Assembly (NCBI GenBank): GCA_024345305.1
Contig: BRON01000001.1
Location: 1,364,001-1,428,000, forward strand
Length of the DNA stretch: 64,000 nucleotides
Origin: Mrakia gelida
Lineage: Eukaryota; Basidiomycota; Tremellomycetes; Cystofilobasidiales; Mrakiaceae
Reading direction: 5' to 3'
Of this stretch, positions 1 through 64,000 are shown in pieces (positions within the stretch are counted from its first letter, which is position 1; each line of letters begins with the position of its first letter). The notes beneath the pieces were generated by a model. It was not told the origin of the DNA. It did no database searches and saw only the letters and a list, made by a program, of their open reading frames with translations. The translations under genes and the position numbers were made by a program.

Positions 1-2398
1 ACCACATGCCTGTCGCCGAATCTCAAAAGATCTTCCCAGGAGAGAACATCCAATCCCTCGTCGCCAAGTTCTTCGACGGAAGTGTCGCCGCTCTCACCGA
101 GGCGAACTGGATGGCCACCCACTCCCTCTACTCGACTCAAACTCTCCTCGTCCTCGTCTCCCCCGCCAACCATCTCGGACGCGGAGACTGGTGGCTCGCT
201 GCCGTGGCTGTTGCGATTCGGATCGCTCAGGCTCTGAGCATCAACTGGTTGGGTGAGGATAGTTATCCAGCCGCGGAAGGGATGGCTTTGTCGCCGATGG
301 ATCCGAACGCGTTGATTCTGAGGGAGATGTGTAAGAGGATTTGGTATCAGCTTGTTGCTCAGGTGAGTCTTTGGGCTTTCGGGGCGGAGGAGGAGCGGGA
401 GTGGGGACGGGAGGGGAGGAAGAGACGAGCAGGACGAGGGTTGAGCTTCGGTTTTCGCGAGCGAGACGCTGACCTTTTTCGTTCTCGTTTGTGTTTCGGA
501 CGACAGGACTGGATGCATCTGCCTTTCAACAGGACTTCTGGTACGTCCTCTCTCGCCGAGTAAACGCCGTCGCTCTTCGCAAAGAGGATTGGGCACGAGG
601 TCGACGACGAGGAAGGATTTCGATGCTGATCGTTCCTTTCCTCTCCTCTTCCTTTCTCCGTTTCAACAGTCATCTCGGCCGCCCAGTTCAATACCGCTGT
701 GCCTCTTCACTGCACCGACGAGAGCCTCCTCGACCCCTCGACTCTTCGACCTCTGTCTATCGAGGTTCCCACGCTCGATTCGCATACGGGTCAGCTCTTA
801 AAACGTGAGTTTTCCCATCTCCTTCTCTCCTTCGCCTCCGCCTCCGCCTCTCCTTTCATCTAGCGTCGATCCTGACAGTCGGATTTCAATTCTCTTCTCC
901 AGTCGCCATCCAAGTTCACAAGTCAGTCGATACATTCTCTGCTCCTTGAACCCTCGCGACGGCACGAGCTCACCTCTCTCCTTCGCCTCCTTTTTCTCAC
1001 GCAGGCTCTTCGACGGCTTCCACGCTACCAAGGTCGTCCCCTATTCTCTCATCCTCCAAGCCGACGCCGAGACGAACGAGATCCTCAAGAACGGTCCTAC
1101 GTGGCTGCAGTGGTCGAGAGACGGTCGACCGAATCCTCTTCCAGCGAACCCGCCTGCTTGGTTGGAGTGGCAATCGAAAACCTTCCTCGTGAGTCTTCGC
1201 TCTTCCTTCACCATCAACTTTTAGGTGAAGCCGTACTGATCTTGTTTCGTCTCCACCTCACGTCTCAGATCTCTGCTGCTCACAAGGTCAGTCGCTCGAG
1301 TTGAGACGAGAACGGTTCGAAGTCGACGCGTCGCTGACCACGATCTTCCTTCCCTTTGCTCCAGATCATCATCCTCCATCGACCCTACCTCGGAAAGGCG
1401 TTCAGCGATCCGAAGTACAGCAAGTCTAGAGATGTGAGCACGCTTTCCTCCAGCTTTGTTCTCGTCGACGCTCTTCGCTGACTTCTTTCCCGACCCATTC
1501 CAGGCTTGCGTGCTTCAAGCTCGTCGGATCCTTCAAATCCTCAGGGAGTGCGACCTTGAGCCTTTCCGAGCGACCTGGACCAACCTCACCCATTCGGTGG
1601 CTGCTGCAGTAATTCTCGTCAGTTCCTCTCCTCTACTCCTTGCGTTTCGAGCTCATCCTCGACCGGCCCTCCTGACTGCCTCTCTCCTCTCTCCCTTCAT
1701 TCCCCCAGATCCTCGAGTTCTCCCACACCTCCTCCGAAAACTCCCACGGCGAGGAACCTCTTCGCCTCGTCGTCGACGCCATCGAAATCTTCCGCTCCCT
1801 CCGCTCCAAATCCACCATTGCCGAGAAGGGAGTTCGAGTCCTGACGGCCTTCCTGGAAGAGCAGCTCCGGAAGCACAACGGTTCTGGAAACCTCAAAAGG
1901 AAGGCGACGGGCGAAGCAGAGCTCGAGAAGGCCATCAAAGCTCTTCGTCGATCTACACCCATCTCTTCCCCTCCCGTCCATCAACCTACTCCTCCTCCTC
2001 CACCACCACCAGGACTTCTCTCTCGCTCATCGTCATCCTCATCCCACCAGCAACAACAACAAGCAGGACCCTCCTCTCAACCCTACCCTTCCTCGTTCAT
2101 GTACCCTCACCATCAACAGCAGCAGCAGTACCAGCAACAGCAGTACCTCCAACCTCAGCTTCCCTCCCCCTCGAACTTCATGGGACCGCTCGGAGGGATG
2201 GGACCTCAGGGAGGAGCTTGGTCACCCCATGGCTACCCAGGATCTGGTGTCTTTGGTGGGCAGGGTGGGGGAGGAGGAGGGGGAGGGAACGGAGGAGGAG
2301 GAGCAGGAGGAGGTCCTCCGTTCGATCAGTCGTCGTTGTTCGAAGGTCTCGATTTCGAGCTGACGGGTTTGCTACAGTACGAGAACGGTCTCCTGTAG
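1..2398 (+). CDS. Fungal transcription factor, C-terminal part (5' end outside window)
   Basis: Nine exons can be traced: up to 362, 507-540, 670-804, 903-921, 1005-1188, 1269-1286, 1365-1433, 1504-1617 and 1709-2398. From the ATG at 6 they sum to a multiple of three (539 residues), but the real start is probably upstream. The first exons resemble the helical fungal_trans (PF04082-type) middle homology region of Zn2Cys6 factors: a WWLAAVAVAIRIAQ segment, then an ILREMCKRIWYQL segment. The DNA-binding cluster itself is not in the window. The C-terminus is low complexity, with a proline run, a Gln-rich stretch near 2110-2150 and a Gly-rich stretch near 2260-2310, ending in an acidic-hydrophobic tail that could activate transcription (inference). 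Family call fairly secure; target genes unknown. Confidence 0.75.
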
Positions 2399-2717
2399 CT
2401 TCAGTGTATACCTCGTTCCTTGGTCTTCTTATCTGTTTTACTTCTCTTGATGAGCTTCACGAGTCCGAGGGAAGAAAGCAAGAGAACCGAACGCGAGCAT
2501 TCGACGCGTGCTGCTCGTCTTCGCTCGTTCTGATCTCTCTCCCAGGCAACCCCTCGGAAGATAGCGGAGTGAACATATCTATCTTGAAATCTACGAACAA
2601 TGCGATGCGATGCTTCCTTCCTCTACTGATCTATAAGTCTAAAGTGAAAGATGATCTAGTCTGAGCGATGCGAGATGGTTTGCGGAACGAAACGAAACGA
2701 AGCACGACGACGACAGC
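2399..2717. other. Convergent 3' intergenic region
   Basis: This short stretch separates two convergent genes and should hold both 3' UTRs and poly(A) sites. It contains an ACGCGT hexamer near 2501. No coding signal was seen. Confidence 0.5.
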
Positions 2718-5015
2718 TCAACCCTGAAGAGCAGCCTGGAGAGTCGCATCGGCGACTTCCTGGATTGAGAGATCGGGGATGGGCTTTCCATCTGAAGAGA
2801 AGGAAGGTGAAGGCGAACACGAGACAAGCAAAGGTCGGCACGGTTTCGTTCTCGACGTGAGAAGCGGGCAAGAGATGAGACTCACTAGCGATGGTCTTGA
2901 TCTGGTAGACGGAAGTGGCGGTTTGCATCGAGGGGTTCTGGGTAGCGGAGGAAGAAGAACGAGGAGTGGAGGGTCAGAGGCTGCTGGGAACGGGGTTAAG
3001 AGACGCGACGAAGAGGGTTCGGTTTCGACTCACGACCTTGTTCTCAGCAGCGTGGAGCTGAGCTCCAGAGATGATGTCTCGGCAGAAGAAAGGGTCGGCG
3101 GTGAGAGGACGAGCGAGTCCGATGACTAATACGAGAGAGGGAAACAAGAAAAGGAAGGAGCGGTCAGTTCGAGCTCGAAGAAGATCAGTCGACGCGTCGA
3201 GGATGGATGGGTTGGAACCAACAATCGCAGCTCTTCTCGGCCAAGGCCTCCTCCATGGGTCCTACGGACCTGAAACCTCCGGTGACACAGAGCTTGGAGG
3301 TCTTGAGAGTGGGTCCTGTAGCGAGAAAGGGAGGAGATGTCAGGCGAGCCGACGACGAGACGACGAGAGGAAAAAAAAGGACAAGGACGAACGGATCTTG
3401 TCGGCGAACTCGATGAAGAAGGCCTCCCTCTTGATGGTCGAGTCCTTCTTGTGCGAGAAGGCTCCACTCCTGCGATGGGAAGACGAAGCGTTGTGATCAG
3501 CGAGAGTTCGGACGCGACGCGAGGAAGCAAAGCGGGATCGAGCGCGCAAACTCACTCGTAGGTTCCTCCAGAAAGCTCGATCAGCTCGACACCGGCCGCC
3601 TCCAACATGATCGCGATCCGTCCAGACTCCTCATCGGTAAATCCTCCCTCGGCGAAATCAGCAGAGTTCATCTTGATGGAAAGGAGGAAGTCGTTGGCGG
3701 GCACTCGTCGCTTGATCTCGTCGAAGATTCGGAAGACAATTCGAGATCGGTTCTCGAGGGATCCTCCATAGTTGTCAGTTCGCTTGTTGACTCGACCGGA
3801 GAGGAACTGAGCGAAGAAAGAAAGACCGGAAGGGGAGGAAGAGGAAGGTGAGCTCAAAAAAACGCGTCGACGAGACCGAGCTGGAGAGGTCAGCCGCACC
3901 TGGGAGAGCAGGTATCCGTGGGCACCGTGAAGCTGAGCTCCGTCGGCTCCAGCTTTGTAGAGAACCTCAGCAGCGAAACCGAAAGAGTCGACCAAGTCGT
4001 CAATCTCGGCGAGAGTCATAGGTCGAGGTTTGGCGAACTGAGGAGGAAAAAGAACGATAGCGACGCAACAGAGAAGGGATAAGCTCAGAGACGAGTAAGA
4101 TTGAAATAGAGAAACTCCAGTCTAGTGCGGGCGTTCACTCACAGTCATTCCCATCGCGTCGGGGTTCTGGATATCGGACGAGGAGACGGGATGAGGGTTG
4201 ATGTCTGAGCTCGTTTGACGCCCTCCATGAGTGAGCTGCCCGATAACGAGCGATCCGTGTCGCTTAGCGGCGGCGATAACAGGCTTAAAGGCCTCGACGG
4301 CGTCCCAAGACTGAGAACGAAACGAATGCAAGAGAGAAAGGGAAGCGATGAGCGACGCGTCGACAACGGACGAGAGAAGGGGAGACGAAACCCACGCTTC
4401 GCTTGTCAATGATTGCGTTCTTCTTGGCCTCGAGAGCAGTCCTGTCTACGGGAAGGTTACCTGGGAATGGGAGAGGAAAAGATAAGAAAATCAGCTCTCA
4501 GCCTTGAGGTCAAAAACAAAAGAGAGCGAGAAGTCGAACCAACCAAGAACGATGATTCCGATGTCTCCCTTTCCCCACTGCTCGTAGAGCTCGATATACT
4601 CAGGGGTAGGCTTGCCTCGAAGGTCGTGGTTGTCCTGGTCGTAGGTGCAAAGTCGCTCAGTCATGGCAGACTTGAGGAACCTGTTGGGGAAAGGTCAACG
4701 AAGGAAGGGGAAGTCAGCCCTGCGAAGTCCGTCATCGTCCCTCCGATGCCAGCCCTCTCTCGCTCTGTAGACCTCCCCGAGGGGCAGGAAGTCTAGGAGA
4801 GCTACTCGCGGCTCTCGCACATCTCCCCTCTAGAACGAAGAGGAGATTCGCTCGCTCTCGACCCCTCCATCGAGCCACAAGAACTCGGACGACGAAGAGG
4901 GAAGGAACGAGATGTTGAGCTCGAGCGAGAGAACGAACCTGTTGGGCGCGACCTTGCCAGAGATGGGGAACTTGAGAGGAGAGGCGAAGATGGAAGGGGA
5001 GACTTGAGAGGGCAT
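2718..5015 (-). CDS. NADH:flavin oxidoreductase, old yellow enzyme family
   Basis: This is an FMN-dependent ene-reductase-type TIM barrel, probably cytosolic, that would reduce activated alkenes with NAD(P)H. The start (4 codons into MPSQVSPSIF) is followed by ISGKVAPNRF, the usual OYE N-terminal barrel motif. Further on come IGQLTHGGRQ, then LHGAHGYLLSQFLS and RTDNYGGSLENR (the family signature with the His-x-x-His pair), then VTGGFRS and IGLARP near the phosphate-binding end. The last exon ends PDLSIQEVADATLQAALQG before TGA. At least eight introns are present; those near 3191, 3862 and 4354 contain the ACGCGT motif. It looks closer to the bacterial-like/plant-like NADH:flavin oxidoreductases of fungi than to classical yeast OYE2. 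Natural substrate unknown. Confidence 0.85.
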
Positions 5016-5314
5016 GCTGAAGGAGTTTTTTGAAGAGAAAGAGTTGTGGTTGAGCGTAGGAGGAGGGAGGGGGTCGAAACTAAAAAGTGGTTGGGTTGTT
5101 TGGTAAGCAAGGGAGCATGACTGATGCGACCGGCGTTCTTAGATTAAGGCGAGCAGGTTTTTCCTCGTCGGCATAGATCATCTCTAGATCTGGACGATTG
5201 GAAGTTTTGCGTCTTCAGATTTTCGCGAAGCAGAGGCATGAGGAGGGCTGAGCTCCGGGCTCTTGCTCGAGCTCACACCGACCTCCACTTCCCTCCCTTC
5301 CCTCGTTCTCCAAG
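5016..5314. promoter_or_regulatory. Divergent promoter region
   Basis: About 300 bp lie between the flavin oxidoreductase (-) and the F-box-like gene (+), so both promoters must sit here. No specific binding site was recognised; pyrimidine-rich tracts occur before each ATG. Confidence 0.45.
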
Positions 5315-6433
5315 ATGTCCTCGCCAGTTGTACGGCCCTCTTCCGCCCCTATCTCAGAGTTCGCTCCTCGAGCTGATTTCTTCTCGCGTCATGTTCTCCA
5401 GGTCTCTCCCTTCCCTCCTCTACCTTGGGATGTCATTGGCCGCATCCTCGTCCTCTCCTCCCTCCCGACTCAAGCCGTGCTCGCTCGAGCCAACTACGAC
5501 TTCCTCGTAGAGGTCTCACCGTTCATCTACAAGAACACCATCGTGTCTTCCGTTGGTGCACTCTGCCAGCTCCTCTTAGCGAGGTTGAACGAGGTCAGTA
5601 GCAGTTTAAACTGCTTGAGTCGCTCATCGCCGCTCTTGGACTGACGGCCTCCCTCGATCCTTCAGCCCTCTCCTCGGCTCCTCCCCCATCTCTCCCTTTC
5701 GCAGGTCCACCATCTCACCCTAGACTTCGCCTCTGCAGACTCAAACGATCCGAATCGTCTCGCCTTGGCCTCCCTCTCCCTCTCTCGACTCGACCTGCCC
5801 CTGCCAGCTTCCTCCCTCCCCCATCTCCTCCCTCTCCAGTCCTTCTCTCTCTCCCTGCCCTACTCCGAGATCCCCCTCCTCGGTACCCTCCGCTTCGAAC
5901 TCTTCCCTCTCCTCACCCCCATCAAGGCAACCTTCCACACCCTCAACCGCCCTTCCTCCTCAAACGCTCAACCCTTCGCCTCCTTCTACGTCTCCCCTCT
6001 TCTCCCCTGGTCCCTCCTCACTCACCTCTCTATCTCGGGCGTCATCCCTCTCAACCATCAACGAAGGAATGTCAACTCTCTCGCCGGAATCCCTCCTTCA
6101 ACCCTCCGGAACCTCACCGAACTCAGGCTGGACTTCGAGACGCTTCGGTCGACACCTAGCGCGGGAGAGGCTAGTCAGCTTGCACAGGCGGCGAGTTGGG
6201 CCGGGGAGGATGTTGGGGTGGAGGAGTTTGCGTTGAGGCTGCGTTCGTTTGAAGAGGAGGAAGAGGATACGGTGATGGAGGGGTGGAAGGACATGAGGGA
6301 GGGAGGGGTGGTGGTTGTTGTGAGGACGGAGAGGGTTAGGAAGGCGATGGAGAAGGCTCTGAGTAGGGGAGCGGAGGTGGGGAGTAAGAGCATATACAGG
6401 GTTTCGTTGGAGGAGAAGGAGGAGGAGGTATGA
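5315..6433 (+). CDS. F-box-like protein (hypothetical)
   Basis: There are two exons: 5315-5593 and 5666-6433, with a phase-0 intron (GTCAGT donor, CTGAC branch, TTCAG acceptor). The N-terminal PPLPWDVIGRILVLSSL segment followed by an Ala/Leu-rich helix resembles an F-box (substrate adaptor of SCF ubiquitin ligases), but the match is by pattern only. The rest is Leu- and Ser-rich with possible LRR-like spacing, then a charged helix and an acidic tail (EEKEEEV). The partial gene at 63.5 kb has a similar start. Codon choice shifts from C-ending at the 5' side to G-ending at the 3' side. The stop TGA overlaps the ATG of another ORF (see 6430-6844). Confidence 0.6.
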
Positions 6434-6844
6434 GTTGGGTTGTTGAAGGTCAGTCGCGTCGTTCTTCGCCGTTTCGACTCGTCGGTTTCGGTTCGTCTCT
6501 TCACCCGCTGATCTGACTCTCGTTGCTTCGACCATCTTCAAATCTCAGTCTATCTATGTCTGCCTACCCACAAGGTCGCAACCCGTCTCGGAACGAGCTC
6601 ACGTCGTAGTCTCTCCGAGCGAGAGGAGGGACCGAACCGCGACGTCAGGTTCATCTTCGTCGCCCAGGCTCTTTCTCTCCCCTCTTCGATCCCAACGGGA
6701 CGACATCGATCCCCCAAGCATGAACGCAGGTTCATGCTCTCTGTGTCTTACCTCAGAGACGGAGTGGAAGAGTTGAGGGATCGTGAGCGCGGAGGGAAAG
6801 GGGAGGTCGAGGATGGAGAAGTCAGCGAGGTCGCGCTCGTTTGA
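6430..6844 (+). CDS. Possible small spliced ORF overlapping the upstream stop codon
   Basis: An ATG at 6430 overlaps the TGA of the preceding gene (ATGA). Six codons later there is a good intron (6449-6548) with GTCAGT donor, GCGTCG motif, CTGAC branch and CAG acceptor. The second exon (6549-6844) stays open in the matching phase for 98 codons with largely C-ending codons, including VRFIFVAQALSLP and RRFMLSVSYLRDGVEEL. The total is 104 residues, exactly in frame. It may be an independent small gene. Alternatively it is the true C-terminus of the F-box-like protein, shifted by one or two bases relative to the reading frame, or only a spliced 3' UTR. No family recognised. Confidence 0.35.
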
Positions 6845-7059
6845 AAGCTCATTAGGAGACATGTATGAAGATTTTACGAACGAATCGAGAACTTCAACTA
6901 GATCGACGAGTCTCTAGCGTATAATTCTTCTTGACGACCGCTGGACAGCAGCCCAAACCGCGAAAGCCTTCGCCGCCAAACTCGTCGAGCTCAACTTGCT
7001 CGCAACTCCCTCCCTCCCTTCCTCCTTCCTCCCTCTCCCCTCCCCCTTCAGCTCCAATC

Positions 7060-8873
7060 ATGACATCCGTCCCTTCTTCTTCAACATCACAAGCAGCTCC
7101 TTCAGCTGAGGACATGGCTGCCGCGTTCGCTTCTGATCCTCGAGTTCGCTTCAGCAAAACGAGTGGGAAGTGGGAGTACGAGGACGAGGAAGGAAGGGAG
7201 TTTGAGTGGAGCGACTTCGCGAAGAATTGGGTCCCAATCGTGAGCTTGATTCCAGCTTCTATGCCATGAGAAGATAGTTGGGAGTGGATAGACCAGTCTC
7301 TGACCTTGTTTCGTTTGGTTTCCGTAGGTTGACGACGAGATGATTCGAGCTCAACAAGCTGCCTACTCGGTCAAAGGAGTCGACGAGAACGTTCGTCCAT
7401 CTTGCTCTCTCGCTCCGTCTCTCTTCTATACATCCCTTGTTCTCAAGATCAAAAGCTCATTCTTGTTCTCTTTGGTGTCTCGTACAGGCCCCTGTCGCTG
7501 CTATGGTCGCTCGAGAGAACAAGAGGAAAGCCAAAGACGTCGACTTCACCTCCAACACCTCCGCCGACTCCTCCACTCCTGCTACCTCCAAACCCTCCAA
7601 CGGAAAGAAGGGAGCAGACAAACGAGCAAAACCAGATCCATCCTCCTCATCATCCACAGACCCTTCATCCTCCACCACCACCGCTCCCCCTCCAGCTCCC
7701 AAAGCTCCCAAGAAATCCACCGCCGTCTTCATCACCAACCTCCCTCTCGACGCAACAGCTTCAGAGATCGCCTCCGTCTTCTCCAAATGTGGAATCATCC
7801 TCCTCACACCTACCAACGAACCCAAGATCAACATGTACACCTCCCCGGAATCAGGCATGTTCAAAGGAGAAGCTCTCGTCATGTACTTCAAGGAGACGAG
7901 CGTCGATCTGGCCATCACCGTCTTGGACGACACCGAGCTCAGGTTGGGAGCTGGGGAGGGGAGGATGAAGGTCAAGAGGGCTGAGTGGGGAGATGGATGG
8001 AGTGGAGGAGCTGCTATGGAGGGTGTTACTGGAGAGGATGGGAAGCCGGTGGTGGAGAAGAAGCAGAAGAAGAAGATGACCCCCGCCGAACAGAAGGAGC
8101 TCAACAGGAGGATTAGGAAGATGGAGAAGTGAGTCAAGGCCTCCCCTTTCGTCTCTCCTCTGTTCGAAACATCCTCGGTGAGCGCCGTAGCTGACCTTTG
8201 AGCTCGTTTTGGCGTCAGCAAACTCACCGGCTGGGACTCAGGCTCGTCGGCGGACGGTTCAGCAGGAGAGGAGGAGAACGAGCGAGCTCCTTCGGCCAAC
8301 GCTCGAATCGTCGTTCTCAAGCACATGTTCACGCTCGAGGAACTGGAGGAGGACGCGACGCTGCTGATCGATCTGAAGGAGGAGGTGAGAGAGGAGGCAG
8401 AGGGGATGGGAGAGATCACGTCGGTCACGATCTTTGATGTGAGTTCTCGACGCGTTTCGTTCGAGACTCGAACCTCCCAGCCTCGCACTGACCGACTGAC
8501 CTTTCGTCGTTCGTTTTCTCCGTCGCTTCGCTTCTTTACAGAAAGAGGAAGAAGGCATCATGACCGTCAAGTTCAAGGATCCTCTCGCTGCTCGAGCTTG
8601 CGTGCTCAAGTTCAACGGTTCGTCCATCCCTCCTCTCTCTCTCCTCGCTCTCCTCGCTCTCGATGCTTCTGGGACGCTGACCAACCTTCTTCCCCTTCGT
8701 CGCCAGGCCGGTTCTTCGCCCAACGTCAAATCTCAGCCTCGCTCTTCGAAGGACGAGTTCGGTTCAAGCGCTCTGGCGCTGGAGCTGCTCTCGACGAGGA
8801 GGAGGAGGCGAGGGAGGAGAAGGCCAGGTTGGAGAAGTTTAGAGAGTATCTGGAGAAGGAGGATGCTCAATAG
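7060..8873 (+). CDS. Tat-SF1/CUS2-like U2 snRNP-associated splicing factor
   Basis: Six exons (7060-7239, 7328-7390, 7488-8128, 8219-8438, 8542-8617, 8707-8873) sum exactly to 448 codons plus stop. The family acts with U2 snRNP: CUS2 in yeast binds SF3b and helps U2 snRNA refold during prespliceosome assembly. The N-terminus has a degenerate GYF/OCRE-like block (KWEYEDEEGREFEW). A first RNA-recognition motif follows (AVFITNLPLDATASEIASVF, residues about 165-240), then a Lys-rich linker. The second RRM is the UHM-type unit with RIVVLKHMFTLEELEED and a NGRFFAQRQISASLF RNP1-like end, both typical of Tat-SF1. The acidic/charged tail ends at TAG. The ATG at 7060 is the first methionine after a pyrimidine-rich leader. 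Confidence 0.92.
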
Positions 8874-9072
8874 ATGAGGCTCATCTGTCTCTTTTGTGCG
8901 GACGGAGAGGAAAGTATGGGCGAGTCTCGTTTCCAAGGAGACGCGTCGATAGGACGAGTTTGAAAAGACCGCTCCACCTTTCTTTCGTCGTAAACCTTCA
9001 CTCCTCCGTTACTCCTCCCTCCTTCGTTCTTCTTTCTCTGCATCTAGCTATCAATCACATCCCCAGATCATC
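8874..9072. other. Intergenic region and 5' UTR of the next gene
   Basis: This holds the 3' end of the Tat-SF1-like gene and the promoter and leader of the next gene. A GACGCGTC palindrome lies at 8940-8947. Nothing else was recognised. Confidence 0.4.
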
Positions 9073-9201
9073 GTAAGCTTACCCTTTTTCTCCTTCCCCA
9101 TCCCTCGCTCTCTTTCGTTGGAGCGTCGAAGCTGACCTTTCCTCTCCTCACCTCCTTCCCTTCCCCATCTCCCGTCTCCTTCCCCTTCCCTCCCCTCCCA
9201 G
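9073..9201 (+). other. Predicted 5' UTR intron
   Basis: A GTAAGC donor at 9073, a CTGACC branch site, a long C/T tract and a CAG acceptor at 9199-9201 place an intron four bases before the ATG at 9206. Confidence 0.6.
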
Positions 9202-9205
9202 CACC

Positions 9206-12200
9206 ATGTCTTCTCACGCTTCTCAAGCTCTCGCTCTCACCTCGGACGAGATGAACGCCATCATCACCGTTCGCCTCGCCGAGGAAGGATTATCGGACGA
9301 TCCAGAGGTCGAAGCCTTCCTTCGCGAGCAATCCACACTCCTTCGCCCTCTCCTCGTCGGAATCCGCTCTCGTTCTCCATCTTCGATCCCTTCAAGACAA
9401 ATGGAGGAACAAGGCTATCGCTGGGAAGCTGTCGGAGATCCAGATCAGGAAGGCTGTGGAGGTGGCGAAGGAGCAGGCTGAGGGGGTCGGTGGAGCTGTG
9501 AGTCTTCCTTTCCCACTTCCTTCCATCCCTGCCCATCTCGTGCCTCGGTTCCAGAAAAGTTCCTTCACTGACCTTCATCCATGCCCCATCGCCCTTCAAT
9601 CTCAGACTTCTTCCAACCGAGATTCTTCGTTCGTTCCTGCGGTGAGCTTCTCTCTCGCACATGTCGCTCGCACGGAGCTGAAACGCGAGCTCAACTCCTT
9701 CTCCTCCTTCCACTATTCTTCCTCTGGAACTCCCGCCCTCAGCTTTCAGCTCAAGCTTCTTCTCGTACGCCATCAGAGAGGCCCTTGGATCGATCAAGTG
9801 TCAGTTCACTAGTTTCGCACTCGTCGTTTTGCTCGAACGAGAACTAACTTTCCTTTGTCTTCGTTTCTTTCTCGCCAGACCTCGAGCTCTGTTCCCGCTG
9901 GAGGATCCAAAGCACCCAAGATTGAACCCAAAGTCGAGGTCAAGAACGAGGTGAAGCCCATGGTACCTCAGGTACGCTCTTTTCCCGAGATCGAGTAAGG
10001 GAAATCGCGTCGAAACGCGTGCGCAACTGACCTCGATCTTTCTTTTCTCTCCTCAGCCTCCGAAAGCCGTGGCGACCGTTTCTACTGGCGATCCTTCTTT
10101 CTCTTCTCCAACCCAGCCTGCTCTTCAAGCTGGCAGATCAAGTGCTCCAGGGTTTAATCCTGCCGTGAGCTCGCTCTCGACTCTCTCGTCCTCGCTCGTT
10201 GACGCGTCTCAATCTTGCTCACCGTCTCGCTCTTTCTTCTCCCATCTCCAGGCTTCCGTCTCAGGATCTCGAGTCTCCATCGCCGCTCTTACTACTGCTT
10301 CTACTTCCGGAGCCTCGTCTCATCTTCCTGTTCGTGTTTCTCAAACCTCGCGAGCGGACACGATTCTCCGACTGACCTCGTTCTCGCTCGGATCCTTCTC
10401 GTTCGAATCAACTTAGCACCGAGCTGCTGGATCTACTGGACCTCGACCGATCGATCACTCCTCCAGCACAGGCACGGATCGCGAAGTTGGGAAGTCTTCG
10501 GAGGGAGGAGAGTCTGCGAGTCGAGGTGAGTTTCGCGTCTCGTCCAGCTTCTCGTCGAACGTCGCTGATCTTCCCTCCGTTTGGTCCTCCTCAGAACCGA
10601 GCATCACGATGGAGATGGCGCGATCGAAGAACTTCTCTGAGCGAGTGAGTAGTCCGTCCCAAGCTCTCGGATAACGTATTGTCTCGAATCGAGGGCTAAT
10701 CTACTATCATCCAACAGTACGCGAAATGCCGAGCCTGGTGGGTCCGTCTTCGATGTTCACCCACTGCCTCAGCTCCTCGCTGACTGTGCCGTATCTCTCG
10801 TTTTAATCGTTTTCTCAGGCAGCAGAAGTACCCCCAGTGGCGAGCGAGCGTCACCCTCTTCCCTCCTTCCTTCCTCGACAGCATCCTCCCTTCGAAACGC
10901 CAACAACTCCTCGACGTTCTTGATCTCACCACCAACACGATCATCGGCAAGCCCTCGGTCGTTACAGAGGACCACCTCCATGCTCTCGCCTACGCGAAGG
11001 ACCTTTTCGACTTCCGACAGGACGACGCGTTCGACTCAGCTCTCTACCGGTCCTGGATCGCCGCTGGAGCCGACGAAGAGATGCTCGTCCTCGCCTCGAC
11101 TCTCTTTACTTCATTCTCCAACGCCAGATCCAACAGGAGACCCGCGGTGCCATCGGTCAGTCGAGCCGTACGCACTCCACCTTTCCGCGACGACCCAGAC
11201 CAAACCCCTGCTTTGCTTTCCTCAGGAGCCCGCGAACCTTCCTTCACTTCCTCTTCGAGCAGCAAGACTTCAACACGGATATGATCAGCTCCTCAGAGTC
11301 AGCCAGCCCTCCACCGCTTCTGCGGCTTCAACGTCAAAGGTGAGTTGGCTTTCAACTTCGACGCGTGGAAGTCTCTTCCACAGCAGCTGATCTCCTCGTC
11401 CTCTCGCTCGTCTATTCAGCAGCCATCCACGGAGCCTTCGACTTCCTCTCCGATGCTCAAGACGACGAGCTCTTCGACGAAGAAGAAAGTCTCTCTCGCT
11501 CCCGTTCCCGCTCCCGCCCAGAGCTCCTCAAAAAAAAGACCTTGTGAGTCGACGCGATCCTGCTTCCGAATTTCCGAACGATGTTCGCTGACTCTCATCC
11601 TTCCATCTCCGACTCAGCACCTGCATCTCGAATCTCGATGGAAACGGCCCGAGCGACGTCCCCTAAGAAGAGAGTGAGTCGCCTTCCGGATCTTCGCTTC
11701 GAAGCTCGATAGCGAGACGCGAACTGACTCGCACTCGCTTCTTGATCCGAGCAGTTGCAGCTGGCTCACACAAGGTCAGCTTATAGTTACATTTATTATC
11801 TATATCTTCGCCGCTTCGCCTGACGCCAAACGCCTTCTTCTTCTTTCTTCCGCTTCAGGGAACGAACCCTTCCGACCTGGCGAGAGGATCTCACCCTCTT
11901 CCCGCCCTCCTTCCTCCGAACCCTCGTCACTTCCAAGTCTCGCCAGTTCCTCCAAGTCATCAATCTTCAGACCAACAAGCTGGTCCGAATCCCTGAGGAG
12001 CCCAGCGACAAGGACATCGAGATGCTCAGGGCAGCGAGGAAGGTCTTGAACTTCAAAGCTCCTGCTACCTTCCAATCGGATCTCTTCCTCTCCTGGACGT
12101 CATCTGCATTCGACGGAGAAGTGCTTCTTCTCGCCGAGCTTCTTGCTCGATCGCTTCGAGTAGCCCCGAGGCACTGGGATCAGAAGAAGAAAAAGGTGAG

Positions 12201-12530
12201 CTCCCTCGTTTGTTACGGCCTCGTTTCGTTCGATTCGGCTTCGACGACGAGCTGACCTTTCTCTTCGCCTCCCCTTCCCCTTCAGATCGAAGCCGGGGCC
12301 GAGATGGCTGCTGAGGACGACGAGGCCGACGATGATGATGCCGGCTCCATCGAGGACGATTCTGACGAGGAGGACGGGTCGAACGAGGTGAGTTTGGCTT
12401 TCGTCTTCGTCGCTTTCTTTCGCTCGACGCGTCCCTTCACGCTTCGATGAACTAACAAGCTTTCGATCCCATTCAATCTGCATCACTCCCTTTAAAGGCG
12501 CCCGCTCAGAAGAAGGCTCGAATCAACTGA
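9206..12530 (+). CDS. Unrecognised protein with an internal tandem exon-block duplication
   Basis: About sixteen exons can be followed to the TGA at 12528-12530. The N-terminus is helical, followed by a long Ser/Pro/Thr/Lys low-complexity region. Two copies of a domain of about 119 residues come next: exons 10718-10737 plus 10819-11155, and exons 11755-11774 plus 11859-12195. Both share TLFPPSFL and a Trp eight residues before it. An acidic segment (12285-12389, Asp/Glu run) and a short basic end (KKARIN) follow, suggesting a nuclear protein (inference). The two repeats are separated by another Ser/Lys-rich linker. Near the 5' end the reading frame must shift by one base between about 9330 and 9400 to join the clearly coding DKWRNKAIAGKLSEIQ segment. 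I do not recognise the family. Confidence 0.7.
10595..12195 (+). repeat. Tandem duplicated exon block inside the 9.2-12.5 kb gene
   Basis: Copy 1 is exons 10595-10644, 10718-10737 (20 nt) and 10819-11155 (337 nt). Copy 2 is exons 11618-11673, 11755-11774 (20 nt) and 11859-12195 (337 nt). Intron phases match at each junction. The proteins align without gaps through the 337-nt exons, sharing for example W-R-x3-TLFPPSFL, while the introns differ. Confidence 0.85.
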
Positions 12531-12965
12531 ACGGAGGTCGTCGTCGCGTCGTCGCTGGGAGTTTGCCTTTCTACCCTTTGTTCGTTCTCTCTTTCTTCTT
12601 CTTCTACTTCGTCTTTCTTCACGACCCGCTCTACACCCACTATGCTTTCATCTCATCTCCTTCACCATCTCGTACCGCTTCGACTAGCTTTCCCTCTCCC
12701 TCCCTCCGCTCCCTTGATCATCTCGCTCGATTCGTTTCTCTCGTCGCTTTTTCTCAACTATACTCAGCCCTGGTTCTGTCCACGCCCTCTTATCGAAAGG
12801 CTCGCGTCTTTGCCGGAAGAGCCGAATCGATGTCAACGTGCTCTGTCCTTGATATGACTCGATCGCGACGCGTCGGTTCCTTTGGGGAGGAAGATCGGAG
12901 AAGCTCATTGACATATGTTCGTCACTCGATCCTATCGTTCTCTAATCACGACGAGACTCGTCCTC
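12531..12965. other. Convergent 3' intergenic region
   Basis: A pyrimidine-rich stretch (12560-12780) with T/C runs follows the stop of the plus-strand gene. A GACGCGTC lies at 12867-12874. It presumably holds two 3' UTRs; no gene seen. Confidence 0.5.
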
Positions 12966-14493
12966 CTAGAGCTCGAACTTCTGCCCCACCAAGTCCTCGC
13001 TAATCGCCCACAACCTCTCCGCCTTCCTCTCGCCTCGAACAAAGTCTGCTGCCTTTCCGACTTGGTTGTGGATGATGTAGGGAGCGTTGATCGGGTCATC
13101 GTCTTTGAAGAGAGTCGAGGAGGGAGCGAAGGCGGCGGTAAGGAAGCTGAAAGCGACGAAAGGGAGGGAGGTGAGCGGGGAAGACGCGTCGAGCTTTCGA
13201 GAAAGATAACTCACGTCGCAGCTCCTTGAGAAGGCGTCTTCCAGAACCAGTCCTCGTGATTGAGAGTTCCATCCTCGTGGATAAAGTCTGCGCACGAGGA
13301 AGCAAGCGATTGAGAAGCGCGTGAGTCTTCGAACGAAAGGAAGAACGAGGGCCGAAACGAAGGGAACTTACTCGCAGCGCGTTTGTCCTCGTAGGAGAGA
13401 TGCTCAGCGATTCCAGTCCAGATAGCTTCGAGATAAGGGAGATTTAGTACCATTTTCACGATGGAGACGAAGCAAGAAAGCTCTCTTACTTCCAGGCTCG
13501 AGCGTGGACGCCTCCCAACCCCTTTTCCTCAACTCGCTCGCGTAAAGGACGTTAGCAGCCTTGCTCTGGAAGTAGGCGTCCCATTGATCGTACTCTCCTG
13601 TCTTGGAGCTGATAACGATGTTGTCGAGATTGATTCCGTAGCCGTTGAAATGGTGGCCATCGGAAGAGACGACAACGATTCGAGGCGGAGGAGAGGAGTC
13701 CTTCGAGAGGTTGAGGAGAAGGAGGTTGGTGAGGAGGAAGGGACCGAGGTGGTTGATGATAAACTGGGATTCTTGGAGGGAAATCTGAGAGTAGGGAACT
13801 GAGGGAGAGAACAGAAACGAGAGCGAGAGTCAGATCCGCGTACGACGCGACGCGTCGAACCCCATGCCGAGAGTCGAACAAAGAAACCTACCCGCCATGA
13901 TCCCCGCCGAGTTGATAACGACCTGTCAAAGCGGAAGTTCAGCCCTATCAACCTCGCATGACATCTTCGAGCCTTTGATCGAGCACATGCACTCACATCA
14001 ACCTTCTTTTCAAGCGAGTTGACCTCTGCAGCGACTCGTCTCACCGCCTCGAGATCCCCGAGATCCAGTCCAGCGACGATTCTGATGCTCGCATCGGGAG
14101 TTCCTTCGAGGATCTTCGACTTCGTGTTCTGAAGACTGGATTTAGAAGGGAAAGCATCGAGTCAGAACCTCGGAGACGAAGGAAAAGCCTCGGAGGGTTG
14201 AGGTCGTCCGTCTTGACCCACTCGACCTCCTTTCGTCCCACGAGAATGAGGAGTTTCGGATGATGGACGGCGATGATTCGAGCAGCCTCAGAGGTGATAC
14301 TACCCCAAGTCGTCCCTGTGATGAGGACTGGGGGCGGGGAGGAAGCATGGGGATCAGCATGGGAGAAGGGCGAGAAGTGGAGGGAGGGAGGAAAGAGTTC
14401 GAGCTCACCAACTCTCCCTTCGATCTGAGAGGAGAACTCGCTCGCTACCTCCTCTCCAGTGGTGTTCTTGTCGAAGGTGGATGGAATAGACAT
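12966..14493 (-). CDS. Short-chain dehydrogenase/reductase (SDR), retinol dehydrogenase/WWOX-like
   Basis: This is an NAD(P)-dependent oxidoreductase with a Rossmann fold. Visible motifs in order are a cofactor-binding VLITGTTWGSITSEAAR (a variant of TGxxxGxG), the LDLGDLEAV acidic pair at the adenine pocket, VVINSAGIMA (NNAG variant), FIINHLGPFLLTNLLL, IVVVSSDGH with the catalytic Ser, and YFQSKAANVLYASEL with the catalytic Tyr-x3-Lys. The last exon ends LVGQKFEL. At least six introns occur; those near 13183 and 13849 contain GACGCGTC. The Gly-rich loop is atypical (the second Gly is followed by Ser), so cofactor preference cannot be told. The substrate is unknown; family members act on lipophilic alcohols or ketones. 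Confidence 0.85.
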
Positions 14494-14761
14494 AGAGGCT
14501 CGGAAGACGTTTCAGAAAGCGTTGGTTGGGGTGGTGGTTGGTTGGGAGGAAGGATGTGGCGAGGAGATGGAGGAAAAAGGGCGGCTTGACCTCCACCTCC
14601 CGGCCTCCCTCTCCTCCGTCCTCCCTCGTTCTTGCTTTCTTTATTGCTGGAAAACTTTTCACTGCGGAAAAATCAATGGCTGGATTATTACAGCGGTAGT
14701 GTAGAACAAAAAAGGAACACAAAAGATTCAAGATCGCGACGCGTCTTCAACACGTCTCGCT

Positions 14762-16040
14762 TCAAAGAAACTCCTCGACTCTCGCAGGCTTCCACTCAGG
14801 GAATGATCCGTTCGACAGCTCCTCCCTCGTCTTCGCGACCGCTCCATTCCCCTTGTCCCACTCAACCCTCAACCACTCAGCAAAATCTCCCTCCTTGTAC
14901 TTCTTGAGCGCTTCCTCTCGAGTTTCGTGAACGACGGTGAGCGAAGGGCTCTTGGCTTGGAGAGCAGCGGCGAGAGCGAGGTAGTTGGTTCGGCAGCCTT
15001 CGATGAGGAAGACAGAGTTGGCGAGTTGAGAGGGAGGGAGGTCTGGGGTGGGGTCGAAGAGAGAGGAGGAGAACGAGGGTCAGTCGAGCGAAAAGGAGAA
15101 AGTGGAACGAGACGCGACGAGGCGACGGAAAACGAACGAGTAAGAACGTGAGCGAGGAAGGAGGAGACGTCTGCTCGAGCGGTGAAAGAGATGTCGGCCG
15201 TTCCGTCTCCGGTGATGAGGATCTGATCGTCTTTGACTCTTTGAAGGGAAAGAAAAAGTGAAACGAGAGACGCGTCGACGTGAGAGTCAGCTTTCGCGTT
15301 CGAACGCGTTTGGAGGGGAAAGAAAGGACGATGTACTCACGACATGAAGGTCTTGATGAAGTCTGCGTAGGGACCGTTGAAGAACATCGCTGAGGGAAGA
15401 CCGATCTCCTTCAGAGTCCCTTGGAACAGCATCTTCCTCGCGAGAGGATGGTCAGACGAGACGCCTCGCGTGTCGTTCCCGAACTCGCTGCTCCGACAAA
15501 ACCGAGGAGGTCAAGACAACAACGAGGATTAGTCTACACTCGATATCATTGTTCATGAGACCGGGCAATACGAAGAGAAACTCACGAAGGAACGAAGAGC
15601 TTCACTCCCGCGAGCTTCGCTGCCGTCGCGAGAGCAGGTTGGGACATGAGACCTGGTCCTCCCAGCGTCGAAACGACGACCTCGACCCCTTTGAGAACCT
15701 CAGCGAGAGATGCAGGAGAGTCGTAGTCCGCCTCTTCGACGGAGACTCCCAAAGCAGCGACCTCTTGGGAAGCGGGAGTGTTGATCTTCGAGGAAGAGAG
15801 ACAAAACGCATCATCAACCAACTCAAGCTCAGCTATAGTTTTTCTGCAGCTTCCCCTCGGGTTGGGTCATCTCACTCAGAGAAGAAAGGTGAAAATCACC
15901 GCTGAACCTCTGGCGAGAACCTTGACGCTGATTCCAGGTTGAGCGATGAGAGCTCGAGCGACGAAACCGGCGAGCGACGCAGAGAAGGCTCCTCCGGGCG
16001 TCAAGCCTCCTGCGACGGCGAAGGATTTGTAGGTCGACAT
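14762..16040 (-). CDS. NmrA-like/isoflavone-reductase-like NAD(P)-binding protein
   Basis: The protein starts MSTYKSFAVAGG and runs into a modified glycine loop (GGLTPGGAFSASLAGF), then KVLAR for the second strand. These are followed by VEVVVSTLGGPGLMSQ and AGVKLFVPSEFGNDT, typical of the atypical SDR/NmrA family (PF05368/PF13460). A HPLARK segment and ILITGDGTADISFTARADV match the family's downstream region. The C-terminus is SFPEWKPARVEEFL. The family includes redox sensors and ene/isoflavone reductases; the Tyr-x3-Lys pair is not used. At least five introns, one with GACGCGTC at 15269-15276. Head-to-tail with the SDR downstream (268 bp apart), perhaps only by chance. Confidence 0.8.
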
Positions 16041-16829
16041 TTCGAGTTTGGAGAGAGACGAGGATGTAGGTTTTGCTTGAGATGGCGGTTGAGGAGAGAG
16101 CGAGCTTTGAGGAGAGGAGGGAGGGAGAGGGAGGGACGAGCGAGCTGACGTCCCTTTCCCACGCGCGCGAGGAGAGCCACCTCACCTCCTCGTCGCTGAA
16201 GGAACGCGACGTCGTCGGTGTGAATGAGAAAACCTCCGGTGAGGGCTGGTGAGGGAGCAAGGGAGCTTTTCTTCGACCTCAGCAGTTTTAAGCGACCAAC
16301 GGGGAACGGGGTCAGCGGCCACGGACGAGACGTGCGAGCTCTCTTTGATCGAGAAGGGAGGGAACCCTCTCGATCTGTTTCGGCTCGCGCCCGCAACAGA
16401 GCAACTTTTCGCGAAGGGGACGAGGGATTGGAGAAGAGGAGAGGCCATCGATATGATGTATGCGTTGGTTGGTATCCTAGAGCTAACAAATACAGGATTC
16501 ACTAAGGAAACAAACAGAAAGGGAGAAGGGAAAGAAGCAGCAGCAGAGAGAAGGGGAGGGGGGGACAAAACGAACGAGAGAAGACGAAAGCAAGAGGGAC
16601 GAAAGCAAAGGGATGAGGATAGAGAGATAGAGGTGGGTGGGGGGCGGGACGAAGAGAGAACATATAGAGAGGAGAGGATGATAGAAAAGAGAGTCTATGT
16701 TACTAGTTGCGAACGCGAACGAATCCAGCACCGACCTACTCCTCTTCGCCTGTTCCTCAACTACGAAGCAAGAGCAGCCCGACGACCTTTTGGTGTGCCC
16801 TCTCCTTCACTGTTCTTCGTCCCACCTCC
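16041..16829. promoter_or_regulatory. Intergenic: NmrA-like promoter and cyclin 3' end
   Basis: About 790 bp. From roughly 16500 to 16690 the plus strand is almost purely A/G (the minus strand is C/T), a long polypurine-polypyrimidine tract. No gene was supported on either strand. Confidence 0.5.
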
Positions 16830-18165
16830 TCATTCATCGTCAACTCCAGCTACACGAACGGTCCCGGCGAAATCGTCGCCAGGGACCTTCGAGTTGACCG
16901 AATCCGTCGAGGGACCTCCAGCGAGAGCCTGCGGCGGGGTTTCGCAGGTCGAGGGCGACGAATTCGAGGAGGAGGGTGTAGAGGAGGGAGTAGAAGAGAG
17001 GGAGGAGATGTGGGAGGAGGGTGGGGAGGAGGGAGGAGATGGGTAGGACGCGGCAGCTTCGTAGGTCGAGGGAGGTTGGTTGAACTGAGTTTGCTGCTGC
17101 TGGTGGTGGGAGTTGTTGGAGTAGAAGTGGTTGGAGGAGGTGGAGGGAAGGGAAGCATGGGAGAATCGAGTAGCGAGCTCGTCCTGTGATGAGAGAGGAA
17201 GGGCAAGGAAGAAGGAAAGGAGAGTGAGTTCCGAGTTGTTTGGTGGGTCGTCTTCGCGTCGAAACTTTGACCCTGGCCGTAGAGACACTCACATCAAGGT
17301 CCTGAAGCTGTTCAAGAGAGCAGTCGATATGCCACTCGAGGTAACCCAACATCTCTCGCTCCTAGAAACGAGGGCGCGCAAGAAAGAAGGGAGCAAAAAG
17401 GAGGGTGAGATCTTCCGCAAACGAGGAATGACGGGTCGTCCGAGAGGACGGAAGGAAGGAGAAGGAAGGAAGGAGGTCGGCTCACCATTTGGTTGATCTC
17501 CTTGAGAGGGAACATGGACTGAGCGACCACACACCAGCTCTTGTTGGAGTAGGTATCGTCGCAGAGGTTCTTTGAAGCCATCATGAAAGCGGCGATAAAG
17601 CTGAAGAAGAAAAGACCGATCGGATCGAACAAGAGGGATCGTCAGTTTCGTTTCCCCTTCGAGCGCCCTTGTTTCGGTTGCAGCAGGAAGAGAAAGTTTT
17701 ACTCACAGACGATGTCCTGAAGAGCCTTTAGCCTGCGGGTATCTAGCTTTCAACCTCGCGAGGAGGAGGAGAGCAGCCGTGGTGACTGAGGGAGGGAGCT
17801 GGGTTCGGTAGAGCGCGTAGGCGACAAAGTTTGCTAGAGGAGGTCGAACCGAGGTGGACATGGACGGAGGAGGGAGATTGGGACATGAGAAGAGGTGGGT
17901 GATCTAGAGGAAGAGGAAGAGAACAAGAGAGAGAGAGAAAAGGAGTCAGCAAAGGAAGGAGAGCGAGCGGGTCGATTTCGAATGAGGCTGAGCGGAAGGA
18001 AGGGAGGAGGGGATGAGTTCGTCCTCCTGCTCCCTCCCTTCCCTCCCTTCCCGAGACTCAATCGGAGGCACGGAAACAAGTGCTACTCACGTATCGAGCT
18101 GCTGTGGTAGCAGTAGCCTCATGTCCGTAGAATCGGGTGGAGGTATCAGAGGAGGAGGAAGACAT
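16830..18165 (-). CDS. PCL/PHO80-like cyclin
   Basis: The protein begins MSSSSSDTSTRFYGHEA. After the first intron comes a cyclin box: ANFVAYALYRTQLPPSV, then AALLLLARLKARYP, GSSGHRLFIAAFMMASKNL, CDDTYSNKSWCVVAQSMFPL and INQMEREMLGYLEWHIDCS. The spacing fits the PHO80/PCL1-2 cyclin family, which activates the Pho85-type CDK and functions in G1 progression, morphogenesis or nutrient signalling. A Ser/Pro/Gln-rich C-terminal tail of about 110 residues follows (many SP and SS pairs, candidate phosphodegron). Four or five introns. The 2 kb upstream region carries several ACGCGT (MluI cell-cycle box-like) sites, which would suit a G1/S gene, but the same motif is common across the window. Confidence 0.85.
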
Positions 18166-20237
18166 GGCGGTTGGGAGGAGAGGAGGGAGAGCGAGGGGAG
18201 TGTTGTCCTTGGGGAGCGAGAGGGGAAGAGGTCGCGCGAGAGAGAGGGGAGAGCGAAAACCTGTGAAGAGGGGGGGTGTAGAGAGAGGGTCGAAGGAGTC
18301 GAAGAGGAGGTGGTGGTGGTTTGGTGCTTGTTCTAGTTGGGGGGAAGGAAAGGAGAGACAAGGCGAAGGTCGAAAAGAGAAACTCTCAGGCCGCGACGGA
18401 CGAGGGTTTCCGTTTGGACGGCTGGCTGGATCGATCTCTGAAACCTGATTTTTCGCCGCCCGATTTTCGGAAGGTCAGTCATAGAATACCGTCAGCCGAC
18501 GAGAACTCAGCTCGCGCGAGAGCTGAGAAAACCTGCCTGAACGGACGGGAGAAACGCGTCAAAGACTTGCTGACTCGTCCAAACCGACTGCGAAGCCGAG
18601 GGACCCAGCAGCAACGTCCAATTCCTCCCGCTCTCTCTGTAAGCGAATTTCGAAGCAAGCGTAGAGAGTCGGACAAGGCGAATGAAACGAGTGAGAAAAC
18701 TCTGTCTTGACCGACTTCCAAGGAAAGACGAGGGAAGGAAGGAGGAAGAAGAGAGGGCCTGGACGAGAAGGTAAGACCTCGCCGCCTTGAACTCTCCATC
18801 GATTTCTTGGAATCTCGGCCTATTGCAGCTGGAATCGAGACAGCACGTTTTTATAGTTCCCCCCACCAAATCACTGAACTGTTTGGTTAAGTGCTCACCT
18901 TGATTGGCTTCATGAAAGGTCGATGCAGAGAAGCTTTCGTAGAGGTGAGACGCGTCGTCGTCTCGTTCCTCTTTGGGTCGAGTGCTTCTTCGCACAAGAA
19001 TTCCTCTTAGCAGTCTTCCCCCCTCCGTCGGCTCCCGGGTTGACGAGCTGTGTTTTCTCTTCTCGCTCGCTCAGTTCTATTGAGGGAAGAGCAGCCAAGG
19101 GACTCCAGCGGGAAAAAGGTCGTCGTCCTGTCTTCTTCGATGCTCGGCCTCACTCAAACGTGTTGACGAACAGGTACGTGGTATCCCTTGGTAGTCCGCT
19201 TCGGGTGCATGCGGGGAGGTACTCAGTCCCCCAAAGCTTCCTCGAGTCGATTTCAGGCGAAACTCATCAAGTTGATGAAGACGCGTCGAGCTTCGTCGAG
19301 CTTCAACGTCAACCTTCGAGTGTTCGGGGTCTCACACAGTCTCTCTATCGCTTTCGCTCTACCGACCGCCATCCATAGTTTTGCTTCTGAACTGGCTCCC
19401 TCGAGGTCTCGGAGGTCAGAAAATTTGACTACCAAGTCGGCCTTTCGGTTCGCATCGATTCACCGCTCGCTCGACGGTCTCGGCTCTTTCCCTCTCGTCT
19501 CTTTTCCTCCTCCTGACCTCCCCAAAAGTAGGTCAAGCATTCTGACTCTACTACAAATCCGCGACGGCCGTGGTTTCACTAGCTCTGCTCGGTGCAGACA
19601 CAAGTCCCTTCGATCTTGCCATCGACGACGCGTCGTCCGACTCCCAGTTTTTATAACTCCTTTCGGTTCCTCTCGACCGTCGAGCTAAGAGAGAGAGCAT
19701 AAAAGCCGACCCGTCTTCTTCCGAAACCATTAAACGAAACGGACGACGGATCCGTGATTCGAGGAAGGTTGGTTCGCACAAGCAGCGATCAGCGCTCAGC
19801 CCTCCCTCGCTCTTCTTCGTCCCGTTCCCGTCCTCTTTCCCTTTCAAGGACACCAGAAGAAAAGCGCGGGAGGTCAGACCGCTCTTGGGAAGTTCAGCCA
19901 GCTCTTCTCTCTAGGTGGTGGTATGGAGCGAGTGCGACGGAGAGCGAGGCAACGAGGGAGGAAGAGCGAAAGAACGGGTTCCCAGCGATCAGCTCGAAAG
20001 GATTCGACGATCGTCAGTCTTCCCGCTCGTGCGAGCGTTTTCTTCCTTCCCGTAAGGGACGAGGTGCTCCTTCGAGCGAAAGTAGAGAAGAGAACCGAGA
20101 GTGAAGAGCCGAAGGAACGCGAGCACGTAGTTAGATCCCATGAAGAGGTTACAGAGGGCAGCGAAACAAAGAGATGACCGAAGCGAGGGACGAACGAGAG
20201 CGAGCGAGGCAGCACCGACTTCTCTCTCGTCCCTGCC
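18166..20237. promoter_or_regulatory. Large gene-free region upstream of the cyclin
   Basis: About 2.07 kb with no supported coding exon: the longest gap in the window. It should contain the cyclin 5' UTR (C/T-rich on the minus strand next to 18166) and promoter, and the dioxygenase 3' UTR. GACGCGTC occurs at 18949-18956, 19280-19287 and 19627-19634, and ACGCGT at 18554-18559. A long noncoding RNA or missed rapidly evolving gene cannot be excluded. Confidence 0.5.
18949..19634. repeat. Cluster of GACGCGTC palindromes in intergenic DNA
   Basis: Exact copies at 18949-18956, 19280-19287 and 19627-19634 (plus ACGCGT at 18554). The octamer contains the MluI cell-cycle box ACGCGT bound by MBF in yeasts. 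Because the same octamer is spread through introns across the window, a promoter role here is uncertain. Confidence 0.6.
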
Positions 20238-22002
20238 TCAAGGAAGACCTGCTCGCCAGGTCGCTCCGACCTCTGTGAGATCCCGAGAAAGGAGGAGCAT
20301 GTCAGTAAAGGGCAGAAGGGTGTGAAGAAGGGGGGAGATCTCGCTCACCGTTCAAACCCCAAGCCTCCGTCGAGTCGTCGTGAACTGTCGTTCGTCGCAT
20401 GTCCCTTCGATGCTTCCCCTCGAATGCACCACTGAAAGAGCGCGGAAAGGAGAGGAGGAAAAGGGAGGTCAGCTGAGACGCTTCGTCGCTGGGAAACGAG
20501 AGGAAAGCGAAAAGTGCGACGACTCACGGAACAGCTCGATGAAGAACGGCAGTGTTGTCCCACATGACCTAGTAGCGCGACGGTAAAAGTCGAGCGTCAG
20601 CTCCTAGAGTGGAAGGAAACGCACGGAGAAGGTCGTGAACGAACCATGTCTCCAGGAGAATGATACGACGCAGAGTAGACGTATTTCGGTTGAGAAACGT
20701 GAGCGAGGAGCTCAGCGATGAGAGTTTGAGCTTCGTCCAAAGGCAGACCGTCGATCGAGTAGGCGTGAGTGGCGATGTAGAGGTTCTGCAAAGAGAGGAA
20801 AAGCAAAGACGTCAGCGAGAGCCAGAAGAGAGACGCGTCGTCGACTCGATTCGAGCGATGGAAAGGGCAGCTCACCGTCCTTCCTGTTGGCTCGTGAACT
20901 TGAACGAGCTTGTGCTTGGAGAATGTTCCGTTCGCGGGGTCGTACTGTCGAGTAGAAGAGAGGAGGGGAGGTCAGAAAGAACAATAGAGGGAGATTGAAA
21001 AGACGAGCGACGAGTCGAAGTCACCTTTGGATCAGCAAGGAAAGGATGACCAGGTGCAGCTTTCCTCCTCGACTGTAGGATCGAGTGGTTGACGACATAG
21101 TCCTTGATCCTCTCCTTCATCTCTGGAGAGAGATCAGCATAAGCAGTTCGGCTGTCGGCGAACTACAAAGTTGAGAAGCGAAAGAAGTCAATCTCAAGAC
21201 GCGTTCGTTTCTGAGTCTTCCTCGACGAAGAAAGTCGGACTCACCTCTGTATTTCCTCCCGTACCGGGTGGGGGGAGCTCATGAGCCAGTAGGAGAGACT
21301 ACAAGAGCGAGCAGAAGGGCGAGGTCAGCGAGTAGCTCGCGGGCGAGAAGCCGCGTCGCAAAAACTCACCAGTCCAGCCCTTCTAGGATTGAAACTCGAG
21401 TCGACATGGAAGAGCGAGTTCCCGAGTCCGAAGATGTACCTCGTACTCTCCTTCGAAACGATATCTCCGTTCTCATCGATGTTGCTGACGTCGAACAGTC
21501 TGTTTGAACGACGAGGAAAATCGAAGTCAGCCTCGTTTCGTCTCGCCGCATTGTCCCTCCTTCCCTCCAAAAGCATCTTTCCAGACAAAGAAAAGTCTGC
21601 TCGGCACTCACTCGTCAAAAGGAGCCAACCTGTTGACCCTCCCAGCCATCGTGTAGGGCGTGACGTCGTCGAGAGGGCCAAGTTGGTGTGAGAACGCAAC
21701 GTGAGTCGCATCCGTCAAGCCTGTTTGGCGGAAGATGAGGACTCCGTACTACCACGCAACCAAAACAAAAGGAAGGAAGAGTTCGAGTCAGCCTCGAAGA
21801 AGGAGGAGGAAATAAAGAAGAGAGGGAGAGAAGAAGGAAAGAGGCGTTCGCTCGTTCGGCTCGAGCTTCGTTTCGTCGAACTCACCTTCCTAATCCCATC
21901 CTTGATCGTCTTGAGATCCTCCTCGTTCACAGGTTTCGAGAAATCAACTCCCTTGCATTCTGCAACGAAGGTGTCGTGGAGGGGGGTGAAGGTGACGGTC
22001 AT
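20238..22002 (-). CDS. TauD/TfdA-family alpha-ketoglutarate-dependent dioxygenase
   Basis: A non-heme Fe(II)/2-oxoglutarate dioxygenase of the taurine/2,4-D dioxygenase family. MTVTFTPLHDTFVAECKGVD starts the jelly-roll. The facial triad is visible as LFHVDSSFNP (His-x-Asp) and MWDNTAVLHRAV (distal His). The 2-oxoglutarate-binding Arg lies in the next segment (HRRDMRRTTVHDD). The last exon encodes EVGATWRAGLP and stops at 20238. Around eight introns, one with GACGCGTC at 20832-20839. I used ATG 22002, the start matching the family. A PPPTKPQLGWTRQ extension reads in frame just upstream, and an alternative ATG at 22132 (MGRFVYAPAK, then an intron) may supply the true N-terminus. Substrate unknown; fungal members include sulfonate and alpha-keto-acid oxygenases. 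Confidence 0.85.
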
Positions 22003-22407
22003 TTGGCGAGTCCAGCCGAGTTGAGGTTTGGTGGGAGGTGGTGGTGGTTCGAGGAAGACTCAGAACGAACAAAAAGAACTGAGGAAAAGCGTCGAGCTTT
22101 ACCTTGGCCGGAGCATAGACGAAGCGGCCCATGCTCGCTGGCCAGGTCAGCTGCAGAAGGAGGAGAACGAGTTCGATTTACACTGGCCGGCAAGACGGCA
22201 AAGGGACGGCTAAGGCGGGCGAGAAGGGATAAAAGAAGGTCATTAAAGAGAAGCTGGGTCGTGCGAAGGGAGCTGTGTGTAAGTAGTGTAGCTCTGGATC
22301 TGGGTCGTGAAAGGGTAGGCACAGAGAAAAGAAGGGGAAGAGACGAGAGCGAGAGAAGTACGGACGAGCGAGAACCAACGACGACGCGTCGCCGGCGTTT
22401 ATTGAAT
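22003..22407. promoter_or_regulatory. Dioxygenase promoter/5' leader and MFS 3' end
   Basis: This holds a probable upstream exon or 5' UTR intron of the dioxygenase (CTGACCTGGCCAG acceptor context near 22140 on the minus strand) and the MFS 3' UTR. GACGCGTC lies at 22383-22390. Confidence 0.4.
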
Positions 22408-25400
22408 CTATCTAAGGAAGAAGGAGGAAGCGAGAGCAACGAGGGCGACGCTGAATGAGAGGAGGAGAGGAAAGGAAGGAGAGAGTCAGCTGAGGGTCGA
22501 GGATTGAAGCGAGAGAAGGAAAGCGAAGGACTCACACGGCGACGACGTTGAAACCAAGCGACGCGGTCTTCTCAGCGATAGAGAAGGACCACAATCCACC
22601 TCCGATGATGGGTCCGAGTACCCTCGCGAGAGAAGCAGCTGATTGGGAGAGTCCGTTGGCGACTGGGAGAGAGAAGAAGGAAGAGGGCAGGGAAGAGAAC
22701 GAGACGATCAGCTTCGAGTCGCTCGAGGTTCGTCTTCCCTCGCCGCCGCCGCGAGCATCAAGAAGAGCCAAAGGCCAAGGCTCTCATTAGGTGGACTCAC
22801 CGTTGACGAGTTCAGGAGGACTCATAGCGTTGGTGCAGATCTGTCAGGACGAACGAAAAACCCAAATACGACGCGTCGTGGAAGTCAGTTCTCGTCTCTC
22901 GTTCCATCTCTCCCTCCTCTTCCATCCCCTTTTCAAGAGCACTCACCATCACAGCAGTGTACGAGAACACCCCTCCCGCGTACCTCGCAGCCATGTTGAG
23001 CACGAGAGCCGTCATCAGGAAGGGCGATCCATCCTCCTTCGAGCTGGCGAACGCTCGAAGCCAAGGTGTCGAAAGGTAGGCGGGGACGAAGAGGAAGACT
23101 CCGAGTCGGAACATGGCGACGTGCGAGAAGGGACCGATGGGAGGGCCGAGTCGAGGGTAGAGGTAGAACTGGTAGGTCTGCGAAGCGAAGCGAAACGGAG
23201 GGAAGAGAGGAGACGCGTCAGTTTCCGATCAACGCGTCGCCTCCCTTGTCCTCTCCCCTCCCTCGAAGAAAAGCTCGAAACGAAACACAAACTCACGAGC
23301 TGGCAAAGGCACATGATAGCTACGAGAGCCGAGAAATGAGCAGGATTCAAGCCCAGGCCGCCGTCTTCGTAGTCGCTGCGAAGGAACGAACGAGAAACGA
23401 GTCAGTCAATCACTCGACGCGGAACGCAGCTCTCTCTCTCATCGCAGCTTCGCTCCCTCAGTAGTCGCAGACAGCCGAGGAAGGGTGACGAACGTATTGA
23501 GGAACGAGAGGAAGAGTTGACCGTTGGTAGCTGCGAGCGCAAAAAAGGGCCGAACGAAAACTCAGTATCCGTCTCTCGAACTCGAACTCGAGACGCGAAG
23601 AAACGAAGAAACGATACTCACTGTCGTGCACACAGAGAACGAAGTACTGCACCATCAAGAACAACGGCAACCTCCAGAGCGGACTACTCGCCTTCGTAGC
23701 CATTTCAGCCTGAGCAGCAGGACTAAGCGGGAAGCTGGTTATTCTCTCTCCCTCCGTGATCGCTCCCAACCCTCCCGCTCCAGCTCCTCCAGGCGAAAGA
23801 GCAGCGGCGAACGGATCTCCTTCCCTCCTCTCCGCTGCAGGCGAAAGCAGAGCATCGGGCGTGTGCAGTCCCGTAGCTTGGAAGGCGAGGATGGATCCTG
23901 GACGAGCGGAAGCAGCTGAGAAACGTCGGTTGATGAATCCTGCTCCTGAGACGGATTGACGTTGAAGTCGAGGGACGAAGGACGAAGGAGGTGCAAGGGC
24001 ACCGTCAGGGTGGACTCCGAGTCCGAGGGATCCTCGTGAGATTCGTCGGGAGGAGGTGGCGGAGGGAGGAGGGATGCCGAGGTGGTGAGGGGAGGTGAGA
24101 GGTGGGTGGGCTGCTGGGGAGGAGGAAGAGTCCGAGGAGAGAGGTCGATGTTGAGAGGGGCTGGTTGGGAAGGCTGGCGACGGGAGATCTTCGTCGTTGG
24201 ATTCGGATTCGTCGAGCTCTCCTTCTCCTTCGCCGTCCTCGTCGTCGAACTCGGATTCGAAGACTGATTCCTGGTCTTGAGCGATGGCTTGAGAGAGCCA
24301 CACGTCGGCGAGCTGACCTCCTCCGAGTCCTTCCGTGGCTTTGAGGTCGAAAAGAAGAGAGTCAGGAAAACTCTCGAGCGAAGGAAGCAAGGGAGGGAGG
24401 GCGGAGGAAGAGGGACGCGACTCACCAAGCAACAACCTCTCTGCGAACCCACCCACCACTCCCCCACCAAAGATCTCCTCCAGGACCTCTCCCTCCGGAT
24501 CCTCTCCCTCCTCCCCGCCTCTCTCCATCCTGACCGTAGCATCCGAGTCCCTCCTCCTCGCCGAACTGAAGCTCGCTCGCGGAGGTCGTCGCTCGTAGCC
24601 GTACGCTGAGCTCGTCGACCTCCTCTTCCCTCGATCAAGATCTCCTCCAACGCCAGGAGACGACTCCCTCGCTCCCGCTCTCGTCAACGGAACAGCCGAC
24701 GAAGTAGTAGAGCCGAAGCTGCCTCGAGAGTTCGCGGCGGCGGAAGATGATCCTCCTCCTCCGACTCGAGACGCGAAGAGACGGGAAACCTTCTTGGTGA
24801 GTGTACCGACGGTGGAGACCGGTTCGGAGGGAGGAGTGGAGGAGGAGAGGGCTGGGTCGTCTTCCTTTTCGAGAGGAAGGGCGATGCCACCGGTTCGGGA
24901 CCCGCCGTCGTAGTCGAGGAAAAGGGAGAGGAAGGCTGTTGAAAAGAGGAAGGTCAGTTCGACGCATTGCACGTGGAAGAGCTCGATCGAAAGGCGAGAA
25001 ACTCACCGCCGAGGAAGAGCGGAAGGGAAGCGAGAACACACGGGAAGAGGTAAGGGTAGGTTTTGAACAGTTCTGGTCGAAGGCACGAAGACGAAAACGG
25101 GTCGGTGAAGGTCAGCTCGAGTCGCGTCCTTCCCTTCTCAGTCTCAAGCTGATCTAGAACTCACCGATCTGACCGACGTAAGAGTTAGGGTAGTTCTTGG
25201 CTGGTGATTCAGCTAGTCCTCCGAGTACAGGTCCGACGACTGCAAACGATCCCAGATACACTTGAGTCAGCTCGAGCCCTGTTCCTTTGCTCGACTCGAC
25301 GCGAAGCAAAGTCCGTCGACGACTCACCTCCACCGAAAGCCCAAACGAAACCCAACAAAGCATAAGCCTTGGCCTCGTTGGTGTTGTCCGTAATGGATCG

Positions 25401-26583
25401 GATCGCTCCTCGAGCCTGTGCACAAAGGAAACAAAGAGGCGAGCAAGTCAGCTCTCGAACTCGACTCTTCGCGTCTGGTCCTTGGGAACTCACCACTCCA
25501 ATCGCTCCATTCGCCGTCCCTTGCAGCAGTCTACAAACAATAGCTTCGGGTAGAGTCCTAGCCGTTCCGAAGAGGATCAGAGCTGCAAAGAGGGGAAGTG
25601 AGTGAGCTCGCCGTTCGAGCTCGACGCGTGAAGGAGGACGAATTCGCTCACAGAATCCATTGCACAACAACGTCACAAACAAGACCGTCCTCCTTCCATG
25701 CTTATCAGCGATGGTCGACCACAACAACGAAGTGAGGAACTGCGAACAAAGAAATGAAGAAACAGGGTCAGCTTAGCTCGAGCTTGACGATCTCAAAGAA
25801 CGAGAGTTGTTCGAAAGCTCACCTGAGTGACAAAGAACGCTGCCGTGAGGTTCCCAGCCCAGACTCCCACGGAGACCTGCTCGATCTTGAAGGAGATGCA
25901 CATGGCAATGAGGAAGGGAGAGGCCGTATTGGCTGCTAGCCATTCGGCTGTTGAACGATGAACCAAACAGGAGAGGGGAGGAGGAGGAGGTTGGGTGAGC
26001 TCGGTTCTCTCGTTTGTTTCCGCTTAGCCTCAAAAAACTGAACGCTGCAGACGACAAAAAGGCAGAGACGGAATACTCACCCATCATAGCGATCCCAAGA
26101 ACGATCATTGGAAGTCTGCGAGTGTCGAGAAAGGACGGTCAGCGAGCTCGTTCTTCCTTGACCCTGCCCTCCCTCCTTCAGCTCGACTCACTTAGGCAAA
26201 GGTGTCTGATCCGGCTCCTTCCTGATCAACCCTTTCGAGAACAAGCTGGGGACTACTGGTGTATACTCCTCCCCCTCCTCGCCCCCCTCCCCTCCCCCAG
26301 CATCCTCACCCATACCCGCACCAGAGACTCCCCTCGAGAACCTCCTTGGTGGCCTGGACGAGCTCGCGAACGAAGGTCGATGATGTCCTCCTCCCGTTGA
26401 ACCTCGCTTCGTATTGATCGAGAACGAAGTACGAGCTTGCTTGGAAGTACGATTGTGAGGTGTTCCTTCGGGGGTGACGAGGGTGTCGTCTAGAGCTGAG
26501 GAGGAAGGCTCTTGGGAAGGTTGGGAGAAGGAGGGAGGAGTGGGAAGGGAGATGGACGAAGGAGGCGTCGCTCGGGAGGACAT
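22408..26583 (-). CDS. Major facilitator superfamily transporter with long central hydrophilic loop
   Basis: The start MSSRATPPSS opens a Ser/Pro/Gly-rich cytosolic tail of about 130 residues. TPLPKLPMIVLGI then begins the membrane domain. The motif between TM2 and TM3 is WSTIADKHGRRTVLFV (the MFS A-motif, G-x3-D-x-x-GRR type). FGTARTLPEAIVCRLLQGTANGAIGV and VVGPVLGGLAE follow. After TM6 there is a hydrophilic insert of roughly 300 residues, Ser/Gly-rich with a strongly acidic block near 24200. The C-terminal half (LPLFLMVQYFVLCVHD, YQFYLYPRLGPPIGP, ARVLGPIIGGGLWSFS) ends FFLR. The A-motif and GPIIGG pattern resemble the YCR023C/ZIF1-like fungal and plant MFS subgroup. Cargo unknown (metal chelates or small organics by analogy). 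The long loop suggests regulation by phosphorylation. Confidence 0.82.
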
Positions 26584-27139
26584 GATCAGAGGGAGGACGA
26601 TCGATGGGGTTAAGAAGGGGAAGAGGGACGGGTGGAGATGGGAGAAGAGAGAGCAGCCCAATCGACCTGAGAGGGAGATGGGAGAGAAGAGAGAGCAGAG
26701 AAGGGAGGGAGGAACGGAGGACAGGGAAGGTCGGAGCACGGAGCGTCATCGCGGGCGCAGTGTGCGAGATTGAAGCGAGCAAATTTTGCCGAGACCGGGA
26801 AGGGGAAGAGAGTTTGCTTCGAAAGAGAACTAGCTAGAAGTGGATTATATAGATCGCTTCGAAGAAGAGAAGCGAGCAAGAGAGTGGAACGAGAGTCTCG
26901 ACCTCTCGAAGTCGACGCGACGCAAACTACTAGATAGATGGAGAAAGGCAAAGTCTAAAGAGAGAGTCGAGGTAGCGGATCAAGTATACTAAATCTAAGA
27001 GAGAGGGGATAAAGAGAGATCTACTAGTCTAACGAGGCGAGAGAGCGCGACTCCGAACAAAGAAATAAAGAAGTCGACGCGTCTCCGTCTCCCTCCCCAA
27101 CTTTCCTCCCTTCCACGGGAACGAACCCATCCCAGTCCC
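26584..27139. promoter_or_regulatory. MFS promoter and protease 3' end
   Basis: About 555 bp, purine-rich on the plus strand around 26590-26720. It includes an imperfect direct repeat of about 20 bp (GATGGGAGAAGAGAGAGCAG near 26637 and a one- to two-base variant about 40 bp downstream). GACGCGTC lies at 27076-27083. No gene seen. Confidence 0.45.
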
Positions 27140-29761
27140 CTACGGCTTCACAGGCGCAAACCCGACACGACTGTTCGCCACATCGAACACCGTGTAGTAG
27201 CTCGTCAGGAAAGCGTCGCCGACTGTCATCGAACGAAACGAAAGCAAACCGGTCAGTCTTCTCGTCTTCGAACTCCCCTCACTCGACGGTCGCTCGCAGA
27301 CTCACTCAAGAAGGTATTCCCCAACCCCGAAGCATCCGGATCCTGGCCCACGAGCGCTCCAACGCAATCCGAGCTCCCTGAGGCGGCCTTTCCTAGGTTG
27401 AACGCGGCGGGAGGGATGGTGAAGGACGTTCCTCCGAAGCTGAGCGAGACCGATGGGATCTTGGAGCAGGTGAAGAGCCAGTAGCCTTGGTAGTCGGATC
27501 CATCTGAGCGAGGTGAGGAGAAGCGGAGTCGGAAGGGTCAGCGTTGGAGAGACGCGAGGAGGTGTCGACTGAGGAAAGACGGAGGGTGAGGAAGACTCAC
27601 AGCTGGTAGACATGTCCTTGGATCCTGGGACGGACTTGTAGATGCTTTGAACGTCGTCGTAGGAGCCGTCTGGACCGAAAAGAGAGAGGAAGAGAGAGAG
27701 AGAGGGAAGGAGGAGAAGAGTCAGCGAAAGAAAGGTCGAGCGAGGTCGAGCGGCGAGGAAAGCGAAAACTCACAGACGAGGGTGGTTCCGGTGTCGATGA
27801 CGCTGTCGGCTCCTTTGATGTTGATCGACCTGGATCCAACTGTGAGCGAAGAAGAAGAAGAAGATGGGAAGACGTCAGATCACGTCTTCGAGGAGAGGGC
27901 GAGGGAAGCACGAAAAAGACGAGTACGAACCCTTGACTCCTCCGAGCGCGACTGTCCAGTAAGCTTGTTGAGTCACATCCGTGTAGACGATCTGACCAGA
28001 GTAGTGAGCTGAGTTGATCCCGCCGAGGTCTAAAGAAAAAGGTAGAGAAAAGAAGAGCGGCGTCGCGTCGGTCAGCCTTCGTTCGTTCGTGCTCGGCGGC
28101 GATGGAGCGGGACCCGCCAGGGCACGGAGGAGAGAAGAAACGTACAGAGTTCAGACTTGGTCGACGTGAGTCGGAAGGAGAAGATTGAAGCAGGGATCCT
28201 CTTCTGCTGAACGAGAGACTCTGAATGAAACGCGACCGACGACGAGATGGAAGAAGGGGTCAGCGCGAGCTTCAAAGCGAGCGACAATCGAGGAAGAGAG
28301 AGAGAGAAATTATGCTCACGAAAGAAAGGAGAGCTTCTAGTCTGAGACAATTGAGGGAAGCCCATGCCAGCGATTCCGTCGGCGGGGTATCCTGGTCAGT
28401 CTTGGGTGTTGGCGAAGGAGGGAGACATCACGGTGACGGGAGAGAAGGTCTGGTTGTCGATGTTGAGTCCAGCAATGGTGATCTGATTCGAGGAAAGGAG
28501 AGACGGCTGCTCGTCAGGATCGAATCGAGGAGACGAGGTGCTTCGAAAGAGGCAGGAGAGGAAGAGAGGGAAGAACGAACGGCATCGGTGTAGACTGGAC
28601 CACTGGTCTTGGATCCGTCTCCGTAGGTGATGGCGAACGATCCAGAGCGCGTAAGATTGACGACCAAGTGTGAAGGAAAGAAGGTCGGCGTCGAACTTCG
28701 CACAAAACGAGGACGAGACGAGAGAGCGACGCGTTCGAATCAATCGCGAGAGCTCACCTTCACTGCAGTATCGCTTCGAGCGTACTTCGTGTGACCCTGG
28801 CACCCATCCTTCTTGCAGGCCGTTCCGGGAATCCAGAGATCAGAAGAGCTGAGGGGAAGAGGAAAGACAAGACGAGTCAGTTTGAGACCAAACGACGAAC
28901 GACGAAGGGACGAAGCGACGCGAGCTTACCCTGTGTCGTAATCGACCTCGAAGTCCTGTCCTCCGATGGTGATGGGTCCCATCCAAAGCGAGGACTGCGA
29001 AAAAAGGTGTAAAGATCGTCAGTAAGAAAAGAAAGCTAGAGAGGAAGAGGAAGGAGGAAGGATCGAACGAACCTGATCCGTGAGAGCTTCTCCCGAGGCT
29101 GATCCCGCTCGACGAACTGGTGCTGGTGGAGGGCGACTGGGAGACCTGAGGGAGTAGGAAGAGCGACGCTAGATTGAGCTTGTACTTGCACTTCGACGGT
29201 GGTGTTGGTAGCGGGTCCAGTTGACCCTTCGTCGTCGTCTTCTCCTCCTCCTTCGTCCGAGTCGTCCTCTCCCCATCCTCCGTCTCCGCCTGCCAAAGGC
29301 GACCTGAACAAGGGCGAGTTGGGGTTGAGAGATCCACCAAACTTCCTGCGTACCCTCTCCTTGTTCTCCCTAAGCCATGCGAAGTCTACCACTGGGAGCT
29401 GACGCTTGTCGAGGTAGGCGTCTCGCTTGTGAAGAGGGATGGTGATCGCGAGACCTAGTCCGGCGTCGAGCTCGTCGTCGAAAGGGTTGCCGTCCTCGTC
29501 CTCGTCCAGGCTGAAGCCGTCGTCCAGAGGAGCGAATGAGGGAGAGGGAGGTGGAGAGGAGTATGGCGAGAGCGGGAAGGAGGGGGACGAAGGGAGGGAG
29601 GGCGAGGAGGGGAGGGAAGGTGAGGAGGGAGGGGAGGAGGAGTAGGGAGGAAGGGGAGGGAGTCCTGCTGGAGCTGCTTGAGACAGCTGAGTCGCTGCTA
29701 GGAGCGAGAGAACAGTGAAAGCTCCAAAGGTTGGCGAAGAGAGGAGAGAGGGAGACCTCAT
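27140..29761 (-). CDS. Secreted pepsin-like aspartic protease (A1 family)
   Basis: An extracellular or vacuolar endopeptidase. The start is chosen at MRSPSLLSSPTF because a good signal peptide follows (FGAFTVLSLLAATQLSQAAPAG). A Pro/Ser-rich propeptide ends in basic and acidic stretches. The mature enzyme starts near LWMGPITIGGQDFEVDYDTGSSDLW, the first catalytic DTGS. The flap is seen at GSFAITYGDGSKTSG, and the second catalytic site at SVIDTGTTLV (DTGT). The conserved end AFLTSYYTVFDVANSRVGFA is present. The Cys pair TACKKDGC lies just after the first active site. About ten introns. Both Asp residues are intact, so the enzyme should be active. The unusually acidic, Asp/Glu-rich pro-region (near 29230-29280) may keep the zymogen inactive (inference). 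Confidence 0.93.
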
Positions 29762-30410
29762 GAACAAGGCAAAGGAGGAGGAAGGCGAGGAGGAGGAGAG
29801 CGAGAGCGAGAGGGGTCCGTCGTACGAAGGGAGGTGAGCTCGAGAGGCGGGAGGTCGAGAGCTTCGTCGATGGTGGTGGATGGTTGGAGGAGAGCAGGTC
29901 GGTCCACCCAATCGTTTTGGTGAATGAGATCCATCCTAGAGTTGTTCCAGACCGAAGGAGAAATCAGGGAAATGAATCCAGCAACGAGGTCGAAAGAGTT
30001 GGTGGAAAGAGGAGGAGGAGGGAGTTCAGACTCGGTTTGAACTCAAATTTCGGCCTTTTCGACTCGCAAACAGATTTTGAGAGCCTGTCCTTGAAGATCA
30101 GGGGCAGATAAATGGATCGCTATCGATCTTTCCGGTCCTGATCTGCGCGAAGAAATGAACTAGCTCGCTCGAGAGCCGAGGCCAGGGCAAGCAGATCTCA
30201 CCTTCCAGCTTGGGCGCCTCTCTCTGTCGCGATCCATCGTTCTCGAACAGAGATGAGATACAGTAGAGATCAACGATGTAGAAAAACATTAAGAGGTGTA
30301 CTGATGGATAGATGAGAGAACGAGGCATTTGGAGAGCGAAACCGGGAACGACATCTAAGGGCGAAGAGAGCGACGCGATGAGGGAACGAAACGAGAGAAG
30401 AGCTCGCTCT
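29762..30410. promoter_or_regulatory. Protease promoter and ABC transporter 3' end
   Basis: About 650 bp between two minus-strand genes. The protease promoter should lie directly above 29761. No regulatory site or extra gene could be supported. Confidence 0.45.
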
Positions 30411-33400
30411 CTACCTGTTGGCGTATCGGAGGTACCGAGAGGCAACGAGGGTGACGATGATGTTGAAGGCTCCGAAGGCGATGAGGATTCCTGAAGAAGA
30501 GATGAAGAAGGGGAGGAAGAGAGGTCAGCAGCCGTCGACGACGCGTCCAGCTCGAGCGCGGGAAGGTATGAGAGATCGAGACTCACCCAAGTCTCGCCAC
30601 CTGGTGTCGAACGAGATTCCGAGGGGAGTGTAGAACTGATCTCCGAGAGCGTACTGTGGGTTTGTCGAAAGGGAACGAGAGGGTCAGCGTCGAGGGGAAG
30701 GAGCGAACGACGGACGCGGCGAACAGAGGTGAAGGTCGACTCACAGGGCAGAACTCGCAGTTGCTAGTAGCACTGGCCGAGCTGTTGGTGAGGTATCCTC
30801 CGACGGCGTCGACATAGGCGGAAGCCCACTCGGTACAGGTCTGGCCGGAAGGAGGGTTGAAGATCTTGAGCTCGCTCTGCAGACATTCGACCTTGAGTCC
30901 GTGAAGCTCCGTCGAGACGAGACCGGCGATCAACCTCGTGAAGGGATCGAGGTCGTACATCCATTTCCTCCAGAACCAGGGAATTTGAGGGAAGGGGATG
31001 GTGACTCCACAGAAGAGCGAGAAGATAACGAGGAGGAAGGGGTTGAAGAGAGCTGCGACAGGGAGAAAAACAGACGAACGAGTCAGCGTTCGACGTCGTC
31101 GAACAACACTGGCTCGACGAGATCGAACTGAGATGACTCACCAGCGACCATGATCGAGGGTGAGATAGCGGCAACGGCCTGTCCGAGGGTGACCGAGTAG
31201 ACCTCAGTGATGAGGACGAGGAACTGTGACGAACGAAGGGATGGAGTCAGATCCAATCGAGTGAGAGGCGCGAACCTCCTCGACAGAGCTGGGGAATGGA
31301 GTTGATTGAGCTCACGAAGTGGTATCCCGCTCGGTCGCTAGACTGTGAGAAAGCGAAAACGCAGAGAACGAGAACGTGGGTCAGAGGACGAGTGGAGGTG
31401 GTAAAGAGACGCGTTTCGAACGAACACTTTGGAAGCCCATCTGTGAGGAAGAAGAGAAAGATCGAATGTCAGTGTGGGAGCGAGAGGACAAGAGACCGGA
31501 GAGAGCGATGGACTAACGGGGAAGTAAAAGAGCAAGAAGAATCCGACGGCGCAGAGGATCGAGTAGGGCATCTCGGCGATGAGCTGAGAGGTCGAGAAGA
31601 CGATGGAGCTGTACATTCGAGACGAGGCCTCTCGGTTGAAGGTCTGCCTGGCCATGATGTAGGTAGGCTCCTAAGAGGAGGCGAGAAAACGAGAGAAGCG
31701 ACCGCAAGTCAGCGACCGCGAGAAGGTGGACAAAAAGAGGGAGATCGAGAACGAACGACTTGGGAGATGATGCTGCAGACGAGAAGAAGGAATCGAGTCA
31801 GTTTCTGATGGGCGAGGAGGTATGGTAGTCAACTCACATGGCAGGGAGGACCGTGACGATGAAGATGGCGAAGACTGGAAGGGAAGAGCTGGTCAGTTCG
31901 ATCTTCGAAACGAGTCGGGATCGATGGAGGCTCACCTCGGTATTGAAGGTCCTGAACGGAAGATCCGAGGTTGAGGAAGGTGAGGGAAGTGATCAGGGCG
32001 ATAGAAAGATGAGAGAAGAGTCTCGTCCATCCGTAACTGTTGGTCGAGAGAGAAGAGAAGAGGATGAGGTCAGTCCCGTCTTTCGAATGCGCGTCTCGTC
32101 GCGAAGGGACTCACTCGGGCATTCTCCAGAAACCGAGGAGGGTTCGCTTGACGATGATCTTCATCTGGTACATGAAAGGCGTCGAGTACTCCCGAGTAGC
32201 CTCGGGGTCGACCTCCTCCGGCTTCGAGAGCGCGTCTTCGTTCATGGCGACGATTTCTTTCTGCGGAGGGGCAAAGTGAACGCGAAGTCAGCGATTGTAC
32301 TGCAGAGTCGAGCGATAACGAGAGAGACAGAGTTGAACGAACTTTAATCTCGGCGAGCTCTGGTGAGTTCCTCCACTTCTCTCCCCAGTCTCCTCCTCCC
32401 ATCCGCTTCGCAGATCCAGCTCCAATTGCTTCGAGCATGAACTCAGCAGGGTTGGCATCGTGGGGGCAGGGGGCACCGTTCCTCTCGAGGTAGGAGGTGA
32501 GGACGTGAGAGTCCTTTCCGACGTCTCCGAAGTAAACAGTCTGCAAAGAAGAAGGCAAGGCGTCAGTTCGAGTCAGCTTCGAGACTTCGAAGCACTTCGA
32601 GATCGCGAAGGCTCACCTCTCCACCCTTCTGGAGCAAGAGCAGTCGGTCGAAGTTCTCGAACAAAAGAGCGTTGGGTTGATGGATTGTGCAGAGGATCGA
32701 TTGACCCTGAAGAACGAGAACGAAGCAGCGGAAAAGGTGGTCAGCTCGACGCGTCGTTTCTCGCCGCTTCTTCTCGTTTCAGAGATCGAAATGAGACTCA
32801 CAGCTCCAGCGAGCTTCTTGAGGAATCGGATGATGTTCTGTGAAAGGGAGAAAGAGTTGGTGAGCAAGGAAGGCGGATTCATCGAGACTGAAATGAAGAA
32901 ATGCGCACGAAGGCAGATTGTCCGTCGAGACCTGGTCGAACGAGGAGGGAAGGTCAGTCTCGGCGAGATGTTCTGCTTGAAGGATAGTAAATGGCTCACC
33001 AGAGGTGGGCTCGTCCAAGAAGAGAAGGAGCTGGGGCTTAGCGGCGAGTTCGACTCCGCTGAGGAAGGAAAGAAAGAGAGAGAGGTGTCAGTCGGAGCTC
33101 CTCCTTCGAAGGGCGAGCGACGAGAGGCAAGACGTACATAGTAAGACGCTTCCTAGCCTCAACCGAGAGACCGTAACCAGGGAATCCAATCATGGCGTCT
33201 GGAGAAGATTGATCGAGTGGTCAGAGCGTGCGAGGGTAGAGAAGGCAACACGCGACTCGAACTCACCGGCAAGATCCTCGAGCTCGAGAAGCTGGATGAT
33301 CTCCTCGACGTAGGAGTCCTTCTCCTCCTTCGAGACGTGGAAAGGCTGTCGGAGGTAAGCTGAGATTCGGAACGCCTCCCTGACGGTCTGAGTGTACTCG

Positions 33401-36400
33401 TGAACATCGGCCTGTTCGACGTAGGCGGTTCCTCGTTGGAAGTCGATTCCAGTCTCTCGTCCGTTGATGAGTCGCTGCGAAGAGGGAAGAGAAGACGAGC
33501 TCAGCTCGAGAACTACGTCTCTCAACGATAAATATATACTCACATCTCCTCCGATGACTCCGATGGTCTTTCGGCCGGCGAGAACGTCCAAAAGCGTGGC
33601 TGGTGAGAGGAGAGGGAGAACGAAGGTCAGGACGTGAAGACGGGTCGAGCGAGAAGAGGTTCGACTTACTCTTTCCAGCTCCAGAGGCTCCCATGAGGGC
33701 AGTGAGAGTTCCGGGCTTGCAGTAACCGTAGATATCGTTGAGGAGCTGACGGTGACCTCCTGGGACGGGCACCGTGTAGTCGACTGGAAGAGAAATCGTG
33801 AGAGGAGAGGTCAGTTCGGAGGGAGGCACAGCGAGGCGAGCGAGTCGAACGTACGAGCAGCCCAGGTGAAGGGTTTCTTGGCGGTGGTGAGACCACTGGA
33901 AGGGGAGAGGAGATGAAGCAGGAGGTTAGCTCCTGGAGACGCGACGAGAAAAAGAACGCGAACCGAAAACGCACGAGAGATCCTGTTCCAACTCTCCTCG
34001 TCGAGCAGCGAGCTTCTTGCTTTGCAGAGATTCGTTCCTGGCCTTGGTGTCCTTATCCTCCTTAGCAAAGACCGTGATGGCGACGGTTCCAGCTCCCTTG
34101 GATCTGAGAATGACGGCGGGAAGAAGAAGGAAGTCAGCTCGGACGCACGCGACGGCGAAGAGAAACGAAAGGGGATACGAACGAGTATTCCATGGCAAAG
34201 ACCTGCATCAAACAGAAGCCGACGAAGAACGCGATGAGGATACCGAGATTCCTCCAGAGATCCTGAGTCTTGTACTCGTATCCAGCGAGGACTGTTTGAG
34301 AGGGAGCGAGTCAGCGAGAACGAGGACGCTGAGGGCGACGACTCGAGACGTACTGTAGTCAGTTCCTCGAACGAAAGTTTGACCAGGGATGGATCCAGCG
34401 AGGTTGCAGGTACTGTAGTCTCCGATGGCATCGGGGTAGGAGGTGAGGGCGCCCGCGTTTCCAGGCTGTTCGCGAGGGAAGAGGAGTAGTTCAGCTTCGA
34501 AGTTCGAACGGGCGTCAATGGCGAAGATGGACAATTTCTCACGATAATATAGGTGCCAGTGCAGTCGAGATCGAGTCTCTTGAACTCAGAGATCATGAGA
34601 GCGGCGAATCCATCTGCGAGAGAAGGCGGGAGGATCGGTTAGTGCGGGCAGAAAGAAGATTGACGCGCGGGAGGGACGAACAGTTGAGAGGGTTGACTGA
34701 AAGTGCGATGGAAGAGGCAAGGAAATGAAGTCAGCGAACAGCGATAGGTTTTTTTAGAAGAGTCAGGCGCACGGTAGTAGATCCAGAAGAGCTGTGAGGG
34801 CGAGAGCGAAGCGGGGGCGTCAGCAAATGTACGCGTCGTTCAGCTTCGTTGGGCAGAAAGAGAAGAGAACACCCAAGACTCACCCATCGCTTCATAGCGA
34901 AGACAGGAATCATGTAACCGCTGTGGGTCGGAGGATGAGGGAAAGAGAAGGTCAGCATCGAAGGTCGGAGCCAGTTGTGGGAGCCAGTTTTGAAAGACGA
35001 GATATAGAACGAACGCGTATAGGACCATCGAGATGATGAGGATCGAAGCGAGTCGAGAGGCAACGTCGTAGCTCTTGGTGATCGTTCCAATGAGTCGGAA
35101 GAAAGCCGTCATCACCTGCGAGACGGAAGGTGGAGCGAAGAGGCACGTCAGTCGAGCTCGAGGTCGAAGGGGGAGAGAAAGTGCTGAGAGACGATGCTAA
35201 CCATGAAGGTGAGGTAAAGGAAGAGAACGAAGGTGAAGAAGGCGCCAGCACTCGTCGCAAGTCTGCAAGCAAGAAGGAAGGTGATCGGTCAGGTCCAGAC
35301 GCTACCCTCTCCTTGCTCTCTCCCCGACCTCCGTGAATGGAGAAGATGCTTACCCGGCCATGAAGTAGATGATAATGGCGAAGAGCAAGATCCGAGGAAG
35401 GGTGAAGGGGATCTCGGCGTAGGCACTGGAGGAAAAGGCGAGTCAGTGGAAGCTCAACGACGCGTCCCGTCTCGAAGACAACTCACGAGGCGATAGCGTA
35501 GGCTCCTGGTCGATAGAACTTGTAGTTGGCTTGTCGGTAAAGAATGGGTCGTCCCATCATCATTGAGGGAAGCTCAGAGAAGGAGTTGAGGGCGTTGAAG
35601 AGCATCTGCGAGGGACGGAGAGGAGGTCAGCACCAAGTCGAGAGGGACGAGTCCAAGTCAAACGCTGAGGATCGAGTACGAACGGCGATGAAGAGGGTTC
35701 CTCCTCGAGTGAAGGCACCTCCGGCGGTGACGGGGAGTTGGTAGTAGACGGTTCCAGTGATGATAGCCTGAAGAAGGAGGCGAAAGAGAGGGTCAGAAGA
35801 GAGAGAGAAACGAGAAGGCGGGACGCGTTCGTCTTGCCTTCGCTCGCGCTGACGAGGACTGGACCGAAAAGACTACTCACGATGATGACAGCAGTAGCGT
35901 AAGAGGTGTAGAGGGAGAACGTATCCTGCTTCTTGAGCTGGAACTGTCGCTTGGCGAGAGCGCTCACTCTGCAAACGCGAAGGACGAGGCGAAAGTCAGA
36001 GCCGGTATTTGGTATCGAGACAGAAAACGAAGAGAGGACTTACTGAGAGATGAAGCTGATGGTGTAAGGCGACTTGGCCGAAACTCCCTTCCTCTTATCG
36101 TCGTGAACAGCGGCCTTGAGGTCAAGCTGAGCGGAGGGATCCTGCTCGATGCCCTTGAGGTAAGCGTCTCGGTCGGCGGCGATCTTCTTGTAGGTGGTGG
36201 AAGCTCGGTAGGCGGTGGCGAAAGCAGCAGGGTCGGAGGGGACGTTCTGTATCGGAAGGCGACGCGCAAAGGAGAAGACGAGGTCAGCTTTGCTTTTCCT
36301 CGAGGCCGAAAGAGAGAAGAGAGACGTACGGAAGAGTCCTCGGAGGCGAATTGCCTCTCGTTAGGATCGGTGCATCCGGAGAGGTAGTCGGCAGCTGGAG

Positions 36401-38311
36401 GAAAGGAAAGGCGAGGTTGTGGTCAGCGGAAGAGGAGCGGGAAAAGGGACGAAAACGAGAACGCGTCGAACTCACTGGTCTGACGAGGGAGATCTTTGTA
36501 TCCAAGGCTGCAGAAGGGAGGGACGGGAGGAAAGGAGAGGAGAGGTAGTCAGCATGATGAAGATGATTCGTCCCTCGAGAAGTCTGGTGAGAAAGCAGGC
36601 AAGGAAGGTCGAAAGAAACGAGACGCGTTTTTCGAAGGACCCACTTCATCATGTACTTCCTAGCCTCCTTGGCAGGTCCGAAGTAAACTTGTCGTCCTTC
36701 CTGTAAAGTCAAAGAACCACGAGAGTCAGAAAGGACGAAGGGGATGAGCTCGCGAGGGAAGAAAAGCAAACTCACGTCGATGACGAGAACCTTGTCGAAC
36801 TGGTCGTAGATTCCATCTCCAGCTTGGTAGAGAGAGACGAAGGTGGTCATTCCGAAGACATCGGTGAGAATCCTGAGAGACTTCGCGTAGTCGAGAGCCG
36901 TGGAAGCTAAGCACGAAAGCAAAAAGAAGCTCGATCAGCGAGGAGTGGAGGCGAGATGAGAAGAGATTCGAACGAACCATCGAGTCCTCGGGTAGAGTTG
37001 TCCCAAGATGCGACGCAGGCCCTATGGAGAAGAAGGGAGGAGGTCAGCTCGACGTCGCTCGACGCGAGCGAGGAAAAGGAAGTCTAACGAACCGAGCAGC
37101 CATCATCTCAGCGATCGAGACTCGCTTCCTCTCTCCTCCAGAAACTCCTCGAGTGAACTGATCCCCGACGATGGTGTTCTTGGTGTGCTGTGGTATCGAG
37201 AAAAGTGGAGAGGGAGAGAGAGGTCAGCCAATGACGCGTCGAAAGAACGAGAACAAGGATAATCGCGATGACGCACCTCGATGTTGAGCATCTTGAGAAG
37301 GGTAGCTTGGACCTGCTTCCTGAAGTCCTTGACCGATACTCCAGGGAGTCGCTTTCCAGGCGTCTTGCTCGAGAGAGCGAACGAGAGGGTTTGGCCGACG
37401 GTGAGGGTGGGAAGATGGACGTCGTCTTCGTCGTTGTAAACGACCTCCTGAGGGAAGTGCTTCCTCATCTCTCCGGCAGGAATCCCAGCGTATCGAACAT
37501 CTCCCTCGACGGTCATGAAGCCCTCCCTCTGGTTGGCGATGTTTTGGAGGAAGGAAGAGCATCCTGATCCAGGACGACCGAGGACGAGACACATCTCTCC
37601 AGGCGCGAGGAATCCGTCGAACCCTTCGAGGATCGTCTTGGGCTTAGGCGCGAAAGGGTGGTATCTGTTCGAACGAGAGAGGAGCGAGAGGAGAGGAAAG
37701 AGCGTCAGTCGAAGGGAAGACCGACGCGTCCCAAAACAAAGGCGCCGCGAAACTCACCCAAACGTCCCGAGAACCGTGAGAACAGGCATCAAGAACTGCT
37801 CGATGATAGCGTCTGGGAAGACTCGGATGTTGATCTGAAAGCAAAGAAAGAGGAGAAGGAAGTCAGCCAAAAACGAGCTCGCTGCGACGGAAAAACAAAC
37901 AAGGAGCACGGCGACCGAGCTCACCTTCATTCCTCCTCCTCCAACGACCTTCAGATCGCTCCAAGTGACTCCGACTCGCTTCGCCTTCATGCCCTCAGCA
38001 TCTCGAGCGTCCTTGTCCCCTCGCATCGTCGTCAAGAGGTCGAACTCCGGAACCTCTCCGTCCTTCTCGACATCTCGCGTCTGAGTTCGGTGGACGGAGG
38101 ACTGCCTCGTCAAAGTCCTTCCGAGTTGAGCAAACTCCTCCTTCGCTCGAGCGACGTCGACTCCTCCTTCCGGATCGTCGTGGTGGGGTCGATGTTCTTC
38201 GAGGGAGTTGAGGGTCGAGGCTGAGGAGGTGGAGAAGGGCGCGGCTGCAGGAGGAGGGGAAAGGGAGGGATCGAGAGGTGAGCTCGAGAAGGAGGTCGTT
38301 TTCTCTTCCAT
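30411..38311 (-). CDS. Full-size PDR-type (ABCG) multidrug ABC transporter
   Basis: A plasma-membrane efflux pump of the PDR5/CDR/BcatrB class, order NBD1-TMD1-NBD2-TMD2, with more than twenty introns. The N-terminal region contains [13 protein letters not shown]1 shows the fungal degenerate Walker A ([12 protein letters not shown]), signature [15 protein letters not shown] and altered Walker B ([11 protein letters not shown]). NBD2 has canonical [18 protein letters not shown] across a splice junction, the degenerate signature [13 protein letters not shown] and LDEPTSG. The half-site asymmetry is the PDR hallmark, leaving one competent ATP site. TMD2 ends at [29 protein letters not shown] and stop TAG at 30411. 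Several introns carry GACGCGTC. It lies just downstream of a Zn2Cys6 regulator on the same strand. Substrates probably include azoles and other hydrophobic toxicants, by family analogy. Confidence 0.93.
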
Positions 38312-39332
38312 CGTCGTTGAAGAGTGTCGAAGGTAAGTGGTGGTGGATGGTTGTGGTTGGGGGTTAGAAAGCAGGTGGGGAAGATGAGAAAAAAGGACTT
38401 GTCTGGGAAGAACTGTTCAGGATTTGGTCAACAATCCTAGGGGCCCGGTGAGTCTCAGAGGGCTGAACATTTCGTTGATGAGCAAGACGGCGGACGCCAT
38501 CTCGTTTACTATGGGCGTTGGATTCCGAGAAGTAACGACCTTATTTCATCCTCCTTGCGAGAGAGGCAAGCGAGGCGATGCGGGCTGAAAGAGAAAGAGA
38601 AGGTCAGCTCGAGGCTCGAAAGCAGCAGCAGGTAGAATCGACTGCTCCCTTTTCCATCCTTTTCCGTCTCGAGAAGAGCTGCTCTGTCTCGAAAAGATGC
38701 CCACGATCGAGGAAAGGGCCCGAGCATAGTTTCGAGAGTAGTAACCAAACGGGAAGCGAAAGGGAGCCTTGGGAGAGGAAGCACTTGATGACAAGAGCGT
38801 GATGAGCTCGATCTCCCTTCCCTCGCTCCCTTGTCGTCCTCCCTCCCGGCTCCCAGAAACCAAAGAAACACCAAGACTATATCGTCGTGACATCATACAC
38901 ACTCCACTGCATCCAACGCATCATCTACTAGAGAAACCAAGCTCACCTTCGGGTCCCTACATCGAGTCGAGCTCACGTTGGCTCAAGGGCCTGTTTCACC
39001 AACGACTCAGAACTCTCCCTCGCAAAGAACCAAGCTCGATCGTTGCTGCTGGAGAAGGACGGTAGCTGAGGAGGAGAGAGCGAGCTTGTATACGATGAGG
39101 GAAAGCAGTCGAAGAGGGATGGAAGGAGGTGGGGGGGGGTGGGCGAAGGAAGGAAGGTGAGCTCAGGTTTCTCCTCCGTTGCTCCTCGCTCGTTTCTCTT
39201 GACGACGAAACTTCCTTCTCGAAACACGAAGAGAACGAAAGCAGGATCAAGATCTCGAGAAAAGCAAGTGTAAGAAGCTGATTATTAAGAAACAGGCAGC
39301 AAGCAGAAGAATAAAGGTATGCATCATCCGTC
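38312..39332. promoter_or_regulatory. Promoter region of the ABC transporter
   Basis: About 1 kb between the ABC transporter ATG and the end of the Zn2Cys6 regulator, long enough for a regulated promoter. No classic TCCGYGGA PDR element was seen by eye. A run of G occurs near 39131-39140. No gene supported. Confidence 0.5.
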
Positions 39333-42300
39333 TCAAGGCGGCGACGAGAATCCCTCCGCGTCTTGAGGAGGCATCGAGAACGACGCGAGATAAGAGGTCC
39401 AGTCGTTCGTTCTGAAGAGAGAAAAGGAGGAGGAGAGGGGAAACTCGGTCAGTCGAGGAGGAAAAGAGGCAGAAGAAGCCATGGAGAAGGGAGGGTGAAA
39501 GACTGACTCGAATCCCGACCAAGGAACCGTAGACGACGCGTTCAATCCACCACCACTCTCGAAGTCCATCATCCCTCCTCCATTTGCTCCACCCATCTGA
39601 TCCTCCGTCGCTAGCTGCGATCCAAAGAACGACGTGTCGAAGCCCCATGATCCCTCAGCGAGGCGTTGACCGAGGAGTTCGTCTGCCTGCTGAGGAGGAG
39701 GAGGACGGAAGGTGGGGAAGGTGGAAAAGGACGTGGGTTGCTGGAAGTTGGGGAGGTTGAAGTCGGGTTGCTGAGGGTGGAAGTGGAACGTCGAAGGTTG
39801 GGAGGAGGACGATGGGTGGGCGTTGGAGTTGGTAGGTGGATCGAAGGTGTTTGAAGGGATAGAGTTGAAGGTGAAGGCGAGTGGAGAAGCTGGGGATTGT
39901 GTTGAGGTTCCGAAGGTGGTTGATGGGGAGTAGTGGATGTTGGGGTCGGTGCTGAAGGACGAAGGAGGCATCGAAGTCGACGTGCTGGCGAGAGACGGTT
40001 GATCGTCCGTTCCGAACGACAAGGACGACGAGGTTCCGGTGGTGAACGCTGGCTTGATATCCGAGGTCCTTCCAGTAGTAGGCCGGTTCGAGTCGAAAGC
40101 AGATCTTCCCGGTATCGAGGGCTTCGTAGCGACAGGCTCCTCCTCACGAACTCGTTTGCTCGACGCGACGATGGACTCGACAGGCGATTGCGAGGCCAGT
40201 AGGAGAAGAACGTGTCTGGGAAGAACAGATCAGTCAGAAGAAAGTCGGAAGAAAGAAAGTCTTGTCAGGGCGTGCTGGCTCACTTCAAACGTCGACAAAA
40301 CAGCCACCTAAAACGAGGCGAAGAGAGCGAGGGTCAGCTCGGAGCAGATGATGGTAGTGGGATTTCGGTGCTTACCTCTCCTCCTGAGCGCCGATGAGAT
40401 CAATGATCATCGTCAGATCCTTGGCCCTGAGATACGAGAGGAGGATAAGGTATCAGCGACGGTCGGCGAGGAGGTCTCGAGACGGGTCGACTCACGCCTT
40501 CGCCTGATCCCCGAGGACTCCTCCCTTCGCGCCCCAGATGGAAATGAGAAGGACGACCGAGAAGATGAATCCTTGTCCGAGAAGAGCGATCCGCACCGAT
40601 GAACTAGCGGCTCCTCCGTTTTCGGACGCGAGCGCGATTTCTGCACGGAAAGAGAAAAGTGCGACGCGTCAGTCCTCGTCGACTGCTGTCCAGGAAAGAT
40701 CCGTTCACCCGAGAGAGAGCGTACCTAGCACGTGGGTTCCTGATCTCGCTGCGTTCGAGCAGATGGCGAGGGAAGGGAAGCCGAGACGCGAAGGTCTCGT
40801 GGCAGAGGGGATGAAGGGTCGATGGACGAGGATCTGTCGCGAACGAACGTCGAGCGTCAGTTGGCGAAGGAAAGGGTAGGAATGCGGTAAAACTGACCTG
40901 AGTAGCGTAGAAAGTTGAGTGAAGAATGGCTGCTTGACCGAAGAAGAGAGTCGTGTTGTCGTTAGGGTTCCATCTGAGGCGAAGGAAGCGAAAGGGAGTC
41001 AGTCGAACGGCGAAGGAACAGGTTCGACGATTCAACGCACCTCAGGTGATTCGGTAGCGAAGCAACCCAAGAGTTCAGCTCGCTATCAAGTTCCTGGATC
41101 AGCTTCTGTTGGGCCTCCAGAGTATCGAGCTGGGGCTGGGAGGAGGGAAGACGAGGAGGGTCAGCCTTGCTCGAAACTCGACGCGACTCGGAGCTGGGTT
41201 CGTCGACTCACTCGCTTCGTCTTGGCCTTCGTGATCGAGTAGACGGACTTGAGAGTCGTTCCGATGATCTCATGCAGCTTGATGTTCGCGACGAAGGCCG
41301 AGAGCCGCGATGGCTTTCCTTCGGGCTGTTTGAAGTTCTGCTCAGGATCCTCGCACTCCCAGAACTCGTCGTCGACCTCGATCGGGTAGTCGACGTCCAT
41401 ACTGCCAGAAAGCGATGCTTGAAAAGGTGTGTGAGCGGCCTGTAAAGGGACGGAAGGAAGAGCAAGGGGGCTCACTCCTCGTCTTGGATCCCCACAGGGC
41501 GACCGAATACTGGAAGGAGAGGAGCGATGTCAGCGACGTTATCACTTCGAGATCGAGATTCAAGTAGAGACTGGGTACGTACTAGCTGCTGAAGACCGAT
41601 CGGTGATGTAGAGGAGCCTAAAGCAAAGGAGAAGATCAGCGTCGCGTCGAGATTCGTTCGAAGGGAGGAAGAGCTTGAACTGACCAGAAGCATCGCTTGT
41701 AAAGCTCGCCCAAAGCTGGAGTCATCGCTCGAGCGACATGTTTCCTGTGAACACCGAGTCCCTGGGGAAGTAGAAGACGTGAACCGATTGAGCGAGAGAA
41801 AACGCGTCGGGAAGAGAAGGGACGAGAACTGACGATGCAAGCTCGAAGACCGACTCCGATGAGCACCCAAGCCACTTTTGAGTCTCCAGCCTTGCTGTTG
41901 AAGAGCGAAGCGAGGGTGACAGCCTGGATTCCATAGATTCCAGAGACATCTCCCCAGTTCCTCTTCCTTCCGTGAAGGAAACCTCGGAAGAAGGGCCTGC
42001 GAGGAAGAGAGAGGGATCGAGAACGATCCCAATCAGCTGAGCTCGAGAGGCGAACGCAAACAGAAAACGACGCGACGTTCGAACTCACCAGCCACGGGAG
42101 AACGACGTCCCTTCCTCCGTCGGATCTCGCACTCTTGGATCGTCCAAATCTTGACTCCCGAGAGCGAATACCATCAGGCAGACTTCGGCGAAACCGTGGT
42201 CTGTCTCGTACAGTCGAGAGCTAAAGGCGGAGTCGAAAGTCGGACGGTGAAGGACCTGAGAGGGAGGAGTCGACGAAGACGATGGGGAGAATGAGCTGCT

Positions 42301-43737
42301 GACGGCCCAGAAGAGAGCTGAAAGTTCTCACAGGGTGGTAGGGATTGATGTGCTCGAAGAACGAGTCGATGAGAGGTCGAACGAGATCCTGCTGAGGCCA
42401 GAACGCGCTCGAGGGCTGAGAATCGTGGCGTTCGTCGGCGTTCTCCCACGGAGGCGAGGGCTCAGGGATTCCTGCTGGAACAGTATCGTGACTCGTCAGT
42501 GAATGATGTGTCGCGCGGACTACGAGACGAAAAGAAAAGAGCGGACTCACCGACGGCATCGCTCAACGGCTGGCTCTTCGTTGGGCGTAGGTTCTGGATG
42601 GATGTGACGAGATGAATTCCAGAAGACTGAGATGCCCGAAAAGATGGAGGTAAGCTATGGGAGACGCCGGAAGTACGAGCGAGGACGAGAGCAGGGACAG
42701 AAACGCGACGAGAGAGAAACGCTCACCTTGCCCAAAAATCCTCCTTGGACTACATGACGTTTGTCCAGACTGAACGTCCTGAGCATCTCACGCATCGTAG
42801 CCTCCTCCTCGTCTGTATCCGACTCGTCCATCGTCTCCGAGGATTGGCGGAAGCTGGAAGGGGAGAGGACGGTCCGATTGGGAGCGGCGGGAGAGGTGGT
42901 GGAAGAAGCTCTCGGTTCCAGTCGAGTATGAGTAGCGAGGTCGAAGGTATCGCGAGCCGGAATCTTGGCTCCGAGCTCAGAAGTGAAGTCACGACCAGGA
43001 GCGAGCTGGGTGAAAGTCAAGGTCGATGCGAGACGATCAGAGACGAGGAGGGTCGCGACGTGAGCTAGCAGCTCAACTCACTTTCTCGACCAAAGCCTCC
43101 AACCTGAACATCCTCTTCTCCACAGACTCAAGGTACCCTTTGGGCTGTGAGAAAACGAAGAGCGAGGAAGAGGGACAAAAGAGAAGTCAGTCGACGCGAA
43201 CCGCGAGCTTCGTGAATCGAGACGAGCACTCACAGGACCTCTCTTGGTCGCAGCTTCAACGTAGGCGCACTTGAAACCTCCGGAGACGCAAAAGGAGCAG
43301 ACGCCGTTCTTGCTCTGAGGTCCATCGCATTCTGTGAGGGAAGGGTGAAAAGTCAGGATCAGGAAGAGAGAGAACGAGGCCAGGCCGCCGAAAGCTCGCT
43401 CTTCTTCTTCCTTCCACCCCCCTTGAAGCAGTCCAAAGCGTGTTTAGATACCAGACTCACTCGTTTTTCGACGACGACACATATCACCTGTTTTGGAGAA
43501 GAGTCGAGGAAAGGGTCAGAACGGAAGCAGGAAGGGAGGACTCGAAGGAAGCGTTGACATCGAGCTCAGCCCCATCGTCCCTTCCCTTTCCTTTTTCGTC
43601 CCTTCAGCTCGCTCCGTTCCTCTACACGTCCGGAGAAGACAGTGGAGGATGTACTCACATGCTCTCTGAATCTTCCTCTTCTTCTCTGATCTCTCGTGGG
43701 AGCCAGCGTCCTTGTGGTCGTCCGAGTCGTCGGACAT
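39333..43737 (-). CDS. Zn2Cys6 fungal transcription factor with fungal_trans domain
   Basis: The start MSDDSDDHKDAGSHERSEKK is followed by an N-terminal zinc cluster spliced from three exons: ACDMCRRRKTKCDG with Cys at C-x2-C-x6-C, then C-x9-C-x2-C-x6-C through NGVCSFCVSGGFKC. A short linker and a coiled-coil-like YLESVEKRMFRLEALVEK follow (dimerisation). The middle homology region includes DLVRPLIDSFFEHINPYHP and the GIYGIQAVTLASLFNS helix. The long C-terminus is Ser/Thr/Pro/Gln-rich and ends DWTSYLASFSMPPQD. About seventeen introns. This layout matches Gal4-type regulators. Because the neighbouring PDR transporter sits immediately downstream in the same orientation, it is a reasonable candidate regulator of that pump, but this is inference from position only. 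Confidence 0.9.
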
Positions 43738-44442
43738 GGAGGGGGGAGGGAAAGAAGTTGAGCTCGAGGTTCGGGTTGGGTGCGTTCGGTAGGAGTTCTC
43801 GCTTCGAAGTGAGCTCTTGAGGATGCCGAGTTGATGGGTCTGTGGATAGCCTTCTTGTAAGACGAAAAAAAGGGATTCTAGTAGGACTGGAGGGTTGAGG
43901 ATGATGGTGGGTTTGAGTCAAAAGCCAAAGCGAGTGTCTCGACGGTGTGCCGAGGCCGCGTCTCCCTGGCCCTTTTCGGCTCGGATTTGTTTGTTGAGAA
44001 GGTTTTTAAGAGCTCAAGAGGATTTCTGGAAGCCTTTTCGAGACCTCAGATGAGAATTGAGTGTCCAAAAATTGACGCGAGATATGCAGAAGGAAGCAAA
44101 CGAAAACAGCTCGAGCTCACCGGTTTCTTCCTCTCCCTTCTCCTCGACCTCCTCCCGTCGCTTCCCTCCCTCTAACTCGAGTCCTTCTCTACGACTATAT
44201 TCTACTGACGTTCATGGACCTGCTGACGAGATCGTCTTTGATCAAAAGCTCATCTCGAGTCGACAGGGAGCCCCTTCTCGTTTTATCGTCCTCGGGTTAT
44301 CGTCCTCCCAAGCTTGGAACGTTCCTCTTTTCCTCTCTCTTCGGTTTTCCCTCCCTCCCTCCCAACTCCCATCAGCTCACCCACCTTCAAACGACTTCAC
44401 AGCTCCTCCACTCGCCTGCTTTTGCATCCAACCTTGACCCTG
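43738..44442. promoter_or_regulatory. Divergent promoter: Zn2Cys6 factor and carbonic anhydrase
   Basis: About 700 bp between two divergent start codons. It is pyrimidine-rich on the plus strand from 44120 on, forming the carbonic anhydrase leader. No specific site identified. Confidence 0.5.
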
Positions 44443-46218
44443 ATGGCTCGCTCTTCCCTCCCTGCTCTCCTCCTTCTGACGGCCCTCCTCGCCTTCAGCC
44501 CTCTCGCTCCTCTCTTCTCCTCCTTCGCCTCCCCCGTACCTCCGCCCTCAGGTGGCTTCCACCCGATCAAGGCCCTTCTTGAAGGCAATGGACGCTTCCA
44601 AGAGTTCATGAAACATCATCATCCTGATCTGCTCGAAGATCTGGCGATGAAAGGCCAGGCTCCAGAGGTCAGCTTCGAACCTTCCTTCTCTTCCCTCCTC
44701 CCTTTCTCCTCTCGGCCTCGTGCGAAACGCTGACCTCTTCGCTTGTTGCGTTCCCTCTGCTATAGCTCGCTATCATCTCCTGCTCGGACTCAAGAGCCTC
44801 CCCAGAGACCTTCACGCTCGCTCTTCCTGGCGTGAGTCTGTTCTGCTCGACAAACAAACTCTCTGGCTCGATTCGGACGACGAAGCTGATCTCTCCGGTT
44901 CTTTCCTCCTCGATGCTCTACGACACCCTTGATACCTACCTCTTAGACCATGTTCACTGATCGGAACATCGTGAGTCTCAGTGAAGACGAAGGCGAACTC
45001 GAGCTCGCTCTTCGAAGCTAACCTTCCGTCTTCATCCGCCCAATCTCCTCAGGCCAACCAGTTTCCACGTCGTCGTGAGAACGAGGCAACGACGGTGGTC
45101 ACTTACGCACTTGAGGAGGTCAGTGGTCTATATCTTCCGCCAACGTCCTGGTCGGTAGAGCTCCTCGACCTCGGGCTGATCGCGTTCCCTCTGCGTCTCC
45201 GTCTTTCCTCGACCCACAGCTCTCCGTCAAGCACTTGATCATCCTCGGTCACTACGGATGTGGAGGAGTCGCCGCTGCCATCGCTACTCCTCCGACAGAT
45301 CCTACCGTTGGAGAAGCTCGAATCCAGGTGAGCTTTCTTGCTCCCTCGCGAGCTCGAAGCGGAACGAAACTGACGACGACGCGTACCTCTCCCCGTTCCT
45401 CTCTTTCCTCTTCCCTCAGGCCTGGATCCAGCCCATCCGAGACATCTGGGAGCGATCTGAAGTTCCAGAGATTGTTGCTGCTCGAGCTGAGTATGGAAAC
45501 AGAACCGACATTCCTGAGCCAGGAGTGAGTTCTCTCGGCTCTCCATGTCTTTCCCGACGATTCGAAGCTCACCTCTCGTTCTTCCTTCTCACCAGATCGA
45601 GAACATTGCCTTCCGGTACGCTATGAAGTGCTTTTACTTTTCTCTCCAGGTGCTTGTGGCTGACCTGGGCTTGCTCTTTTCCAACTCAGTCGTCTCGTCG
45701 AGGAGAACGTCAAAAAACAGGTCGCCCACGCAGCTCACGATGCTGTTATCAGGGAGGTGAGCATTCGAGCTTCTCGTCATTTGAGGAGAGCTTCTGACCC
45801 TGGTCTACTCCATCCTTATCGACAGCACTGGCACTCCGGAGAGACCAACGAGACTGCTCTTTGGTGAGTGCGATTGACGCGCCGTCGTCTTCTTCATCCC
45901 TTCCTTCTTCGAGTTCTCGACTGACCACGCTCTTTGACTGCCTTTTCTCTCCTCTCTCAGGGTTCACGGCATGGTGTGAGTTTGATCTCTCCCTTCGAAC
46001 ATCAGCTTGAGTCACGTCGCGTCGACCCTCTACCTGATCACGCTGACCTTCTCCCTGCTTCTTCCCTCCTCAGCTACGACATCCGAACAGGCGTCCTCTC
46101 CGACCTTCACGTCAGTCGCGGACCTGGAAGCGATGAGAAGCCCAAGGCTCCTCCAGCAGCTCTCGTCCAGCAGGCGGCTGCCAGTCTCGAGTTTCTCGCG
46201 TCGACCGAGAGCGATTAG
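44443..46218 (+). CDS. Beta-class carbonic anhydrase with N-terminal hydrophobic leader
   Basis: Catalyses CO2 + H2O to bicarbonate and H+. After MARSSLPALLLLTALLAF (signal-peptide or signal-anchor-like) comes GNGRFQEFMKHHHPDLLEDL. The zinc site follows: IISCSDSRASPE (Cys-x-Asp-x-Arg dyad and ligand) and LIILGHYGCGGV (His-x2-Cys ligands). The downstream WIQPIRDIWE and LVEENVKKQVAHA segments are typical of beta enzymes. The end VSRGPGSDEKPKA is followed by an Ala/Gln-rich tail. Exons begin 44443-44667 (75 codons), with nine or so introns. Cytosolic fungal beta-CAs lack the leader, so this isoform is predicted to enter the secretory pathway or an organelle. A mitochondrial presequence is less likely because the leader has few basic residues. 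Confidence 0.92.
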
Positions 46219-46606
46219 ATGAGGATCTGTACTCCAAGCTTCTCGAGCCAGGCGTTCGGAAAGGAAAACAGCTGCCGAAGCGCTCAAGCTCCTCGAGGGT
46301 CAGAGCTCCGGCCGCAAGAGGAGATGAGGAGAGGGAGGGGGGAGGGCCGCAGAAAAGAGACGCGTCGAAAGGTTTGCACGGCGTCATCGATACTTCTCTG
46401 TCCCGCCGCCCTCCCTCCATCTCCCTCCCATCTCATTCGCTGATCAGCATTTAGATACGACGCAAAACGATCGCCTATCTACCAGAATCCTCCTCGGGCG
46501 AGGAACGTCGAGCTCGGTCGGAAGTCGAAAAGTGAGCGCATCTTCGCCTCTCTTCTCTCTCTCCAACTACATCTCTCTTACATACACCATCTCTCTCATC
46601 CCAAAC
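46219..46606. promoter_or_regulatory. Intergenic: carbonic anhydrase 3' end and HEM12 promoter
   Basis: About 390 bp between two co-directional genes. GACGCGTC lies at 46359-46366. A C/T-rich leader precedes ATG 46607. Nothing else recognised. Confidence 0.45.
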
Positions 46607-48207
46607 ATGCGCTTCCCTGTCAAGACCGACGCCGACTTCGCTCCTCTCAAGAACGATCTAATTCTCAGGGCTGCTCGAGGTGAGCTCGCGATGGAGAGAC
46701 AACGGAGGGGTTCGACCGAGCTGACTTTTTCGACGCTTTCCTCCCCCTCTTTTCTGCGACTTCAGGCGAGGAAACTGAGCGAGCTCCTGCTTGGATTATG
46801 CGACAGGCTGGTCGCTACCTCCCTGGTGAGTTTCGAGCTTCGATCCGTAGGGAGACGAGAGAAAGATCGAGGAGATGGAGAGGAGGAAAGAAGGAGGACG
46901 TCGAGCTCAGAGCTGACCTTCTCTGTTCTTCCCCTTCCTCCATCTCCATCTGCTTCCTCTCCCTTCTCCCACCTACCTCCTCACGTCTCCTTTGCTCTCT
47001 TCCTCTCGTCAGAGTACATGGAGCTCTCAAGAACGGCGGATTTTTTTACGCGTTGCCAAACCCCCTCCCTCTCCGCCGAGCTCACCCTCCAACCCATCCG
47101 TCGCTACTCTGGTCTCCTCGACGCAGCCATCATCTTCTGCGACATCCTCGTCGTTCCTCAAGCCATGGGACTCGTCGTCGAAATGATTCCAGGTCCTTTC
47201 CTCCCCGAACCGATCAACACTCCGGCCGACATGGATCGACTCCCAAAGACGGTCGACGTCGACGAGAAGCTCGGATACGTGTTCGAGGCGATCACGTTGA
47301 CGAGGCAGCAGTTGAAGGGAGAGGTTCCCTTGATTGGGTTCTGTGGTGCTCCTTTCACGCTGTTCTCGTACATGATCGAGGGGGGCGGAACGTCGACGTT
47401 CCAGAAGAGCAAGGGATGGCTTTATAAGTATCCGCGAGAGTCGACTGAGCTGCTGGATAGGATCGCGGTTGTCTGTGCGGATCTGTTGGTCGGTCAGGTC
47501 AAGGCTGGAGCTCAAGTGAGTGCAGGTTTTTTTTTTGTCTAATCGGAAGGCGAGAAGGTCACTCTCCAAGCTGACCCGTTGTCTTTCCTCGACGCGTCTT
47601 CCCATCTCCCTTGCCCTCTCTTCCCTTTCACCAGATCGTCCAAATCTTCGATTCCTGGGTCGGCGAACTCACTCCATACCACTTCACCACCTTCGCTCTC
47701 CCTCCCCTCCTCAAGATCTCCTCCCTCTACCGCTCCAAACTCACCGCTCTCGGCGTCGTTCCACCTCCCATCATCCTCTTCGCCAAAGGAGCCAACTCCT
47801 CCCTCGAGATCCTCTCAAGAACCAACGCCTTCGACGTCCTCGCCCTCGACTGGTGCATCACTCCCGAGGAAGCCAAGGCCGTTACGGGAGGGAGGGTCGC
47901 CCTTCAGGGGAACGCGGATCCTCTGTGTTTGTACGGTGGGAAAGTTGGGATCGAGGAGGAGGTGAAGAGGGTCTGTGAAGGGTTCATTGGGAAGGGGAAA
48001 GGGCCGAAGGGGTGGATTAGTAATCTTGGGCATGGGTTGACTCCTGCGGTGAGTCAATCTCTTCAACGCTTGAAAGGGAAGACGAGAAGCTGACTTTTCA
48101 TCTCGTCTCGACGCGTCTCTCACGTTCTTCTCTTCCCTCAGGCCCTCCCCGTCGACGTGAAGTTCTACCTCGAGTGCGTTAAGAAGTGTTCGGCCAGGAA
48201 AGATTGA
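46607..48207 (+). CDS. HEM12: Uroporphyrinogen decarboxylase
   Basis: Fifth step of heme synthesis: decarboxylates the four acetate side chains of uroporphyrinogen III to coproporphyrinogen III, in the cytosol. Near-universal motifs are all visible: PAWIMRQAGRYLPEY (residues about 33-47, substrate-binding Arg), FFTRCQTPSLSAELTLQP, GLLDAAIIFCDILVVPQAMG with the catalytic Asp, VPLIGFCGAPFTLFSYMIEG, IVQIFDSWVGEL, ALDWCITPEEA, ALQGNADP and WISNLGHGLTP. The end is VKKCSARKD. Five introns: the first splits the codon at 46679 and the second lies after 46825. The introns near 47591 and 48110 contain GACGCGTC. Length is close to the usual 360-370 residues. Very secure call. Confidence 0.97.
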
Positions 48208-48494
48208 TCGAAGATATAATGCTATCTGACTGCTCAATCCCTGTTGCTCTTGAGAGCGAACAAAACGAAAGACTATCTTCGAGATCGTGATCGAGATCGA
48301 GAAACAGATGGAGCAAGGGCTGATCTATACAGAGAACCAGACCGTCTGTAGGTAGAATTGTAGTGAAAGTCGTGAAGGGAGTGAGTGAAGGATCGTGAGG
48401 AGAGAAAGAGAGAGGCACAACGCGTGAACGAGAAAGAGAAAAGACGACGACGAGAGAAAGCAAAGGGAGGAGATGGGTAGGTGTAGGTACGAGA
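48208..48494. other. Convergent 3' intergenic region
   Basis: Just under 300 bp between the HEM12 stop and the SNF2-like stop. No motif or gene seen. Confidence 0.4.
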
Positions 48495-51400
48495 TCAATC
48501 GGAGTCGCTATCCTCGGGATGGTTCCCGACTCCGTGGTAGGGCTGCGACGGATGGAAAAGGGCGAATGAAAGGTCAGCACGAGTTTTCGACGACGAACGA
48601 CCGAGGCGAGGTTCGGTCGTGGCCAGGCGAGGCTCGGTCGTCTCTCCCTCCTGTCCTTCCCTCCTCGAGCGAGGCAACGAAGCACAAACTCACCTTGAAA
48701 AGAGCCATGATGTCCTCCAATCCAAGCTTATTCCCAGCCTTGAACTTGTCTCCCGAGAGAGCAGCAGCGGCGAGCTCCCTCTTCTTGTCCTGGAGTTCGA
48801 GGATTCGATCCTCGACGGACTCCTCGATGGCGAGTTTGTAGATCTCGACGTCTCGGGTCTGTCCGAGACGATGGGCTCGGTCGAAGGCTTGGTCTACAAG
48901 GGAGGAAGGAAGGAGGAGGAAGAAGTCAGTTGAGGGGAAATGAAAGGCGAGATGAGAGAAGTAACTGACCTTCGAGGGCGGGGTTCCTGAGGAGAAGAAG
49001 AAAGGGAGCGGTCAGCTCGAGAGGCCTTTGAGACTTTAAAGAGGAACGAAGAGAGGCTCACCACCAGAGATCGACGAGAATGACATGGTTGGCTGAGGAA
49101 GACGAGGAACGAAGAAGAAGATCAGTCCCGCTCGAGAAGAAGACGAGCTCGCGAGCAAGCCGACTCACCACACGTCAAGTTGAGACCTGAAGATCGCAGA
49201 GGGAAGAGAGGTCAGAAATGAACCTCCGGAAAGGCGTGCTGAAAGGGAGAGCCGACAACTCACCCGTGCTTCCAGCTTTGAACGAGATCAAGATGACCTT
49301 CGTCTCGGGATCGCTCTTGATCGCCTCGAGGGAGATCTGTCGCTTCGCGTCGACCATCGAACCATCGTCTGCAGAGCGAAGAAGTTGAAGGTCAACTGAG
49401 GAATCGGAGAAGCGGGAAAAGAGGGAGGAGAGAACGACTCACATCGAACAAACTTGTGACGGTCTCGACGAAGGAAGGGCTCGATGATGTCGAGCATGGA
49501 GGTGAACTGAGCGAGCGAAGAGGGCAGATGAGCGAGTCAGCTCGACGAAGATATCTCCTCCGAGTCGAAGCGAATCAGACGTACCTGCGAGAAAACTGTT
49601 CGAGCAAAACGACGAGTCGTCGAGTCAGCTTCGCCTCACCTCCCCTCGCCCATCCCGCCCGAACACTCACTAATAGTCTTCTCCCCAACCTCTCCCTTCT
49701 CCCTCACATCCTTCAAGATCCTCCTAATCTCCCTGATCTTCGCACTCGAAGGCGGCGTGTCCGTCCCTTCGACGGTCCCCTCCCTCGCCCTCCTGGCAAT
49801 CGACCTGCACCCGTCCGAGCAGAAGTCCTTGACTCCCTTCTCGAGGTCCGACGAGCAGATGGTGCACTTGAGGGTTTTGGCTACTCCGAGTCCTCCGAAG
49901 AGATCCGCGAGGTCGTCGGCTTCGTCGGAATCTTCCTTGGTTGGGTTGGTGGCTTTGGGAGCGATGGCGTCCGGGTCGGAGGCGAAGGATTTGGAAACGA
50001 GGACGGGGTGATCACAGGCTGCAAGGGGGGAGAGGAGAGAGGGGAGAGGGAAATTAGTGAGATGGGGGGTGAGAGGAAGAAGGAGAAGGAGGAGGAGGAG
50101 GAGAACGAACCTTGTCGAAGACGGAGCAGCATCGTCAAGATCGAGGTCTGACGAAGGGAAGAGAAACGAGGTCAGTCGAGGCTCCTTCTCGCGCATTAGA
50201 AACATCCGAGAAGGCTCACGTAGTTGCTCATCACAGTCCCAGACTTCATGAACTGTCGGATGAAACGAAGAAGGAAGAGTCAGCGCCGAAGGGAGGAACG
50301 AAGACGCGTCGAAACTCGAACTCACCTTCGACATCGTCAAAGCCGTCTTCTCCGCCAAAGCCTGATAGAACGCTCTCTCGTCCTTGTCGAATACGCAAGT
50401 AACGACCTGAACGTTCCTCTCGGGGAGGTTGAGGATCCTCTTCCCGTTGATCTCCGCGGTCTTGAGTCGACGAAGCATGATGGCTTTCAAGATGACCTGC
50501 GTTCCGTTCGAACGAGAAAGGTCAGTACTCGATTCCTCTGAGCGAAGGAGAGGAGAGGAGATGCGAGGAGGGGACGACGGACCTGAAGCTTCTTCATGGC
50601 GTACTTGGTCCGACCGGCCTTGACGGGTTTGGAGATCTGCTCTCGGAAGGAGTCCCAGTCGTCGAGAGGTCGGCAGCGAAGGAAGGCGAAGAGGGAGAAG
50701 AGCTCGTCGACGTTGTTCTACGAGATGAACGACGAAAGGTCAGCGATCTGAGGGCGAGATGTGATGAGCTGAGAGATGAGCTGCTGACCTGGATCGGAGT
50801 ACTGTCGCGGAGGAAGCGAGAGAGGAAGGATGTTCAGCTCTAGCTTCGAAAAGTCCTTCGACGCGTCTCGTCCGCAAACTCACCCAGTCAAACACCACCT
50901 GAACTTTCCCGACAGCTCGATACAAGCCTTGGCAGCCTTCGTAGTCCGGTTCTTGATGTTCTGAGCCTCGTCTGCCATTGAAACGAAACAAGTCGAGCCT
51001 CGAGGTCAGCGAACGAACGCGTCGAGCGGAGGGAACGAGGGCAAAATCGAAACGCTGCGAGACGTACCGAGCACGATCCTATGCCACTTGACACGAAACA
51101 GCGCACAAAGAGGGTTCGCCGACGCCTTCTTCTTCTTGGTTACCGCCTTGGCTTTGGTCTTCTTTGCCTTCTTCAAGCTGTCTCCGAACTCCTCTCCGGT
51201 GTCGCTGTCTGAGTTGTCCTCGTCTTTGGCGGTGAGAGCGAGGAAGTTGGCGTGTTCAGAGGCGACGACTTGGTAGGTAGTGATCTGAAGAGGAAGGTAA
51301 AACGAAAGTGGGTGAGGGTTAGCGAGCGAGAGGAGGAAGCCAGGAGGGAAGGGCTCACGATCACGTCGTACTTCTCGAGATCGTGGGCGTCTGAGGAAAC

Positions 51401-53222
51401 GAAGCGAGGTTGGTCAGCACGAGGAGAAGAATGCGTGAAGTCTCTCTGAACTCACCATCGAATCGACCAGGTCCATGATGAGTCGTGACCTTGAGGAACC
51501 CCTTCGTCGTCTTCTTCTTGACCTCGTCCTTCCACTGCTCCATGACGGCGCTGTCAAGTCGAGAACGAAAGCTAGTCAGCACTCGATCGAAAGCTCGAAG
51601 GACCAGGAAAAAGCTCACAGAGGGCACACAACGCTGTGAAAGCATATCGAAGAAAGCGTCAGTCCTCGAGCTCATCGCGAAGGGACACGAAGACGAACGC
51701 GGCGACTCACAGAGTTCCACCTCTGAATCCAGCCTTCTTGTGAGCCGACGTAGGTTTCCCTTGAACGATCCGAGCGAGCGTCTGGACAGTCTTTCCGAGT
51801 CCCATGTCCTACGAAGCACCCAACCCACCCAAGAAGGGTCAGAAGGAGAGGACGAAGAGTCGAAAGGAGGAAGAGAAAGGTGAGCTCACGTCGGCAAGGA
51901 TCCCTCCCGTCTTTCGACCTGACTCCCGACCCTTCATCCACGCGACTCCTTGGATCTGGACGAACCGAGTCGAAGATTAGCTTCTGAGGTCTCTCTAGAA
52001 GAAGAGCGAGAGAGCGAGAGACGAACCTGATGAGGCATAAGCTGCACGTTCGGTCTGAACCCTTCGACGGTCGCATCCTCCTCCTGCACGAACGAACGAC
52101 GAGCCCGAGTCAGCTTCAGCACTTCGCAAGTATACCTAGGTGCATGCAACTCACATCCACCTCGACCTCCTCCCCCAACGCCCCCTCCAACAGCTCCCTC
52201 ATGTGCTTATCCGCATCGTCGACCCTCTCAAAGTCCTCGTTCGACGTCGGTCGAATATCAACATCGAACGTCTCTCCTTCGTCCTCCTCCCTCCTCGGCT
52301 TCGGAGGAGCCTCCTTCTTCTCTGGTGGGAAAGCAGACTTGTACTTGACGGGTGCGTTTGAAGCTGAGCTAGAGGAGGACCCAAAGATGGGGAAGAGCCC
52401 TCCAGGGATGACGGCTGGGGTCTTGTTGGGGACGTAGCCGTAAGGGAGTTGTTTCGGAGGTTGGGAGAAGGCTTGAGACTGAGAGGAGGAGGAGTTATAG
52501 TTGCTGTTGTTGTAGTTGTTGGGCGCTAAGGGACGATAGTTGTTGGGTGGAGGTGGACGCTGGTTGAACGAGTTGGCTGGAGCGTCGAAGAAGGAGGTGG
52601 GAGGAGGTTTCGATTTGGAGGAGGAAGGGAAGAAGGAGGAAGCCGTCGAGAAGAGGGGTTTCGAAGAAGAAGATGAGGTGGAGGGAGGGGTGGGACGATG
52701 TTGAGCAGCGTTGGCTGAGGAGATGGTGTTGTTGTTGGTTGTAGATGTTGTCTTCGGACGAGAGCTGAGAGGAGGAGGAAGGGAAGGGAAGGGAGGAGGG
52801 AAGGTCAACATACGATCCCTTCCCTTCCCACTTCCCTCTCTTCGCCTCGATACCCATTACTCACCTCGAAGGTTCTATGACCTTGACCTCATCATCTGAA
52901 TCATCCTCATCTGAGCTCGACAGCTCGTACACCTGAGGCTTTGAACGATGAACCGAAGCTGGATCAACCTGTCTCGGGACGACCACCGCTGCTGGTGGAG
53001 GAGGTGGAGGAGCGGGTCCTCGTTGCTCGTCCTGCTGAGAGAGAGCTGCCTTGGATGTGGGGGAGGTGGAAGCGAACTGAGGGTAGTGCTTCGGGTTCTC
53101 GAGCATCTTCTTCTTCCTGCAAGCGACCAGGGAGGAGAGGAGAGGAGGCGAGACGAGGTCAGTTCAAACACTGAGTAACGAGAGGAGAAGGAGGGAAGAG
53201 GAGGGACGAACAAAGCCTCCAT
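48495..53222 (-). CDS. SNF2-family DNA-dependent ATPase/helicase, ULS1/TTF2-like
   Basis: The ATG at 53222 encodes MEAL before the first intron, then KKKMLENPKHYPQF. The N-terminal 350 residues are disordered (Ser, Pro, Asn/Gln-rich) with an acidic SSDEDDSDDE block. The ATPase core has LMPHQIQGVAWM, GGILADDMGLGKTVQTLARI (motif I), VITTYQVV, IVLDEAQNIKNR (motif II, DEAQ), [84 protein letters not shown] and VEDRILELQDKKR. The arrangement resembles ULS1/RIS1, Rad5-type and TTF2 enzymes, which remove DNA-bound proteins. Where these often carry a C3HC4 RING, only CTICSSDLEKGVKDFCSDGC is present, so ubiquitin-ligase activity is doubtful. About twenty introns. Confidence 0.92.
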
Positions 53223-53948
53223 CTTCAGAGTCTATACGAGGAAGAGGGGGTAGGCGTTCAGAGAAGAAGAGAAAGAAGGCTCGAGGAAACGAGGCGAGGG
53301 GGTTGGGGTGGAGAGACCTCGTGTGAACCTCTCGAATGCCACGACGCGCGAACGGGGCGAGTTATTTCTTTTCGGCCTCGGTCAAGCAAAATCGTCCTCA
53401 ACCTTCCATAGAAGGAGAGAGAAGCTTCCTCTCCTATGGAAGAGGGACCACTCACAGAACCAGCTGCTGATTTGATCCTTCGATTCTAGAGAAACAAGAG
53501 GACAGAGCGACCTGGCGAGCATCGAAGAGATAAGGCGACTTCGTTGTTTGGTTTCGTTCGCCTTCCTCTCTCAGATCAACGAGCTCAGATCCTAGCTCGG
53601 ATACTGGCAGATCGACTTCCCCTCCCATCTCAGTATCCACCCCGAGTCGCCATGGACGGAGCATGCTGTCGAGAGAAGGAGGAAAGCGGGCAAGGCGAGT
53701 CGACTCGAACGCTTCGTTCTTCGCTCAACTTCGCGACTCTTGTCACCGATCCTCAGCTCATCTCGATCTCGGCGGTTTTTTATCGCTTTGCCTCCTTGGA
53801 CGATAAAGACGTGCTTTTGCGTGCTCGGATCCGGCTAAGCTGAAAAGACAGGGAATGGGATTCAGGCATTTCGAGATCGCCTCTTCTCCTCCTCGACCGT
53901 CACCATCTCCCTCCCTCCCTCTCCTCCTCTTCTTCTCATCATTCACCC
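53223..53948. promoter_or_regulatory. Divergent promoter: SNF2-like ATPase and UNC93-like gene
   Basis: About 725 bp between divergent starts. It contains a marked inverted repeat at 53403-53442 (listed separately) and a C/T tract just before ATG 53949. No TATA box evident. Confidence 0.5.
53403..53442. repeat. Inverted repeat in a divergent promoter
   Basis: The left arm CTTCCATA-gaa-GGAGAG pairs with the right arm CTCTCCTATGGAAG: 14 pairs with a three-base bulge. They surround a GAAGCTTC centre that is itself palindromic. It could be a cruciform or a dimeric factor site. Confidence 0.7.
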
Positions 53949-56400
53949 ATGCCTTCTCCCTCCAAAGAGTCCTCGCCTCGCTCCTCTTCAGAAGAGAAGA
54001 AGGAGGGCATCACATCAGTTCACAACGTTGAAGCAGCCGGAGTCGACGAGACGGACAAGAAAGCTTCGCTCTACCGAGGGACGGTCTTCCAGGTTCGTTT
54101 TCTCATCTATTTCCTTTGTCTGAGGCATTTAGGTGGTAGAGAGGCACTTCGCTGATGTTCTGTTGATCTCCAGGCTGGAGTTATCGGGATCTGCTCGTTC
54201 CTTTCCGTGCCTCGTCGTCTCCCTTGATTCCCTCGCTAGACCGAAGATCAAGCTGACCTCTCCGTCTTCCCTTTTACAGCCCGGTATATGGAATGCGCTC
54301 AACGGAACGGGTGCCGGAGGAGCTCAAAGCCCATACCTTACCTCGTGTGAGTAGCTCACCTCCGTTGAAAACTCGTCCATCGCAACTGACGACTTCGAAC
54401 CCCGGCCTCGAGCTGACCCTCCTCGTTTTCGCTTCTTCCCTCCCAGCAACGCCGCCAATACTTTGGTCTATGGCTTAATGGTCTTAACGTGTGCTCTGGG
54501 AACTACTCTCTCGAACCGTGAGTCTCTACCGATCGGTTGAAGAATGCGTCCGCGATCTTTCCTCGTCGCTGATCAACCTCCCCTCGCTTTCTCGTTTCTC
54601 CCTCTTCCAGGCATCGGGATGAAGTGGACTCTCTTCGTTGGAGTCCTGGGCTACGCTCCTTACGCTGCTGGCCTCTACACCAACAAGGTTCGTCCGAATT
54701 GCGTCTCTCCTTTGGTTCAAGAAGTTCGTCTTCACCTCGACGGGTCGCCAACCCTTCTTTCAGTTCTTCTTTCCAGATGTTCGGAACCGTTTGGCTCGTT
54801 CTATTTGGCTCTGCGACATGTGGGATCTCAGCGGGGATCTTCTGGTCCGTGGAAGGCGAGTGGAAGCGTTCCTCAAGCTCGATTCTCCGCTCACGACGCG
54901 TCCGCTGACTTTCTCGTTGGTCCTCAGGTGCTATCATCCTCGGATACCCCGAAGCCTCGAAAAGGGGGAGATACCTGGCCAGTTGGCTTTGCTTCAAGTC
55001 TGGTGGTCAGATCCTGGGAGGATGCATCAACGTCGCTCTGAACTCGAAACCTAGCGGAGCGGGATCCGTCGCGTTCGTCCTGGCTCTCTTCTTCTTCTTC
55101 TTCCCCCGTCTCTTCCTGGGCTTGCGCTTCGGTGACTGACCTAGACTAAAATATCTACATCCATCTATAGTGGTTCTACGTATCTTACTTTCATAGCTCT
55201 CACCGCCATCTCACCTCTCTTCGCCCTCCTCCTTTCCGAACCTCACCAAGTCGTGCGAGACGATCGCTCCCCAGTCACTGTCGGCACGTCAAAGCTCGGA
55301 TTCAAGAAGGAAGTCGCTGAGGTCTGGAAGGTTCTTCTCCGTCCAGAGGTCCTGTTCTTGTGAGTTCGACCGACGACGACGTGTTTGTTTTCGCGGCAGC
55401 TTCGTGAACTGACCCTCGACGTTTCGATCTTCAAACCTCTAGACTCCCCGTCGCCTTCTACTCCTCCGTCATGGGACCTTGGACTACCACTTACCTCACT
55501 CTCTACTTCTCAGTTCGGGCTCGGTGAGTTGCAGACTCCCTCGTTTTGCACGACTGCGACTCGACGCGTTTGGCTGACTCGACGCGTCGCTCTCTACCCT
55601 CCTTGCAGAGCCGTCGCTTCCCTGGTCACCGCCGTCATCGGAGTCATCGCCAACTTTATCATGGGCTACTTCCTAGACTCCACAGTTCGTTCTTCCCTCT
55701 GAGCTCGCGATTCGCATCTCGAAGCTGACTCCCGCTCGTCGCGTTTGGTTTTGTTTCACGGTCTCCCACAGCGATTTTCGCTCAAAACCCGAGCTCGATC
55801 CTCCTACCTCTTCATGGCTGGTCTATCCGTTGCTGCCTGGATCTGGTCTCTCGTCATCCAAACCGAGTTCTCAGCTCAAAAACCCGCGACGCTCGACTGA
55901 AGCAACAAAGCGGGTTTTTCCCGAGCTTGGATTTTATACGTCTTGTACTCCCTTAACACCTCGTGAGCATCTCCCTTCGCACTATCCTCAGCTTATTTCA
56001 CCTGTGACTTCACCTGCAACCGCTCACTCTCCCTTCACCTCGCTCACTTTGTCCCCTTTCCCCCCTTCGTTCCCCCGTCGCGCGTCCCAGCCTGATCCAA
56101 AACGTCCTCTACTTCTACATCGGCGCCATCTCCAAGGAACCCAACGACATCGGACGACTCTCCTCCATCCTCAGATCTCTCGAGTCCGTCGGCTCGACGG
56201 TTGGGTACGGAATCACGAGCAACAAGAAGATGAGCCATCTCATTCCCTTGGGCATCGACATTGGGTTCTTTGGGATCTCGTTCCCGCTCGGGTGGTTCTG
56301 CATCAACAAGATTGGGGTGACACTCGCTGGAGGATATGACTCGACGGAAATCGTCGCTGTTGGTGAGGCGGAGCCGGTTGAGAAGGAGATAGTGAACTAG
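53949..56400 (+). pseudogene. UNC93/DUF895-type MFS transporter interrupted by an in-frame TGA
   Basis: A polytopic membrane protein of the UNC93-like (DUF895) branch of the MFS. Recognisable segments in order are GVIGICSFLSPGIWNALNG, NAANTLVYGLMVLTCALGT, GMKWTLFVGVLGYAPYAAG, ATCGISAGIFWSVEGAIILG, RGRYLASWLCFKSGGQILGG, YLTFIALTAISPLFALLLSE, VASLVTAVIGVIANFIMGYF, LIQNVLYFYIGAISKEPNDI and IDIGFFGISFPLG. The exon 55772-55962 enters in phase 0 and reads ...KPATLD then TGA at 55898-55900, then continues in the same frame SNKAGFSRAWILYVLYSLN. Homologues have Trp there (LDW[ST]), so TGG became TGA. About 360 residues precede and 124 follow. The downstream exon still looks conserved, so the break is recent, a readthrough site or a base-call error. 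One intron (from 54856) uses a GC donor. Confidence 0.8.
55898..55900 (+). other. In-frame TGA at a conserved Trp position
   Basis: The codon is embedded between CTC GAC and AGC AAC AAA in an open exon whose frame is fixed by the preceding phase-0 acceptor. No GT/AG pair nearby could remove it. Confidence 0.8.
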
Positions 56401-56730
56401 TTTTCGGCGACGCGAATGGTTTGTTTTGATTTCTTCCTTTGATCCTTTGAGAGTTGATGATGAGGGGTTGGACAAGTGTTTGACTTTAACTAGATGGCGT
56501 ATACAGCGCTCACGATTGTGGGCCGCGGAAATATATAAGTACCTGTAAGGAACGACGATGAGCACCGAGAACGAAAGAGAAGTCGGGACGCGTCGACGGT
56601 CAAAGCCAACTGGCTCTCCTTCGAGCCTCCTTCTTTCCCTCGCGCCTCGCAGATTCAGGCCAAAGCAGAAACGATAGTGTAACATATCTTCTAACTATAC
56701 TCCAGTATCTACATATCCACCCTCTCCCGC
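56401..56730. other. Convergent 3' intergenic region
   Basis: About 330 bp between convergent stops. GACGCGTC lies at 56587-56594. No coding signal. Confidence 0.45.
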
Positions 56731-58496
56731 CTAAACAACCAAAGCCTCGTCCCTCTTCGAATCAACCTTCCCCTGATCTCCCAACAGCTTCTCCGCCTCT
56801 CCACTCCCTCCCACCGCCACTTTCGACTCTCCCCAGACCTCCCGGTAGTTCCAAACAATCTTCCCTTGCCCCTTGAAGAAAGCGACGAGTCCGATGACGA
56901 CGGCCATGATCCACGGCGAGACGAGGACGGCGAGAAGGCACGAGAACGTCTCGAGTTCGGCGGCTTCACGTCTCGAGAAGGCCTGGGATGAGCGATGCAA
57001 AGAACAAGGGAGGTCAGTTTGGAAGAGGGAGAGGTGAGAGGCGAGCGGAACAAACGCACCTGATCGTCGTTCACCTGGGATGGAGGCGACTCGAAGTGAG
57101 CGAGGATGAAAGGGGAGATGGCGAGGAGGGAAGTGAAGACCGCCGTTCCGGTGATGAAATAGAGGGGAGGGAAGGCGATGGCGGCTTGGAGGTGCCTCTT
57201 GATGGCGGATCGAAGGGGAGGGAGGGAGATCTTCTGTCCCGTCTCTCCTTTCGCGAAGGTGACCGTCGAGGGAGCGCGACCGTATTCCTCGACGCCGACG
57301 AGGGTGCTTGCAGTCTTCTCCCCGAGGATGAAGACGTCCAGTCGGTAGAGGATGGCGATGAGCCACCCCGTCGTCATGATCCATACGAAAGGCTGGAGGA
57401 ACGTCACGCCCTCGAGGATGAGAGTTCCGAGGAACGGTTCGAGTTGAACGACCTCCTTGACCTCCTCCGCTGCAGCTGCGGCGGATCCATCGCTGAACGT
57501 AGCTTCCAACCATCCTCCGATGGCGTCGAAAAGTCCTCCCTTGATGGCGAGAACTAGACCGAGACAGAGGGAGGCGGCAGCGACTTCGATGCCGAGGAAG
57601 AGGGTGAACGCCCAACGAAGGGAGACGGCGGCGTCTTTGGCGATGGTGAAGGGCGAGTTCTGGAAGGAGAGGACGACGGTGACGAAGGAGAGGATGGTGA
57701 AGGAGGGTAGAAAGTTGGGGAAGAGGAGTGTGATGGGGAAAAGGGTGAGAGAGAGGAGGGAGAGGACGGCGGAGGGGAGGGTGAAAGGGGTGGAGATTTC
57801 TTGAAGGAGACCTTGATGTTTCGGAAGATGGATGGATGATCAGCGAGAATGAGAGCGGAGATGGGAGATGAACTGAACTGACTGCCGTCATTGGATCGGG
57901 AAAGGAGCGTGGAAGAGGTTCCGAGGAGTTGCGAGAGGACGGTGCGAGAGATCCAAGTCTGTCGGAGGGAGGACGGAGGAAGGACGACGAGGAAGCGAGC
58001 TCGTCAGCTTCAGCGCTCGAAGAGCTTTCTTCGTCAGAGAAAACGAGGTGCTCACCATCAAAAGAGTATGGGTGGCAATGATGACAGAATAGAAAGTGTT
58101 GGGCCAACTCTCTGCTCCGTAGAAGAGAACGACCAGGAAGAGGATGTAGATTGAGAGGGCGGCGATTCCTGACTTCCAATTCCTCTTCTTCTCTGCGAAG
58201 CCGAAAGCCAAAGCAGCAAGCACGGAGATGGAAGATATAGTGAGCCTGAACGTCTCCTTTGCGGCCAGCAACCGAAGAGTATCCTCAGCGTCGAACGAGA
58301 AGCACTCACGGTCAAGAGCAGCTTTCTGAACAGCCTCCTCGTCCGGCTCGACTCCCTCCACGAGTCCCTCCCTCAACGGAGAACGAGCGAGAGCAGCTCC
58401 TTGCTGCTTGAGTTGGGTGATGACCGAACCTACGAAGAAGCCGAGGGGTAAGGTGAAAAGGAGCGAGAGGTGGCGAAGGGTAGGGGTGTAGGTCAT
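56731..58496 (-). CDS. Unknown polytopic membrane protein
   Basis: I do not recognise this family. The start MTYTPTLRHLSLLFTLPLGFF leads into a first membrane segment. A Glu-rich cytosolic stretch follows, then LTISSISVLAALAFGFAE, AALSIYILFLVVLFYGAE and TFYSVIIATHTLLM. After two introns come ITLLFPNFLPSFTILSFVTVV, RWAFTLFLGIEVAAASLCLG, WIMTTGWLIAILYRLDVFIL, AIAFPPLYFITGTAVFTSLL and AVLVSPWIMAVVIGLVAFF, giving nine or ten likely transmembrane helices. The C-terminus is a charged tail ending KRDEALVV. Only three or so introns, fewer than its neighbours. It is probably a fungal- or basidiomycete-restricted membrane protein; no transporter motif is visible. The reading frame is well supported by C-ending codons. 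Confidence 0.7.
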
Positions 58497-58820
58497 CCTT
58501 GGAAGGGGAAGGAGAAGGACGAGGGTCGACGTTGAAGAGAAACGAGGTCTTGCCGGGTCTGAGCTTGAAGGGGTTGACAGGTTCTATTTTAAGCTTGGCG
58601 AAGATTCCTCGAGGCGAAGGTTTTGTCGATGAGGTTCACTTCGGTCGTTGTGAAGAAAGGTCCTTCAGCCCGACTCGAAGCGAGAGGGAGGGATGGAAGG
58701 TCGAGGATCTGTTTTCCCCCGTCGTGTTCGAGCCGTCGCTGTCGCTCTCCTCTTCCCTAGGAGAAGCCTTGAGCGGCTGACCATCTCGAGGATAAGTCAC
58801 CATAGATATCTAACAAGCTT
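58497..58820. promoter_or_regulatory. Promoter of the unknown membrane protein and ERG4 3' end
   Basis: About 320 bp; no motif recognised. Confidence 0.4.
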
Positions 58821-61423
58821 CTAATACACTCCAGGAATGAACGTGTATGGCACGGCTGCGAAAGCAAACGAAAAGGAGAGGAGAGGTCAGCGTTCTCGTT
58901 CCGACTCGACGCGTTCGAACGAAGATCAAAACGACGGTGCTCGCCTTTGCAGTACCGGTCCCAACTAGTGAGCGAAGCGGAAACAAGAGGTGAAGGTCGA
59001 AATCAGTCAGACTGAACCGAGAGCGGCGCCGTTTTCTTCGTTCTTCGAGCAGAAGAAAAGCGAAAAATCAGACTCACTCGTCGGTATACTTCTTCTGACA
59101 CTTCTCGAAATCTCTCGAGCACCGCTGCACGAGAACGATGGTGAACCATACAACGTAGTAGTACGCGATTGGGCTGGACCATCCCGTGCAGAGACCCCTG
59201 TTGAAAGCGAGATTGAGAGACGGGGAGAAGTCAGCGAGCGAAAGAGGAAAGGACCGCTAGAGGGAGTGAAAATTTGAGGGAGTGCAAACAAACCACGTCA
59301 TGCTCTGGATGAGGTCGGCGCTGTAGTTGGGCTTTCGGAGGAATCTGAAAGAAGACGCGGAAAGAAGTCAGCTTTGGACCAAAGAAGAGGCGGACGCGTC
59401 GAACTCACCCCCACCATCCCGAGATCAAGAGCTTGTTTCCGTGCTTGGTCTCGATGTACTTGGGGTTCTTAACTCGTCGCCAAGGGAGTTGAGGGAAGGC
59501 GTCTCGGGGGATGAACTCGTTTTGAAGCTCCTGTAAGGGAAGGAAGCGAACGGAAGGAGATGTGTGAGCTCGAGGTTGCGGTACGAGCAGCGAGGAGAGT
59601 TGCTGGGAAGACGAACCATTCGGAAGTTACTCTTCTGCGACATTGCGGTGTCGAAGATGTAGTAGGAGAGAAGGAGGAGGCTGGGGTTGGGAGGGAAGAA
59701 GGATGAGAGCGCAGGTCAGCGAGAGCCGAGAAGGCGAAGTCGAAGTTGAACGCTGAGCTCACCAGTAAACTCCCGTCATAGCAGGAGTCGAGAGCTTATA
59801 CACCGAGGGATCCGTTCGGTGAAGGTAGATGATGGAGTAGGAGTAGGTGAAGGGACTGATGGGAGAGGGGAAGAAGCGTGCAGGTCAGACGAGTCCTCGC
59901 GACGAACAACAACGAAACTCGACGCGACGAGACTCACACTCCAGCAAAGTTCCAGAAGGTGAGCATGAACCCGTCTTTCTCGTAGAACATATCGATGGTC
60001 TGAGGAATGCATTCCTCTCCCTTCGCACAGGCGTTCAGGTAGAGACCGGTCGCGAGGACCATGAAGGCGAGGTTCTGGGACGAAAACGAAAACGATGTCG
60101 GTCAGGACGAGATGGCCGAACAGGAAGGAGGGAAGAAAACAGCGAGAGAGTCGAAGAGGCTCACGGGAGTGACGTATCCGATCGTCTGGTACTGCTTGAG
60201 GGCAGCTGAGATGGCAATGTGGAAGAGGAGGACCCAGGGGATTCGAACTTCTTGCCACATCTGTCGAGGAAGAACGAGAGAGCGAGGACAGGTCAGCGAT
60301 CGACTCCTCGGAACGCGAAGAAGAGCTGGAGAGGACGAACCTTGAGATCGATGTTCAGGATCTGAGGGTTGAGCGAAGCTGAAGATCGAAGGCGATGGAT
60401 CAGTACGCGTCGAGCGAGCGAGCAAACTTCGAAGCAACGCAGCGGACTCACCTCCCATAAAGAAGTCGTACACGAACCAACCCGAGTTCCTAATCGGCTT
60501 CCCACCCCAGTGGAACCATACCGCTCCGAAGAAGACCGCAAAAGAGACGGCGAACCCAACGATCATAGCAACGCTCATGAGCTCTCCGAAATGGTCGATG
60601 ATCTGGGTGAGGTCGAAGAGGCCGGTGAGGTGAAGGGTCGAGGAAACGACGAGAGTGAAGTAGCAGCAGTAGAGAGCGTTGCACCGGTAGGTGAGGGTCT
60701 TGTAGTTGAGGGAGGGGACGGGGAGTCCTGAAGACGAGGAAGGGAAGGGAGCGAAGAAGGGGGACGTGAGTGAGCTTTCGTCGAGTCGAATCGGTGAGGT
60801 GAGCTTGAACTGACCTTTCTGCACCTTCCCAGGCATGAGGAAAGCAATTACGAGCTGGAAAGCCATGAGACCGAGGTACATCTTGAACGCGAAGGCGGTA
60901 GGGTACGCGTCCTAAGGTGCAAGAAGGAAGGAAGGGCTCGGTCAGCTAAGCTCAAGCTCGTTCGATTCAGCCCTCCCTTCCCGGTTCGAGGCGCTACACT
61001 GACCTCGTAGATGTGGTTCCCGATCTTGTTCAAGAAGGGCCTGATACCCTCGATCGACTCAGGATGAATGAACTTTCCCTCGTAGAACCACAGGCACGTC
61101 CAGAGGTAAACTTTGAAACGAGGAAGGAGAGGAGGTGAGCTCGACTTTTTCCTCTTTCTCCCCCTCCCTTCCCGAAGACGTTGGAACTCACACATCAAAC
61201 AAGGAAAGCCCGTCATCATAGCCGTCACTCCTACGGGTCCTCCGAACTCCCAGTGGGAGTGAGTGTCAGCCGCGAGGTCCTTGAGGCGAGCTTCGTCGGA
61301 GGGGACGAAGTCGACGACGTTCCCACTCTTCTGGTTGGCATCTCCGCTGAAGGAGGACATCGTGGCGGCTGATTTGGCAGGAGCAACCTGGACTTTGCGC
61401 TCTCGAGGACCGTCGTTGGCCAT
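58821..61423 (-). CDS. ERG4: Delta(24(24(1)))-sterol reductase, C-24(28) (last step of ergosterol synthesis)
   Basis: An NADPH-dependent ER membrane enzyme that reduces the C24(28) double bond to give ergosterol. ERG4/ERG24 family motifs are visible: HWEFGGPVGVTAMM, VYLWTCLWFYEGKF, LNYKTLTYRCNALY, ELMSVAMIVGFAVSF, GKPIRNSGWFVYDFFMGASLNP, MWQEVRIPWVLLF, FMLTFWNFAGVPFTYSY, the substrate/NADPH region LLISGWWGFLRKPNYSADLI and the terminal CSRDFEKCQKKYTDEWDRYC followed by PYTFIPGVY. The start MANDGPRERKVQVAPAK gives a short cytosolic tail. About twelve introns, one with GACGCGTC at 59393-59400. The C-terminal YCxxVPYxFIPGVY form is the family's signature. Very secure call. The target sterol makes it functionally close to the azole-type efflux pump in this window, but they are 20 kb apart. 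Confidence 0.96.
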
Positions 61424-61876
61424 TGATGGGGAGAAAGAGGCGGGAGGGGGAGGGGGAGGTTATTGGGCGTTGGAGAGGGAAGGGAGGGAGGACGAAACAA
61501 ACAGGAAGGGCGGAGAGGAGACAGGCGAGAAGTCGAACGATACTGTGAACTGGAGGATCCGAGTTCCGCCGCCTTGGGCCGCTCGAGGCAGATTTTCACT
61601 TCGATCTACAGAGGGAACTGAAAGCTTGAACTTCTAGCTTCCTGCTCGTCCGATTTGGCAGAGCCGTTCTCGACGATCTGCCAGCGAAAGCGAAGAGGTT
61701 GTTCCCCTTCGATCCCGCTCCGTTCTCGACGCGTCGTCTGCCCAAAATCAACCTTTTGTTGGCGATACAACGGCCTTCAGAAGGATATAAGGCGACTGAA
61801 AAAGCAGATCTATGAAGAGAGAGAGGGCAGAGGGTCTAAAAGATCTAGAGGTGACAAGAGGAGGCGAGCGAGACAG
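61424..61876. promoter_or_regulatory. ERG4 promoter and Mpv17-like 3' end
   Basis: About 450 bp. GACGCGTC lies at 61728-61735. A classic sterol regulatory element was not seen by eye. Confidence 0.45.
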
Positions 61877-63167
61877 TCACGAGGGGGAAGAAGCGTCCAA
61901 GGTTCGACGCGGTTGGTGGACCTTGAGGATCGAAGAAGGAGAAGGAAGATGGGCGGGTTGAGGTGGATGTAGGTGGTGTTCGATAATGAGGCCGTCGGTC
62001 TTGTGGTTGGCAGCGGAGAGGTAGACGTTCCAGCCTGATGAGAACGAGAAAAGAAACGAGGAGTCAGTTCGGGGTTCGACGCGACGGCTCTCGACTCCTC
62101 GTGCTGGCTCGCTTCCTCTGCCACGGCTCTTCGAAGAGGAGGTAGAGAGGCCTCTGAAGGAGGGACGGGTATCTCTCGAGAGAGATGGAAAGTGAGAGAA
62201 CGAGATAAAGAAAATGGCAACGAACCTAGTCCGACCGTGTAGTAGAAGATCGCTCGATGCTGCAGCGGGATCACGCTGTAGAGCATGAGCGTGGTAGGAA
62301 GAAAGGTGACTGCGCCAGTGAGGTAGGTCGGCCAGAACCCTGATCGCAAGCGGAGAACGAGAGGGAATCAGCCGAACCAAAAGACAACGACCGAGCTCGA
62401 CCCAACTGGCTCTCGGACTCACCAACAACGACCTTCTCCTTCGCTTCCTCGAACGTATGACCTTCCAAGAGAGACATGATAGTGTAGAACATGGTGATCG
62501 AGAAGGATCCCCAGACGGTTTGGGCGAGAGCGACCTTGTTGAATGGAAGAGACGAGGTCAAGACGAGCGCGTCGTCAACTAGATCCGCCGCCACGAGTTA
62601 GAAGACACAGAGCGACTCACCCTCGTTCCGATCGTCCAACGTGAAGACTTAAATTGTATCCGATCCATGACCTTGAACCATTGTGCTAGAACTGGAGCGT
62701 GAATGGCGAATCCGTAGAGGAAGAAGCGCGACGAGCGAGCGATCTTGAAGGGAGGGAGCCACGAGACGGGGGGCGGGGAAGATGAATCAGCTTCGTTCCA
62801 GCTCGGGAGATCGGTCTCAGCAGTCTATACGAGCTGTATCTACGCCTCGTATGTCTGTGAGCGCGACGAAGCCAGAGTGATGGGGGCTCGGACGGCGCCG
62901 TCGAACGGTCGAAGCTCACCTCGTGCGGAGCAGTCCTCTCGAAGACCCTCTGATTGATGATATCTCCTGAGCTCATCATCCCAGCTGCCACAAAGGATCT
63001 AGTGACGTCTGAAGACGGAGTCAGACGAGAGTGGGAATCAGTCCATGAAGAAGGAGAGGAGTGGTGGAGAGCGAAGGGGAGGACAAAGGTGGAGGCAGAG
63101 GGCTGAGGATCGATGGGAGCTCACAAGGATGTTGCGCGAGCATCCGATTGTACAGATGCCAAACCAT
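61877..63167 (-). CDS. Mpv17/PMP22/SYM1-family membrane protein
   Basis: A small four-helix protein of peroxisomal or inner mitochondrial membranes, proposed to form channels. The chosen start is MVWHLYNRMLAQHP, matching the family's Y-x2-L-x3-P opening; an in-frame ATG at 63251 is less likely. Next come MMSSGDIINQRVFE (the GD-x-I-x-Q motif), RFFLYGFAIHAPVLAQWF (the Gly-His-Pro helix), KVALAQTVWGSFSITMFYTIM, FWPTYLTGAVTFLPTTLML, VIPLQHRAIFYYTVGLGWNVYLS and NH (signature), then a Pro/His-rich tail. The intron 62744-62919 (176 nt) joins two well-defined blocks in the wrong phase by one base, so the gene may be frameshifted or use a non-canonical splice site. Confidence 0.8.
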
Positions 63168-63541
63168 CGTTGAGGGGAAGCCTTGCTGCTGGTCGATGCT
63201 CTCAAAAAGAGCACGCCGTCGTTGTTGTAGTTCGAGGGAGCGAGGAAGCAAGAACGGTCAAGCACGAGGTGGCCGAATCGAAGCGAGCTCGGTGAAGACC
63301 TTGGCCTCCTTCGTTCTCGACCACCAACCAACCTCGAAAGTTTACTCCAACAAGCTCGCATATCCTTCAGAGCCCTCTTTCCTTCATCCTCGACGGATTG
63401 AAACCTTGAAACAGGTGAGCACGGACGCCTCTCTGGGTCACTTCAGCTCTCGCTCCTCCTCCCCTTCGAGTCGGTCCTCACCTTCCCTCTCCCTTTGTCC
63501 TCTCGTTTCGCCCTCGCAGACCGCCTTTTCTCCCAACCACG
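63168..63541. promoter_or_regulatory. Divergent promoter with a predicted 5' UTR intron
   Basis: This holds both promoters and the leader of the plus-strand gene. Within it, 63415-63519 reads as an intron (GTGAGC donor after CAG, C/T tract, CAG acceptor) that leaves the ATG 22 bases downstream. Confidence 0.5.
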
Positions 63542-64000
63542 ATGATCAGCATGGACCCTGCTTCTCTCTCTGTGACCTCTGTGAGTTTAGATCTCGCTGC
63601 TCTAACGACGAAGGAACGAATGAGCTCGAATCTCCAACTGAATGACCGGTTATCCTTGGTCTCCCTCCCTCCTCCCTTTCATCAGGGCCATCCCTTGAGC
63701 CATACGATTCCCTGGGAGATCCTCACCTCCATCATAGAGCAGGTAGACGACCTCCCTACCCTCTGTCAACTTTCTCTCGTCTCTTCGGCTGTCCTCGAAC
63801 CCGCTGGACGAGCTCTTTGGAGGAACGTTGAGCTCAAGACGGCTCAAGAGGTCTTGCTCTTCTTCCATTCGGTTCGTCTCGCCTCGGTACGAGCTTCTCA
63901 TCTTGCCCTCAGACACTGATATCATCTTCACTCGACCTACCAGCCCACTCTCATCCCCCCAAGCTCCCGCCTCCGACCTTTCGTCGGCCTCCCCCTCCTG
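63542..64000 (+). CDS. F-box-like protein, N-terminal part (3' end outside window)
   Basis: Exon 1 (63542-63580) encodes MISMDPASLSVTS and is followed by a canonical intron (GTGAGT donor, CTGAATGACC branch region, CATCAG acceptor). Exon 2 reads GHPLSHTIPWEILTSIIEQV, DLPTLCQLSLVSSAVLEPAG and RALWRNVELKTAQEVLLFF. The I-P-x-E-I-L-x2-I-I pattern with the LVSS and LWRNV blocks is a typical fungal F-box N-terminus. A further intron near 63870-63921 is likely, and the gene runs off the window. Its target for ubiquitylation cannot be inferred. Confidence 0.65.

Follow-up and report, generated by a model that had tools for sequence, protein, structure and literature searches.

A palindromic octamer at about 169-base, nucleosome-like spacing in Mrakia gelida may be a written guide to DNA packaging

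Abundance and placement of the octamer

The window, a 64-kb stretch of Mrakia gelida DNA, carries 35 exact copies of the palindromic octamer GACGCGTC, spread over predicted genes, among them those for an ABC transporter and UROD, and the intergenic DNA between them (Table 1). Dinucleotide-preserving shuffles of the window yielded 2.11 copies on average and 7 at most, and none of the 100 reached 35. The word is iterated throughout the 34.86-Mb genome, where 15,647 copies stand against 87 of the reversed word, a ratio of about 180. The over-representation described in an earlier note on this DNA is thus borne out, and all 35 of the coordinates that it listed are exact; its total of about 40 was slightly high.

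Copies were assigned to sequence classes in an annotation sample of 314 kb, with genes called by our own gene finder; beyond this sample, site positions come only from the genome-wide matches listed. Gene models scoring below 20 were left out of the rates, and the three copies that lie within them are kept separate in the class counts and treated as intergenic in the synonymous-shuffle and the start-codon and flank analyses. The sample contains 153 copies: 92 in introns, 48 in intergenic DNA, 10 in the coding sequence (CDS) of well-scoring models and 3 in low-scoring models. The comparison of classes that the earlier note had proposed shows unequal densities, with 0.96 copies per kb in introns, 0.71 in intergenic DNA and 0.07 in CDS. 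In the window, 24 copies are intronic, and the other 11 are intergenic. Its statement that no copy lies in an exon holds for the window (0 of 35) and fails for the wider sample, with its 10 coding copies, compared with 3.26 ± 1.55 after synonymous-codon shuffling. Exons do not shun the octamer; its enrichment is just much weaker there.

Sites are densest in introns and 3′ flanks. Only 2 occur in the 23.2 kb lying up to 300 bp 5′ of start codons, whereas the 3′ flanks, 34.9 kb in all, contain 39, and first introns almost lack them (2 in 12.0 kb). The intronic copies had been described as usually lying between donor and branch site, which is true of 15 of the 24 in the window, located upstream of a recognised branch A. 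Of the other nine, 5 are downstream of the branch, 2 overlap it and 2 are in introns that have no recognised branch.

Table 1 Exact copies of GACGCGTC and one-base variants in the window (no strand is assigned to any site)
Element	Position	Context
GACGCGTC	1325..1332	intron 6/8, gene 6-2398(+)
GACGCGTC	3191..3198	intron 8/10, gene 2718-5015(-)
GACGCGTC	4354..4361	intron 3/10, gene 2718-5015(-)
GACGCGTC	8940..8947	intergenic, 66 bp downstream of a predicted stop codon
GACGCGTC	10201..10208	intron 5/16, gene 9206-12530(+)
GACGCGTC	12426..12433	intron 16/16, gene 9206-12530(+)
GACGCGTC	12867..12874	convergent intergenic
GACGCGTC	13183..13190	intron 7/7, gene 12966-14493(-)
GACGCGTC	13849..13856	intron 4/7, gene 12966-14493(-); overlapped by variant GACGCGAC at 13844
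GACGCGTC	14738..14745	intergenic, 24 bp downstream of a predicted stop codon
GACGCGTC	15269..15276	intron 1/2, gene 14762-15432(-)
GACGCGTC	18949..18956	intergenic; next copy +331 bp (~2 x 169)
GACGCGTC	19280..19287	intergenic; next copy +347 bp (~2 x 169)
GACGCGTC	19627..19634	intergenic
GACGCGTC	20832..20839	intron 6/9, gene 20238-22002(-)
GACGCGTC	22383..22390	intergenic, 25 bp downstream of a predicted stop codon
GACGCGTC	22870..22877	intron 13/15, gene 22408-26583(-)
GACGCGTC	23212..23219	intron 12/15, gene 22408-26583(-); branch overlapped
GACGCGTC	27076..27083	intergenic, 64 bp downstream of a predicted stop codon
GACGCGTC	30540..30547	intron 45/45, ABC transporter gene 30411-38500(-); paralogue: not kept
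GACGCGTC	32748..32755	intron 33/45, ABC transporter gene 30411-38500(-); paralogue: identical
GACGCGTC	35459..35466	intron 15/45, ABC transporter gene 30411-38500(-); paralogue: GACGCGCC
GACGCGTC	37233..37240	intron 5/45, ABC transporter gene 30411-38500(-); paralogue: identical
GACGCGTC	37723..37730	intron 4/45, ABC transporter gene 30411-38500(-); paralogue: identical
GACGCGTC	40663..40670	intron 15/19, gene 39333-43482(-); branch overlapped
GACGCGTC	46359..46366	intergenic, 140 bp downstream of a predicted stop codon
GACGCGTC	47591..47598	intron 3/4, UROD gene 46607-48207(+)
GACGCGTC	48110..48117	intron 4/4, UROD gene 46607-48207(+)
GACGCGTC	50303..50310	intron 12/22, gene 48495-52857(-)
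GACGCGTC	50860..50867	intron 9/22, gene 48495-52857(-)
GACGCGTC	54895..54902	intron 3/8, gene 54544-56400(+)
GACGCGTC	55581..55588	intron 6/8, gene 54544-56400(+)
GACGCGTC	56587..56594	convergent intergenic
GACGCGTC	59393..59400	intron 10/13, gene 58821-61423(-)
GACGCGTC	61728..61735	intergenic, 149 bp downstream of a predicted stop codon
GACGCGAC	3002..3009	
GACGCGAC	3511..3518	
AACGCGTC	3861..3868	
GTCGCGTC	6453..6460	
GACGCGAC	8352..8359	
GACGCGTT	8449..8456	
GACGCGTT	11024..11031	
GTCGCGTC	12543..12550	
GACGCGAC	13844..13851	overlaps GACGCGTC at 13849
GACGCGAC	15111..15118	
AACGCGTC	18553..18560	
GACGCGTT	21198..21205	
AACGCGTC	23231..23238	
GACGCGAC	24414..24421	
GTCGCGTC	25121..25128	
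GACGCGAC	26914..26921	
GTCGCGTC	28062..28069	
GACGCGTT	28728..28735	
GACGCGTT	31408..31415	
GACGCGAC	33938..33945	
GACGCGTT	35822..35829	
AACGCGTC	36460..36467	
GACGCGTT	36622..36629	
GACGCGTT	39535..39542	
GACGCGAC	40162..40169	
GACGCGAC	41180..41187	
GTCGCGTC	41641..41648	
AACGCGTC	41801..41808	
GACGCGAC	42069..42076	
GACGCGCC	45876..45883	
GTCGCGTC	46016..46023	
AACGCGTC	51016..51023	
GACGCGTT	55563..55570	
GACGCGTT	58908..58915	
GACGCGAC	59921..59928	
GACGCGAC	62078..62085	

A site family and its spacing

The perfect word is accompanied by one-base variants, the enriched ones having a constant CGCG core and varying in the outer bases. Family sites less than 10 bp apart were merged, so that in the family list of the window 13844 stands for 13849. 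Perfect and variant sites are mutually exclusive at distances below 100 bp, with 6 pairs against 20.3 ± 4.2 in part A of the sample and 0 against 3.7 ± 1.8 in part B. The family is also retained between paralogues: at the five sites of the ABC-transporter gene, a paralogous gene has three identical words and one family variant, compared with 8–15% identity for generic intron 8-mers, and retention is seen in a paralogous intron that is 62% identical. A third, more diverged ABC paralogue keeps none of the exact sites of the window gene.

Together, perfect and variant sites tend to fall on a lattice with a period of 169.25 ± 0.98 bp. Pair distances peak near 165, 340, 500, 665 and 850 bp, the troughs are almost empty, and the signal fades past about 1.2 kb. 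For the 340 family sites of the 314 kb, power reaches 81.0–82.5 at periods of 170–175 bp, compared with a maximum of 6.3 in 60 simulations that preserved the intron-internal offset of each site; the nominal significance is overstated because pairs have sites in common. A repeat on another stretch of the window's contig (C1:1–210 kb, among the matches listed) gave a power of 27.7 from 101 pairs, and power did not exceed 5.1 in any of 14 sets of control words, which comprised between 4 and 2392 pairs. The mean cosine of control pair sets was 0.17 for GCTGACC (182 pairs), 0.34 for CGAGCTCG (28 pairs) and 0.42 for the TACGTA set (4 pairs). When only distances of 40–600 bp are used, 179 bp fits slightly better (61.6) than 169.5 bp (57.5). 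Perfect sites taken alone gave a power of 4.4 in the window (17 pairs), 8.3 in the remainder of part A (33 pairs) and 2.7 in part B (contig 4; 10 pairs), where the best period was 204 bp and there was no 169-bp peak. Simple even spacing was dropped in favour of the periodic reading after fine distance bins were used; tests for evenness were mixed, part A being more even than chance and part B not significantly so, with a coefficient of variation of 1.1 among the genome-wide matches listed.

The lattice is visible in intron-only pairs and likewise in intergenic-only pairs. It shows no phase lock to start codons, and power relative to stop codons is at most 5.0. Introns as a whole are periodic on it (power 64.6, reached by 0 of 300 shuffles), but those that contain no CGCG are not significantly so (7.4, reached by 44 of 300); the phasing of introns may thus follow from that of the sites.

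An intronic splicing enhancer or a remnant of introners, both put forward in the earlier note, now appears far-fetched. Intron sites do favour the donor–branch interval (72 versus 13, the 10 branch-overlapping ones counted, for 40,755 versus 20,083 available positions). An enhancer is nevertheless unsupported, since the intergenic density is close to the intronic one, variants in introns take both orientations on the sense strand (25 versus 37 and 14 versus 21) and purely intergenic pairs fall on the lattice; the scarcity in first introns also speaks against it. Nor is an introner footprint supported, given the intergenic copies, the little conservation of flanks and the lack of a length signature. 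Searching for intron homology beyond the word, we found flank information below 0.12 bit past position −1, and an insertion model, examined through intron length and donor–branch distance, was rejected, site-bearing introns being no longer than nulls. Self-BLAST of the 314 kb (E ≤ 1e-10, at least 150 bp) returned 13 alignments, 7 of which involve the ABC gene.

Base composition and a probable linker element

Base composition follows the same lattice. Around perfect sites, CpG oscillates in phase, from a low of about 0.053 per base to a high of about 0.103, and this phasing persists when all CGCG words are masked (z = 12.9), also within exons (masked z = 5.9). TA steps run antiphase (amplitude −0.47), being 2.3–2.6 times commoner between lattice points, and TG/CA is likewise antiphase. 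CpG phase was 0.21–0.24 with the sites as anchors, as compared with 0.03–0.14 for several control anchors, −0.01 for AAGAAG and −0.13 for TA-containing words. Near starts the octamer is almost absent, yet CpG autocorrelation is not weaker (0.037 at promoters versus 0.038 in gene bodies). Taken without a null, TA showed no clear 10-bp rotational signal.

In our view, GACGCGTC and the variants that differ from it by one base are probably elements set at nucleosome spacing, and linkers are their most likely location. A spacing of about 169 bases is typical of nucleosomes and strongly favours, at the level of sequence, the nucleosome motif that was among the suggestions of the earlier note. Period and composition suggest that the lattice corresponds to an in vivo nucleosome array, with sites in linkers and cores between them. 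By spacing alone linkers and dyads look alike, but the sites are very unlikely to mark dyads: the TA step favours nucleosomes, and TA is enriched between lattice points. It is also quite unlikely that linker and core DNA merely mutate differently, producing a periodic composition and a word that has no function. The periodicity of general composition beyond the octamer would fit such a by-product, but mutation bias predicts neither a single octamer about 180 times as frequent as its reverse, nor a constant CGCG core between variable outer bases, nor the mutual exclusion of sites, nor their retention in the 62%-identical intron; synonymous exon positions, moreover, are enriched just 3-fold.

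In the mechanism that we propose for the linker element, it would be read on double-stranded DNA by a protein that binds CGCG with a specificity like that of Mbp1 or, if methylated, through its dense CpGs. The element would keep the arrays across gene bodies and 3′ ends in register, and selection would keep the element wherever coding and promoter function permit. Our own apportioning of the reader gives about half the weight to a protein, a smaller share to methylation and the smallest to neither. More tentatively, and at slightly under even confidence, the family could act as a sequence-specific nucleosome ruler, read on double-stranded DNA at integer multiples of the roughly 169-bp repeat in gene bodies and 3′ regions, with intron positions and the choice of CpG in exons fitted to the lattice.

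The sites might instead be dispersed MBF/APSES (Mbp1-like) sites, regulatory or decoy, that form a lattice only since bound sites need accessible linkers, a reading that we regard as unlikely. A table of PMC1779545 gives RACGCGWY as a form for Mbp1, and the paper includes GACGCGTC in its words from promoters of the yeast cell cycle. Of the four best variants, GACGCGAC and AACGCGTC match that form, but GGCGCGTC and GCCGCGTC do not. An APSES and ankyrin gene on contig C12 has Mbp1 structures as its best matches. The regulatory MCB zone, up to 300 bp 5′ of starts, is however almost empty, introns and 3′ flanks being densest, and the CpGs outside CGCG words that share the phase are not predicted by an octamer binder alone. 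The earlier suggestion of widespread MBF sites thus keeps part of the specificity and an Mbp1-like gene in its favour, but meets the near-absence of sites just upstream of genes.

Methylation of linker CpGs offers a further reading, as in picoalgae with DNMT5: methylated clusters would repel nucleosomes, and GACGCGTC would be the cluster favoured by the enzyme. We judge this rather unlikely. In its favour, CpG is phased beyond the octamer, exons included, and is not strongly depleted (observed/expected 0.87–1.09 by class). One gene carries a PF00145 domain, and a second has a weak match to it (20.6 bits, under the cut-off) and, in the PDB, matches DNMT1 (4.1e-6). On the other side, an exon-by-exon search that used PF00145 only found no DNMT5-type gene, and neither of its two loci is followed by SNF2 in the gene models, an association that an exon-wise search can miss. 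PCQ is the usual methyltransferase motif, and at its position the two genes read SCPPW and PGQ in our gene models. TG/CA is antiphase, where deamination of linker CpGs would give an in-phase signal. The scarcity of sites near starts resembles the 5mC pattern that passages of PMC12633428 give for Auxenochlorella and prasinophytes.

To what extent the DNA sequence determines where nucleosomes sit is an old question. If one octamer does recur at nucleosome-repeat spacing, the question becomes directly testable by mutating sites, predicting arrays and finding the reader, and the linker-CpG architecture of algae would have a fungal counterpart in which a specific word replaces bare CpG. The lineage is described in PMC5103461 as having unusually many introns, and PMC12749792 notes a histone-gene expansion there, the effect of which it calls unclear. 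In one open-access library, searches with GACGCGTC and CGACGCGT found no paper on a genome-wide word in a fungus by title, and none of the matches listed concerned nucleosome-repeat CpG periodicity or a linker motif in fungi by title or start of abstract.

Relation to known systems

Introners reportedly insert between nucleosomes, and introns of M. gelida likewise tend to fall on the lattice; unlike introners, GACGCGTC is also intergenic (48 of 153 copies) and has little conserved flank. In being a palindrome of eight bases that recurs throughout a genome, it resembles HIP1 (GCGATCGC), presented in PMC4390886 as the highly iterated palindrome of cyanobacteria, from which it differs in being eukaryotic, sparse in coding sequence and periodically spaced. 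With the MCB/MBF (Mbp1–Swi6) system it shares the ACGCGT core and, in part, the degenerate form RACGCGWY, as well as the presence of an Mbp1-like gene. It departs from that system in its 15,647 perfect sites and spacing of about 169 bp, and in the sampled sites being mostly in introns or 3′ flanks, with nearly none just upstream of starts.

The DNMT5 linker-CG genome architecture of picoalgae, reportedly set out by Huff and Zilberman in 2014, is also the subject of passages in PMC7862722, PMC5082852, PMC9246332 and PMC12633428. As in those algae, CpG in M. gelida is periodic at nucleosome-repeat spacing, by a sequence-derived period, and is kept rather than decayed. The near-absence of the octamer at gene starts would be a further resemblance, but CpG autocorrelation is no weaker there. 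Unlike them, M. gelida is a fungus in which the PF00145 search found no DNMT5 gene and a single palindromic octamer dominates.

Abundance and location of the octamer

The over-representation of the palindromic octamer GACGCGTC is real, and stranger than first described. The word stands at all 35 window positions listed in the earlier note, with no further copies in the window, whereas 2.1 are expected after dinucleotide shuffling (0 of 100 shuffles reached 35). The large excess extends to the whole genome (34,857,517 bases in 25 contigs), in which the word occurs 15,647 times and its backward reading 87 times. Counted genome-wide on both strands, the one-base variants GACGCGAC and AACGCGTC stand at 12,422 versus 535 and 6,695 versus 258, and the CpG-transition neighbour GACACGTC at 1,421 versus 297.

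Locations were assigned with a custom gene finder that models splice sites, the branch and coding sequence. Its initial splice and branch matrices were set by hand and its initial amino-acid frequencies were generic, after which it was retrained on its own predictions. Its scores were neutralised at the octamer, such that the labels were not influenced by the word. The annotated DNA (314 kb) comprised the window and the following 200 kb of the contig (sample A) and 50 kb of contig 4 (sample B), and yielded 103 predicted genes with a score of 20 or more; their 981 introns have a median length of 88. These gene models are predictions made from sequence alone; six of the seven predicted window proteins scanned have Pfam family matches. 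The window uroporphyrinogen decarboxylase is closest to that of Phaffia rhodozyma (75% identity; the next at most 66%, among 7,999 candidates scored). According to PMC5103461, intron number per gene is highest in Phaffia and its order in a comparison of fungi. Across the 314 kb, the median distance between branch A and acceptor is 32 nt, and no intron 8-mer is more enriched than GCTGACCT.

The earlier note had placed the word in introns and intergenic DNA and in no exon. The first part stands, with 92 copies in 95.6 kb of intron (5.1 expected under an order-2 Markov model) and 48 in 67.8 kb of intergenic DNA. The second holds for the window but not for the wider sample: in the 314 kb, coding sequence has 10 copies in 140.2 kb (three more, in low-scoring models, were counted apart). 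As this exceeds the 3.26 ± 1.55 found after synonymous-codon shuffling, exons are not avoided. The rate per kb is 0.17 in first introns and 1.08 in other introns (p = 8e-4), and 0.09 in the 300 bp preceding start codons and 1.12 in 3' flanks (p = 5e-7); farther 5' of genes it is 0.52. None of the 981 introns carries two copies, against approximately 4.5 such introns expected. In 10 of the 85 intronic copies that have a recognised branch, the GAC of the octamer is also part of the branch sequence.

A lattice of approximately 169 bp

The family, made up of the perfect octamer and six variants, numbers 340 sites, and the distances between them cluster near 165, 340, 500, 665 and 850 bp, with a single pair at 60–100 bp and another at 210–260 bp. 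Power at 170–175 bp is 81.0–82.5, against a maximum of 6.3 there in 60 simulations in which sites were shifted to other introns at unchanged donor offset and intergenic sites moved within their class. A period of 169.3 fits best (169.25 ± 0.98 by bootstrap), and the signal drops past approximately 1.2 kb. It is present in the window alone (69 pairs, power 12.4), in the remaining contig 1 sample (214 pairs, 57.6), on contig 4 (78 pairs, 10.9) and, among the sites listed, in the first 210 kb of contig 1, outside the annotated sample (101 pairs, 27.7). Perfect sites by themselves give a best period of 172.4 (60 pairs, power 15.5), with no 169 peak on contig 4 (10 pairs); the highest power among fourteen control word sets is 5.1. 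At short range, perfect and variant sites avoid one another (within 100 bp, 6 pairs versus 20.3 ± 4.2 in sample A; 0 versus 3.7 ± 1.8 in sample B). The lattice is not a tandem repeat: unit lengths in the tandem arrays of the window range from 3 to 27 bp, and self-comparison of the 314 kb gave 13 alignments of at least 150 bp, 7 of them involving the ABC gene.

Composition follows the same period. CpG density around perfect sites oscillates with a cosine amplitude of 0.21 (z 21.5), or 0.13 (z 12.9) with all CGCG words masked; the exon values are 0.12 (z 8.7) and 0.09 (z 5.9). TA is strongly antiphase, and AT and CA/TG are also in antiphase. Control anchors (other CpG-rich or intron words) give a weaker CpG phase (0.03–0.14), and a non-CpG word gives none. 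AACGAA, GAACGA and CGAACG, which lack CGCG, are also in phase in the 314-kb sample. Introns are commoner at lattice points than in the spaces between, and their midpoints are periodic (64.6 versus at most 27.9 in 300 shuffles of exon and intron lengths); for introns without any CGCG the periodicity is not significant (7.4, reached by 44 of 300 shuffles).

Sequence specificity and conservation

In non-coding DNA, the four most enriched one-mismatch neighbours have changes confined to the outer two bases: GTCGCGTC (6.2-fold), GGCGCGTC (5.0), AACGCGTC (4.7) and GCCGCGTC (3.9). Outer changes are not all tolerated (CACGCGTC, 2.2; TACGCGTC, 0.9), and substitutions within the CGCG core give no more than 2.3-fold enrichment. 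On the intron sense strand both variant orientations occur (GACGCGAC 25 versus GTCGCGTC 37; AACGCGTC 14 versus GACGCGTT 21) which, together with the intergenic copies, points to recognition on double-stranded DNA. Intron homology beyond the motif, raised in the earlier note, did not emerge: a symmetrised logo of 143 non-exonic sites shows a preference for C before and G after (57%) and little beyond.

Of the five sites in the window ABC gene, three are identical in its paralogue on the same contig, one is GACGCGCC there and one (intron 45) is missing; the paralogue's own fourth site aligns with AACGCGTC. Within one paralogous intron of 62% identity the octamer forms an island. For generic intron 8-mers, the identical share ranges from 8% in the multiple alignment to 15% in the pairwise one. 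A third ABC paralogue keeps none of the window gene's sites exactly. Retention in the paralogue provides modest evidence for selection on the sites. Introns of the pair are still alignable (57–90% identical), which makes the two genes naturally suited to testing how introns evolve.

Coordinates of loci discussed in the text
Feature	Location	Remarks
PDR-type ABC transporter gene	window 30411-38500	45 predicted introns
ABC-transporter paralogue	C1:1453220-1461548	1206/1347 aligned residues identical to window gene
Duplication, head-to-tail	L001 ~7460-7880	perfect, 211 bp
Mbp1-like APSES-ankyrin protein (L026)	C12 around 73286	best match 4ux5, 6.6e-38
C5-methyltransferase-like gene (L030)	C10:828400-833800	
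C5-methyltransferase-like gene (L029)	C10:105000-112500	

Candidate readers and known systems

The lattice, the CpG phasing, the TA antiphase and the depletion at starts are properties of the sequence itself. The lattice period is probably the nucleosome repeat, family sites most likely lie in linkers, and the element would aid nucleosome positioning. Expansion of histone genes in Cystofilobasidiales is described in PMC12749792. The Mbp1-like protein is a candidate reader; the variant spectrum is similar to the Mbp1 form RACGCGWY, as tabulated in PMC1779545, but the match is incomplete.

Two C5-methyltransferase-like genes were found, one above the Pfam cut-off for the domain and the other a weaker match, both with DNMT1 as their nearest PDB entry. 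Their predicted motif IV reads SCPPW and GGPPGQ in the gene models, in place of the usual PCQ. No DNMT5-type gene was seen when the genome was searched exon by exon for the C5-methyltransferase domain. In algae, periodic 5mC in linkers, missing near gene starts, has been described (PMC12633428), and the periodic DNMT5 pattern is listed under algae in another published source. Because methylation and DNMT5 are unproven here, the element family is not classed under the algal linker-CpG architecture, yet it appears to work alike. The most fitting description is a family of palindromic elements with nucleosome-like spacing.
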